From the NCBI GenBank assembly GCA_030141605.1, contig JAQGDQ010000445.1, positions 1 to 64,000 of the forward strand: a DNA stretch of 64,000 nt. The letters run 5' to 3'. This document shows, one piece after another, positions 1 to 64,000 of this stretch (its first letter is position 1; every line of letters starts with the position of its first letter). The DNA is from Tubiluchus corallicola (lineage: Eukaryota > Priapulida > Priapulimorpha > Priapulimorphida > Tubiluchidae). The position numbers and the translations under genes are program-made. The notes below the pieces were generated by a model. That model had not been told where the DNA came from. It saw nothing but the letters and a program-made list of their open reading frames with translations, and did not search any database.

Positions 1-2050
1 CATTTAACGAAAGTTTGTTAGTTGTAAACAAGTCTGACATATTGAACGCATGAAACATTTTGTTATGGGATGTTACACTAATGGCTTTTGTGTAAGTATC
101 TTAATAAACATTGGCTGTATTTAGCCCAATGACTGTGCAACGGTCTGTTCAGTCTTTTTAATGCAAAAGCTACCCGTAGATGGCGCCAGCATGCGACCAA
201 GTCTTGTCCTGGTGGTTGAGCTATTAAGCTATAATTAGGACTTTCCTCGTCAAACTTGTGTCTGATGATTCGCGGTACTGAACTTGTAATCCTAAAGGTT
301 TCTGGTTCGATTCGAATGCCCAATACATTTTATTATTTTCATGCGTTTTTTATGTTTAAAAATCAATAATTATAGGTCATATCATGTTCAGTCTTTTTAA
401 TACAAAAGCTATCCGTAGATGGCGCCAGCATGCGACTAAGTCTTAGAAGTTTTGTCTTGGTGGTTGAACTATTAAACTTCAATTAGGACTTTTGCTCGTC
501 ACCACTTGTGACTAGTGTTCATGGTACTGAATTTGTATTCTAAAGGTTCTAGTTCAAATTCTAATGCCTACTTACATTTGTTATCGTCCTTTTTTTTTCT
601 CCCTATTCTCCAATAATCAAATGATTTATTACCATGTTAATTCTTTTCAGGGCTTTTAGGGCTCAACAAACGTCTGTGAATACAAAATCCACGGGTCACC
701 TAATTAGTAAAATTCTTACAATTAGTAAAGTCTTTTTAAAAAAAATTAATCTATTGCATACAAGTCATTTTATAAAAATTCCACATGCCACAAATTTATT
801 TAGTACACAGTGCTACAGATGGCGCCAGCAGTCAGTTATTACTAATAGAGTGCGTCGCCAGCTGTTTATTTTTACACCATTAGAAAAAATTACTACACCA
901 AAAAATCAAGCAAAAAATCAAAAATGCGCAAAAATCAAAATTGTTGGAAACCAAATTCTATTTAAACATTTTGTTTCCTGCTCAAGAGATTTCTCACATT
1001 GCCCACTTACTTTTGGCGGTCTGCAGTCCGAAAAATACCGCGCAATTATTTTTATGTTGGTTTAAAAGTAAACTAATTGTATTTTTTTTACTTTTGTGAC
1101 TTGTGAACTACGAAAATTCACAAGTCAATTCACAATTCCTTGCGCAGAGACATGCAATTTTTAATTTAAGGACTTTTATTACATGTCTCCACTAGGCCTA
1201 GGAGAAAAAACAGAAAATTCTAATGAAAGAATAATCTTATTTCAGTTGATATTTGTTAAAGCAAAGTGCACCAGCTACACAAGGACAGTAAAGTCTACAC
1301 GAAAAACAACGTAAACAACGTCCAGAAAGAAACCTGTTGGCTAAAAATGTCCTTTTTGCGTACAAGTTAATATATCCAACAGCTACGGGTAGCTATTGTA
1401 TTAAAGAGACTGAACATAATATGACCTATAATTATTGATTTTTAAACAGAAAAACGCAGGAAAATAACAAATGGGCAGGCATTAGAATTGAACCAGGAAC
1501 CTTTAGAATACAAATTCAGTACCATGAACGCTAGACACAAGTGGTGACGAGAAAAAGCCCTAATTGAAGTTTAATAGCTCAACCACCAAGACAAAATTTC
1601 TAAAACTTAGTCGCATGCTGATGCCATCTACGGGTAGCTTTTGTATTAAAAAGACTGAACATGGTATGACCTATAATTATTGATTTTCAAACATAAAAAA
1701 CGCATGAAAATAACAAATGGGCTGGCATTAGAATCGAATCAGGAACCTTTAGATTACAAGTTCAGTACCATGAACACTAGACACAAGCTTTGACGAGGAA
1801 AGTCCTAATTATAGCTTAATAGCTCAACCACCAAGACAAAATTTCCAAGACTTTGTCGCATGCTAGCGCCATCTACGGGTAGCTTTTGCATTAAAAAGAC
1901 TGAACAGACCGTTGCACAGTCATTGGGCTAAATACAGCCAATGTTTACTAAGATACTTACACAAAAGCCATTAGTGTAACATCCCATAACAAAATGTTTC
2001 ATGCGTTCAATCTGCCAGCCTTGTTTACAACTAACAAACTTTCGTTAAAT
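1..2050. mobile_element. Fold-back (long inverted repeat) element
   Basis: The first bases (CATTTAACGAAAGTTTG) reappear inverted at about 2034-2050, and the match runs on for hundreds of bases, so the two arms (about 1-590 and 1385-2050) could pair around a roughly 800-bp middle. Each arm holds diverged repeats of a roughly 240-bp unit containing GATGGCGCCAGCATGCGAC or a variant (about 180 and 420 on the left, inverted at about 1610 and 1860 on the right). The middle (590-1385) shows no recognisable protein; the 143-codon frame at 634-1065 looks like chance. The left edge lies at the window border, so the element may extend further. A MITE of family A abuts the right end. Confidence 0.8.
205..322 (+). 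repeat. tRNA-like SINE unit inside the fold-back arm
   Basis: The unit has an A-box-like stretch (TGGTTGAGCTATTA, near 212) and a good B box (GGTTCGATTCG, near 303). The bases before the B box, CTTGTAATCCTAAAGG, look like the anticodon arm and variable loop of a tRNA with a TGT (Thr) anticodon loop. The A-to-B distance is longer than in a functional tRNA, so this is read as a tRNA-derived SINE head, not a tRNA gene. Copies recur near 450-560 and inverted at about 1480-1590 and 1730-1840. Confidence 0.5.
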
Positions 2051-2588
2051 GAAAACCGGATGATTGTGTAAACATTAGTTCAGAATGAAAAATGTTCTAA
2101 AATATTGAAAACTACAAAAGCTTTTTTTAAATCAAAGCTTAGATTAAATAATAATTACCTCGGATACTCAAATTTCGTTAAATTTTCAAAGCTCAGTGAA
2201 TCTACTAAGATTGGCAGCGGTGCCTTTTTGTCACATTCGCGTGGCCGACAAATAGAAGGCGATACCGTGATAAACATGGTCATGAACTGCAGTGTTAGTT
2301 TCTGACGTCATATGACGTAGAGCCCATTTTGTGACATCAAGCGTTTAAGCAGTAAAACTTACGCAAACGTGCTTGACGCGCAAGGGAAGACGCCTACCAT
2401 TGCACAAACTGTGGTTAGTTTCTGACGTAAGCAATAGCTGTGTGTTCGGTTGCCACTAATTAACTTTCTAAGCTAATTATTTAAATATAAGAAACAATTG
2501 CTAACTTTTGTAGGCAAGAAAATGTATATTTTGGACAGTAAACTAAAAAGAGATTGAGTCTAAACAATCGTCGTCCGGTCTTCCTTTA
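2048..2588 (-). mobile_element. MITE family A, copy 1 (complete, inverted)
   Basis: The element starts GAAAACCGGATGATTG and ends AATCGTCGTCCGGTCTTCCT, the reverse of copies at 12057 and 23071. The ends are short inverted repeats of the form AAAGGAAgACCGGACGATTG. It has no coding capacity, is about 540 bp long, and sits directly against the fold-back element. Confidence 0.75.
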
Positions 2589-2645
2589 ACTGTGGACAAA
2601 TCAAACTACAAGATTTTCATTTTTTGCTGTAAAAATTAAACGTTT

Positions 2646-4064
2646 ATGAACTTAGTACTGAGTGAACGTGTTGTTGAACTTAGTACTGAGTGAACGTGTT
2701 GTTGAACTTGGTACTGAGTGAACGTGTTGTTGAACTTTGTACTGATGAACGTGTGACTTGTACTGAGTGAACGTGTGTTGAACTTAGTACTGAGTGAACG
2801 TGTTGTTGAACTTGGTACTGAGTGAACGTGTTGTTGAACTTGGTACTGAGTGAACGTGTTGTTGAACTTGGTACTGAGTGAACGTGTTGTTGAACTTGGT
2901 ACTGAGTGAACGTGTTGTTGAACTCGGTACTGAGTGAACGTGTTGTTGAACTTGGTACTGAGTGAACGTGTTGTTGAACTTTGTACTGAGTGAACGTGTT
3001 GTTGAACTTAGTACTGAGTGAACGTGTTGTTGAACTTGGTACTGAGTGAACGTGTTGTTGAACTTGGTACTGAGTGAACATGTTGATGAACTTAGTACTG
3101 AGTGAACGTGTTGTTGAACTTGGTACTGAGTGAACGTGTTGTTGAACTTGGTACTGAGTGAACGTGTTGTTGAACTTGGTACTGAGTGAACGTGTTGTTG
3201 AACTTGGTACTGAGTGAACGTGTTGATGAACTTGGTACTGAGTGAGGGTGTTGTTGAACTTTGTACTGAGTGAACGTGTTGTTGAACTTAGTACTGAGTG
3301 AACGTGCTGTTGAACTTAGTACTGAGTGAACGTGTTGTTGAACTTGATACTGAGTGAACGTGTTGTTGAACTTGGTACTGAGTGAACGTGTTGTTGAACT
3401 TGGTACTGAGTGAACGTGTTGTTGAACTTGGTACTGAGTGAACGTGTTGTTGAACTTGGTACTGAGTGAACGTGTTGTTGAACTTGGTACTGAGTGAACG
3501 TGTTGTTGAACTTGGTACTGAGTGAACGTGTTGTTGAACTTGGTACTGAATGAACGTGCTGTTGAACTTAGTACTGAGTGAACGTGTTGTTGAACTTGGT
3601 ACTGAGTGAACGTGTTGTTGAACTTGGTACTGAGTGAACATGTTGATGAACTTAGTACTGAGTGAACGTGTTGTTGAACTTGGTACTGAGTGAACGTGTT
3701 GTTGAACTTGGTACTGAGTGAACGTGTTGTTGAACTTGGTACTGAGTGAACGTGTTGTTGAACTTGGTACTGAGTGAACGTGTTGTTGAACTTGGTACTG
3801 AGTGAACGTGTTGTTGAACTTGGTACTGAGTGAACGTGTTGTTGAACTTGGTACTGAGTGAACGTGTTGTTGAACTTGGTACTGAGTGAACGTGTTGTTG
3901 AACTTAGTACTGAGTGAACGTGTTGTTGAACTTAGTACTGAGTGAACGTGTTGTTGAACTTAGTACTGAGTGAACGTGTTGTTGAACTTAGTACTGAGTG
4001 AACGTGTTGTTGAACTTGGTACTGAGTGAACGTGTTGTTGAACTTAGTACTGAGTGAACGTGTT
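2646..4064. repeat. 28-bp minisatellite, about 50 copies
   Basis: The unit is GAACTTGGTACTGAGTGAAC followed by GTGTTGTT (28 bp), repeated almost without interruption. The main variation is A/G at position 7 (AGTACT against GGTACT). Because 28 is not a multiple of three, all three frames are visited every 84 bp and stay open, which explains the long repetitive reading frames here; they are not genes. Shortened units occur near 2745-2785. Confidence 0.97.
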
Positions 4065-4171
4065 AACATGATGGTCGTGTCATATCTGGGAACATTCTTA
4101 CTGTACTGTACATATGCTCTGATAACGAATAGAAAAGTCACGCAACAGAATAAAAAAAGGTGTCAAGAGAC

Positions 4172-4252
4172 ATGACCGGAAGAGTTATCCTGATATCCGG
4201 TGTCAGTTCCGGCATTGGCTATGCAGCTGCACAAGAACTGGCCAGAATTGTT
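4172..4252 (+). pseudogene. Short-chain dehydrogenase/reductase N-terminal fragment
   Basis: From ATG 4172 the frame reads MTGRVILISGVSSGIGYAAA then QELAR. This is the first beta strand and glycine-rich NAD(P)-binding loop (G-x3-G-x-G) of a classical SDR enzyme, followed by the first helix. After QELAR the frame becomes AT-rich and stops at about 4279. No convincing GT donor and no NNAG or YxxxK motif was seen in the next kilobases, so the piece looks like a stranded first exon or truncated copy. It begins about 100 bp after the minisatellite. Family assignment is fairly sure; whether it belongs to a working gene is not. Confidence 0.6.
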
Positions 4253-4559
4253 TTTAGAATTTTTCTAAAAAACACATAATTTGCTTATTTACACATGCTT
4301 ATTTACTGTATATACACCATAGTGTGGCTACGGCACCTGCCTGTTCAGTTTGGCTCTTCTGGAAAGGTCTTTCATTGTAATGAGTCAGGCTGTGGTCACG
4401 CTTTAAATATCACACTGAGAAGACCCTGCTATCGAATGCTTGCAACGTGCTGACGTGGATAAAAAAGTGCCAGACTACTGCAGTTCTGAATAAGCAGTCA
4501 AAATTTCAGATTTTTTAAATTGGATTTAACGTGTTGCTCTTGGATGCAGAATAATTCTT

Positions 4560-4765
4560 TAGAGGAAAACCGGACGAATCTTTAGACTCAATCTCATTTT
4601 TATTTACTGTCCAAAATATACATTTTCTTGTCTGTTAACGTTAGCACTTTTTTCTTATATTTGAATAATTAGCTTAGAAAGTTAATTAACGGCAACCGAA
4701 CACAGCTATTGCTTACGTCAGAAACTAACCAGAGTTTGTGCAATGGCAAGCGTCTTCCACGGCGC
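4560..4765 (+). mobile_element. MITE family A, truncated copy
   Basis: Starts AGAGGAAAACCGGACGAATC and follows the family A 5' half through the GTTAATTAACGGCAACCGAA segment, then diverges. Confidence 0.7.
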
Positions 4766-5282
4766 ATCAACCACATTTGCGTAATAGTTTTCAAAACAGT
4801 GCCATGTGTCACATGAAGGACTATGAATTTTGCAAGCAGAACTAGCCGTGAACTTTGCGGTCATTGTCACCTTGGCAACGTAATTCCAACCTCTGCAGGT
4901 TGAAGATGTTTTCACCTAAATTCCTGTACTTACTATTTTTTGCAACATTTTATAAGAAGATGTCTGTTTTAAAATTACAGAAGTACCAAAATGACTAAAA
5001 AAAAGTTATATTTGTGCATCGATTGATTAAATAAATGAATGTGTGAATAGGAAATGAACGTGTGAAAAGAGAATAGGGAATTGGAAATAGACTAACGAAT
5101 AGCTTAGCGAATGATTTACTGAAGACCTTGTAAATGATCGAAAATGAATGATTGAAACTAATTGAATTGATTGGAAGAAAATTTCTGAGGTAATGTGCTA
5201 AACTAAATTTTATTTAACAATTATAGTTCTAGATTATAGTTCTCTGCCTGGGGCTTTCACTATCTTTTGGAGCTCTGTTCTT

Positions 5283-5560
5283 TAGAGGAAAACCGGACGA
5301 TTGTTTAGACTCAATCTCATTTTTATTTCCTGTCCAAAATATACATTTTCTTGCCTATAAAAGTTAACAATTGTTCCTTGGATTATTAGCTTAGAAAATT
5401 GATTAACGGCAACCGAACACAGCTATTGCTTACGTCAGAAACTAACCACAGTTTGTGCAATGGCAGGCGTCTTCGCTTACGCGTCAAACACATTTGAATA
5501 AGTGCTGCAGTACTGCTTAAACGCGTGACGTCACGCAAAATAGTTGTGGCATTTCTCGCT
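5283..5560 (+). mobile_element. MITE family A, truncated copy
   Basis: Starts AGAGGAAAACCGGACGATTG and carries the family A 5' half through the TGACGTCACGCAAAATAG segment; the 3' half is missing. Confidence 0.7.
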
Positions 5561-5814
5561 TTGCTGCTGATCTCCATCTTGGTTTGGATGCACACATAAC
5601 TTGTAATTTCCAATCAGACGATCAGGGAACCAGGATGTGAAAGAAATCCCATCAAGATGTCGTGTGTTTATAGCCGTATACTGCCCTTACAGGCATTTAT
5701 ATAAACGAGATACTTTATGATGGTAACTGTTTGTGGTGTGTAAGGCGACTGACTTATTTGAGCTTTATGGGCTTATAAAGTGCTTAAAGCTGTACAGGGG
5801 AACGTGTTACTAAA

Positions 5815-6060
5815 TCAAGATCATTTTGACCGTTAGACGCAGCCATTTTGACGATAATCCATTTGAAACAAGTTTAGATAACACTGAGTAAAGTTTGAAA
5901 AAATAATCAGAGAATTCATAGTGCACAGGACACTAACTAAGTAAAATTTTAAATTACTGTATCTTGTCAGTAAGATTAAAAATACGTTTTCGGTTATGTG
6001 AGTTTACCAATTGTTGAAAACATTTTAAATAATTCATAATTTTCTTTTCTGGTTACATAA
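5815..6060. repeat. Dispersed repeat D, copy 1
   Basis: Shares GCAGCCATTTTGAC, AAGTTTGAAAAAA and AAATTACTGTATCTTGTCA, in the same order and spacing, with 41915-42180 in Dachsous intron 3. No coding capacity or terminal repeats were seen; class unknown. Confidence 0.6.
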
Positions 6061-7114
6061 GTTTTTCCAGTCTTTCCATAAGTCAAACCATCTTCCCTTC
6101 TGCAACTTCTTTTCACTGCTCTATCTGCCAGTTGGTACTGCTCATTGGCTTGGCTCTTGCTTTCTAGTGTTTTTGCTAGGTCTCTCTCTTGTTTGATTCT
6201 CTTTCATCTAATAATTCCCAAGTTTTTTCCTGTATCTACATTTATTTCCTGTTAGCCCTTCTTCTGCCAAGCTGTTCATCTGCAACTGTTGTTACTGCTT
6301 CCTTGAATATTTTCCATTGTTCTTCAATTTTGCTGGCTTGTAGTAGTGGTTCAAATCTGTTGCTAAGTGCAAGTTCAAACCTGCTTGCTTTTTCTTGGTT
6401 TTTTAATTTTTCAACCGCAAAAGGTTTGGCGATTTTTGGCTTCTGTATCTTTTTCAGTTTGAGCTGAAGCTTGAAGTAATGACCAGAAGCCAAATCAGCT
6501 CCACGGCAGCTCCACATCAGCTCCACATCAGCTCCACATCAGCTCCACACCAGCTCCACGACAGCTCCACATCAGCTCCACATCAGCTCCACACCAGCTC
6601 CACGGCAGCTCCACCTCAGCTCCACATCAGCTCCACGTCAGCTCCACATCAGCTCCACGGCACACTTCCACACATTTCAGTGCTGATATCCATCTCTTGC
6701 TGGTACAGATGTATTGATTTCATTCAGGGTATTCCCATCTGGTGATCTCCATGTCTTCTTGTGGAAGGTCTTGTGGGCAAAATAGGTGTTTCCAATGCAC
6801 AGTTCATTTAGATTGCACAACAACAGGAGCCGTTCACCATTGTTGTTTGTTTCTGGAGCTGATCCATGTGGCCCGATTACATGCATCAGTCCGTGTCTGT
6901 TGTTGTCAATCTGCGCATTCATGTCACCCATGAAGAGAATGATGTCATGGCTGGGGATGTCATTCAGCACATCTTGGCATTGTTGGTAGAAATCGTCCTT
7001 ATTTTTGCGTAATTGGTGGTGACTTACATTTACTGGTGACAACTTTGGCTTGAAAATACAACTAGTGACTGTTAAATTGTAACAAAATAGACAAAGCAAT
7101 GCAAGTATCACCAA
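6060..7114 (-). pseudogene. LINE fragment with AP-type endonuclease domain
   Basis: Read on the minus strand, 7114-6677 encodes a piece of an endonuclease/exonuclease/phosphatase domain (FMGDMNAQIDNNRHGLMHVI, then GPHGSA, NGERLL, KKTWRSPDGNT). The 6526-6242 stretch continues it (SGHYFKLQLKLKKIQKPKIA). This is the endonuclease and linker of the non-LTR retrotransposon type often annotated as craniofacial development protein 2-like. The frame is broken near 6677 and again below 6242, and the reverse transcriptase is absent. A 12-bp minisatellite has expanded inside it. Confidence 0.85.
6496..6662. repeat. 12-bp minisatellite inside the LINE endonuclease
   Basis: About 14 copies of CAGCTCCACATC with CACG/CACC/CACA variants. 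On the minus strand the seed is the endonuclease codons read here as RGADLASGHYF, so the repeat grew out of coding sequence of the dead LINE. Confidence 0.9.
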
Positions 7115-8437
7115 ACGGCATGATCAGCATAGCGGCAACAGAGAATGTAACTACGTGTAGGAACAAGTGTGATTGATAGGTGGCGTATACTACTAAAGCT
7201 TAGGTCACATGACTAAGGCTGGCTTTGTTTTAAACACTTTCAGGAAATGCATGTTTGTAAAAATACGAAAAGAAAACAAATAATTATAGAATGCTGGATT
7301 AAATTGCTTGACACCAACACTATATGTAGAGGCCAAAGCCACGCTGTTTCAGTTGAGCTCCAGCCGGTTTATTTCTACCTGACCTGGCCGATAAGAAACC
7401 CAGCTTTAATCTCGCCAGCCGCTTTTGTGATAATATCACGCGGCACTGTAAATTACTGGTTGAAATGCAAATGTGCCAGAGATACTAAACTTCAGAAATT
7501 TTTGAACAAGAAAGCTGGTCAATTCAAAATTAAATACACGAATAGGCGACGTTAGTCACACGTATGGGATCATTTTGGTGTTTTAGTATTGATCCGTCAG
7601 TATCAAGATTCGCCAATAATTGGATTTAAACTATATTTGCAATAAACCTATTGTTTTTTATAATTATTTGAATTTGTACATCAGCTTTTTCTCTGTGTAT
7701 AAGCAATAGGAATTATTTTAAAAAGTTGTCTTAATAATTTACAGTTAACTAACAATTTATCATTTATTTAGTTATCAAAAATTCACTGTTTAGTTGATTT
7801 AGCTGATTTTTGACTAAAAAATCAGTCAACTTTAGCCGACCTAGCTGATTTTCTGCGTCAGTTAGCTGCTACTACTTAGCAACTGGACTCCAACGATGAC
7901 GTGTCACTGATAACGTCACAGCACACATGACGCGTTACCGTCGTCTAGATAAACGAAGTCTTCTTCTTGAGGATGCGATTCAGTAGGGCGCTTGTTCAAT
8001 TAATTAAGTAAAAACGTTCTGCTGCATTCAACAAAATAATTACATATACATAGCGTAAGTACAAATATAAATGTTTTGAATTATACTAATTTAACAATTG
8101 TTCCTTTAATCACAAAAGTATAACTGCAAATAATATACCGTTCTAAATGTTAAACATCTGCTTGGCACTGCATGGAGTTCTTATTGTTAAATGTGGTAGA
8201 AATTGCCTCCTGGCAAACAGCAATACGGGTGCTCTTCATATGCTGAAAGTCTTTTTGAGGTTGTAATTCAATAGTGTGCGAAACGTGAGGAAGGTGCTTG
8301 TTAAATTAACTCAGTAGAAACAGTTCGGCTGCTGCTGCATTCATCTGTGTGCATGCATGTGTATTTTATAAACTATATTTGTTTACTCAAAAGTTTTGCT
8401 AGATAAACTGCTCTTTTATTTTCTTCAACAAGTTGAC
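7115..8437. other. Intergenic, upstream of the palmitoyltransferase
   Basis: No gene is recognised. A 102-codon plus frame (7247-7555) has no known motif and looks like chance. AT-rich sequence with imperfect TCAGT/TTAGC-rich inverted stretches at 7780-7870. The palmitoyltransferase promoter should lie in the right part, but no clear core element was seen. Confidence 0.4.
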
Positions 8438-8583
8438 ATGAGTAGAAGAAGAAAGTTTGAAGAGTTTCCCGGGAGGAATCGCTTCTGGTGTCGTGGACGA
8501 TTAATGAGTGGCAAATATCTGAGGATCTTCTATTTTACTTTATTTCTTTTCACTGTAAATACTGCTTTCTTTTTTTATACTGA
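8438..8583 (+). CDS. app: Palmitoyltransferase coding exon 1
   Basis: ATG at 8438 gives [20 protein letters not shown] then the first membrane span. The donor GTAAGT starts at 8584 and two bases (GA) carry over. It aligns with the N-terminus of ZDHHC9 (EKLPGRNTFCCDGR). Confidence 0.9.
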
Positions 8584-11500
8584 GTAAGTATTAGAGACAA
8601 ATTACTTACAATATCATCAATAGTTAACAGCTTAGGCAACAAGTAGGATAAGTTCAGGATCCGTGTAACTTAGAATTTGCTGTAATCATTTGGATAGGGT
8701 GTCTATATGTTTGCTGCAATAGGTTTACAAAGCTAAAATTTGATTGTTATCCCATCTAGATATCTGTGTATCACTGATCATATTCGTGATTACCATAATT
8801 ATTGTGAATCGAGTTTGGTTCGCAAACACGAACGTATAGTAGATATTAATATCGTTATTTCAATGCTGAAAACAAATCTGGTGTATACCTCCCTTGAGAA
8901 TGTCCATCGAAGTTTTTCAAACTTGCTTTAAAGGAAAGCAGAATGATTTTTCATACACTACCCCTTTTTCAAGTCCGATAAAAAGTATACAGTTTAAGAC
9001 AATTAATACTGCAAAAGCGTTTTTGATAATTAAATAATAGATTAAAAACTTAATTAACAGTAGACGAACGCAGCTATTGATGACATCAGAAACGAACATA
9101 ATTTTCAACACCAAAAATATTCCACGAGCGTGTTGTACGTGTTTGCGAAAGCGATACTTGAAGTACAAACCTGCTGTAAGATATTCAGTGTGTTGTACTA
9201 AAACTAGACAAGTTTTAAGACAAAAAATTTAAATTTCAAATTTATCGCTGTGCTCATGCATGAGCTGTCGAACGTGTGTAGTTCATCACAAACTAACACA
9301 TCTCAAATGAGGGGTACATCACCTGTTTTTTGTGCAACGCATTTCCGAAATGCAGGCGTTAGTGCCCGGCTAACTAGCGAATGGTGAAATGTATGTACCA
9401 ACAAAGAACTAGTTGCGTGACTGTGAAATTGCGTTTGTGTGCTAATAATTCTTTCAAGTCTTTTTTGAAAAAAATAGTATGTCAATACTTTAAAGAGCAG
9501 ATTGTTTTAACCTACAGTTTAAGATTGGGTCCGGTTTTGCTTTAGCAATTTGAACATTGAGTTACTGCGTGTTTGAACCGAAGACAATTTATAGCAAATA
9601 CAGTTTTAATGGTTTTAATCTTAATAATTTTGTTCCAGTTGTGTATACTTTGCAAGGGAATTTTCAGTCGTTATTCCAGTAATAGGTGCCATTTTATTTC
9701 TGTTGACCGCCTGTTGTTTCTTCCTTACGGCTTGCCGTGATCCGGGGGTTGTGCCCAGATCCACGCCAACACAAGCTGCAGCCATCGAAAGCGAAGTTGG
9801 TAAGTATCATGCAGAAAAGAGAATTAATTGTATATATTAATTGCGGTGGTATAGATATACATGGATATATAACCGACAAGACTACAGTTCCAACGACGGC
9901 ATCATTTTCGGCGATCTATACATCAAACGAAGTGTCCGGACCCACAGATTTGCCATTGGGGATTTATTTTTCGAAATTTTTTGCAAAACTTATACCTCTT
10001 ATTTCTGGAGAACGGGAATGTGCCTGGCATGGTGCCCGCAATGGTTAAATAGTCCGTTCAACGGTGGGTGTTATTATAGTCATATTTAGAATTCGGGGGA
10101 GGGGGAGTGGGCGGAGTGGGGTGGGTGGTGTGGTGTGGTATTGATGATGTGGTGTGTGTGGTGTTGGTTGAGTGGTGTGGGTGGCGTGGTGTTTGGGTGT
10201 TGTGGTTTGGTGGTATGGTGTGGTGCGGTGTGGTGTGATGTGGTGAGGTGTGGGGTTGGTGTGATGTGGGTTGTGTGTTCATTTATGCACAAAATTCTCT
10301 TTGCGGGATTTGGCTAGTTTATAATTAATACTCACTCTTTTATCTCCGCCACGATATTAATGAAATGAAAATGAAATGAATAAAATGAAATGCCCAAATA
10401 AGGAATAAGGGTGACACAGTTTTTATGCGCAGAGACCTAGTGCGCATTCACAGGTTTGACAAAAACAGCCGCATCCTGCAACCCGGCATCAGATCCGGTA
10501 CCTGAGTATCGATCACTTCATACTAGATTGTGGCATATTGGCATGCCTTCTTGGCTATTCACACATCTCACGGAACCATCTTAAACAGCAGCTACAAACA
10601 CTTTCTTTTACTCATGCTTGGGTTAGCCTACTTCCTTGCGATGTAACTCTATAAACAAGTCTTCTCTGTCGTGAAATATACAAAAACTGCCATTTACTCA
10701 TTATGACGCAAGCAACGCATGTTCTAAATTTCCTCGAAAATTTGGATTCTGTGAAAGCTATAAAAGTCGCATTTGTAGACAGTAAGCTTATTACCATCAT
10801 TTTAGGAGCAGAAATCGAGGACTATGTACAATGTTCGTGCAATATTGATAATCAGTTGTTGAATCTATTGGTAGTTGTCATTTCACCCCTCGTGAAACAT
10901 GGCAATGTCAAACATTGTACGGAGTGGTTTAAACTAACCAACAGAATGCATCAGCCGAAATGTAGTACTAATGTTAGTACAATCTGCACATGCGCAAAAC
11001 ATACCTGTAGCTAGACTCATGGAGCTAGTTTTGAAAAATGGCTGTAGTTCGACTATTAAAGCAACTAGATTTGACATATGAATGGTTCGTCATAGTAGCA
11101 CTTCATATCTCGAAGCTGTTGTGAATCAGAGCACAAAAAACTCAGTAAGCGAGTAACCCAATCTTCGCATTCCGGACTAGCTAAAAATGTTATCCAGTGA
11201 AACTTACTGTCAGACCAGTACGCACTATAATGGATTTTTGATGATTTATGTTTATAGCTCAAATGCAAAAAATGTTTAAGTTTCGAAACAAGCTTCCCAC
11301 CAAAACTGTAGAGGTAAATGGACATCCAGTGGAGATGAAATATTGCGTTACTTGCAAAGTTTTCCGACCTCCAAGAGCATCCCACTGTAAGCTGTGTGAT
11401 AACTGTGTGGGTAAGTTAGCAGTTCATGTAGTATCCATCTAGATGAACTCATTGGTTTCACTATAATCATCATCATTACTAAACGTTATTATAGCTGCTG

Positions 11501-14500
11501 TCGCCACCATCATCATCACCGCTACACCACACCAGCATAAACAAAATCACCATCGTCAACATAAATACACGAATGTCACCGCTATCATCAACATCATTGC
11601 CGTCGTCATGATCATCATTTTCGTCACCCCAATTTCTATCGCAACAACCACCACAGCCACTACTGTCACCGCCAAAGTCATCATCGTCATTCTACCAGCA
11701 TTTGTCATAGTCAAGGTCCTAATCTCAGATAAACACATTCATTTAAATGTAACGAAAATCTGAAACGAGCTTTCAATTCGAAACTTCATAATTTACTCAT
11801 AATTTGTATCTTTCAGGATTAAATTTATACACTACATCAAGCTCTTTTCATTGCAGATCGTTTCGATCACCATTGTCATTATACTGGCAACTGTGTTGGG
11901 AAGAGAAATTACCGATATTTCTACCTTTTTATACTCTCCATTTGGGCTCTCTTTACGTATATTCTCGTATGCTCCATCATTCACCTTGTTTGCTGTAAGT
12001 TTACGTATCACGCAGATTTACACCTGTTTGCCATCGTATACTATAATAACCTTCTTAAAGGAAGACCGGACGATTGTTTAGACTCAATCTCATCTTAATT
12101 TACTGCCCAAAATAAACATTTCTTGCCTACAAAAGTTAACAATTGTTCCTTGGATTATTAGTTTAGAAAGTTAATTAACGGCAACCGAACACAGCTATTG
12201 CTTACAGTATGTGCAATGGCAGGCATCTTCCCTTGCGCAACAAACACATTTGAATAAGTGCTACAGTACTGCTTAAACGCGTGATGTCACGCAAAATAGG
12301 CATTACATCATATGACGTCAGAAGCTAACACAGCAGTCAATGATCATGGTTATCACGGTACCGCCTTCTATTTGTCGATCACACGAATGTGACAAAAAAG
12401 CGCCGTTGCCAATCTTAGTAGATTCACTGAGCCGTGCGTAGCTTTGAAAGTTTAACGAAATTTGAGTATCCGAGGTAATTATTATTTAATCTAAGCTTTG
12501 ATTTAAAAATAAGGGATTGTAGTTTTCAATATTATAGAGCATTCTTTATTCTGACCTCGTGTTTACACAATCTTCCGGTTTTCCTTTTTGTTACACCTTT
12601 GTGTTGAATAAGGACGAATAAGTTCGCATCATCTTCTGTTGCTTGAATAAAGAGTCAAGGGTGCAACGGGCCCTGCATGCATTTCAGGGGGTATCCAATC
12701 AAATAGCAATTTTTTTTAGAAATTTCAAATTTTTGCTCTTAAGTTAGTTGTACAAGCTGGCTTACAGTCTCAGTTTTAAAAAAAAATTGTCATACCATGT
12801 TCTATATACAGTAACAAATCTTGGAATTTGTTGAGATTTTTTAGTAATCAATGTTCTCCCCTTTTTTAGTTTATTCTTGCCCTCATTCGCCAGAATAGTG
12901 ACGTTATTAACAGTGGCGGTTAGTTGAAATTCTAAGAAAATGTTAAGGCATTATTTTAATACTGTGTAAAACGAAACAAACACGTGTAATTTTAATGTTC
13001 CAGTTTGTAATTGTAATTTTAAACAAACAAACATAGGTAAGTTGTTCATAAACTTGTTAAAATCCTATACAAAACTACTTTTGCTTACTAATAGCCTAAA
13101 TTATCGCAGCTCAAGCTTGATCCACTCACAGTAAGCATGTGACAACTGACAACAAACGGTGTGAGCGACAGTACATTTTCTACCTGGGCTCAGACATGTG
13201 CGCATGTGCAGCTCCACAGTACTTATACACGAGCCACCACTGGTTAATATGAAGACCGTTGTTCCACTCGTTTGGAATTAGGGCACGAGAATTTAGCCAA
13301 TTTTAATTGCAAGTTCCTTCAATCCCTTATGAAATTTCCTTCCTTATACTTATGAAGTGAGACAATGGTAGATAACCTGTTAAATATGCCTAATGATTTT
13401 CAAGATAATATAAAGTTAAATTCACAGTGTGTTTACCAGTTGCAACAGCACTAATGATTTTCAGCATGAAACAGTGAAATTCAGCAGATAAGCTTCTAAT
13501 ATTTATGAAAAAATGGGTTTACCAATTGGGGGGTAGTGGGTGACATAAAATCAAGAAGCTGACTCTGTGCATAACCAAACTTGTGCACGCCAGAGGTCAG
13601 CACGAGGTTTGACGTGCTCGTATTTCTTCTGTTATTCAGGTGGCTTATACATCACACATCATTTTTCTTTTCACAGTGTCAAAACAGATTGGGGCCAGGG
13701 AGGCAACTCGACATATACCATCAAGATATCCTTTGTTAAATTCTTATCTAATGCTTCTTATAATTAGTATCTTTAACTAAAATGATTTTGTAGTTAAAAC
13801 CTGATGATCATTACGTAAATAAGTATTTATACCGACTGCATTGTGTAGAATATTTGCTACAATAATTTTTTTCTTGACTAAATGTTTACTATTGTGACGG
13901 CGATTATCAGTTTTGTGGCATTGATTCTTATCTCACTGTTGGTCTTTCTGCACACATCGTTGGTAATAAACAACCGAACAACTATAGAAAGTGTAAGTAA
14001 CAATATCAGAAAAAGAATGATGTCAGCTATGAATATTTACTAGTTGTTGTGGCATTTGTTGTTCTTTAGCTTTCTTACCTAGAGGTATAGTTAATGATAT
14101 CACTAGCGTTTGATCAACATTTTTTAATGTAATTAAAAAATTAACTGTTTCTTGAGTTCATAAATTGCATCTTTTAATCATAGTGTGAATCAACCGTTGC
14201 TTCAACAGTTGGTTCTGTTAAAAGCTAATTATATTACAAACTATGAAAAGTCACACGACGTTTTCTAGAAAGAATAAAGGTCTTTCAACCCACTGTCAAG
14301 CAGAAGATGCTCTTCCAAATTTCCTATACAGGCATTCAAGGCGAATCACAATCGTGGCAGTGCTATTGCCTATAGAAAGTATAAGAAAGGCTGAATGTAA
14401 GTTCGTCATACTCAGTACTTGAGTTGCAACTTGCACAGTAGGTGCTAACTATTGACAGCCATTCACTTTGTATGCATTTCGTACTACTTTCATTTGCCAC

Positions 14501-17500
14501 TATTATTTAAACAACTTTGAAAACTCTACTACATATTTTACAATTGTTGAAATCTTGCTTTGCCTGGGCGTGCCCCAAGATACTATGGCTGTGGACACTG
14601 AAAATGGCGCCATTACAAATCGACGTTTACCATGTTTTTGGAAATCGTGTATAATCAGTCATTCTGAATCGTAGCTCGATCCCAAAAAGGCACAACCACC
14701 TGAAGCAACAAGTTTTAGAGCTTCATCTGTTGTTTTTACTACGGCATTATTGTCTTTTTGCATCTTCTTCCACAGTTAGTATTCGAAAGGCTATTGATAA
14801 GGTCTTCGACCACTGCCCAGTCGACAAAACTGGCTGGAGTTAAGGGACTTTGCGGTAACTTCTCCAGTAACGTGAAGGGGTGTAAAGGTGTTTTGATTGT
14901 CAAAAATGACACCAGCGAACCTGCATATACAGCTGTCATGATCATTGCAAAAACCCACCACCACGAGATTAGTACTCGAGAAGCCACATTATTGGGTAAA
15001 TAAAAACATTCCTCTGGTAAAAATGCAGCCATAACACAGCTGGAGTAATAAGTAACAGTGTGGCGTTCTTCAATGTGGTCTGTAACTGTTGAACACTTTT
15101 CCAGTGTAAATAAAGTCAACATCGGGTATAAGGTACTCGTTTATAAGGGACATTCACTTATAAGGTACCACCAACACCGGTGAAATTTCGTTTGTATTTT
15201 TTATCGGTTTTTAATATTATTACGAACTTAGGTAGTTCTTATACAAAAAAATGATCCTTGCAAATGTGTACTCGCAAAGTTCGAAACCTAGCTAGGAAAT
15301 CGTTTAATTCGCAACAAAAAAAGAATGAAAATAAGCCTTTGTCGAAACTGCTAGTACTAAATACAGAATTGACATCAATTCACAGCAGTGAAATATGAGT
15401 AGACACGATATTGTTGCTATATTTTCAGGTGCGAAAAATTCATGCCACAGAGGACGGGACACAGGTGGAAAACCCCTTTACAAAAGGCTCATGGTATAGG
15501 AATTGCTTTGACGTACTGTGTACACCAATACCACCAAGGTATCACATTGCAGTACATCTAGTAATTGTTTACTACGGTGATTAAAGTTACTGATGCCTGA
15601 AATTTTGAATCACTTTGGTGTGGGTCATACTAGTTGTCAATTTGTCAAACAGAACAAGAATTCTTCTCTTTTTGCACACCCACTAATGTGCCACTAATTT
15701 GCTTTGTAAATTTTTCTTCGTGTTGAGCATGTCGTCTTGCCACGTTTATCACTTGCTGGTCCCCTTTAGTCATATAAATAAAAACAGATTTTGAATTTTC
15801 TTATCAAGATCTTATTGGAAATCAACCGTTTATCCTTTGTTTATCCACTACGACAGTGGATAACTCCACAACAACGGAACAGAGAGTCGTGGTGGTAATC
15901 AAAAACCTGTAATGTGGGCATAGGAGTGGTGACCTCTGGATCAAAGGTCACAGCAGCAGGATCCAAAATGTGAGAGTTAGGGTGAATGACTTTGTCATTC
16001 AACTCCTCCTACAGTACTGGACCAAGAGTGAAAATTCCTAGGGCTTTGAGTTAAATTCCAAATTTTTTCACAGGTATTTAGGTGGGGTAGGTCTAAATTA
16101 GGTATTTTTCGGAAATTGGAGCCTAGGAAAATTCGGAGTTGTGAGCCAAAATGTGAAAATTAGGGCAAACGGATTTGTCGCCCACTTTAAATGCTTAAGC
16201 ACGTGTGGGCAAGCTGGTGGATGTAAAAGTGCAATAAGGATTTTTCCGAGAGTGGGCGTAGCCAGGTCACGTGACATTGGTGAAAATGTATAAAATCGGG
16301 GTCTGCTCGATAACTGAATAAGTGCAACAGCTAGAATAAAAAAACTTGCAGGGTAGACACCTAACCCAGGTAGACACAGAGCGGTATGAGAGTGGTGAGC
16401 TCTGGGTTAAGGATCACAGCAGCAGGACAATAAATGTAAGAATTAGGGCGAATGACTTGTCCTTCAGGTTCAATTCCAGGATCGGACTAACATTCACTGT
16501 TTATGCATGTATATGTAACAGGGCAGGACTAGCTGTATATTACGTATTTTTCAAAAAGTGGGCATGAGCTGGTCTCTCGACATAGGCGAAAGCTTAAAAT
16601 GGGATTGCTGTAAAATGGATTTCCTATGACTTAATTCAGCAATTGCAAAATTATGATCTTAAGACGAAGACCAGGTCAGCAAAGATTTTTCACAGTTGCA
16701 ATTTTGGTCATAATGCAGAATCTTAAGTTTATGACTTTGTGATAAAAACGGTCAAGTTTGACATTTTTATACATGTATGTGCAAAAGTGATTATACGTTA
16801 TTTGCTTAATTACATGTTCCATTTAATTTAGGGAAGCGTTTTTTGTTTCAGCAATTTAGTCTTGGAAAATGTCTGAAATAAGGTGAGTGTGTTAATAACC
16901 GTATGGTCCTATATTCACCTCTCACTACTCAAATTACTTGATTTTAAAGTTGTTAATGTGTTTAATATTGTATTTTTTGACGTGTGAATTAAAATTTATA
17001 GTTCATAGTTCATAGAAATCCAAATCACTCAGATCCATCCATTTGCTGTTAGTAAACAAAGCGCATGCGCGTACTAATGCCATCTGTAATGAATTACTTG
17101 TGTATAAGCGGTAGTTAACAATTAGTTGACAGTTATGCATGCCTGAGATATATCATTGTATATACAAGTAAGTGGTGCATTGACAGATAATCACATAATT
17201 CATATTCGTAACTATTTAAAAAAATTTTCACTCTTTAAGGCTCACTCAAAGTCGTACTTACATATTATGTTTTCCTTTCTCAACTTTCAGGTTTATTGCT
17301 CTTATACCATTGCTATTATTACATTTACTTCATCCTCATTTACATTAAGTCATCTACAGAAGCATGAATAACTATAATCATTTTTTCACTTAAGTTAGGT
17401 GAGTGTGTTAATGACCGTATGGTCGTACACTCACCTCGCACTACTCAAACTATTTTTTTTAAAGTTTATTAATGTGTTTGATATTGTATTTTTGATGTAT

Positions 17501-18055
17501 GAAATAGAATTCATAGTTCTGAGTTTTTGCGATAAAGGAGGTCTAGCTTGTGATATAAAAATCGTTGGTTCGAATTTCAAGAATTTCAAGGAGACCAAGA
17601 TTTGTGTCCTTCTTTCGACAAATTTCATGCGAAATACATGCTAAAAACTGATGGAAACTAAATAATCATCTAAGATCATGCTAAAATGTGCACAAGTTTT
17701 TGACACTAGAGATGCGCATCATCCAATACACTTATAATGTAAGATTCAATATGGCTGCTTTCACAATATCGTTGTTGACACCATTAAGAAAATTACGTTA
17801 CGTATAGCTATTGCATTAATAGATACCATGCAAGGGTTTCATTCTTTTGTGATTATTTAGCAACAGTTTTCATTAGTATTTTGTACAGTATTCTGCCATT
17901 GGACCGTGACCCCCTCTTCTGGCGTAAGCCATTGCATTACACGGCTTGAGAGGTATCTTGGATTAGGTTAAGTCTTTTATCAAACTGAACTCATGTATGC
18001 TTATGTATTCTACACTAAATGTGAAATTTTTTCTGTTTGTTACAGGGACAGATGA
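8438..18055 (+). CDS. app: DHHC palmitoyltransferase, Approximated/ZDHHC9-14-18-like (gene span)
   Basis: Protein S-acyltransferase that attaches palmitate to cysteines of membrane-associated proteins; Drosophila Approximated acts in Fat/Dachsous signalling. Coding exons: 8438-8583, 9639-9799, 11258-11410, 11857-11994, 13677-13734, 13911-13992, 15429-15538 and 18046-18055, 858 bp, 285 aa, all joining in phase. Visible parts: N-terminal [12 protein letters not shown], four membrane spans (about 29-48, 57-78, 176-198, 219-236), DPG (83-85), cysteine-rich domain ([20 protein letters not shown] on), DHHC 157-160 with catalytic Cys160, [17 protein letters not shown] (242-245) and [17 protein letters not shown]. 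Odd points: DHHC is followed by HYT where the family has PWV; the cytoplasmic tail stops right after [10 protein letters not shown], far shorter than relatives; the exon 5 donor (GTTAAA) is weak. Introns hold MITEs, simple repeats and an antisense receptor exon. Two AATAAA signals follow at 18081 and 18091. Confidence 0.92.
8930..9543 (+). mobile_element. MITE family B, copy 1 (palmitoyltransferase intron 1)
   Basis: Starts AAAGGAAAGCAGAATGATTT and ends GGGTCCGGTTTTGCTTT. It has about 614 bp and no coding capacity. Inverted and direct copies lie at 23958 and 42254. The ends resemble family A (AAAGGAA and CCGG cores). Confidence 0.8.
9639..9799 (+). CDS. app: Palmitoyltransferase coding exon 2
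   Basis: Acceptor TGTTCCAG ends at 9638 and donor GTAAGT starts at 9800. Encodes the second membrane span and [12 protein letters not shown], with the DPG motif found after TM2 in this family. Confidence 0.92.
9800..10084 (+). other. Unassigned open stretch in intron 2
   Basis: Two overlapping plus frames stay open here (9737-10048 and 9841-10089). They use ordinary amino acids but show no family I recognise, and neither fits the palmitoyltransferase. It could be a diverged transposon exon or chance. Confidence 0.3.
10095..10280. repeat. GT-rich simple repeat (GTGGT family)
   Basis: Imperfect GGTGT/GGTGG tract on the plus strand in intron 2 of the palmitoyltransferase. Open frames over it encode only H/T/P or W/C/G-rich peptides and are artefacts. 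Confidence 0.9.
10420..10770 (+). pseudogene. LINE C-terminal fragment (degenerate)
   Basis: One frame reads [20 protein letters not shown] then [20 protein letters not shown]. This resembles the C-terminal zinc-knuckle region of non-LTR elements (…DHFLLDC…R…L). Frameshifts and stops interrupt it. An A/G-rich ATGAAATG tract near 10360-10390 precedes it. Family assignment is tentative. Confidence 0.4.
11258..11410 (+). CDS. app: Palmitoyltransferase coding exon 3
   Basis: Acceptor TTTATAG ends at 11257 and donor GTAAGT starts at 11411. Encodes the first half of the cysteine-rich domain: [20 protein letters not shown] then NCV, with the Cys/His zinc ligands in place. Confidence 0.95.
11462..11700. 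repeat. CAT/CAC-rich degenerate trinucleotide repeat
   Basis: Imperfect ATC/ACC repeats (ATCATCATC, CACCATCATC) in intron 3. The minus frame across it is a low-complexity artefact. Confidence 0.8.
11857..11994 (+). CDS. app: Palmitoyltransferase coding exon 4 (catalytic DHHC exon)
   Basis: Acceptor TTTTCATTGCAG ends at 11856 and donor GTAAGT starts at 11995. In the phase set by exon 3 it reads [20 protein letters not shown] then YFYLFIL and the third membrane span. Catalytic Cys and the C-x5-C spacing are kept; the near-invariant PW after DHHC is replaced by HY. Confidence 0.93.
12057..12587 (+). mobile_element. MITE family A, copy 2 (complete, intron 4)
   Basis: Starts AAAGGAAGACCGGACGATTG and ends ATCTTCCGGTTTTCCTTT, about 531 bp. 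It is the reference copy for the family in this window. Confidence 0.85.
12588..13676. other. Rest of palmitoyltransferase intron 4
   Basis: AT-rich sequence with no recognised repeat or coding signal. The acceptor at its right end (CTTTTCACAG) is good. Confidence 0.5.
13677..13734 (+). CDS. app: Palmitoyltransferase coding exon 5
   Basis: Acceptor TTTTCACAG ends at 13676. The frame reads [20 protein letters not shown] across the next junction. The donor GTTAAA (13735) is weak, but the phase fits exon 6 exactly and the product leads into the fourth membrane span as in relatives. Confidence 0.7.
13911..13992 (+). CDS. app: Palmitoyltransferase coding exon 6
   Basis: Acceptor GATTATCAG ends at 13910 and donor GTAAGT starts at 13993. 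Encodes [20 protein letters not shown] then NRTTIES: the fourth membrane span and the family TTxE motif. Confidence 0.88.
14752..15039 (-). pseudogene. IR-like ionotropic glutamate receptor exon (antisense, intron 6)
   Basis: On the minus strand, a plausible acceptor (ACTCCAG) at 15040 opens about 95 codons. They read [52 protein letters not shown]. This is the pore loop, third membrane helix and start of the S2 lobe of an ionotropic glutamate receptor; the helix end [11 protein letters not shown] stands for the family's SYTANLAAFLT. The divergence resembles invertebrate IR receptors. No other receptor exon was found nearby and no clear donor, so it is either one exon of a gene nested antisense in the palmitoyltransferase intron, or a remnant. 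The frame itself is intact. Confidence 0.7.
15100..15190. repeat. Fragment of a pogo-like MITE
   Basis: Contains GGTATAAGGTACTCGTTTAT and TTATAAGGTACC, close to the terminal segment at 49420-49460 (GAGCGAGTGTCCCGTATAAG, inverted sense). Short and uncertain. Confidence 0.35.
15429..15538 (+). CDS. app: Palmitoyltransferase coding exon 7
   Basis: Acceptor TATTTTCAG ends at 15428 and donor GTATCA starts at 15539. In phase it reads [20 protein letters not shown] then [16 protein letters not shown], matching the family segment QNPYSxGN…NCCEVLCGPLPPS after TTxE. Confidence 0.9.
15915..16040 (+). repeat. tRNA-derived SINE-like repeat, copy 1 (intron 7)
   Basis: Shares GAGTGGTGA(g/c)CTCTGG, GGTCACAGCAGCAGGA and TTAGGGTGAATGACTT with 16375-16500. 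Confidence 0.55.
16375..16500 (+). repeat. tRNA-derived SINE-like repeat, copy 2 (intron 7)
   Basis: Has an A-box-like stretch (GTGGTGAGCTCTGGGTTAAG) and a good B box (GGTTCAATTCC, near 16468), so the pair is probably a tRNA-derived SINE. A neighbouring segment (AGTGGGCGTAGCCAGGTCAC near 16251 and AGTGGGCATGAGCTGGTCTC near 16555) is also duplicated. Confidence 0.55.
16882..17000 (+). repeat. Hairpin-bearing repeat, copy 1
   Basis: AGGTGAGTGTGTTAATAACC GTATGGTC…TTCACCT forms an outer stem (AGGTGA/TCACCT) and an inner stem around GTAT. It is followed by ACTACTCAAA and a GTGTTTAATATTGTATTTTT stretch shared with 17397-17500. Confidence 0.65.
17397..17500 (+). repeat. Hairpin-bearing repeat, copy 2
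   Basis: AGGTGAGTGT…ACACTCACCT is a perfect 10-bp outer stem; GACC-GTAT-GGTC is the inner stem. Likely LINE 3' ends by similarity in shape to 30598, 58493 and 59850, but no coding part is attached. Confidence 0.65.
18046..18055 (+). CDS. app: Palmitoyltransferase last coding exon
   Basis: Acceptor GTTTGTTACAG ends at 18045. With two bases from exon 7 it gives R-D-R then TGA. Total length is then exactly 286 codons. AATAAA at 18081 and 18091 follow within 40 bp. Confidence 0.7.
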
Positions 18056-18080
18056 CAAAAATGGCGTGTATATAATTGTA

Positions 18081-18096
18081 AATAAATGTAAATAAA
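18081..18096 (+). terminator. Polyadenylation signals of the palmitoyltransferase
   Basis: Two AATAAA hexamers, 10 bp apart, 26 and 36 bp past the stop codon, followed by an AT-rich stretch. Confidence 0.6.
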
Positions 18097-18109
18097 GAAA
18101 CATTTTATA

Positions 18110-20048
18110 TACCTGTTATATTATTTATTAGATTTTTTTTAAAAACTGTTAAGTATGGGAAGTAGTGTCTGCAACAAAACTGAACATTACACTAATTACG
18201 ACATTATAATGGATAAAGTGCTACTAAATCAAACAAATTACACAGTTTTCTAATTACAATCTCTAATTTGACATTGTGAAAGAGTATAAATAGTACATAA
18301 ATTACTCAGCCGTGCAATGCCTATCATTACAGTTAAGACAACTAAGCTTATTCTTATATTAGCGCACCTATATTTTACAAAATTGTTTGCACCGTGCAGA
18401 TCGTGGACTTGCATACGTAGCATACACAAAGCAAAGTTGCTTCATTTTCTCTCTGAAGAAGAGTTCTCATATTTATAAAAAAGTTGAAAATCTGTTGTTG
18501 TGCGTGACTAAAACAGTTCTGAATCGTCTGCTCACTTACATTGCTCTTATTTGCTGCACGATGTTTACTCTTGTATAACAAATCCGTTATACTATGCTGC
18601 CATCTAATGAGGAAAAAACCAACTACTTTAACAAGTAACAGATCCTAAGCGCATCAAATTAGGTTTACCAGAGCTCTTCCAAACTATAGATGTGCTATTT
18701 AATAACAGCTTTTGCCGTTTGACAATAACTTAACTTAGTATTTTGCTTTGAAATTTATTTTTAAAGTTTTTATTCTTTACATAATCTTAAATTCGAAGCA
18801 CTTAACTCTATAGAGTACAAACTTTCGCAAGCAATTTCAGGATTGGATTGGTGAATATTAGTTAAACCATTGTCTGTCCCTATTAATCTAAATTAATTCA
18901 GTTTGTTAAATACACACACAGAAGACACCTGCACGCATTTCAGACATTACACTGCACAGCTATAGGTACAATTGAATGCTAATTCTCACTTTTTATATTA
19001 TTTTAATGCCACCACGTGACGTGACAAACTGGTCGTGTCCTTATATGAGCCTATTGAGCAAATTATTAAAACAAAAACTTGCTTTTTTAAATAAAGCAAG
19101 CAGAAACGGCAAAAATAATTAAGTTCTACAATCTCTCATTCTGTTCCGTTTACATATAAGTATAGGAAGTATTGTCGCTTGTCTTTTTTCACAAACAACT
19201 CTTGATTAATTATTCAATTAATCGAATGACTCATTCACACTCTTGAATGCTTAAAAACAATTTGTTTGTGGACAAACTTCGACCGGATATCAGAGAAATA
19301 ACTTCTAGAGATCACATCCGAGCACTAGCACCCTCTGCTGTTTCTACTATCCCCAGAATGCTGAGAAAAATGCAAAGCACTACAGACAACTTCTTTGAAT
19401 GGTGAAAAATGATCAAAAACAGAAAAGTTGAAAACGATAAGAGAAATTGGAGCTTCTTTATTAAATGCAGTAAAGACTTTACAGTGAAATTTACAACACA
19501 ACAACATTGCTTTTTTGCAAAAATCCAGTAAGTTCACACCATTAACATCACTTTAAACCAATATATCACATAAACTCAACAAACCTCTTCTGGGCTATTT
19601 TTAATAGCTGAAAATTTCAATTGCCCAAGAAAAGCACCACTTTTCATTTTCTAATAGTGTGAAAAACTAATTATTAGTTCATACAGGCAGTTACTTTTAT
19701 CCCACGTCAAGTGTTGTTAAGTATGTGCAATGGCACGGGGATTTCAAACTGCTTTGAACAGTAATCTGTCGGCATTTAATTAACCTTAAGATTAATTAAC
19801 CTTTGTACATCATACAAAATAGCTGTAATCAAATGCTTTATATTTTATACGTACAGCTGCTACTGCTAGTTGATGCACAGCAAGAACAAAAACTGTTAGT
19901 AGCAAAAATTGCAAAATCACAGTAATGCTTTCTTCCCGCTTGTGTTTTGTCCAAGAAAAGAAATTAGACCGAACATAAAACGCAAATCTTTTCTTAAATA
20001 CAGAAAAAAATCATTGTCAAACATACCAAAAAAAGTAGTTTTTTGTTG
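18110..20048. other. Convergent 3' region between the palmitoyltransferase and CIZ1-like genes
   Basis: AT-rich, no recognised coding sequence. The 3' UTR of the minus-strand CIZ1-like gene must lie in the right part; minus-strand AATAAA candidates (TTTATT on plus) are near 19456 and 18122. Confidence 0.5.
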
Positions 20049-22847
20049 CTAATCGTATGACACACTAGCATCCACTAATGCCACATTTGCTTCGCTTTTC
20101 TTATCATTATCTTTATCTAAATCTGTACAAGGTTGTGCTAGAACATTTTCATTGACATGTTCAATTTCCCAGTTATACGAGCTTTTAGTTTTCACGTCAA
20201 ACACAGTGGGCTGTACTATATATTGCAGTTCTTTGGTCATTTCTACGTTGTTTTCATTTGGTGTGTCAGCATTCGATAACATTAATTTCTGATCCGCAAC
20301 ACCAGTAGGCATGACTGCACTTTCAGTTAAAGTTAATGCTGACGGTATATCAATAATGTCTATTGAGGTCTTTCCAGATTCGATAGTTGGCTCTGTCAAA
20401 GCTGTGCAAGATTTTGTGGATTCATTTTCTTTGACCTGCTTTTCAGCTTTCACTTGAAGCACGGTGGTCTGTGCCACATTTTGTGGTTTACTGAACATTT
20501 TTGCACTTATTTCATTTGGTGTGTCCACACCGGATGACACCAACTGTTGATCAGCAACATCAGTACTTTCAGTTAAACCCAATTTGGAAGGTATATCAAT
20601 ATGGTCTTCAGAGACATGTTTAGGTTTGGTTGCTGATTCTGCCACATTTTTCCTGGTAGTGTTGTTCATTTTTTCTTTAAATTTATCATAGTGGGACTTA
20701 GACTGGCAGTGGACAACTCTGCCAGAATGTTCGGTGTTGTAAAACTTGTGGCAGATCTTACAGAAGTAACCAGAAACTGGAATAACAAAGTCTTGGCCCA
20801 CAGGAGTATTCGGGTCAAATTCGTTTATCACAGGATAAGTTTGGACTGCCGGTGTAGGACTATCAATGGTTTGATTTCTGTATATTCCAGTGGCATCAAT
20901 AACAACAAAATCATCCATGTTTTCTGGATATTCCTCAATGTAATCATCCACATCAGTAGAAGTAACACAGGACGTTTTCTGTCTTCGTAACCAATCATCG
21001 TAGTTAATTTTATGCCTTTCACTATTGGAGTGCTCTACAAACTTTTTGGGGCTGTTGAACCACATGCTGCATTGTCTGCAATATGGTCGCTGTTCCTTTT
21101 TCTTTTGTTTATGCTCAACTGATCGTCTATGCTCAAGCAATGGCTCTGTGAACTGCACCTGGCAAACTTTGCACAATAAAGGACACTTAAAAAACGTTTG
21201 TGCAGAAGCATTTTCATTCCGAATTGATACCTGAATTGTTGAACTACTAATTGCTTCTTTTGTTACATCATCTTTATCAGATGAATTTCCTGCTTGGGCT
21301 TTCTCCTTTAGCATTTCAGCCATTTTGGCACACTTGTCACTTACCTCAGCAAGCTTTGCTTTGTGTTTATTACCCTGCATGTGCTGAGCAAAGTTCTGTA
21401 CTGTATTACATTTGACATTGCACACAGGACAAAATAGTGAATCTGCATTCTCAGCACCAGTTTGAGTTGGGTTCTTTTTCTTCTGCTTTTTCTTCACTCT
21501 TTCTTGGTCCGATTCTTCAACTCCTAAAGCATCTTGATCTTTTGTCCCTTCTGTTGTGAATGATAGATCACTACCATCTATTTTGGTCTCCGAAACAAAA
21601 TCTTCATTATTTAATTCTGCTTCTGTGCCAGGCGGTGGTGGTGGTATAACATTCTCTCCTGGTGTCAATGTCATAGAAATAGGCAACACCTTTAATTCGT
21701 TAAGTTTGCGTTTTTTCTTTGCATTAGCCGGAGAATGGTTTGTTTCATCTGCTGGTACATCATCATGAGAATCCATCAGTATGCTGCTTGGTTTGGTTTC
21801 CAAACTTCCCTCATTTTCTGATCCACGAGACATTGAAACAGTTGGTGACGCATACTGCATTCTAGATAAAGGTGGACGTTGTGTTGAGAACGTCATCAAA
21901 GCAGGACCTATTCCAGGAGGTCTGGGCCTAAAAGGGCGAATAGATCTAGAAGGACGCATTGGTCTGGAACCAACAGGACGAATCGGTCTACGTATATTCA
22001 TAGACGAAGGACCAATGTGCCTAACACGTTGAACTGGAGGCTGGCCAGCAGGATGCATGGGTTGCATACCAGTACGGTCCAGTGACACAGAACCACGGTG
22101 TTGATTTCCTGCAAAATTTGTTGGTAAAAAATCCATGGGGCTAGTTGAACCTGAGCTAATGTTGCTTGTATGGAATGTATTTCCTGGCATCATTGCCTGG
22201 ATATTGGAAAAATTGCCTTGCGTATTGGACATCTGAGAATTTGGCATATAACCTGCCGTTCCACTCTGCATCGCATCTGCGGCAGGTACTACAGTTTGTG
22301 AGACAATTGCCGCATTACTGAATTCCATTGAATTAGAAGGCAATTGATTCATTAATGCACTACCAAATCCTACTGAATTAGAAGGAGCTTGATTCATTCC
22401 CATATTATGAAATTCCATTGAATTAGAAGGCACCTGATTCGCTCCCACATTTCCAAATCCCATTGGAGACACTGGATTCATGCCAGTATCACTAAATCCA
22501 GCTGAGTTTCCAACTTGCTGTTGTTGATTTGTTCCCATATATCCTGGTTGTTGTTCGTTTGTTCCTAAATTACCGAACCCTGTAGTGCTTGCTGGTGGGT
22601 GCTGGTTCATTCCCACTGGCCCAGCATTGCCCATTTGACCTACGTTTCCCATCATTCCCATGTTAACCATCTGATTCACCATTTGCATCATGAGGTTTGG
22701 ATCAAATCCAGATGGTATGGCTACCATGGCCATCCCGCTATTCGTGTTTGACTGCACCTCGGACCCAGTCATCATTCGGTTCTGTGGCATGACCTGTGGT
22801 GCCATTCCCAGTGCAATGCCAGTTGACGGCTGGCTGTAGTTATTCAT
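20049..22847 (-). CDS. CIZ1: CIZ1-like matrin/U1-type zinc-finger protein
   Basis: 932 aa from ATG (22847) to TAG (20049), one uninterrupted exon. The first 350 residues are rich in M, N, Q, G and P, with repeated blocks such as PSNSMEFHNMGMNQ, then an Arg/Pro stretch (RPIRPVGSRPMRPSRSIRPF). A Lys-rich block (KKKQKKKN) precedes four C2H2 fingers of the wide U1/matrin type: FCPVCNVKCNTVQNFAQHMQ (about 470-498), LLCKVCQVQFTEPLLEHRRS (about 556-580), PYCRQCSMWFNSPKKFVEHS (about 586-612) and YFCKICHKFYNTEHSGRVVH (about 692-722). The last, after FVIPVSG, matches the C-terminal matrin finger of CIZ1, a nuclear-matrix protein linked to DNA replication in vertebrates. The Thr/Ser-rich C-terminal 200 residues contain a roughly repeated IDIPS(K/A)L(G/T)LTES block. 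Orthology to CIZ1 rather than another matrin-finger protein is inferred from finger spacing and FVIPVSG-YFC. Confidence 0.78.
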   Translation of the reverse strand: MNNYSQPSTGIALGMAPQVMPQNRMMTGSEVQSNTNSGMAMVAIPSGFDPNLMMQMVNQMVNMGMMGNVGQMGNAGPVGMNQHPPASTTGFGNLGTNEQQPGYMGTNQQQQVGNSAGFSDTGMNPVSPMGFGNVGANQVPSNSMEFHNMGMNQAPSNSVGFGSALMNQLPSNSMEFSNAAIVSQTVVPAADAMQSGTAGYMPNSQMSNTQGNFSNIQAMMPGNTFHTSNISSGSTSPMDFLPTNFAGNQHRGSVSLDRTGMQPMHPAGQPPVQRVRHIGPSSMNIRRPIRPVGSRPMRPSRSIRPFRPRPPGIGPALMTFSTQRPPLSRMQYASPTVSMSRGSENEGSLETKPSSILMDSHDDVPADETNHSPANAKKKRKLNELKVLPISMTLTPGENVIPPPPPGTEAELNNEDFVSETKIDGSDLSFTTEGTKDQDALGVEESDQERVKKKQKKKNPTQTGAENADSLFCPVCNVKCNTVQNFAQHMQGNKHKAKLAEVSDKCAKMAEMLKEKAQAGNSSDKDDVTKEAISSSTIQVSIRNENASAQTFFKCPLLCKVCQVQFTEPLLEHRRSVEHKQKKKEQRPYCRQCSMWFNSPKKFVEHSNSERHKINYDDWLRRQKTSCVTSTDVDDYIEEYPENMDDFVVIDATGIYRNQTIDSPTPAVQTYPVINEFDPNTPVGQDFVIPVSGYFCKICHKFYNTEHSGRVVHCQSKSHYDKFKEKMNNTTRKNVAESATKPKHVSEDHIDIPSKLGLTESTDVADQQLVSSGVDTPNEISAKMFSKPQNVAQTTVLQVKAEKQVKENESTKSCTALTEPTIESGKTSIDIIDIPSALTLTESAVMPTGVADQKLMLSNADTPNENNVEMTKELQYIVQPTVFDVKTKSSYNWEIEHVNENVLAQPCTDLDKDNDKKSEANVALVDASVSYD

Positions 22848-23070
22848 TGCCAGTGGTGTTCAATAAAACAAGCAGCTAAATGAATATGCATTGAATATGC
22901 AGGACAAGTACGTTAAAGTAGAATCACGAAGCTTGCGTGTTTACATGTCTGTCGTCACTGCAATAAAACAAACTGCAAGTTACTTCACTATAATTTCAAA
23001 AAAGTGGCACGTAATATCCCACTTTATAACATTACAAAATGTTACATAAATATTAATTGATTTAAATTTT
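22848..23070 (-). promoter_or_regulatory. Presumed promoter/5' UTR of the CIZ1-like gene
   Basis: Only about 220 bp separate the start codon from a family A MITE. No clear TATA box or initiator was identified; assignment rests on position. Confidence 0.35.
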
Positions 23071-23532
23071 AAAGGAAGACCGGACGATTGTTTAGACTCA
23101 ATCTCATTTTAATTTACTGTCCAAAATAAACATTTTCTTGCCTATAAAAGTTAACAATTGTTCCTTATATTTGAATAATTAGCTTAGAAAGTTAATTAAC
23201 AGCAACCGAACACAGCTATTGCTTATGTCAGAAACTAACCACAGTTTGTGTAATGGCAGGCATCTTCCCTTGCGCATCAAGCACATTTGCTTAGGTGTTA
23301 CAGTACTGCTTAAACGCATGATGTCACGAAAAATGGGCTTTACATCATGTGACGTCATGAAACTAACACAGCAGTTCATGATCATGGTTATCACGGTATC
23401 GCCTTCTATTTGTCAGCCATGCGCATGTTACAAAAAGGCGCCGCTGCCAGTCTTAGTAGATTCACTGAGCCGCGCGTAGCTTTGAAAGTTTAACGAAACT
23501 TGAGTATCCGAGGTAATTATTATTTAATCTTA
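23071..23532 (+). mobile_element. MITE family A, copy 3 (3'-truncated)
   Basis: Starts AAAGGAAGACCGGACGATTG and matches copies 1 and 2 to the GAGGTAATTATTATTTAATC segment, then lacks the last ~65 bp that the 33480 fragment represents. Confidence 0.8.
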
Positions 23533-23957
23533 ACGAAGCAAGTCAATGAGTTTTAACTTTACATGCCGTTTCTATAACGACTAAATGCAAAAATGCAATG
23601 CAACATAATCAAATTTGAAAACTACAAATTAATTAGTTTGCTACTTTTAATTAATAAATAGCAAGTAAAGCAACAAACCGTCGAACAATCGCAAAAAAAT
23701 CGCAGAGATGATAAGTTGATAACACAGCAGTGTGTAAAAAAGCGCATTATGATCTAGAAAATGTCACACAATGTTGGTACCAATTGCCAACCAAAACAGA
23801 CGTCAAATCTACAATTGCTGGTGTCTACTTTTTTACAATGAAATCAACTTTGTAACACTCAGGATGAAATTTTAGACATGCCCACTCTCTCATATCCATG
23901 TCTTACTAATCATTTTGATGGCAATTTTACTTTCTTACAATGTTCGCAAGCTGATTT

Positions 23958-24545
23958 AAAGCAAAACCGGACCAAATCTTAAACTGTAGGTCGAAACAAT
24001 CTGCTCTTTAAAATAATGAAATGGGACATACTATTTTTTCAAAAATGACTTATGTGAAAGAATTATTACCACACAAACACAATTTCACGTTCGCGCCACT
24101 AGTTCTTCGCTGTTACATGCATTTCACCATTCGCTGGTTAGACCGGCGCTAGTGTCTGCATTTCGGAAATGCGCTGCACAAAAAACAAGTGCTGTACCTG
24201 TCAGTTCAGATGTGTTAGTTTGTGACAAACTACACATGAAATTTGAATTTTTATCTTAAAACTTGCCTAGTTTTAGTACAACACACTGAATATCTTACAG
24301 TAGCACTGTACTTCAATTTTCGCTTTTGTAAACACATGCAACACGCTCGTGGAATATTTTTGCTGTTGCAAATTATGTTAGTTTGTGATGTCATCAATAG
24401 TTGGGTTCGCCCGCCATGAATTAAGTTTTTAATCTATTATTTAATTATCAAAAGCGCTTTTGCAACATTAATTGTATTAAAAAGTATACTTTTCATCTTG
24501 ACTTGAAAATGGGGTAGTATATGAAAAATCATCCTGTCTTCCTTT
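23958..24545 (-). mobile_element. MITE family B, copy 2 (inverted)
   Basis: Starts AAAGCAAAACCGGACCAAAT and ends GAAAAATCATCCTGTCTTCC TTT, the reverse of copies 1 and 3; about 588 bp. Confidence 0.8.
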
Positions 24546-24598
24546 AACCTAATTTACACCTAATTGTAGCCTAACCTAATTGTAACCTAACCTAAAAT
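24546..24598. repeat. Degenerate CCTAA repeats
   Basis: Six CCTAA words in about 50 bp, including AACCTAACCTAA; a second AACCTAACCTAA lies near 25657. CCTAA/TTAGG is the arthropod telomere word, but these tracts are far too short to be telomeric. Confidence 0.45.
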
Positions 24599-27120
24599 AA
24601 AAAAGCTGAAGAAATTCAATTCTAGAACTTGACAAGATTTGCCGTTCAATGAGACTTTTTAAAATCTTACATAAAAAATATTTGTGTCTCTGCTTTTTGT
24701 AATTCATTTCCTCACTTTGTACATCAGCAGAGCAGAAATAATCATTTAACTGAAGTATCACAACATGACCCAGTAAAAAATATGGCAACAAAATTTTTGT
24801 GGGTCTGTATTTTTTGGTATGAATAAAAGCTCTTATCAATGAGTTTGTGTCTGTAACTCAATAGTATTTTCCTGCTCATTAAAAAAAGAGAAAAATTTAT
24901 AAAATTTGACACGTTTAGCAATTCATATCAATCATAGACATGATGCGGGTTAAAATATTACCAGTCTGCAAACAGTGCTCTATTAAGACGCTGACAACTT
25001 TTATTATTGGTAAATGCGGTGTCGTGGCGTGTAGCGACCTCTCGAATGATTACCGGTTGAGGGAATTACACGTCTAATGGTCTTATGAATCACTTCTGAA
25101 CCACACATAGATGCTTTGTTTCTAATGATTTGTTTCCCTTGGCTTGTAAGTCAAATAAGTTTGGATATGTCACACGCTAGTTTGATGCATGCCTTGTTGT
25201 ATTGCTCACTGATTTCATCTCATCTGCTAACTTACTTGAGGCGCTAGTTTTGTGTTTTAAACTCTGTGCGGTTTTGAGGTTCGTTGCCAGTTGCTTGTCT
25301 GTGGTATGTCAGTTCCTAATTAGATGTAAATTAGTATGTTTTGCATAATTATATGTCACAGTATAATTATTGCATATAACAGTCGCAATATTGAAAATAT
25401 TAACACTGCTTGGAATATGGCTGTGAGAAAAATGTGGAATTTACCATATCATAGTCATTGCTATCTGTAACCATTTGTATGCAATACAGTATTTTCAATA
25501 TTTGGCATTTTATTTCTGCAATCGATGTTGGAACCTTGAAGAAAACAATCTATTAACATCATTTGCAACTGATGCGGCAAATGGATTCATTTACCCGGTC
25601 AAACTCTCCAAATTTATCATCCTAAAATAAAAAATTCTACCATCTCACTCCATATTTAACCTAACCTAATCGTGTTTTAGCGCTAAAACACTCGTCACGC
25701 CATTATCACATGGTACCTCACCCAGCCTGAAACTAACAGTGTGACAGCGCTGCCATCACACACGACCTAGAACTATCGATAAGCATTCCTATATAAGATA
25801 GGCCTGTGCATAAGTCTTTGCAGTGCATTAAACTTTTCTTGTCAGACATTATTAACTTAGACAGAAGCAAAACAACTACCTTTTGCTCTTGTGTGAAATT
25901 TGGAATTCATCTCAAATGGTATTAGTCAAGTAGGTAGTGATCAGATGTAGAACTGCGCCAATTGTGACATCTTACAACAATTAAAACGCATGGGAAGACT
26001 TGCCAGAGAAAGTCGCTTTTGCACATTAATTACAAATATGAAAAGACATATTATTATTTTGCTTCTCGGCTTTGCAGAATAAATTTAAACATACAAATGA
26101 TCAAAAGTTTCAAAAGCTGGTTCTATGGCTTGTTGAAGAGCTGTCTTCATTATCAGCTTACTCAAAACTCGCAAAAGTTTTTGAGCATAGGAAGATTTCT
26201 TTGGAAACAAAAATTAGAATATTCTCAGCCTTAATTGAAACTGTATTTCAACTAATACGATTAACTAAAATGCAAATCATCATCATACGTCCATCACGTC
26301 TATTGTAGACACTGGGCAGGCAGAATTCTAAAATAAAAGAAATCTGCCTTCAGACAGGTAAACGCAGAAGTAATCCAGCAAAAAAACTAGACACTGCTAC
26401 GCCAGTGACTTGTCAGCACGTCTTCTAAGCCATGAGCACTATGGAAAACCTTCTCCACCATCCTGGATTACCAGTTTGTGAATGGTTAACTCACATCACG
26501 TGATACTAATTTAGGCTTTTGTTTGAACTTCCGCCTATCCCACTATCCATTGCAAGGTCACTGGCCCAATATGGTGTTTTGTAGCAAAGATGGCGATGAG
26601 TTTTTGTGTTTTATGTTCTTTATAAGTTCAATATGCTAACGGTAATTTTCTTAAATTTTGTTTAAATGCATGTCTAATGCACAATGTCAACAATAATTAA
26701 TTTGATACAAAGGTGCGTCAGAAACATAGTGGTTAAACGCACGCTTTAATTATAACGTTCTACTTTTACTTAGTTTTAATACTAGAAATAGAAAGTTAAC
26801 TAGTACTAGTAGTATCTGTATTGCTAGCATGTAGTACTGATATAGTGATTAGATTTTTTTATTTGATATAGCTGTCCGTCAGGTATCATAATTATATAAT
26901 AAGGCAGTAATTGTTATACTATAGTGGTTTCGCCAACAGTCGTGTAATGCCTAATGCAGTAATGGATATGTAACTGCTAGGATATGTAGATGTAAGGTGC
27001 AGAGTACCCCACAAGCTGAAGTAGGACCCTTCCGCTAAAGCACATGTGCTAAATTTGTGGAAAAGCACAAATTTGTTGTACATGTGCAGCCCAAGTAGGG
27101 CACTGGTGATTTTTGTCGGG
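24599..27120. other. Intergenic region with one unassigned open frame
   Basis: AT-rich. A plus frame at 26072-26308 (after CTCGGCTTTGCAG, an acceptor-like site) reads FQKLVLWLVEELSSLSAYSK then KISLETKIRIFSALIETVFQ. It could be an exon or a LINE piece; I cannot assign it. Nothing else was recognised. Confidence 0.35.
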
Positions 27121-27124
27121 AACT

Positions 27125-29130
27125 GAGAATTTTTAATAATAACATTAATAATAAATTTATTTGGAAGTGTAAATACAGATACAATATCAAGAAACACTGA
27201 GAAAATAGATATTAATAATAATGCTTTTATTTTGTTATGACAGCGTGCATATAATAAATGGCAAGAACCAGAAATAAAACTTGTTAGGTGCTTGCGCCAT
27301 TATAAACACGTCCAAATAATGAGAAAAAAATAACAAAAAAACCGAGGGTTTTAGGCAATTTAAAAAAAAAAGTTGTGCAAAGCAAGGATAGATTTGATGG
27401 ATAAAAGAATGTTCAAAAGGGTAGGAACAGTGGCTTGTGAAGATTTGGCTCATGAGATGACGAAGCACTCTGGATTCTACTCAAAAAGAACACAAAGTTA
27501 TGACTGTTGCGTCACACGGGAACAGTAGACTAGTACAGTATTCAAGGCTAGTTTATATAATAAGCAAACAGATATCGTTAAACTGAGATTTTAAAGTGGT
27601 AAATGTTACAATGGCACTTTACATTGGGTGGTAGTGAGTTCCAAAGTTTAGGTCCGCAATGAAATGTTTTGCAATATTGGTTTTGCAGAAACTGAGTTGG
27701 TAATCATTATAGCGAGTATTATGTGATTTGACATTTTTAATTACGGGATTCTGGAAATATGTAGGGAATAGGCCATTGTTAGTCTTATAAACAAAAATGG
27801 TAGTGTTATAGGCAATCATATCATCAATTGTTAGTATTCTACACTCACTATAGCATGACTTAGTAACTGAACTGAATTTGGAGAGTCTGTACAGGGTGCG
27901 TGTAAATTTACATTGCAAACTGTGAAGTGGATTTAAGTTGGTCTCGTAAGTACTACCCCAAAGTATATTTATATAGGAAAAATATTGTAAGACTAATGTG
28001 TTATATAAGGTTATTAAGTGAAGTCGAGCTAGGCCACTGATTTTATTTTATAGTCTAGTTTATTTTTATAATAATTACTTTTAGCTACTTTAACTAAATT
28101 ATTTAAATTCATTTCTACACTTCTTGTAATTAGATACATGGGTAGGATTTACACGTTTTAGAATTCGTTTATGCATTTTATTTTTTCGATTGATAGATTG
28201 TAATAAGCTTGTAGCTGCCCAGGCTTTTCTTGTGTTATTCTTACCATAACCTTTGACCTTAGGTTTAATGTGCGATTTGTAGACGTCCATAAATTTTGTA
28301 AGTAGCCAGCAAGCTGAAAAGTGTGGTCACTCCTGATTTACGGGGATTCCCAGATTTTAGTTTCTGCTTAGGCTCAGTAGTACACGCCTTGATCAGTGGC
28401 CGTTTCATCAGGTGTAGTGTTCTTATAGATCAGAAACATGGATAAGAAAAAAGAGGAATATCGAAGAACATGGAGTCAAGGCGGGTTAATATGCACTGTA
28501 CTATACACTACACACTACTAATATGCATTGTACTGAAATTACCACTATCTGTCGTGAAAGTAGAAATATATGGTTTGTAATATAAATTTTAATAACTTCT
28601 AAAATAGTTTCTTGAGTGTAGTAGTAATGATGTACGCAGGTCAGATGCAAAAAAAATCGTTATTAGGCCTTTCTGTACTTGGCTCTTTGATCAAACTACC
28701 TGTGGCCCGCAGGAACTGCGGGAAAGTTTAATGTGGCCCGGCTAGTCAGATAATTTGCACACCCCTGAACTAAGGCATCTGTAAAAGCAGCTTTAATGTT
28801 TTCATTATAAAGAATACCCTGTTGATAAGAAGTAGGCAATTCAGAAATGCTAAAATTAGTTAACATAAAAACAGGAAAATGATCTGTAATGTCAGTTAGC
28901 AAGGCACCTGCGATGAAAGAATGATCGATACTGTTTATATAAATATTATCAATTAGAGTGGCCGTAAATTCAGTTATTCGTGTAGGACGTGTGATCGTTG
29001 GAAAAATATTGGTAGCAAGGATTGTATCCAAGGACGTTTGGGTACTACTATGTTCAGAATACAGCTCATTGAAGTTATGTTTAGATCTAGTAGATGGCTC
29101 TTTCTGATGAAGATCCGGGCTTGGCAACAG
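27125..29130 (-). pseudogene. LINE remnant (CR1/L2-like), internally deleted
   Basis: Minus-strand pieces run in the right order. Endonuclease C-terminus (29127-28770: FPTITRPTRITEFTATLIDN then ALLTDITDHFPVF), linker (28290-28099: INRKNKMHKRILKR…NYKKCRNEFK), and the ORF2 C-terminal domain (27918-27619: TLYRLSKFSSVTKSCYSECR then ILTIDDMIAYNTTIFVYKTN). These are followed by a 3' UTR ending in TAATAATAA units at about 27130. The reverse transcriptase core is missing and a hAT MITE copy splits the endonuclease from the linker. Confidence 0.85.
28495..28767 (-). mobile_element. hAT-like MITE, family C, partial copy
   Basis: Matches the left half of the complete element at 38322-38803 in reverse, ending TTTGCACACCCCTG. 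It lies inside the LINE remnant, so it inserted after that LINE. Confidence 0.8.
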
Positions 29131-29544
29131 AAAAAACCCAAAGCAAAATAATTGTTTCCACGAGCTACTATCTAGGTTTAAAAATACAAGTTTTTCTCAA
29201 TTATAGTACTAGTTTCTAGCCAGAAAAGTGGGTACCGGGTTGTGAGATCAGATTTTTAGTATTTTTTCAACATTTTATTGATAACTTGGTGCTAGAATAA
29301 TAAATGTCCAATATGTTTAGTGTTTGTTTTTATATCATGTTTATAAAAAACAAAATATTGACATTTGACCAATTTTTTGATGCATTTTACTTTGACGCAT
29401 CATAACAGTATATTTCAACTATACCAACTTATGGTATAGGTTTTGGTTTGCAAGCAATGTTCACTGCATTTACACCGACATACTGTGTTTTAGTAGGAGA
29501 AAACTGATTAGAATTCCTCCTCATCTGTAATTTCTTTTTATCTT

Positions 29545-29995
29545 TAAAATGTCAGTTAAACGATATCTGTTTGCTTCTTATGTAAATTAGTCTTGATAAC
29601 CACCTACTGTTCCTGTGTGACACAACAGTCACAACTTTGTGTCTTTTTAAGTAGAATCCAGAGTGCTTCGTCATCTCATGAGCCGAATCTCCACAAGCCA
29701 CTCTTCCTACCCTTTTGAACATTCTTTTATCTATCACTTCTATCCTTACTTTGCACAACTCTTTTTTTAAATTGCCTAAAAACCTTCGGTTTTTTTGTTC
29801 TTTTTTCTCACTATCTGGACGTGTTTATAATGGTGCAAGCACCTAACAAGTTTTTCTTCTGGTTCTTGCCATTTATTATATGCACACTGTCATATAATCA
29901 TTATTATTAATATCTATTTTTTACCATTGTTTCTTGATATGGTATTTGTATTTACACTTCCAAATAAATTTATTATTATTATTATTAAATTTAAC
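29545..29995 (+). repeat. LINE 3' UTR, second copy in the opposite orientation
   Basis: Near-identical to the reverse of 27130-27590: GTTCCTGTGTGACACAAC…, TAATGGTGCAAGCACCTAAC, ending in ATTATTATTATTA. The two copies point away from each other across about 2 kb. Confidence 0.85.
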
Positions 29996-30479
29996 TTTTG
30001 TAAGTTAAAATCAAATCAGTGTTAAATCAAAAGACGACACGACTTTATTAAAAAAGTTGCTGAATTATATCTCGTTTAGTGCAAGAATTGCCTGTGCATA
30101 AAAGCCCTTTATTTTAGTGAGTCACTGAACTTGCTGTCTGCTGCGTTTTGAACAAATTTCTGCATGTTTTCCTAACAAATTGAACTGTATACAGGTCGGC
30201 TGCTTGTTGACATAATTAATTACAGGATGTGTGTCTGAATCATGTTTTGTAATAGGTAGCACGAGCAGCACTGGCAGCCGTATATGTGACTTGTTTGCTT
30301 AGCAGTGTGAACTCTTGTGCAATTAAAGTATACAAATTAGTTATCAGAACAAATTCAAACGTGCTATAATGTAAGGAAAGGGCGACTTTATATAGGAATA
30401 AATTTGTCGGAGCAAAATATTTCTTTCACTGAATATTGTGTGTTTTCTCATTGCCAAATTTATTTACTGTTTCTAAATT

Positions 30480-30680
30480 TAAACTCATTTGAACTTGTTG
30501 CCTCATTTATTTATTTTTTTATTGTTAGGTTACTGATTATTTTCATTTGTACATACCTTACTTGACAGGTCACTTAATTTTCTTCAGTTTGGACAGAGGT
30601 GGTTGACTTGGTGACCCTTGGTCTTTTCGCCACCCCGTTTCTTTTCCGTCTTTATTTTAGTTTTTAGCTTTCGTTTATGT
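30480..30680 (+). repeat. LINE 3' end with hairpin
   Basis: Contains GGTGGTTGACTTGGTGACCC TTGGTCTTTTCGCCACC, an outer GGTGGT/GCCACC stem and inner GACC/GGTC stem. Same element type as 58493 and 59850. Confidence 0.6.
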
Positions 30681-30724
30681 TTATTTTGTAACATTCAGAG
30701 ACAAATAATTTTTTTTACTTACTT

Positions 30725-31140
30725 CTGCAGTAAATTTGGAAAAATTTCCGTGCCGTTATAAATTACACATTTTTGCACAAAATTCTCATTTCCAAGTTGT
30801 GAATTTTTTTTGAAGTGTTTATTCTCTGTTTAAACCATCGATTGAATGTTTATTATTTTTTAACATTGTGGATTTACTGGTTAATGCACCCGGTATTTAG
30901 AAAGATTTCCGTACAGTTCTAAATTTCGCTTTTTTGCACAAAATTCTCATTTCCAAGTTGTGAAATTTTTTGAAGGGTTCATTCTGCGCTTGAATCCACA
31001 AATTAAATGTTTACAATTTTTCTAGCTTTGCATTTCTAATTTTTCTTTTCTAGTTTGTCATGTTTTGTTGAAATGTTGATTCTATGTTTAAACCTGCAAG
31101 TCGAATGTTTCTAATATTTTCTTGCGCATTTACTACCTTG
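30725..31140. repeat. Tandem repeat, unit about 165 bp, 2-3 diverged copies
   Basis: TTTTGCACAAAATTCTCATT then TCCAAGTTGTGAA occurs at about 30770 and 30935, each after AAATTTCCG and before a GTTTAAACC or CTTGAATCC segment; a third, poorer copy begins near 31060. Confidence 0.65.
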
Positions 31141-31224
31141 TACATTTCACTGAGAATGCAGGAACAGTGATAAACACGTTTTTTTTACGAATAACTGCAG
31201 TATCTAGTATGAGCAGATAGCTGT

Positions 31225-31900
31225 AGTAAGTAAGTAAGTAATTTATTGTCTTTATTGCATAATACGTACAATGAAATAAATGTGGTTTTACGTATCTGTA
31301 ACTGTATGTGGTGTGCTAGCTTTTATTTCAGATGTTGCATTATCTCAGCTTAAAAGTAAGCAAGTAAGCAATTTATTGTCATTATTGCATAATACATACA
31401 ATGAAATTTTTGTGATTTTACGTACTGCAATAAATTATGGAAACAACAAGGAGATTAACACAAATAATTCAATCAGTTGTACAGTGACATAGAGAATTAA
31501 TGTTGGAGATTTGGTGAAATTTACAGTTGATGGTGCGAATTGCAACGTGATAGAAAACTATTTAAAGTTCTTGTGGTTTTAGCGTTAATTAAGCGGAATC
31601 TACGACCAGAGGGGTTTCAAAATATTTATTACGTGGATGGAATTCATCTTTCATGATAACCTGCGCTCTATTTGCGACCCTAGTTTCATACAAATATGAC
31701 AGTTTACTGTTCAACTCCTATAATTTTTGAGGCGGATTTAACAACTTGATCAAGAGCATTGCGATCTCCCTGCGTGGTAGCGCCATACCAAATAGTGAGG
31801 GATGATGTTAAGACGCTCTCAATTACTGCACGATAAAAACTCTCCATCACAGCAGCGGAACTGTTAAATGACTTGAGTTGTCTTAAAAAGTACAAGCGCT
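31225..31900 (-). pseudogene. LINE (L2/Rex-like) C-terminal fragment and tail
   Basis: Minus 31895-31704 encodes LRQLKSFNSSAAVMESFYRA then VIESVLTSSLTIWYGATTQG, the region after the reverse transcriptase in L2-like elements. The 3' tail (minus strand: CATTG…TTATGCAATAA…GACAATAAATT) is present twice in tandem (31225-31290 and 31355-31425). Confidence 0.8.
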
Positions 31901-32164
31901 AATCACTAGAAGTAGTCATTAGTTCCAGATGTGTTTTTTGATGTGCATGTACTGGATGCTCTGCTTATGCTGATTGACGTCTAAAATTTGAAATTGCTTT
32001 GTAAACCAAATTAGTAAATGTTTTGTTTACTATTCTCGCATAAGAAACTCTCGCCCTTGTTTTAGTTTTTTCCTGGTGTAATTTGATCGTCATTCCAAAT
32101 GTGTTTGAAATGTAAATTTGGGTCATTCCGTGTCGATTCACCTAGATTTTTAAAAACTTCCCAG

Positions 32165-33410
32165 GTGTTCGACTACAGATCTAGCAGTAGACTAAGTGCT
32201 ACCTTCTTAACACATGTCTACAATATGAAACTATTCGACTAAAAATGTAGCAGTAGGCTAAGTGCTACCTTCTTAACATATGTCTGCAATATGAAACTAT
32301 TCGACTACAAATGTAGCAGTAGGCTAAGTGCTACCTTCTTAACACATGTCTACAATATGAAACTATTCGACTACAAATGTAGCAGTAGACTAAGTGCTAC
32401 CTGCTTAACACATGTCTGCAATATGAAACTATTTGACTACAAATGCAGCACTAGACTAAATGCTACCTTCTTAACACATGTCTACAATATGAAACTATAT
32501 GACTACAAATGTAGCACTAGACTAAATGCTACCTTCTTAACACGTCTGCAATATGAAACTATTCGACTACAAATGTAGCACTAGACTAAGTGCTACCTTC
32601 TTAACACATGTCTACAATTTGAAACTATTCGACTACAAATCTAGCAGTAGACTAAGTGCTACCTTCTTAACACATGTCTGCAATATGAAACTATTCGACT
32701 ACAAATGCAGCACTAGACTAAGTGCTACCTTCTTAACACATGTCTACAATATGAAACTATTCGACTACAAATGTAGCAGTAGACTAAGTGCTACCTTCTT
32801 AACACATGTCTACAATATGAAACTATTCAACTACAAATGTAGCAGTAGGCTAAGTGCTACCTTCTTAACACGTCTACAATATGAAACTATTCGACTACAA
32901 ATGTAGCACTAGACTAAATGCTACCTTCTTAGCACATGTCTACAATATGAAACTATTCGACTACAAATGTAGCAGTAGACTAAGTGCTACCTTCTTAACA
33001 CATGTCTACAATTGAAACTATTCGACTACAATTAGCAGTAGCTAAGTGCTACCTTCTTAACACGTCTACAATTGAAACTATTCGACTACAATTAGCAGTA
33101 GACTAAGTGCTACCTTCTTAACACATGTCTACAATATGAAACTATTCAACTACAAATGTACCAGTAGGCTAAGTGCTACCTTCTTAACACATGTCTACAA
33201 TATGAAACTATTCGACTACAAATGTAGCACTAGACTAAATGCTACCTTCTTAGCACATGTCTACAATATGAAACTATTCGACTACAAATGTAGCAGTAGA
33301 CTAAGTGCTACCTTCTTAACACATGTCTACAATATGAAACTATTTGACTACAAATGTAGCACTAGACTAAATGCTACCTTCTTAACACATGTCTACAATA
33401 TGAAACTAAT
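32165..33410. repeat. 66-bp minisatellite, about 19 copies, upstream of Dachsous
   Basis: The unit contains ATGAAACTATTCGACTACAA, TGTAGCAGTAGACTAAGTGC and TACCTTCTTAACACATGTCT. As 66 is a multiple of three, one frame stays open as a 22-residue repeat (MKLFDYKCSSRLSATFLTHV then YN); it is not a gene. Units near 32540, 32870 and 33005-33080 are shortened by a few bases, which breaks that frame. Confidence 0.96.
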
Positions 33411-33479
33411 CAGCTTATTTGCTTCTATGCTGTGGCTTCAATATGTCGAAGGAAGCCAAATAAGATGGAAGCAGTTGCT

Positions 33480-33546
33480 GTTTTCAATATTTTAGAGCAT
33501 TCTTTATTCGGAACTAATGTTTGCACAATCGTCCGGTTTTCTTTTA
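33480..33546 (+). mobile_element. MITE family A, 3' terminal fragment
   Basis: TTTTCAATATTTTAGAGCAT …CAATCGTCCGGTTTTCTTTT matches only the last ~66 bp of copy 2. Confidence 0.75.
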
Positions 33547-33839
33547 AGTAATGTTACCTACTTTGCCAGTTGTTGTTCTGCGAATAACATTTTAACGCAG
33601 AAACGAGAAATATTTTTTAAGAAATATTTTGTGAACTGTACCATGAGCTAAATAATAAAATTTCTAAACATAATGCTGGCTAAATAAACCATTAAATATA
33701 TGAATATTGCATGGAATTGACTTCCTGTTGTTTATTTTCAGATCATGTAAGTTTCTACAGAAGACTCTTGATGAAAGTTGGACAAAGATGAAGAAGACTA
33801 CGCATTTTCTTTAAAACTAGATGAAGATTTGACAGCAAG
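33547..33839 (+). promoter_or_regulatory. Presumed 5' UTR/promoter-proximal region of Dachsous
   Basis: Between the MITE end and ATG 33840. A TTTATTTTCAG acceptor-like site ends at 33741, so the start codon may sit in the second exon, with a 5' UTR intron upstream. No TATA box was seen. Confidence 0.4.
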
Positions 33840-36800
33840 ATGGTGCTAGCGCAGAAACAACGCACTTCTGTCGTTGTTTTCTTGTGTGTTCTTAGTCTGT
33901 GTTATGGACAATCAATAAAAGTAGAGTATCTGATCGAGGAGGGACAGCCTGTCGGAACGCTTGTGGGCAAAATTCGGGACCAGGCTGACAGCGCCTATCC
34001 ATATTCCCTCCAACCCCAGTTTTTAATATTGCACGCACAGCCTAATGCGAACGATTTTGACGAAAGCAAATTAAGAGACGGTGATATTTACACTGCAGCC
34101 GTGCTCGACCACGAAACGATACCCGAGTATAACCTGCAGATTATTGACACCAACTCTGTGTTTGTAGATGTCACAATTAAGGTTGTTGATGTCAACGATA
34201 ATTCTCCAAACTTTCCCGTGAAAGAAAAACATTTGGAATTGCCAGAATCTAGCGGGACCCTGGTCAACGCTCAGCCTATTGCGTTGCCGCCCGCCGTCGA
34301 TTTAGACAGCGGGACGTTCGGTGTGCAGAGATATGCAATCATTTCTGGAAATGTTGACGACGCATTTCGTGTTGTCCCACGACAGGACTTGAAAGGGTTG
34401 GACTTGGAGGTAAACTATTGGCAATTAGATAGAGAAAAGGTGCCGTTTTATTCGTTGTTGATAGCGGCATTTGATGGAGGACAGCCAGAAAGAAATGGTA
34501 CGATGTTGGTTAACATCACTGTGCTTGATATCAATGACCACGCCCCCGTATTTGCAATGAGCAAGTACGAAGCAGTGATCAAAGAAGATTCGCCTACCGG
34601 AATTGAAGTTCTTAAAGTGACAGCGACTGATGCTGACATCGGTGAAAACGGTAACGTTAGTTACTCCATTGATCGTCGTCATAGCGACCAAGACTTTGTT
34701 TTCGTTATTGACCCTCGAACCGGCGCAATATCGTTGAACAAGCGATTGGATCACGAAAAGAAAGGCGTGCACCAATTGGTCGTCGAGGCAAAGGACGGCG
34801 GGCAGGAACCGTTAAGCAGTCGAGTGTCGGTCAATGTTCGCATCGAGGATGTAAATGATCATCAACCGATTATAACGCTGCAATTTATGAACGGCGAAAA
34901 CCAAACTGCAAAGGTCGCCGAAGATGCGAATGCCGGAACGTTTATCGCACGAATCTCTGTCACGGATCCCGACAGTAAGAAGGAGCTGAGTAACATCAAC
35001 GTCACCTTGCTGGGAACCGAGGGCCACTTCAGATTGGTGACCGCCGATAACGTCGTCCACTGGGTGGCCGTGTCCGAGAAACGCTTACACCACGATGTTC
35101 GTTCTGAATTTGATGTAACTATCTTGGCGTCAGACAACGGTGATCCGCCTCTTAATACCACGAGGAAGTTTAGAGTAGCTGTAGTCGGTGTAGAAGATCA
35201 GGCGCCTGTTTTTACTCGCCAGCTTTACAAGGCTCAGCTGTCAGCTTCGACTGCCATTGGGACTCGGGTACTCCAGGTGCAAGCGCGAAATCGAAACAGT
35301 GCCGCCAACGATGACATCATTTACTCAATGGTCTTGAACAGCAAGCACTCTGATTGGTTCACTATTGACCCGTCTAGTGGATGGATCTTTACTAAACAGC
35401 AGATAGACTGTTCAGTAGATGTGGCACCTAGATTTTCTGTCACTGCTAAAAATAGTGCTAAACAGACGCTAATGAGTAAAGCAACGGTACTAGTATTCAT
35501 AAGTGATACATCTAACAATAAACCAGTTTTTGTTCACAGTTTTTATAACTGGTCAGTTGCTGAAAGCGAGTCGCCGGGTAAGTGCATTGGTCAGGTATCT
35601 GCTATCGACGATGACTGCAGCGACAGTTTGCACGTAACTTATGCGTTAGGCGATAGTTTCCGTGGCGATGTGGCTGCCATGTTTACCCTCAACAGCAGCA
35701 CGGGATACGTCTGCGTTACTGGGAAACTTGACCACGAAACGGAGAAGACCTACGATTTTTCCGTGCTGGCTCGGGATCAAACCGGCGCATCCACCAACGC
35801 AAATGTCCGAATCACGGTGCTAGACGTCAACGATCATGATCCGGTGTTTAATCCTCGTTATTATAGAGTCGGTCTGGCAGAGGGAGATGTTCAAGGCACC
35901 AGAGTGGTTGCCGTTCAAGCAGAGGATAAAGACGGGGGCATTTATGGGAAAATTAAATACGCTATAGTTGACGGTAATGTTCAGGGATTGTTTAAGATTA
36001 ATGCTGACTCTGGCGAAATTTCATTGGCTAAAAAGTTGGTGAGAAGAAGCAATGGCGCTCCATACTTGCTAGTCGTCAAAGCAGAAGACGGGGGTGGACG
36101 CAAAGCCATCGACAATGCAAAAGTCACTGTAGAGGTCGCTTCGAGGAATAGTGATTCGCTGAAGTTTCATAAATCTCTCTACACGTTTGCCGTGAGCGAA
36201 GACGCGGTAAAGGGAAGAACTGTAGGACACGTTACAGCGTCTAGTTTGGACCGCGCCGACATAAACCAGCCCATTAATTACACGATAACGTCCGGCAACG
36301 TTTTTGGGTACTTTACGATCAATGCCTACACTGGTACCATACGGACGAATCAGTTGCTGGACTATGAGAGAACACCATTTCTTGTGTTGAATGTGCAAGC
36401 GGAAGTACACAGCGTGCAACAGAGAGCTCATGCTCAAGTCAACGTCAGCATTATCGATCAGAATGACAACGCTCCCGAGTTTCCCAGCAAAGCAGCTAAT
36501 GTTAGTGTGTGGGAAAATGCCAGCGTGAGCGACATCATTTACCCCTTTCACGCGGAAGACCGGGATAGCGGCGAAAATGGCAGAGTGTCATATTTTCTGA
36601 AAGAAAACCCTAGTGAGACATTTAAGCTCAATCGGACCACGGGAAAATTGTTCCTAAATCGACGTCTTGATTTTGAACAAAAAACCGGTTACGTTGTCAC
36701 CGTAGAGGCTCGGGATGGCGGAAAACCACAACTAAAAACTACCATGAGTTTGTTTGTTCACGTTCTCGATGTAAATGATAACAGTCCAGTTTTTGAGAAG

Positions 36801-37496
36801 ACGATGTACAGAACAGCTGTTTCCGAAAGTTCGGCTGTAAACGATTCAGTCATACAAGTTAAAGCTACTGACACAGATTCCGGGCGAAATGGTCACGTGA
36901 GTTATTCACTAAATGGAGCTCATGATAAGTTCATCATCATTCCGGATACTGGCTGGATTGTCGTGAACAGTCAGCTGGATAGAGAAAAGCAAGATAAATA
37001 CCTGATGACGATCGTGGCGTCCGATCATGGTAATCCACGTAATTCCGCTCGTGCAACATTGGAGGTCGTACTCGAAGACAAGAACGACAATCCACCTCGT
37101 TTTGTGCAGGATTATTACGATTTCTTCATTATGGAGAACAAGCCGGCAGGTTCCGTAGTTGGAACGCTGCATGCGACGGACTCAGATCTGGGTAAAAGCG
37201 GAACGGTACATTATCAGTTGTTGCAAGACTATGAACACTTCGCAATCAACTCAAAATCGGGCGAAATTGTTACCAAGAGCATTCTAGACAGAGAAGAGAG
37301 AGCTCAACATCGAGTCATGGCCATTGCGAGAGACCTCGGACATCCCAGCCTGGAAAGTCAGGTGGAGGTGATTATATCCGTGGGAGACGAAAACGACAAT
37401 GCCCCCAATATCACAGATCCCATCCGCAAACGAGGAACAGAGATGGCGCTCGTGTCGGTCCGGGAACAAGCCGTGTCTGGAGTTCGCGTTTTTCAG
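33840..37496 (+). CDS. ds: Dachsous coding exon 1 (signal peptide, EC1-EC11, start of EC12)
   Basis: ATG at 33840; last codons GTTTTTCAG then donor GTATGT at 37497. 1219 residues in one exon. Splices in phase 0. Confidence 0.95.
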
Positions 37497-40400
37497 GTAT
37501 GTCTAATGATTATTTTAATAGCTTGGTAGGATTGACAGCGAGTGAAAATGTTTAATTAGGATTATTTGGCAATAAACAAACAAATTAATATGTTGGAAGA
37601 TTCCCCCTTGATTTAGTCTTTAGACACTTCCAAAGCCTGTAATTACTCTGCTTTTTTAACATTGAATTGCAAATGTTACCTGATTTCAAATTTCACCTTT
37701 TTCTAACATATTTTCTATCAAACTTTTTAAAATTAAACTCTGATTATACAAAAACATGATTATAAAGTTTACGCTTGAATTTTGTAGTGCAAATTACATT
37801 TGGGTACTGGATTAGCTTCCACAAACAAATTCTTTGTGTTTAAATGAAAAGTAAACTTTCCGGGAAAAATGTTAGAAGGATTTAGAAATAAGAGTGTGAT
37901 AAGGGCCTGGTGTGATTAGTGAAATCATTTTAAAATCATCATCATTTGGGTGTTCCCTTTTTGAACACCCATTTTTCCTCTGATGACGTCGTTCATCTGC
38001 AGGAAATGGCAGTGCACTGTCAATTTCCGTCAAAAATATGATTAGTTTTCACAAAAAACTAGGTAGCTAATTTTGTGATATTTTTGCGTGAATATTAGGT
38101 ATGCTGCGGAAGTCGGAGTTAGTTTAAGCAGCTTGCGCTTACAGAAAATCGCTAAGTCCACCGCTCGTCATAATTTTCAAGTGAACGGTGGCTTCCACTG
38201 CTAGTATGAATTAAGCTTTGCCTTGTAATCAGTCTTTGTTATATTTTTCTAAGTTTAAGTGACAACAGTAAAATAAAACCAACCTGCTAAGTGACGTGTC
38301 CTTTCCTTTAGCATTCTAGAGCAGAGGTGTGCAAATTATCTGACTAGCCGGGCCACATTAAACTTCCCCGCAATTCCTGTGGGCCACAGGCAGTTTGATC
38401 AAGGAGCCAAGTACAGAAGGGCCTAATAAGGATTTTTTTGCATCCGACCTGCGTACATCATTACTACTGCACTCAAGAAACTATTTTGGAAGTTATTAAA
38501 ATTTATATTACAAACCATGTATTTCTACTTTCAGGATAGATAGTGGTAATTTCATTACAATGCATATTAGTAATGTGTATCACACAGTCTGTGTAGTACA
38601 GTGATATTAAGCTACAGCCGTCTTGTAAGGGTTAATGGCATCCAATCTAGTAGAAAAAACTACCCGCACTATCTTTGGGATCGTGGCACGGACTTCAGCT
38701 GGATACACTCAATTAATTGCCCGGGCCGCACTTTCATTAGGTTGACAAAACTCTTTGCGGGCCGCACAAATTCTCTCGGCGGGCCGCAATTTGCACACCC
38801 CTGTTCTAGAGGACTGATACAGGATTTTCCGTATGCGAATCTTTGACATTTCGGGGAAAGCGTTCCCTGTCCAGCAGACGACGTGAATGAATAACTAGAT
38901 GACACGTTATGTCTTCAACTTCCTAATAGCCGTAACTTGTTACAGGTTTTAGCTGAAGATCTCGACAGCGACGACAATGCGCAGCTAACCTACTACATTG
39001 AAAGCGGGGCTGTCGTGGATGGAACTCGTTTATTCGCCATTAACAAGATGTCTGGAGTTGTCTCCACCACTTCTGCTTTGGACAGAGAGCAGGTAGAAAA
39101 CTTCCCTATTTATAATTTGCGGAATTCAATGTGAAAAATTTTTATTTAACTTAACCTTTGTCTTCATTTTGCTTTGCTGATTGCATTTTCTTGTTTGCTG
39201 CTGGCATACTTTGAGTTGCCTGGAAAAGCTAAAAATTTACTGAATCGGACCGTTGCCACTAGTGTGAACATTCTTTATCAGAAAATGCGAATTCGAATCG
39301 AATTTGTGATTTTGGACCTCGACCGCAAATTGAGTTTGAATTCAGTTGTAAAAGTGTTCGAATAAACTTTCGAATCCTAACAGAAATCGCAAGTAAATTG
39401 TGCTTTATCACATCATGTTCCAAACATTTTAATGATGAAGAGCGTATGTAATTAAGTGCCGAATTATTCAAATCCATAGCGTTAGGATCGAATCGAATTT
39501 AAAAAACCTATTCGAATTGAATTTAAACATCCGATGCTCATCCCCAGAATTAAATTCAAATTTTAGAGACATAAACGTGTCAGCGCTTGCAATGTGAATT
39601 TTTTCCTGTTTTTGTAGATGGAAGTTTACGTATTGGATATTAAGGTCCAGGACAATGGCAAACCACCACTTTCCTCGTCGCTCACGGTACAAGTTACGGT
39701 GCTGGACAGAAATGACCGCAGCCTGCTAGAAACTAAGATGTCGTTTTCTGTCGCCGAAGATGCAGATGTCGGGACAGTTATTGGTACCGTCGGCGCCACC
39801 GACAGCAACTCCGACAAGGACATCATGTATATGATCACAGATGGAAACACACTAGATACCTTCGATATCAACAAAGCCAGCGGCGAGCTGTACAGCATCC
39901 GCCCAATGAATTATGGAGACACGCCCTCTTTTCGGTTGCAGGTGCAAGTTTTCGACTATTTTGTGCAGAATCCGTTGAGTGGTATCATCCAGGTGGAAGT
40001 GGAGGTCATTGACGTCAACAACAACGCACCGGAGTTCGAAGTCGATGGCATCGAAGTTTCGGTCAGAGAGACTGTCGGCATCGGCACCGTTGTGCACACG
40101 TTCACTGCCACCGATCGCGACTCCGGGACAAACAGCGTGCTGCGCTACAGCATTACCGAGGCGGAGCCGTTGGGCGGATTTTTCGCTCTCAATCCGATCA
40201 GCGGCGATTTGATCGTCAGCAAACCGCTGGATGCGGAAACGACGCGGAACTTTCGACTGTTTGTGACCGCAACTGATCAAGCCGACGATGTAAGCAAAAG
40301 GTTATCTACAACAATCACAGCTACAATATTTGTCGAAGATGAAAACGATAACGCACCAGAAATCGTGTCGCCCTCTGCCGTGTCTCTTTTCGAAAATGCC

Positions 40401-43400
40401 CCTCCTGATTTTCAAGTGATGCAAGTGGTTGCGTTTGATAGAGACAGTGGCGAGAACGGAAGAATTTCCTATTACATTGATTACCATCACCAAAAAGGCC
40501 TGTTTATTATTGACCCGATCTCTGGTATTTTGAGCACCAGAGAAAGTTTGGACCGTGAAACTGTAGCTCAGCACAGGCTGACCGTTGTAGCTCGGGACAA
40601 TGGCGTCCCGTCCCGCTCAAGTCATCAGCTTCTCATTATAGACGTTGTTGACGTCAATGATCACGTACCTGTGTTTACACGCGATGTGTACAATGTCAGC
40701 TTGAGGGAGAATAAGCAGCCTGGCACGTTCGTTGCTCGTGTGACAGCTTCCGACGCCGACAAGGGCCTAAACGGGGACGTGTTTTACTCCCTATCCACGC
40801 TTGTGGCAGACGTCCATATGCCATTCAAGATCGACAGCCGTGACGGAACCATAACCAACACACGCATCTTGGACAGGGAAGTAAGGGATGTTTACACAGT
40901 TGTAGCGTATGCCCACGACAGAGGAGAGCCTACAAATACCGGTTATGCAGTTGTCAGAATTTACGTGGAAGACGAAAACGACCATACACCGGTTTTTGGA
41001 GATTCTTGCTATCCGCTTAGTGTGCCAGAGAATGTGGACCTCCACTCGGGCATCCGTTCCGTAGTAGCCATCGACGCAGATGCCGGAGACAACGGCCGTA
41101 TTGTATACGGGATAGCAGACGGAAACACCGACGGCGCATTTAGGATAGATCCCGACTCCGGCGTATTATCTAGCGTTGCTTTGGACAGAGAAACCACTTC
41201 CGCATACCAGCTTGTAATAACCGCACAAGATTCGGGGGTGCCGCCACGAACGGGCTCCTGTACCATTGATGTCACAGTGACCGACGAGAACGATAACCCG
41301 CCCAAATTCACTAAAGAGGCATACACTGGCAGCGTAAGAGAAAATGCCCCAGTCGGTACAAGCGTGCTGACCGTCTCGGCCGTGGACAATGACCAGTGGG
41401 ATAATCAAGCAATAATCTACACTTTGAGCCTCAGCGCTAGAGGTTTGTTTACTGTGGACAGTGAAACTGGTGTGATCACGACAAACAAAGTGCTGGACAG
41501 AGAGAAAGCGACGGTGCACAGATTCGAAGTGGTTGCCATGGATTCTGGATTGTACTCTCGTCATACGTCGACGTCGTCGGTGACGGTTACTGTTGATGAT
41601 GATAACGACAATCCTCCAGTGTTCTCGGCGTATCCATTTCGTGCTCACGTACAACCGACTGTCAGCATTGGTCAGCTGATAATACAGGTATGTTGGTTAA
41701 AATACTTATACTGAAAAATTACATCATCCTACAATCAATCGCTCTTGAGTTTAGCAATCACTTTTCTTTTAGAATGTATTAAAGCAGGAGAAAATACTCC
41801 TAATTAAAGCTTAGAAAGTTCGTCTTCACATTTTTTACTATTTACACATTGTCTTGTTGCATACAGGGCTTGTGTTAGCAGTTAAATTTTAAAATTTAAA
41901 CTCCCGCAATGACTGTTAGGTGCAGCCATTTTGACATTTGACAAGTTAAGTTTACATTGCACAAAGTTTGAAAAAAATCAGAACGTTCACAACACACACT
42001 TCACTAACTAAGGAAAAGTGTAAATTACTGTATCTTGTCAATAATAGTAAAAAATACATCGTGTTGGTGAGCCAGTGGTGCACACTGGGAAGGTGAGTCA
42101 GTAGCATTTTACCAAGTAGAGCAAACGTTTTAAACTACCAAGCATTTTCTTTTTTAGTTACATGAGTGTTTCTAACATGTAATGCTATGTGATATATCTT
42201 TGTTTTGAAACTTCTGGTGTAAACTTAGTAGTATTCCCCTTTCTTCCACCTTCAAAGAAAGCAGGATGATTTTTCGTATACTACCCCAAGTTCGATAAAA
42301 AGTATACATTTTAACGCAATTAATATGGCAAAGCGTTTCTGATACTTAAATAATAGATTAAAAACTTAATTAACGGCGGGCGAGCTCAATTATTGATAAC
42401 AACACAAACTAACATAATTTTCAACAACAAAAGTATTCCTTGAGCGTGTTGCACGTGTTTGTAAAAGACAAAATTGAAGTACTATGCTACTGTAAGAGAT
42501 TGAGCATGTTGTAATTAAGCTCAGCAAGTTTTAAGATAAAAATTCAAATTTCAAATTTACTGCTGTCCTCACACATGAGCTGTCCAACGTGTGTAGTTCA
42601 TCACAAACTAACACATCTGAATTGAGAGATACAGCACCTGATTTTTGGTGCAACGCATTTCCAAAATGCAGGCGCTTGTGCTCGTCTGACTAGCGAATGG
42701 CGATGAGCACATACCAGCGAAGAACTAGTATTGCGAATGCGAAATTGCTTTTGTGTGGTAATATTTGTTTTACGCGAGTCATTATTTAAAAAAAAAATAG
42801 TGTGTTTTCTTTCAATATTTTAAAGAACTGGTTGTTTTCACCTACAGTTTAACATTGGGTCCGGTTTTGCTTCAAGCTTTTACCTATATTTGTGCAATTA
42901 GATGAGCACTTGAAACTGGCCATAGGTGTCGCCACCAATTGGACATCATTTTCTTTTAGTTAAGTTAAAACCGAGTGAGCTGATCTCGGTGAAATGGTAA
43001 TTAAAACTTCACGCTGGCATGCCAGTCTTGTTTTCACTCTTTGCTTTCCTGATTCGCCATTTTGTAAACTTCAGGTCGAAGCCAGTGATGCAGACGAAGG
43101 TACCAATGCAAACATCGTGTACGAACTCACGCAAACAAATCCTCTATTTACAGTTGACAGGACTCGTGGTGACATAACCGCAAAGAAGAGCTTGCTACAG
43201 CATGCGGGCTTGCACGAGTGAGTATTTGTCGACGTTCGTTAATGATTAATTAATAATTAATGTTCGTTAATAATTATGTTATATTTGAAGCGAAGTACAG
43301 CCAAGTGGTCAGGGCATTGTGCTTCACAGCTGAAGTTAAAGCAAGACGTCTAAAATATTCGCTCTGAGCGGTTAATAATTTACAAATTATTCTATTGTAA

Positions 43401-46400
43401 TGAACTTGCCATTTGAAAATGCTGGAAAGTTATTAATTAGGACTGAATTAAAACAAGGGTCTGAGTGGTCTAAGTCAATTATTAGTTCTCTTAAATACCT
43501 TAAGACAAGATTGTATGTATTAATCTAGCATTGTGTATGGACATTTTATTTAATTAAATTAAATTAAATTAATTTTAATTTATAATTCAATATGAAATGG
43601 TATAATCAGCATTCCAGAGTGATTTTCTTTATCACAGTTATGTTCTTTTTACGTCAAGCATCAGAATTGTGAGATTTTGTTATTTTGTTTACTTACAGAC
43701 TGGACGTACGAGCTACTGACCAAGGCAGACCACCACTGAGTACTGTTGGCAGAGTCCTCATTCAAGTAGGATCTGAACCAACGTCTGAGTCACTCGTTTT
43801 TACGAAGACCGAGTACACGCGCGAAATTGTGGAGCATGATCGCGGGAACGGGGTTGTCGCACAAGTACGTGCAGTGCCCGGTCCCGCACTGTTCACAGGC
43901 GTGGAGTATTCCATTATCGGCGGTAATGATAACAATGCATTCCAGATTCACTCGGTTACTGGTGCAATACGCGTCCGACAACCTGTTGTCGTTGACAGGG
44001 AGAAGACGCCGGAGTTTAAATTAATCGTCATGGCAACGTCGAATAGGGATAGTTCCAAGCCGGTGTCCAATTACACGGCAGTTTCTATCAAGTTGAGAGA
44101 CGTGAATGACAATACTCCGTATTTCACTCACACGACGTATCACGCTTTCGTGGAAGAAGGCAACAGTCGTGGCGTTTACGTCGCCGAAGTTCTCGCTCTA
44201 GACGACGACGAGGGAAGAAACTCGGACATCTCTTACAGTATCGTCGACGGCAATCTTGATCGAGCGTTTTCCATTCTCGACAGACGCAATGGCATTGTCC
44301 GGACTAATCGTCAGCTTGTTAGATCTACACATGGTTCCTACGCCCTGACCATCAAAGCCATGGACCATGGTCAGCCGTCGCGCAGTACCACCTGCCATCT
44401 GTTGGTGACAGTGTTGGACAAGAACATTAACCAGCCGACATTGTTTTCGAGTCGGCAGGCCGTGCACATTAGCGAAGACGTGCCTGTTGGAACGCTACTA
44501 GTTACCATGACGGCTAACGATGTCGATATCTATCCAAACATCTCTTTCAGTTTAGCGTTCGAACGAGGTCAGTATACTGACATAGACAAGTTTACCGGAC
44601 GAGTTCTGCTAACAAAACCATTGGACAGAGAACGGTTAGCCGAATTTGACGTTGCCGTCCGGGCGTCTGACACGGAATCAGAAGTCCAACGCAATTTGAA
44701 ATTCGTCGTGGACGACATTAACGATAATCCTCCGCAGTTTATAGAAGACAATTACAGCGTGGTTGTTCACGAATCCAGTCAGACGTCTGGCACAACCTTG
44801 CTGACTGTTTCTGCCAAAGATGCAGATGTGAATGAAAATGCTGAGATCTCCTACAGTTTGGACGCAAGCCCAGAGTTGTTGAGGTTATTCGCGATAGATT
44901 CTCGGACCGGTGAAGTCTCTACAAGGACAAGTTTATCGTACGATCCAAATCGACCGGTGCTGCTTCTTAATCTCATTGCCACTGACCACGGCACTCCTCC
45001 ACTGTCGGGTACGGCACCTTTGCTGATTACGATTGTAGAAAGTAACCGAAATGCACCAACTTTTACCCTGAGTTTATATCAAGCTCTTGTTCCAGAAGAT
45101 GCCATTCCTGGCACCAAAATTCTGAATGTTAAAGCAGATGACGCCGACTTGTCGTACAATAATAACTACGTTGACTACAGAATAATTGGCAATGAATACA
45201 GCGACGTTTTCGCTGTCAATCGCATGTCGGGCGACGTCATGTTACTACGTAGGCTTGACAGGGAAACAGTGGAGAAGTACTCGCTGGCTGTTGAGGCTAA
45301 GGATCACGGTACACCGCCACAAAGTTCACAAGCTCTAGTAGAAATTATTGTAAATGACGTTAACGACAATCCGCCCGTGTTTTCTGACACGTCCTACGAA
45401 GTCACCGTCATGGAAAACTTAAAAACGAAAACGCCAATATTTCAAGTCAATGCCACGGATAGGGACAAAAACGAAAACGGCAACGTGCGCTTCCACATTG
45501 CTTCCGGCAACGTCGGCGACACGTTTGCTATAAATCAGAGCAACGGTGTTCTCAGCGCAATAAATGGGTTGGACTTTGAGAAGCATTCAGTGTATAATCT
45601 AATCGTAAAAGCGGTTGACGGCAGCCTCACTCGTCCTCTGTCGGCAATTGCCGTCCTGAAAGTGGTAGTCGACGACGTTAACGAATTCGCGCCAAAGTTT
45701 CACCGCAGCTACGTAGAATATGTACACGAAGACGTAGCCATAGGTTCTCGTGTTTTCACCGCTCATGCTACGGATGCTGACCTTGGTATCTATGGAAACG
45801 TCGAATATCAGCTCACTCGGCAGTCTGATGCTAATGTTTTCAGCATACACCCGGAGACCGGCGTGGTGACGACTAATTCACGTTTAAGTTACGAGAAGAA
45901 GAACTACTACACGATGACAATCGCAGCCGTAGATGCTGGCGGGTGGAACGACTCGACTGAGGCTAGCGTCAATTTGATAAGGGTTGACAAGTATGCCCCG
46001 GAGTTTACGCAGCGAGAGTATAAGTTTGAAGTTCCTGGCAATGCTAAGGTTGGCGATGTTGTCGGCCGTGTGAAAGCATCAAGCAAGAACAAAGATGCGG
46101 ATGTGCAGATCTATTACAGGTTCACTCAAAGCAGCCAATATTTTGCCATTAACGAAACCTCCGGTGTGATAACGGTCATTTCTGCCTTTGAAAAAGCATT
46201 TGCCCGGAGGAAACGAGACGTCAGAGGCGGAGCAATAACTCTCGTCGTCCAGGCTCATTCCGGAAAACAGATGTCAACGTTTAGTGGCAGTTTTGTAGTT
46301 GTCCGGATAAAAATAGATTACTATTGTGAAGGTTGTGGCATCGGTAGTCACCATTCTATATCTGCCGTAGCAGAGGAGCAGGAAATGGTCAGTCCGCTGG

Positions 46401-47470
46401 TCATTGGGTTAGTTGCTGGATTGACGACACTTGTGGTTATCCTCGTCGTAGTTGCCTTTGTTGTCTATCGGGTTTACAAGCAGCGCAAGAAGCCGTCATC
46501 CAGTCACCGGAGATACCAGAACCGGTTTAGCGTTGAAGAAATCTGCAATTCTCGCGACGGCTCGAGAACTAGCCTACCGGCCGGCATTCCAAATTTCAAC
46601 AACTTCCACAGCGTGGTCAACGTAACGAACAACCTGAACGTCACTCGACATTCGGACGTGTCGCATTCGGCTTCCAGCGGCAGAGGTTCGGCCGAAGATG
46701 CGGACATGGAGGACGAGGAGATCCGGCGGATCAACGAGACGAGCAGCGTACCGGATTCCGGAATGCACGTGGATGACGACACCTCCTCTGAGGCTTCTGT
46801 CCGTAACACTCAACAGTATTTGGCACGGTTTGGAATCAACACCACAAACGTGCCAGCCAGCCCGCCGGCCGGCAGCGACGACGGTGACGGGAGCGAGAAT
46901 AACAGCATGGACATCAGAGACTTGATGTATCCGCACGTGACGGATACGAGTAGGTGTAACAATCCTACCATTTATGATACCCTTCGCAGCAGCATCGACG
47001 GGTCCAGGCGTGCCGACGCCCATTATCCCAGCTGTGAAGAGGAACTTCCAGGAAACTATAATTGGGACTACTTATTGAATTGGGGCCCGCAGTTTCAGCC
47101 CATGGCACAAGTATTTCAAGAGATCGGCCAAATGAAGGATGAACCAAGCAAGACGAGTAAGCCAAAGCATGACAGTTCAACGCGACTGCACCAGTCATCA
47201 GCAGCGATAGCCGGTACTGCCACACCAAAGACAATCATGGGAGCCACTCAAGTGTATAACCTATCTCAGCAACCGAGGTCCTCTCTTGGCTATGCGTCGA
47301 GCGAAGATTCGATTCCGGCGTCGCCGACTTACCAAGCTCCGGCGTTATCTCACTTAACGACGCCGGTGAGTATGACTTCGCACAGTAGTTACGTTCCCGC
47401 TCCCGTGTGCAGGCCTCGGGCCATTGCCATCGAGGGCGTGCACGGCTCCGAGCCGGAGTTTGAAATATAG
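33840..47470 (+). CDS. ds: Dachsous protocadherin (gene span)
   Basis: Giant cell-surface cadherin, ligand of Fat in planar cell polarity and Hippo growth control. Coding exons: 33840-37496, 38946-39092, 39618-41687, 43075-43217 and 43699-47470; 9789 bp, 3262 aa, all phases agree. Signal peptide MVLAQKQRTSVVVFLCVLSL then CYGQ. I count 27 cadherin repeats from the DxND/DxNDNxP strand ends, the number typical of Dachsous; EC4, 5, 7, 12, 19, 21, 23 and 25-27 have degenerate calcium motifs. One membrane span (LVIGLVAGLTTLVVILVVVA, about 2905-2930) follows a short CEGCGIG linker. The ~330-residue tail carries SGRGSAED…DEEIRRINE, PDSGMHVD and YNWDYLLNWGPQFQPMAQVF (about 3124-3143), all recognisable in vertebrate DCHS1, and this decides Dachsous over Fat or other protocadherins. 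Odd: RRKRD (2842-2846), a furin-like site, in the last repeat. Length is close to human DCHS1 (about 3300). Confidence 0.97.
37497..38945. other. Dachsous intron 1
   Basis: AT-rich. Holds a hairpin-forming GGGTGTTCCC…GAACACCC near 37950 and the complete hAT-like MITE at 38322-38803. Confidence 0.7.
38322..38803 (+). mobile_element. hAT-like MITE, family C, complete, with 8-bp target duplication
   Basis: Ends CAGAGGTGTGCAAATT and AATTTGCACACCCCTG are inverted repeats. Both sides carry the same 8 bases, TTCTAGAG (38314-38321 and 38804-38811), the duplication length of hAT transposons. No transposase is encoded. Confidence 0.93.
38946..39092 (+). CDS. ds: Dachsous coding exon 2 (middle of EC12)
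   Basis: Acceptor TTGTTACAG, then VLAEDLDSDDNAQLTYYIES to SALDREQ; donor GTAGAA. 49 codons, phase 0 at both ends. Confidence 0.92.
39250..39570. repeat. Dispersed TTCGAAT-rich repeat (Dachsous intron 2)
   Basis: Many copies of ATTCGAAT/GAATTCGAAT words (AATGCGAATTCGAATCGAAT at 39284) in both orientations. A similar stretch lies at 53240-53400 (AACTGAATTCGAATTCGAAA). Probably a MITE or SINE family; ends not defined. Confidence 0.5.
39618..41687 (+). CDS. ds: Dachsous coding exon 3 (end of EC12 to start of EC19)
   Basis: Acceptor TTTTTGTAG, MEVYVLDIKVQDNGKPPLSS onward, ending …GQLIIQ at donor GTATGT (41688). 690 codons, phase 0. The internal ATG at 39618 is not a start. Confidence 0.95.
41915..42180. 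repeat. Dispersed repeat D, copy 2 (Dachsous intron 3)
   Basis: Matches 5815-6060 over GCAGCCATTTTGACATTTGA and AAATTACTGTATCTTGTCA. Confidence 0.6.
42254..42872 (+). mobile_element. MITE family B, copy 3 (Dachsous intron 3)
   Basis: Starts AAAGAAAGCAGGATGATTTT and ends TTGGGTCCGGTTTTGCTT; same orientation as copy 1 in the palmitoyltransferase. Confidence 0.8.
43075..43217 (+). CDS. ds: Dachsous coding exon 4 (middle of EC19)
   Basis: Acceptor AAACTTCAG, then VEASDADEGTNANIVYELTQ to AGLH plus two bases; donor GTGAGT at 43218. Confidence 0.92.
43290..43350 (+). repeat. tRNA-derived SINE head fragment (Dachsous intron 4)
   Basis: GCCAAGTGGTCAGGGCATTG TGCTTC resembles the D arm and A box of a tRNA. 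No B box follows in the expected place. An AATTA-rich simple repeat lies at 43550-43590. Confidence 0.45.
43699..47470 (+). CDS. ds: Dachsous coding exon 5 (end of EC19 to stop: EC20-27, membrane span, tail)
   Basis: Acceptor TTTACTTACAG ends at 43698; the first base completes the exon 4 codon (E), then LDVRATDQGRPPLST. Stop TAG at 47468. Confidence 0.95.
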
Positions 47471-48179
47471 TCAGCGATTTCGCTTCTCTCACAGATCAGT
47501 GACGGTCGTTTTAACCCTGTGTGATAATTGATAATCATTGTTATGCAAATTTGTTTTATAAAATAATGTTTACACCAAATTATGAAATAATGTCCTATTG
47601 TATTTCTAGCGTATATATTGGTTAGGAGGACCAAGAATTGCGATTCTTGCAAATGGTGCAATGATAATATGGGTTACAGCGTGAAATGGCTGTACATGTA
47701 ATTGACGTATGGTGCCTATATTACTCCTGGCACCTATGAAGGTGCCTACTTAGTTGAAGTATTTACGATACAGTATATTAGTGATAATTGTATATAAGCG
47801 CGTTCATGAAAAGTATTTTTAATACTGACCGCCGTCCACTGCGACAGATGCGTCTATTAAAACATTCGGGCACTTACAATTTTATGGCCACATTTAACAT
47901 TCTCATCTGACAAATATTTTAAAAAATGTTGTTGCGTAAAAGAACTTGGTTGAACATGTTGAAAAAATTATACATTGTTGAGAGTCGCACATTTTATTTT
48001 TATAAGCGCTTGTGAAAGTTGTAAGGTCGATGTCGCTTAGAAAAGTAGTCATAGGTTTTCTTGTTTGTGACTTTTTGTCTTTTCTACAGTTTTTGTTGAC
48101 TTTTGTCTTACTTTGCTTTTGTCAGAAAATTTAGTATACTTGTAAATGTTTTGGAATAGGCAAGATTGTTTTAAGTGAA
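47471..48179. other. Dachsous 3' region
   Basis: 3' UTR and flank, AT-rich. AATAAT occurs near 47563; no clear AATAAA was seen close to the stop. No gene recognised. Confidence 0.4.
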
Positions 48180-48181
48180 TA

Positions 48182-48490
48182 CAGTGTTCCCTCGCGACTT
48201 CGCAGTTCGTTTATCGCGGACGTGCTGTTTTGCGGGTTTTCAAAGAATATTATAAATCATAAAGAAATGCCATTTACAGTAAATAGCGTATTTATTCGGC
48301 GAATGAATACACACCAAAAACGAAATGTGGTACTTACACCCGTTTGAGATGCTACTTGCCAACGTGAGATTGTACACAACACACGAATGGTTGATTGATG
48401 GAAAGCGACCAACCAGAGAATGCTGCTCTGTATCCCAATCTCTGATTGGATCGCGGGTGGGCCTGGAACGCGATAAGTGAGGGAACACTG
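48182..48490. mobile_element. Pogo/Tigger-like MITE 1
   Basis: CAGTGTTCCCTCGCGACTTC at the left and TAAGTGAGGGAACACTG at the right, flanked by TA on both sides, as for Tc1/mariner/pogo insertion. Confidence 0.88.
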
Positions 48491-48629
48491 TAATTCGTAT
48501 ATCTTAAGCACAATGTTGTTGTACTGTAGTAAATTTAAAATGGAGATCAGACAACTGCAGTATTTTTTATCCTTGTCAACATTGTGTGTCTTCTTTCATC
48601 CGTGCATGCTATTGTATTTGCCTTTTATG

Positions 48630-48735
48630 TTAGATACTACCTGAAGCTGGGTGTGAACCCACCTTTTTACAAATGCACCTCAATAAATCTATGATACGCC
48701 AGCAAGGGTTCGATTCTCAGAAAATCCTTGTTTCA
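48630..48735. repeat. Possible tRNA-derived SINE
   Basis: Contains GGGTTCGATTCTC, a B-box-like word, near 48706, and an inverted one (GTGTGAACCCA) near 48652. No full tRNA fold was seen. Confidence 0.3.
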
Positions 48736-48963
48736 TTACTACGTAAGTTTTTTGTGATTGCTTTGTGTCATTATTACTATTATTATTAGTGCCTGTTTTA
48801 ATGCTTTATTACGTGCACCGTGTACAGAGCACGAATTTTTACATTGTGTTCAGTGATATTATTCTCTCCTGCATTTATATTTTTGCTGATATCTTCTATT
48901 TGTTTCATAGATTGTTTCAATGCAAACTTGTAGTGTATTGTTAAAAATGTTTAGAAGTACACA

Positions 48964-49472
48964 CAGTCAACCTCGGATATAAGGGACACCTCCGGACCGG
49001 AAAAAATCTTCCCAAATCGTTAAGTCAGACCGAGGGTGTATCTAAACCTGTACTTTTCTGTACTTTTACCCATATTTTTATAGATTATTGCTACACATAC
49101 AGTGCAAACGGTATGTAGGAAGCTTCTTCAGTGATGCGAGATGTATGTGACCACGGAAACCAAGCTGTTCGAAGGCCGAGTTTGCAAAAAATTGAGGTTA
49201 AAATTAGATCAATTTCGCTTTGATCATAAGATGCCTTATATGTGAGGTAATTTACCTGGGTTTCTATTACGCGGGAGCTGAAGATAGTGTCCGTTATATG
49301 CGAGATAATTCACCTGGGTTTCTATTACGCGGGAGCTGAAGATAGTGTCCCTTACCTTGCATACGAAGATTTTTACATGGGGAAAATGTTACGAAAAATC
49401 GGGACCGGTGTTGGTGGTCCTTTATGAGCGAGTGTCCCGTATAAGAAAGCACCTTATATCCGAGGTTGACTG
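48964..49472. mobile_element. Pogo-like MITE 2
   Basis: CAGTCAACCTCGGATATAAG at the left and CTTATATCCGAGGTTGACTG at the right. TA follows the right end. Internally duplicated segment TTCTATTACGCGGGAGCTGA at about 49263 and 49320. Confidence 0.85.
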
Positions 49473-50563
49473 TACATTGTTCAAGATTTCAAGGCTTGTG
49501 TCTATTCTGTGTAGTAACATTCCATTACAGAGGAATAATTTTATTCTAGTGTTGAACATGTTAGCATTTAGTTAAACAGGGTAACTTCTAATTCAAGTGC
49601 ACATTTTAGATTCTCCCTATAAGGAATTCTAAACTGCTCCTGTTGCATGATATACTTATAATAGAAACTCACTGTGTTTAAATACTCAAGATATTGGTTG
49701 TTTTTAAAGTCTAGTGAAACCCATTTCAAGTTTTTAACTTTGATCGAGAGATTTTTTATTATATTTTTGAGAAGTTGTATTTTCGTGCCTTATTGCGAAT
49801 AATTGAGCCATTGTAGAATAATTGCCTGTTTTATTGTATATTCTTTGCCCATGTTTATAGCGTTTAATGTTTTGTAGATCATGTTGTAGTCGAGATTAAT
49901 TGAAACTTTGTCTTGCGAGCTTTCAAAGTTTGCAGCATCATTCAGTTGTGTTTTAAAGTATAACAAACATCGTGTTGTTCAACATTTTTACAGTAATTTG
50001 TGTAATTGATAAATTTCTTGCCATTCCATTTACATTTTTGCTAAAACAGTAAAAGACGTGGATGGATCACTAATGTGGCTCTATAGAAAAGATATTTTGA
50101 TTGCCTTCTTTGATGCATAATACTAAATTCCGTGTCTTTACACTAGAAACAAGTAAATTTGTGTATATAGTTGGTCCGTCCACAACTTCTATACTTGTTT
50201 AACATTCCTGTAAAAAACTTATTTCTTTGAGACACATGCTCTTTCCTTGATCTTACATAACCGTCCATTTTTGTAAGAATTATGTGTGAAGTCCCACCTA
50301 TTATAGCTTTGTGAGATTTTTTGACATACATATAATAAACCGCTTGTACAGAATTATTTGTACTTTGTACTGGAGTATATATTTGGAGTGAGTGGTACAT
50401 AGCCAGGACTGGACCACACACTAATTCGCCTGAACTCATTTATTCATGATATATTTCAGCGACATTTACGTATTTTTAAAAAAAAATATCACTATTTTAC
50501 TATTTATTGCAAACCAAACTAGCACATATTTCAACAACACCAAAAAAACTGATTTTTACCCAA
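49473..50563. other. Intergenic
   Basis: AT-rich, no gene or repeat recognised. Confidence 0.5.
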
Positions 50564-50565
50564 TA

Positions 50566-50894
50566 CAGCAGTCAACCCTCATTAAACCGGACTAATTGGG
50601 GGGGGGGGGGGGCTGGTCCGGTTTAGCCTATTGTCCGATATGCCTATATATGGTCTATATTATACAGGAATAATCACCTTAATAAGGCCTATATACATTG
50701 CACTATATACTATACTGTACATTACTTTAAAATAGCTAACCTGTGAGGATAAAGAAATTATTGTACAGTTGGTTGGCCGTGTTGTGTTTAGCGCTCCGGC
50801 TCGGAGGGAAATCGGTCAGTTTCCTTTACTACGGATGACGTCCGTCTTATCCGATATCCGGGCTAACGGGGTCCGGTTTAACGAGGGTCGACTG
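50566..50894. mobile_element. Pogo-like MITE 3
   Basis: CAGTCAACCCTCATTAAACC GGA at the left (preceded by an extra CAG) and TCCGGTTTAACGAGGGTCGA CTG at the right, flanked by TA. A run of about 14 G lies at 50598. Confidence 0.88.
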
Positions 50895-51914
50895 TATTAC
50901 CAAAGCTGACTTAGGCAGCAGTCTAAACAGCTTTTAAGACAATCCTGACCTTACGCATAGTTGTTTTAAAAACAATATTTTTTACCAATTCCTAAATAAC
51001 AGTGCAAAATTAGATTATTGGTCTAATAGCATTGGAGTAGTTTTTCAAACATTTTATTTTGTTCAGTGAATTAAATCATTATCGGTAAATCGGTGAACCG
51101 CTGAATGACCTTTTCAGTAACTGATCCATATTGACAATCTGTTATCGACGTGGCATTTGAAAATGTCACAATTTCAGCAAAGAGAATAGTGAGGATTTTT
51201 TGCTCAATATGTGGAAGTTGGAATTGTACATTATAGTTAGGTGCTGCCATCTATGGGCTAATCCTGTTACATTCTACCAGCTAACTTACCCTCAGTATAA
51301 TTGTATGGTCGAGTGAATGCAGTGAATGTTCTCTCCCTATTTTAACAGTAATGGTTGTTGTGAAGCTTGTGTAAGTCTGCATAGGTCAAGTCCTATACCT
51401 ATACATACTGACTGTTTTTGCTTTCCAGTCTCTCTCAGTGTTCAGTGCAGCAGTCATGCTACTCATGTGTCTGTAGTTTTAATAAACACTTTTCTGTTGT
51501 GTGCAGTGCAAATATGTATTATAGATTTTTATTCCTATTCATACTTCTGTGCCTAAACTCAATCATAACAAAGTGAGTGAACAACAACTTCAGAATGACT
51601 TTCACACAATATTACATAATGAACATGTAAATAAAATGAAGCAAGAGACAAGAAAAGAAATTGACCGGTGATGGGGAAAGCAGCTGGTACCCGCTAAAGC
51701 AAAGACATGGCTGACATGGCTTTAGTTCACTTCACACACAAACATCTGATTGTTTTGACCAGTTATGGCCATGTTCACGCAACAATCTACCCGAACAAAA
51801 ATATCGTGCAGTGACTTTTGTGATTTTTATGCACTGATTGTTGGGTGAACAAAACCATAACTGATCAAACCTTTGCAGAAGTTTGTGTCTGAATGAAGAC
51901 ACGTCTTTGCTTAA
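50895..51914. other. Intergenic
   Basis: AT-rich; short frames only; no gene recognised. Confidence 0.5.
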
Positions 51915-52366
51915 CCCTTTCATACCCATTGTATCCCGTGGGATATGAGAATATTTTCTGCCTTTAAAATTAATAAAATTTTAAAACTGACAGTTATTTG
52001 ATCTGTTAATAGTTATTTTGATTTAAGCCAATAATAATAGACTAAAAATGGTGATAAAATGACAAACTAAAAAATCTACATAGCATAAAAAACTGCGCAA
52101 GGTACAGTACTTTAGAGATGACTTTGTACAGATCAGCATAGCACACATACTAAATGTCTTAAATACTTTAAAAAATTATCAGCAGTTGCAAAATGAAGCA
52201 CATTTTATGCTTCCACTGAGTATCCCGTGGGATACAGGCTATATTTAGCACGCGGGCACAGATAGAAAAAAATAATTATTATGTGTATACAAGATGGACA
52301 TACTGGACAAAAGTACCAAGCCAAAAAGTTATTTCTTTGTAAAAAATTAATTTGGGACTGAAAGGG
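51915..52366. mobile_element. PiggyBac-like MITE
   Basis: CCCTTTCA at the left and TGAAAGGG at the right, flanked on both sides by TTAA (51911 and 52367), the piggyBac target. Each end also has a palindrome TATCCCGTGGGATA (51932 and about 52222). 452 bp, no transposase. Confidence 0.9.
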
Positions 52367-52370
52367 TTAA

Positions 52371-53453
52371 ATGGATGCTAGTTGCTATTTTCATCAATTA
52401 TTTGCTAACACTTGTAAATCGGTTTTAAAATCCACAAAATGGAATTTGAAGCCATTGCTACAAATACCAAAGTACTAAAGGGCCTCCTTAAGACTTTTAT
52501 TGAACAATTTTAAAAACTTACATCATGTATGCAGTGGTAGTCTGACGAAGACATAATTATTTACACGAGAACGACGAACAGCACAATCATTTTTAGCTTC
52601 TGCAACTTCTGTTTCACAACAGACAAACTACCCGTCTCAAAATCATAAACTAAAAGCAAATCTACCACCAAAAATCTATTTTTTGCCACAAATGCAAATG
52701 TTTTTTTTGGAGAATAGCTTTCCCTCGTCTCCAATCTACATGTACTTTGCCCAGAATTAATGATCAAATTCATCACATCTTGCAAGAAACAGGTTTAATG
52801 TAGAACATCAGGAAAATAGTTCCTTCACATACAAATTTCAAACAAATGTCTGTATTTCCCAAAAGTGGGCGTAAAAATTTTGGCAAAAGTGTACTTCTAA
52901 AAGCTGTTCTCAAGAGTGGCTGAGGAAAAAGCCCCTAGCAACCCCTGCATTAATACGGTTACGGGAGGAGCTCTACGTACCGTACCACTTATGGTACCTT
53001 GCGGCTTATAATTACACTGTATCAATCACAGACAAAACATTTTCAAATTCAACTCGAGCAAGTTTTTTTAGTTTGAATTCTGCTTGAAACTAAAGTTATA
53101 GATGCGAATAATTCAGTACTTCAAGTACATACATTCTTTCTCTAAAAACGTTTGAAACATCAAGCAATTAGCACAATTTTGCTGCAATTTCTGCATTTAA
53201 TTTTTACACGAATTAATAGTGTTTTTACTTCAGAACAAAATCAAGTAATATGCAGAACCTTGGCGAGACGTCTTTTTACAAGTGATTCAAAAATGTTTAA
53301 AACTGAATTCGAATTCGAAAATGCTGAAATTCGATCTGATTCGAGTTCAAAAGCGATCCAAATTCGCTTTTTCATAGAGAGTGCTCACCCCCTACTAACC
53401 GGTGATTTATGAGTACATTTGGTAACAGCTCTGCAGGTAATTCTTGAGAATTA
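52371..53453. other. Nup160 3' flank
   Basis: Contains the Nup160 3' UTR on the minus strand (a candidate minus AATAAA lies near 52496) and the TTCGAAT-rich repeat at 53240-53400. No other gene recognised. Confidence 0.45.
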
Positions 53454-56400
53454 TCAAGTAACCAAAGACTCATTCTTAATTATCTGACCTGAGACTTTAC
53501 GTACAGTATGCATGTATTCAGTTAACCGTTCTTGTAAGAGCTCGTACAATTTTTCGTATGAGGGATCAACTTGCACATCTTTCAATGCCCTAAGCAACTG
53601 ATCTATAGCAGTGTACGGCAACCACACGGCAGGAAAGCTCGCATGCAAGCTGTTCTTCAATGCAAAATGTTCTTTTCCCTTCCCAAGGACGGCTTCAATG
53701 TAATGCAATAAAAGGTATCCTGCCGACTTGAGCATGTCATAGTTGACATAAAGTTGAAGCAATTGTGCTGGATTTTTCAACTTGTACGATGCCACGAGCC
53801 AATGTGGCAGCGAAACGCCCAGGGATAGGAGACGGACTGCAATGCACTGGTGGTACCGTGTTCCTCGCGGCTCCTCATACTTGTCCAAGTACACAGAGAG
53901 CAACTTCCATGCCTGATTGGTTGATGTCGTCTCCTTCGAAAAGTAATCGCAGCTGATGTCATTCATGTCGAGCCAATTCCAAGCCTGAGCAGTGAACTCA
54001 TTATCGCCCTGCATAAAGTAAGAGCTATTCTGTGACAATCTAATACAGCGCAACGCTAAATCTTCAAACACCGGGTTCAACGATAGCTTAAACACGCGGC
54101 ACATCTGTATGGAGGCATCGAACATGCCTTCGCTACACAACAATGCAACAGTTTCTTCTGCGCTGATCAAACGATCTAATGCAAAAGCAGGATCAGAGCT
54201 GATTACCGCCAGTTTCAGCCGTGCACTGACAAGTAAGTACTCTTTCTCAATGTCGTTCAAATCAAGTACTGTGATCCTGCTCTTGCGGGAGTCGTTTTTG
54301 GTTACATTAGTCTCGGGACCCGTTGTCTCACTCACAGGACAGGCGACCCAAGCGTATTTTTCATCAATTAGCTGCAGTGCATTCAATGATGCAAGATAAC
54401 ACTTTGCCTGCTTTCGTAAGCCGTCGATACCGGACACTTCGCGAGCCAACCTCGTGCCATACTCATACATTACGGTCGCAGCTTTGCGATAATTCCCACG
54501 AAATACGTGGAAGGAATATAGAAGATCGTAATATCCATACGTCATCAAATCAGCCGAGCGAGCTCTAGCTTCTAACAAGCTAACTACCTCGGTCTGTAAG
54601 TCAACATACGGGAACTCGACTAATGTTTTCAGCTGCTTGCGTTCGCATAGGATAATAATGAGCTGCCGAAGACAGTCTTTTTTCCTAGCAGGGTCAGGAT
54701 TATCGATCATGGCGCTGTACGCTTGAGCATAATGTTCCAGTTCAAGATGATACTTGAACACCAACGACCACAAAGTGGGCGCATTATCGTCCATTCCAGA
54801 ACTGGCCTGAATGGCCGACATGGCCAACTTGATCACCATTTCGGGCAAACAGAATTGCTCGTACAGCTGTATCACTTTCAACGTGTAAAGCGATTTGAGA
54901 TGATCCGCTGACTCCGGTGCCACTTCGTCATCGAATCCGAGAAGTTTGGTTTTCAAAAACTTCTCGTCTTCAATGCCTTCCCTTGCAGAAACGTATAAGT
55001 CAAACGCTTTGGCAGGTTCATTCAGATTTAGATGACAAAGAGCGCGGAAAAATGTTCTTGAAGCAACATTCCACTCACACCAATCTAACAATGTGAGCAA
55101 ATCCTTCAACGAAGCATACTGACACTTCATTGCCAGAAACTCTGGGAATGTAAACCCCTTGCTGATTGGCCACATAATTTGACTAATGAGGTTAACTAAA
55201 CCAAGGAGACATCCATTCCAACTAACGCAGTGCCCTTCTGGGACAAACCCATTCTGAATTAGTAGACCCCGTCCTAAAGATCCGCCGACACCATCTGTGA
55301 ACAGCTCTGCTAGTGTGACGCTGTCCTCGAATTTGTTTGTCTGCACCCTGTTCACGTTCTCCGAAATCTGCAACGCACGAAACTGTCTCAAATTTGATTC
55401 GAGTGCAGAAGCGTCGACTGTGGCAGACAGTGCGCGCCCAACCCAGTAAAGACTATAAGATGCCAAAAGAATGTCTGAAAGGTAATTAACGTGTTGCGAC
55501 TTGATCAAAAAAGTGGTTTCAGGTGAAAGATCGCACTGGTCCGATATCTTCGTTACCAACGACAACAAGATGAACAAATCGCGGCAAATGCAAAACCTGA
55601 CCGAAGCAAGCTGGACGAAGCTAACTCCAAGTAAATGAAGACATTTTTTACTGGAGAACAAACGACGCGATGGATGATGTCTTGACACGTCGCACAAAGC
55701 TCCGTCCACCTGAAGGCCTTCCGGATATCCCTTGGCCAGGTCAAGCAGCAGCAACAAACAATCTAAGGCTTCAACAAAATGGTTCATATTCTCAATGTTT
55801 CTAGCAATAAAATGCAAAGTCTCTTTCGTTTGAGCAAGCACACTCTTAGCTGTTACGTCGGCTACTATTTTGGCAGTAACATCAGCAGGTGACTTACCCG
55901 CCTCCATTTCAGCTGCAAACTGAATGTAAGCATTACTGTGCAAAACGCAGGCCGATGCAACACGTCTCGTGCAACCAACCAATGTAGCTATCTCATGACT
56001 GTGTTTCTGGTCGCTTTCGGCAAAGCACAGACCATAGCACGGATCAATTTTTCCTAAAGTATCGCTCAAAAAAATACCTTCAAGGAAATCACACGGTCGT
56101 AAATATGACAAACAATGTTTTTTAATAAGACACACCAAACCAGTGCGATCGTCCACAGTAAGACCTATCGGCAAGTTTGCCACCTGATTGTACTGCACAC
56201 AAAAAGAATAGAACTTCTTCCAGGCTTCTAACCGAGCCACACAAATTTCGTCAGGTCCGTCATAACCGTCCACCTTCAATGTTCTTGCATCGTCTTCCAC
56301 AACGCTAATAAGTTCTTCTTTCAAATGCGTAACATCGACTACGTCGGTTAATGGTGAAACGCCTTTGGATTTCTTCATCAAATTAACGGCTTTCAAAAGA

Positions 56401-57528
56401 GAGTGCGTGGAGAAGGAGCCAGGTTGAAAGATGCGCTCTAAAAACCTCTTTGCCGGATCTTTGCCAGAGCTAGTAGGTCCCTCTTCGTCTTCCATAGGAG
56501 TAAGAAATACAGCAACCTCTTGGACAGGTACACTGCCTTCGTAGCGGTTGCACCGCACCGTCGCATTTCCATCACTATCAGTCCACAAACTCCACAAATG
56601 CGTGCCATTTAAATCGAAATCAATCAGTTCATCGAGCGTCCCGCACACTGTTGCGACGTGATTCAATTCATATTGCCCGGATACTACGCTTGGCCGCACT
56701 ATGACAAATGTGGACCGATCTTTAAAACACAAGTAAATGGCTAAATAAATAGTCTTCCTTTGAACGGAGACATACTTGCGCAATTGATGAGGCTGCGTGC
56801 CAGGCAAAACGTGCTGCGAATTATCAGAAAGAAACTCTAATATATCTTTCGCCATAACACAGTTTTGCTCATCTGACAGCCATAACCGAATCTTTAGGTC
56901 ATTACACAGTGAGAATATTAGAATATGATTAAGCGTATGGTGAATACACAGGCTGCTTGTGGCTTCGCTATCTTCCAAGCCTCGTCTCATCAATGACGGA
57001 ACAAAACCTGTCCACAGCCGTTGCATAACTGAACTCGTCTGCAACTCATACTGAGTCACCACCCCTTGAATGCCGCTAGGTGGCAACTTCACCACAAGAA
57101 TAGACCCTTTGGGGATAGCCACGGCAAATAATGCTTCTTCCGTGCTGGTCAAGCAGGAGGCTGATGCGCTCGGAATGCAACGCGCGCCCATTCCACTGTA
57201 CTCCAGAAACGCATAATTCGCTGCATTTTGAAAGTTCACAGAGCTCAACGATGATTCAGAAAATATCGACAAGACGTTATGCTCGGAGATCTGAGGCAGA
57301 CTTTGACCTTGTCTCGGAATTCTGCTCGGATGCGAGAACGTCAGCCGGTGGACGCTGGAAATTGTGATAACGAGCACAACGATGTGGCTGTTCGTTTCGC
57401 TGATGGTGACGCTATTTAAAACAGCGCTACCATCAAACTTGTAACGTACGATGCTGTCGACAAGGTTGTAGTCTAACGAATGTTCTTCTAATTCTAGCAC
57501 ATCATTGCATGCTCGCCAAGTGATAAAT
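53454..57528 (-). CDS. Nup160: Nup160 coding exon 2
   Basis: Acceptor (minus) TCTTTATTTTAG ends at 57529; the first base completes AGA (R), then FITWRACNDV. Runs 4075 bp without an intron to TGA at 53456-53454. Confidence 0.96.
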
Positions 57529-60500
57529 CTAAAATAAAGAGACTGCAAATTATTTTCCAAAACAATGAACTTACGAATGTTGTGTTACGTTAATAAGCCC
57601 TTTCATAGTACTGCTAATTATACCGCGTAATATAATTGTGAAGTAGGTTAAGAAAATCAACTGTTAATATAAATTTATAGGGGAAGAAATTAAACTTGAA
57701 AATGAAATAACTGAATAGACTACGCAACAAGGAAGCATTCAGATAAAATGAAAAATATGCAAAGATGATCAACCAAATATGGCCAAGCAGCTAACCGATT
57801 AAAACATAAACAAACTAGGAAACGGTGAAATGAAGAAAATAAAATAAAACGTAAGTAAAACACCAGTGAAGGAAACAAAATATGCGTGATAAAATCAAAC
57901 TAAATATGATGAAACGAAAATATGCAGTGGTGTTTATTCAAATTATGTTAAGCATAATGCCGAAAGAACTATAGAACACAAGAACTAATAGAGAGAAGCA
58001 GAAGTGGAGTAAACAAATATGTAATTGATGAAATATGAGTATGTGACTAAATAGACAATGTGACTCAATGAAAAATATAATAATATTTAATGATAAATGT
58101 GAAACGATAAGCAAAATAATACAATAAAATGAATATATGTAGCGAAATACAGATATGGATAGCCCTCTATAGAAAAGTAAAATTAACTTAAATTTGTCTT
58201 GATGGAAATGGCCTGGTAGTTTTATGTTTTGTTTAGTTTATCATGCATATTTTGTTTCATTCACTGATTCATTATTTATTTTTTTGGTTTGACTTTTCTC
58301 TAGTTTGTTTGATGTTTTAATCGGTTAGTGAAATGCTTTACATATTTTGTTAATCATCATTTCATATTTTTCATTTTATTTCTTTGTTGCGTAGCTTATT
58401 TAGTTATTTTGCTTTCATGTTTAATGTATTCCCCCATAAATTCATGTTAACAGCAGCACTACAATTTTTTTACAATTTACACTAAACTGAGAAGGGTAGC
58501 CGACTCGATGACCAATTGGTCTTTCGCTACCCTTTCTCCTGCACCCCCCTTAACTCTTTCCTTTATGCTTAATTTATCCTTTTTAATCAATAAGTATAAA
58601 AATTATAGTCAATTTGTATACTGGTGTAAATGAGGAGATAAATAAAAATGTCTATGTCTATTGTGAACATGTAATATCTAGCTGCTAACTAGGGCTTTAA
58701 ATCACAGGTAATATGTGTATTTTCAACAGGATAGCTAAATATCTTCATTCCAGACTAACCGCTTAAAAGAAAAATTAGGAGGCATAGGTAACTCGAAAGA
58801 ATCGTGGTTTCAAAACAAACAGATATACGCAAAACCCGTTAAACGTTTAACTTATGTGAACTAAGCATCATTGATTCTTGCGCTGGACCGTATCTCAATG
58901 CTTATACAGTGATCTTTATGAAAGTCATGCTTCGCGTAATGACGATTCTTTTAGCCTCGCATTTTGTTGTAATGCATTAGCGTCGTTAATTCACATTTTC
59001 GCATTACGTCTCCGGCGAACTCCCTTCTACAATAGGCGCTGCTTAATAGATTCCCTTTGGGATGGAAGTGTTTTGACTCAATTAATTAACCGAGTTTAGT
59101 ATATTATAAAATATTATATTATATTATATTCTAAAAGCCAGAATTCTTTAAAACACCAAGGATCTTTGCTGTGGAATTCATTACCAGACCAGTTAAAGTC
59201 CAGTAACTACAAAAAGTTAATTTTAAACTATAAAAAACAACTTATTGCAGGATACAAATAAATGAGACATTTTGCTTATATACTTGTAATACTATACATA
59301 TTTTTTTCATTGCTACGACACTTAAAGATTTTGTTTAAGTTTTTGTTATATTTTGATTTCATTTTGTCTGATTTACAGTTGAAATAGTTTTTCGATGGTT
59401 TAATTTATTATATTTTCTTTCTCAACAAATTCAGTCATTGATGTTATTATTACAACATTTCAGTTTTGTTTCTTCTTATTTGCTTCTGTTTCTTGTTTTG
59501 TTTTGTATGATTTATATTTGCCTTATTTTTCCTTGGTTTAATCTATTATATTTTTTTCTCGACAGCTTTGGTTGATCATTCTACTGTTTTTTGTTTTTTT
59601 GCCGGATTTTTTAGTTAATGCTCAAATTATGCATTTTCTGTTATCTTAAAAATCTCAAGTTATTTTTATTGTGTTTGCTTCGCATGATTCACACTATTTT
59701 AGAATTGTAAATCTTTCGTTATTTAAACTAAAATGTTCTACAGTATTACGATACCTATCATTCAATTGCCAAATTAACACACATCAACCGAATACAAATT
59801 TAAATTGATAACGATGCCATAATTAAGTTTATTTAATCATAACTATTTAAGGGTGGCTGACTTGATAACCTACGGGTTCTTCGCTGCCCTTCTCCTTTGC
59901 TTCAAAATATTTCATGTATTCTTTATACTGTATTTTTATCGTTCTAACGGAGATAATAAATAATTGAATTGAATTGAATTATTACTATCCAAGTTATCAC
60001 TCATCACCTTAGTATGCATTGCAAATAATGATTTAAGCGAATTTTAGAAATGCAAAAACGTAAAAGTCAGAAACACAAAAATGTAATTATTTAAGAAGCT
60101 AATATATGTAATTTAAAATCAAGGGGCCTAAAATAAGTAGACTGCTTACTCACTCTATTTGGTAACATGCAACCTCGTTTTGGCTGTACCATACAAAAAT
60201 TGTATTAATAGTGGTAGTGGTAATGCTAAGTAATGGTACCAAAAATAATGTATGGGGTGTATTAAATTTTGGCATGAAATGACTGAACTTAAAACCTTCC
60301 CAGTTTAAGGGAGGTTTACTGCTTCAATGCACTCTAAAATTAAGCTAAGCTGAAAGCTTAAGGATACAGTACGTCACTGCTGTTCAATACTAACCTATTG
60401 CTGAATATAGAGCCGATAGCATCACTTTTGCTATAAGAAAAACCACCCCCACATTCAGGTAGTCTTACATCACCAAAACTTTCTGGGGCACCAGCGTTTA

Positions 60501-60588
60501 CGATTATTTCCTTATGTGGAGCAGTATCTTGCTTAAATTGCCTAATTTCCCTGTAACTATGAACGACTTCCCATTCACTTTCCGCCAT
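53454..60588 (-). CDS. Nup160: Nucleoporin Nup160 (gene span)
   Basis: Structural subunit of the Nup107-160 (Y) complex of the nuclear pore scaffold. Two coding exons on the minus strand: 60588-60395 and 57528-53454; 4269 bp, 1422 aa, close to human (1436). The N-terminal half is the beta-propeller region: LPECGGGFSYS, FITWRACNDVLELEEHSLDY, GSAVLN, HRLTFSHPSR, SSVMQRLWTGFVPS. The C-terminal half is the helical stack: LRQLIIILCERKQLKTLVEF PYVDLQ, ADLMTYGYYDLLYSFHVFRG NYRKAATVMYEYG, YAWVACPVS, PVFEDLALRCI, VWLPYTAIDQLLRAL. All align in order with vertebrate NUP160. The true start is ATG 60588 (MAESEWEVVH); an upstream TTG in frame is not used. The intron (57529-60394) carries LINE tails. Confidence 0.97.
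57663..58452. repeat. Inverted repeat in Nup160 intron 1
   Basis: 57663-57900 is matched in reverse by about 58240-58452 (shared words: ACTACGCAACAA…/GCTACGCAACAA, ATAAAATGAAAAATATG, ACCGATTAAAACAT, AAACAAACTAG). The right arm runs into a LINE 3' end, so the left arm is probably an inverted partial copy of the same LINE tail. Confidence 0.7.
58453..58660 (+). repeat. LINE 3' end with two-tier hairpin
   Basis: AGGGTAGC…GCTACCCT (58493-58500 with 58526-58533) encloses the perfect palindrome GACCAATTGGTC, then a pyrimidine tract and an AATAAAAATG tail near 58640. Confidence 0.65.
59120..59985 (+). pseudogene. LINE C-terminal fragment with complete 3' UTR
   Basis: 59130-59261 encodes LKHQGSLLWNSLPDQLKSSN YKKLILNYKKQLIAGYK then stop, the usual end of CR1/L2-type ORF2. 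The 3' UTR ends with the hairpin at 59850-59890 and a TTGAA-repeat tail (59960-59985). Confidence 0.8.
60395..60588 (-). CDS. Nup160: Nup160 coding exon 1
   Basis: ATG at 60588 in context AAATATGG. Encodes MAESEWEVVHSYREIRQFKQ… to SNR; donor GTTAGT (minus) at 60394. The segment LPECGGGFSYS corresponds to SESAGGFYY of human NUP160. Confidence 0.93.
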
Positions 60589-60765
60589 ATTTCCCGGCAA
60601 AGTTAATTCTCGGAGAGAAAAAGCCTTCGATTACAAAGTTACAATTAGAATTTTACCACTATGGTTTTAGACGAGATGTACCAATAAGAAATTTAAGGAC
60701 AGAAGAGCTAGAATGAGTAGATTGAATATAAGGCTTGTGATTCAGGCGATTCACAGTGGCTATAC

Positions 60766-61154
60766 TCAGGGCCTATTTCAGCCTAGGCGATGCCCAGGGA
60801 AGTGGGGCGTGTGAGGTCCCATCTGGGGGGCGGGGGGCGAATCGCCGGGGGCGGGCGCCACCATGGTTGGCGTCCATAAAATTTTTGAACTGCTAGAACG
60901 CCGGAGAAGCATTTTCGAAGAGAAAATATGAAGTTATACAGTTGTTAAAGGAAAGAACAATTGAAAGAAAAACTGCTTTATTCTCAAGACCCAGTCCTTA
61001 ATACTTGTCAATACTGGCAAATGGCGCATGTGCGGCAAGAGAGAGGGAGAGAGGAGGCAATATGTTCGCATAAAGCAAAAAAATGTTACCTTGGCGCGAG
61101 GCCCCCCTGGAGGGTGAGGCCCCGGGGAAGTATCCCCACTTGAAATAGGCCCTG
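60766..61154. mobile_element. hAT-like MITE with perfect 8-bp target duplication
   Basis: CAGGGCCTATTTCAG and TTGAAATAGGCCCTG ends; flanks both read GCTATACT (60758-60765 and 61155-61162). GC-rich core (runs of G at 60825-60850), unlike its surroundings. It lies about 180 bp upstream of the Nup160 start. Confidence 0.95.
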
Positions 61155-61162
61155 GCTATACT

Positions 61163-62393
61163 AATATTTCTATCAGGCTTCTCTATATCCACGTCATAAA
61201 GGAGCAAGCCAAAAAGAAAACTGTATATAGCTGCTACATTGTTGTTCTTACACTGCTACAGTCTACATTGACCACTATAATTTCTCTACATTTTATTACT
61301 TGCCTGACCCAGCCATTGACTCTGACTAGTGTGCTCGTGTTTACTGAACATAGATCTTCTTCATTCACTGTGTGATTTCCAAGCTCATTTTAGCTACGGC
61401 ACATTTCAACAGATATTCCATTGTATCACACTCCTTCACACATAGTGGACATCATCCTTACAATGTATTTTTATATTTACAATTTAATTTAATCATGTCT
61501 CATTTCGGTTCAGCAATTTCATACACAGTTTTTTCATCACACTCCATCATATAATTTGTTGCCTGTTTCCAATTTTCCACACTATATTTCATAAATCTCT
61601 GTTTTGTCATATCATCACACTTTTTCACAGCCTCTACTTTTACCACTTTGTAGCTGCTTTTTTAATTTTTTTTACATTGTGACTTCAATAAGCTTTTCAT
61701 CTTTTCAACATTTATATCTCATAATCATAATCATTTGCAATTTTTTGAATTTCTGTCCCCTATCTTCTGGGAATGTCTTTGTCACATACACACAACAGCA
61801 CCTTTTTAGCATTACTTTTACTCTCAGATGCTATCACACTTTGGTAGCAAATAATTTTTTATAATGTATTATTTTGTCTCAATGACCACATTCTGTAGGT
61901 CATCATTGGGCCCCAATAAATCGTAGATGGTTTTTTGCTTCATCATACATGTTAGGGCGTCTTTTTGCCAATTTTCTGTTTCTTCATAGTTTGTTTCTGC
62001 TAATTTACCCCCACCTCAATATTGAAAATCAAGCTATTGATTATCGTTGTCTTGTACACTAATCGTCCTATTTTTATAATTTCAATTCTTACAGCTTCAG
62101 AACTACTCCATTTCATAAAGATCACATATTGTATTATAATTTTTATGTTCCACTTTCTTACTTCGCAGAAGATCATACTGATTGTATACTGCGCGTGCTA
62201 GGCAAAATGTACACTCGAAACGGGGACGCATTTTCTTGTAAACCGCTTAATTAACATAATATATACGATCACTAATCGAGAATAGTGGCGTGAGGTCAGT
62301 AAGATAAACCAGGTTGCCGTTGGTTTATGGTTAGTTGTGGTTTCGTGTGGTAAGGTTTATTTTCCATCTTGCCAAAGGCTAATAAGTAAGCCC
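61163..62393. other. Intergenic between Nup160 and the next plus-strand exon
   Basis: AT-rich and pyrimidine-rich on plus (61600-61860). No gene recognised; promoters for the two divergent units may lie at either end. Confidence 0.4.
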
Positions 62394-62541
62394 ATGGACC
62401 CTCACAACGAGGAACTACGTTCTTCAATGCTAGAGGAAAAGTTTAATGGCACTCAAAGTGATACTTCGGCCGAAAAAGTGAGCAAGCGTTTTGGTCCACA
62501 TCATGCTGGGGCTAAAGAGCTTAAAGAAAAGTACACGAAAG
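62394..62541 (+). CDS. Unrecognised first coding exon
   Basis: ATG 62394 in a good context (CCCATGG) begins MDPHNEELRSSMLEEKFNGT and ends KRFGPHHAGAKELKEKYTK with one base over, at a good donor GTAGGT (62542). The 49 residues are charged and hydrophilic, look coding, and have no membrane span or motif I can name. The next exon is not found before a LINE remnant at 62666 or before the window ends. Confidence 0.5.
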
Positions 62542-62665
62542 GTAGGTACGCGACCTTGCACTTAACTCTGTGTCAGTTAGAATAAAGACGGGTGTGAATG
62601 GTTGCCAATAGGTTAACTATTTATTAATACAGCAACATATCTGATATAGTGGCTTCGTTGAAATA

Positions 62666-63230
62666 GCTGAGAAAACTTGTATTAGAGATTTGGGAGTAAT
62701 GATTTCTCATGAATTTAAATGGAATTCAAATGTTAATCATATCATTGCAAAAGCAAAGCGTGGTATTGGCATGATTACCCGCTATTATTATATCAAGAAA
62801 TACAGCTGCAATTATTTATCTCTATAAAGCTGTTGTTGGACCCATTCTGGAATATGCGTTAGTTGTATGGTCCCTCAGTATGCTACTCTCAAGCATGCTC
62901 TTGAAAGAACTCAGGATAGATGTACTCGTCTTGATATTTACTTGGATCCCACTTCGATTTTTACCCTCGAGCAAAGGCGCGAGACTGTACACCTCGGAAA
63001 CTACTCAATCATTAGTGGAAACACTGTTCTGACAGAGACAGACTTTTTTCCAGGCGTCACAAAGTTCTTCATTGTCATGAGTCTAAGCTGTGTAACCAGC
63101 TGGAACCAACATCAGATCACACTTCTTTGGGCATCATGTAGTTCAGCCATGGAATCGTCCTTCATCATCAGCCATCAGTTCTTCACCAGCTGACAGTTTC
63201 AAAAGACATTTGAGAGAGGAGGACCATTTA
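62666..63230 (+). pseudogene. LINE reverse-transcriptase C-terminal remnant
   Basis: Frame pieces read CIRDLGVMISHEFKWNSNVN then HIIAKAKRGIGMITR, then AAIIYLYKAVVGPILEYALV and LERTQDRCTRLD…LEQRRETVHLGNYSI. This is the thumb/after-RT region of a jockey/CR1-like element (DLGV…KW…HI…KA…R; Y…P.LEY….W). Several frameshifts. Confidence 0.85.
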
Positions 63231-64000
63231 TACAGATAGTTATCATCTAGGTCCTTATTTCATCCAATAAGGTATATTTTTCTGGATGTAATATTTTATG
63301 AAAAGAGAACAGATAAATTGGCAAGGTGATATGATTGAGGAAGAGAAGATTAACTGGCTGTTATTTGGAGACGGTGTTGGTAGCACTAAAAACTTTCTGT
63401 GTGAGACAATGAAAAAGAGAATATGCTAAAAACGATGTACAACTACTGCATTACATGATTGATATTATAGCCGAATGATGGGAATCTACCATGAGGCAAA
63501 GGGGTCAGACGCATTGAACTTGAACTCTGACTTGAATCTTGATGAATGAACTGCTTCGATGTAATGAGGCTTCTTTTGCTTTATGATTGCTTAAATATTG
63601 CTGATTTTTACTGTTCACCTCATTAAAATAGAGGAGGTATTCACAACCAAACGTGGCTAAGACATCTCTGTTGGATTAGTCGCTGATTAAGATGCATAAT
63701 CTTGATGATGAGTGGAGAGATACTGGCCTTGTTGTGAGCATTAAGTAGGCATTGTCGTTGATGCTGGTTTCTTGCTTGCAATGTGCCAAACAGGCATTTC
63801 ACCTTTCCTGATTCTAAGTTTCTTATAATTTTCAGTTTGACGTGAGAATCTCGTTTTTAGGTAACCCATTCTGAATGAATGAAATTAAAATAATCCTGTA
63901 GATATCCAGAAAACCTAGTCTGGAAACTATAGGTAAACGTGGATCAGTTCACATAAGTGGTTCCGCAATCGGTATGTTCGTGTGACAACAGGAAAATATA
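63231..64000 (+). other. Right end of the window
   Basis: No gene or repeat recognised; it may be intron of the gene that starts at 62394. Confidence 0.35.

Follow-up and report, generated by a model that had tools for sequence, protein, structure and literature searches.

A probable lineage-specific ZDHHC9/14/18-family paralogue, multiplied by segmental duplication, beside Dachsous in Tubiluchus corallicola

Drosophila Approximated (App), a DHHC palmitoyltransferase, acts in Fat/Dachsous signalling according to excerpts of two papers (PMC13104975, PMC6370246), and an excerpt of a third places Bombyx app on chromosome 22 (PMC7379679); none of these excerpts mentions a linkage of app to ds. 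A protein encoded near Dachsous (ds) in the window studied here (the whole stretch of 64,000 nucleotides that was analysed, the opening 64 kb of contig C1867) aligns colinearly over its full length (residues 4-287) with human ZDHHC9 (PDB 8HF3), which belongs with ZDHHC14/18 and Approximated. An earlier note on this DNA had reported the two genes as complete and linked on the same strand, and had left it between chance and an old neighbourhood; our literature search on app-ds synteny returned nothing relevant. Searches of this 343.5-Mb genome indicate that the DHHC gene is very probably a lineage-specific, fast-evolving app/ZDHHC9/14/18 paralogue that has been multiplied by segmental duplication.

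The DHHC gene and its relative on a second contig

Exon-by-exon rebuilding of the DHHC gene (8438-18055, +) gave eight exons with intact splice sites and an unbroken 289-aa reading frame without internal stop, so that the gene is complete, as claimed earlier, with start and stop exactly placed.

8438..8583, +, exon 1: ATG; FPGRN..GR.M N-terminal motif; TM1
9639..9799, +, exon 2: TM2, DPGVVPR
11258..11410, +, exon 3: cysteine-rich domain, first half
11857..11994, +, exon 4
13677..13725, +, exon 5: 49 nt, followed by an AT-AC U12-type intron
13890..13992, +, exon 6: TM4, TTIE motif
15429..15538, +, exon 7
18046..18055, +, exon 8: TGA stop; no long C-terminal tail

The ends of intron 5 (13726-13889) are AT-AC, and its donor (ATATCCTTT) and branch region are of the U12 type. 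The predicted protein matches the Pfam DHHC domain (PF01529, E=1.2e-36), and a check by eye against ZDHHC9 found every zinc-ligand Cys/His and the DHHC motif present, while the TTxE motif after TM4 is kept in exon 6 as NNRTTIES. Retention of these three features suggests that the window paralogue is probably a four-pass acyltransferase that is catalytically active. At the same time, the protein carries HYTG after DHHC instead of PWVG, and it ends shortly past the PIPPR motif.

The best PDB match is human ZDHHC9 (E=3.6e-78, against 3.8e-40 for ZDHHC5), with 266 bits for ZDHHC9, 141 for ZDHHC5 and 100 for ERF2. The N-terminal motif is common to the window gene, ZDHHC9 and a second gene described below, and is unaligned in ZDHHC5; considering this together with 266 versus 141 bits, 9/14/18 is favoured over ZDHHC5/8, and the family assignment made earlier holds, with ZDHHC9-type relatives nearest by bit score. 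(A ZDHHC14-like query served as search bait only.) Shared with ZDHHC9 are the FPGRN..F.C.GR.M motif, the zinc-ligand cysteines, DHHC and TTxE; the window gene differs in having HYTG for PWVG and several copies and in lacking the long C-terminal tail, and its identity to ZDHHC9 is 45%.

The genome-wide DHHC search yielded a second family member, on contig C1279, which shows 64% identity to human ZDHHC9 across 281 residues, has DHHCPWVGNCVG intact and keeps PWVG, and which was found in one copy when the genome was searched with the full window protein. Identity of the window protein to this second member is 49.5%, and to ZDHHC9 44.6%. The two genes differ in PWVG, in identity to ZDHHC9 and in copy number but share their exon layout, including the AT-AC U12-type intron before the TM4 exon (C1279 about 14824-18677). 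We had considered using this intron to mark the 9/14/18 clade and dropped the idea, as a U12-like acceptor region is possibly also present in a ZDHHC5/8-like gene.

A tree of eight sequences placed the window gene inside a ZDHHC9/14/18 plus ZDHHC5/8 group (support 81/93), with a terminal branch of 0.65 against 0.21 for the C1279 gene; it recovered the DHHC20/C4 split and ZDHHC5/8 and did not recover a 9/14/18 clade. Monophyly of the window gene, the C1279 gene and ZDHHC9 against ZDHHC5/8 was neither supported nor rejected (AU p of 0.333, with few reference sequences in the tree), and a tree of 13 sequences had long branches and poor resolution. A DHHC tree, proposed in the earlier note as a way of telling an orthologue from a duplicate, thus shows the window gene as a long-branch duplicate without resolving the 9/14/18 clade. 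We do not regard the window gene, which is diverged and present in four copies, as orthologous to app, since the conserved app/ZDHHC9/14/18 gene sits on C1279. The C1279 gene is the likely app orthologue and, should this animal have such a Fat/Dachsous role, would be the better candidate for it.

The duplicated block and its nested receptor

Four near-identical copies of the DHHC block are present in the genome, one in the window and the others on C1181, C1921 and C867. A DNA search gave full-length matches on C1181 (100% over 861 bases), C867 (98%) and C1921 (97%).

1..18426, no strand, duplicated block: inverted near-copy on C1181, partial copies on C1921 and C867
5543..5629, +, broken DHHC paralogue exon-6 remnant: one in-frame stop; from another paralogue
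14299..15131, -, ionotropic-receptor (Lig_chan) pseudogene: antisense inside DHHC intron 6

Window 1-18426 matches C1181:128502-110001 in inverted orientation (C1181:110001-128502 on the other reading) at 99.1%. The C1921 copy is 96.4% identical to window 3048-15628, with further, rearranged pieces that reach 18438, and the C867 copy is 95-97% identical to window 7015-13259. Position 18426 was tried as a breakpoint with C1181 and rejected, as the homology on C1181 stops at an N run, which is an assembly gap. Every copy sits at a contig end or close to one, the window itself starting at a contig end inside repeats. C1181 and C1867 terminate at the identical base in opposite orientation (window position 1 and C1181:128502), as would be expected if the two ends met at the centre of a large head-to-head palindrome that broke the assembly. 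A few of the copies could be assembly duplicates, and the ds-linked copy could be the source of the others. Older, decayed fragments of the DHHC family occur at window 5543-5629 and on C1944, C2010 and C623, the last with exons 1-2 and a stop.

Several repeats were seen in and around these copies: a tandem array of 51 copies of a 28-bp unit at window 2647-4064, a repeat of ~370 bp at window 17150-17525 with at least 35 more copies genome-wide at 90-94% identity, and LTR-retrotransposon-like open frames at C867:116300-122800, upstream of the block copy on that contig.

Pooled divergence among the DHHC copies is 0.64% in exons and 1.61% in introns (p about 1e-4), and the coding sequences of the window and C1921 copies differ by seven synonymous changes (194 sites) and two nonsynonymous changes (676 sites); in the other two copy comparisons the changes, mostly nonsynonymous, are too few to judge. 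The window paralogue is under purifying selection, which also suggests that it is probably active. In C1181 and C1921 the flank upstream of the gene is more alike (0.2-0.3%) than the gene itself, so that homogenisation may have occurred at different times in different parts of the block.

The receptor in the DHHC intron is broken by stops in the window, and the C1181 and C1921 copies are likewise broken. Ionotropic receptors (IRs) are the protostome chemosensory family of iGluRs (PMC2924276); the receptor here shares their Lig_chan domain and has an intact, intronless relative of 455 aa on C2010 but, unlike IRs, the DHHC-intron copy is a truncated pseudogene. Next to the C2010 gene is a remnant of DHHC exon 6, the two being oriented to each other as in the window, and C623 has a receptor fragment next to DHHC exons 1-2. 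The simplest account would be that the DHHC paralogue was copied repeatedly with its nested receptor, and that one or other partner decayed in some copies. The genome as a whole holds at least 150 Lig_chan matches, mostly intronless frames of ~470 aa in tandem and inverted arrays (on C1556, C344, C788, C1241, C225, C654 and others), a large ionotropic-receptor expansion.

Dachsous and the genes beside the block

The Dachsous gene (33840-47470, +) has five exons and encodes 3262 aa with a single terminal stop; it is complete, its start and end falling exactly where the earlier note had put them.

20052..22859, -, zinc-finger gene between DHHC and ds: 936-aa open frame, CIZ1-like C2H2 finger
33840..37496, +, Dachsous exon 1
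38946..39092, +, Dachsous exon 2
39618..41687, +, Dachsous exon 3
43075..43217, +, Dachsous exon 4
43699..47470, +, Dachsous exon 5: last cadherin repeats, transmembrane helix, intracellular domain

Pfam, run on a first exon assembly that differs by a few residues at two junctions, found 26 cadherin stretches (about 26-27 repeats) and no EGF or LamG domains, and the protein has one TM. In a PDB search the first four repeats matched human protocadherin-16 (DCHS1) with 278 bits against 186 for FAT4 over the same stretch. Repeat number, the single TM and DCHS1 as the better N-terminal single-stretch match than FAT4 are all Dachsous/DCHS1-like. As in fly ds, TM and intracellular domain lie in the last exon, but the intracellular domain is about 330 aa here versus 436 aa in the fly (PMC11634027); an excerpt of the same paper describes intracellular motifs B, D, E and F as conserved to vertebrates. 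Just upstream of ds is a tandem array (32168-33408) of 19 copies of a 66-bp unit, and NUP160 lies almost entire in one 1376-codon open frame at 53457-57584 (-).

The DHHC gene and ds are indeed on the same strand with one gene between them, the intact zinc-finger gene (ZNF) on the opposite strand. Searches with both an end of ds and its intracellular domain found ds once genome-wide, and the ZNF was also found once, so the remaining copies of the block were found without them. We propose that the app/ZDHHC9/14/18 paralogue was multiplied within a segmental duplication that spans at least 12-18 kb, nested ionotropic-receptor gene included, and one copy of which adjoins the single-copy ZNF, Dachsous and NUP160.

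Meaning of the linkage

How real is this multiplication, and how real the junction? The 99.1% identity to C1181 and the matching contig ends would fit haplotigs of one locus, with a single paralogue in the window, but this reading is disfavoured because ds and the ZNF are not found on other contigs; three further copies exist, two of them differing by 3-5% with rearranged pieces, and we consider it very improbable. A misjoin of the amplified block to the ds contig, which would make the linkage itself an assembly artefact, could be argued from the window's beginning at a contig end in repeats and from all copies lying at or near contig ends; as the window has zero N and the sequence is continuous across 18.4-20 kb, we hold such a misjoin to be very improbable.

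If the ancestral app/ZDHHC9/14/18 gene had stood beside ds, the window gene would be its diverged resident and the C1279 copy the one that moved away. The shared strand, the single intervening gene, the intact and constrained state of the window gene and the exon structure common to C1279 are consistent with this, but it is the slowly evolving gene that is located elsewhere, and the ds-side copy lies within a repeat-rich amplified block that ends near 18.4 kb. Fly ds (2L) and app (3L), which we take to be unlinked, count against it, as does human DCHS1 (11p), presumably unlinked to ZDHHC9/14/18 (X, 6q, 1p), and an old neighbourhood appears highly unlikely. Also very improbable is the reading that enzyme and nested receptor were amplified as a unit and that the enzyme is under selection for a new role, such as acylation of the expanded chemoreceptors, or for a local role tied to ds.

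Chance, rather than an old neighbourhood, is thus the more probable of the two explanations first offered: the linked copy is part of a segment that was amplified recently and that recurs on contigs where Dachsous was not found, and the DHHC-ds linkage is most likely a coincidence. As the window gene is not the app orthologue but a paralogue that was amplified recently, a functional or ancient linkage is unlikely, and a role in Fat/Dachsous signalling is implied neither by the gene's proximity to ds nor by its sequence. Given that C1279 is only 45.8 kb long, the true orthologue may yet be linked to ds at a longer range.

These results correct a tempting inference, in which a family-level match beside a pathway gene resembled functional linkage; the genome-wide check instead shows that the neighbour is a paralogue of a recently multiplied kind and that the likely orthologue lies elsewhere. 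The block with its nested receptor offers a small case, open to dating, in which two unrelated genes were amplified jointly.
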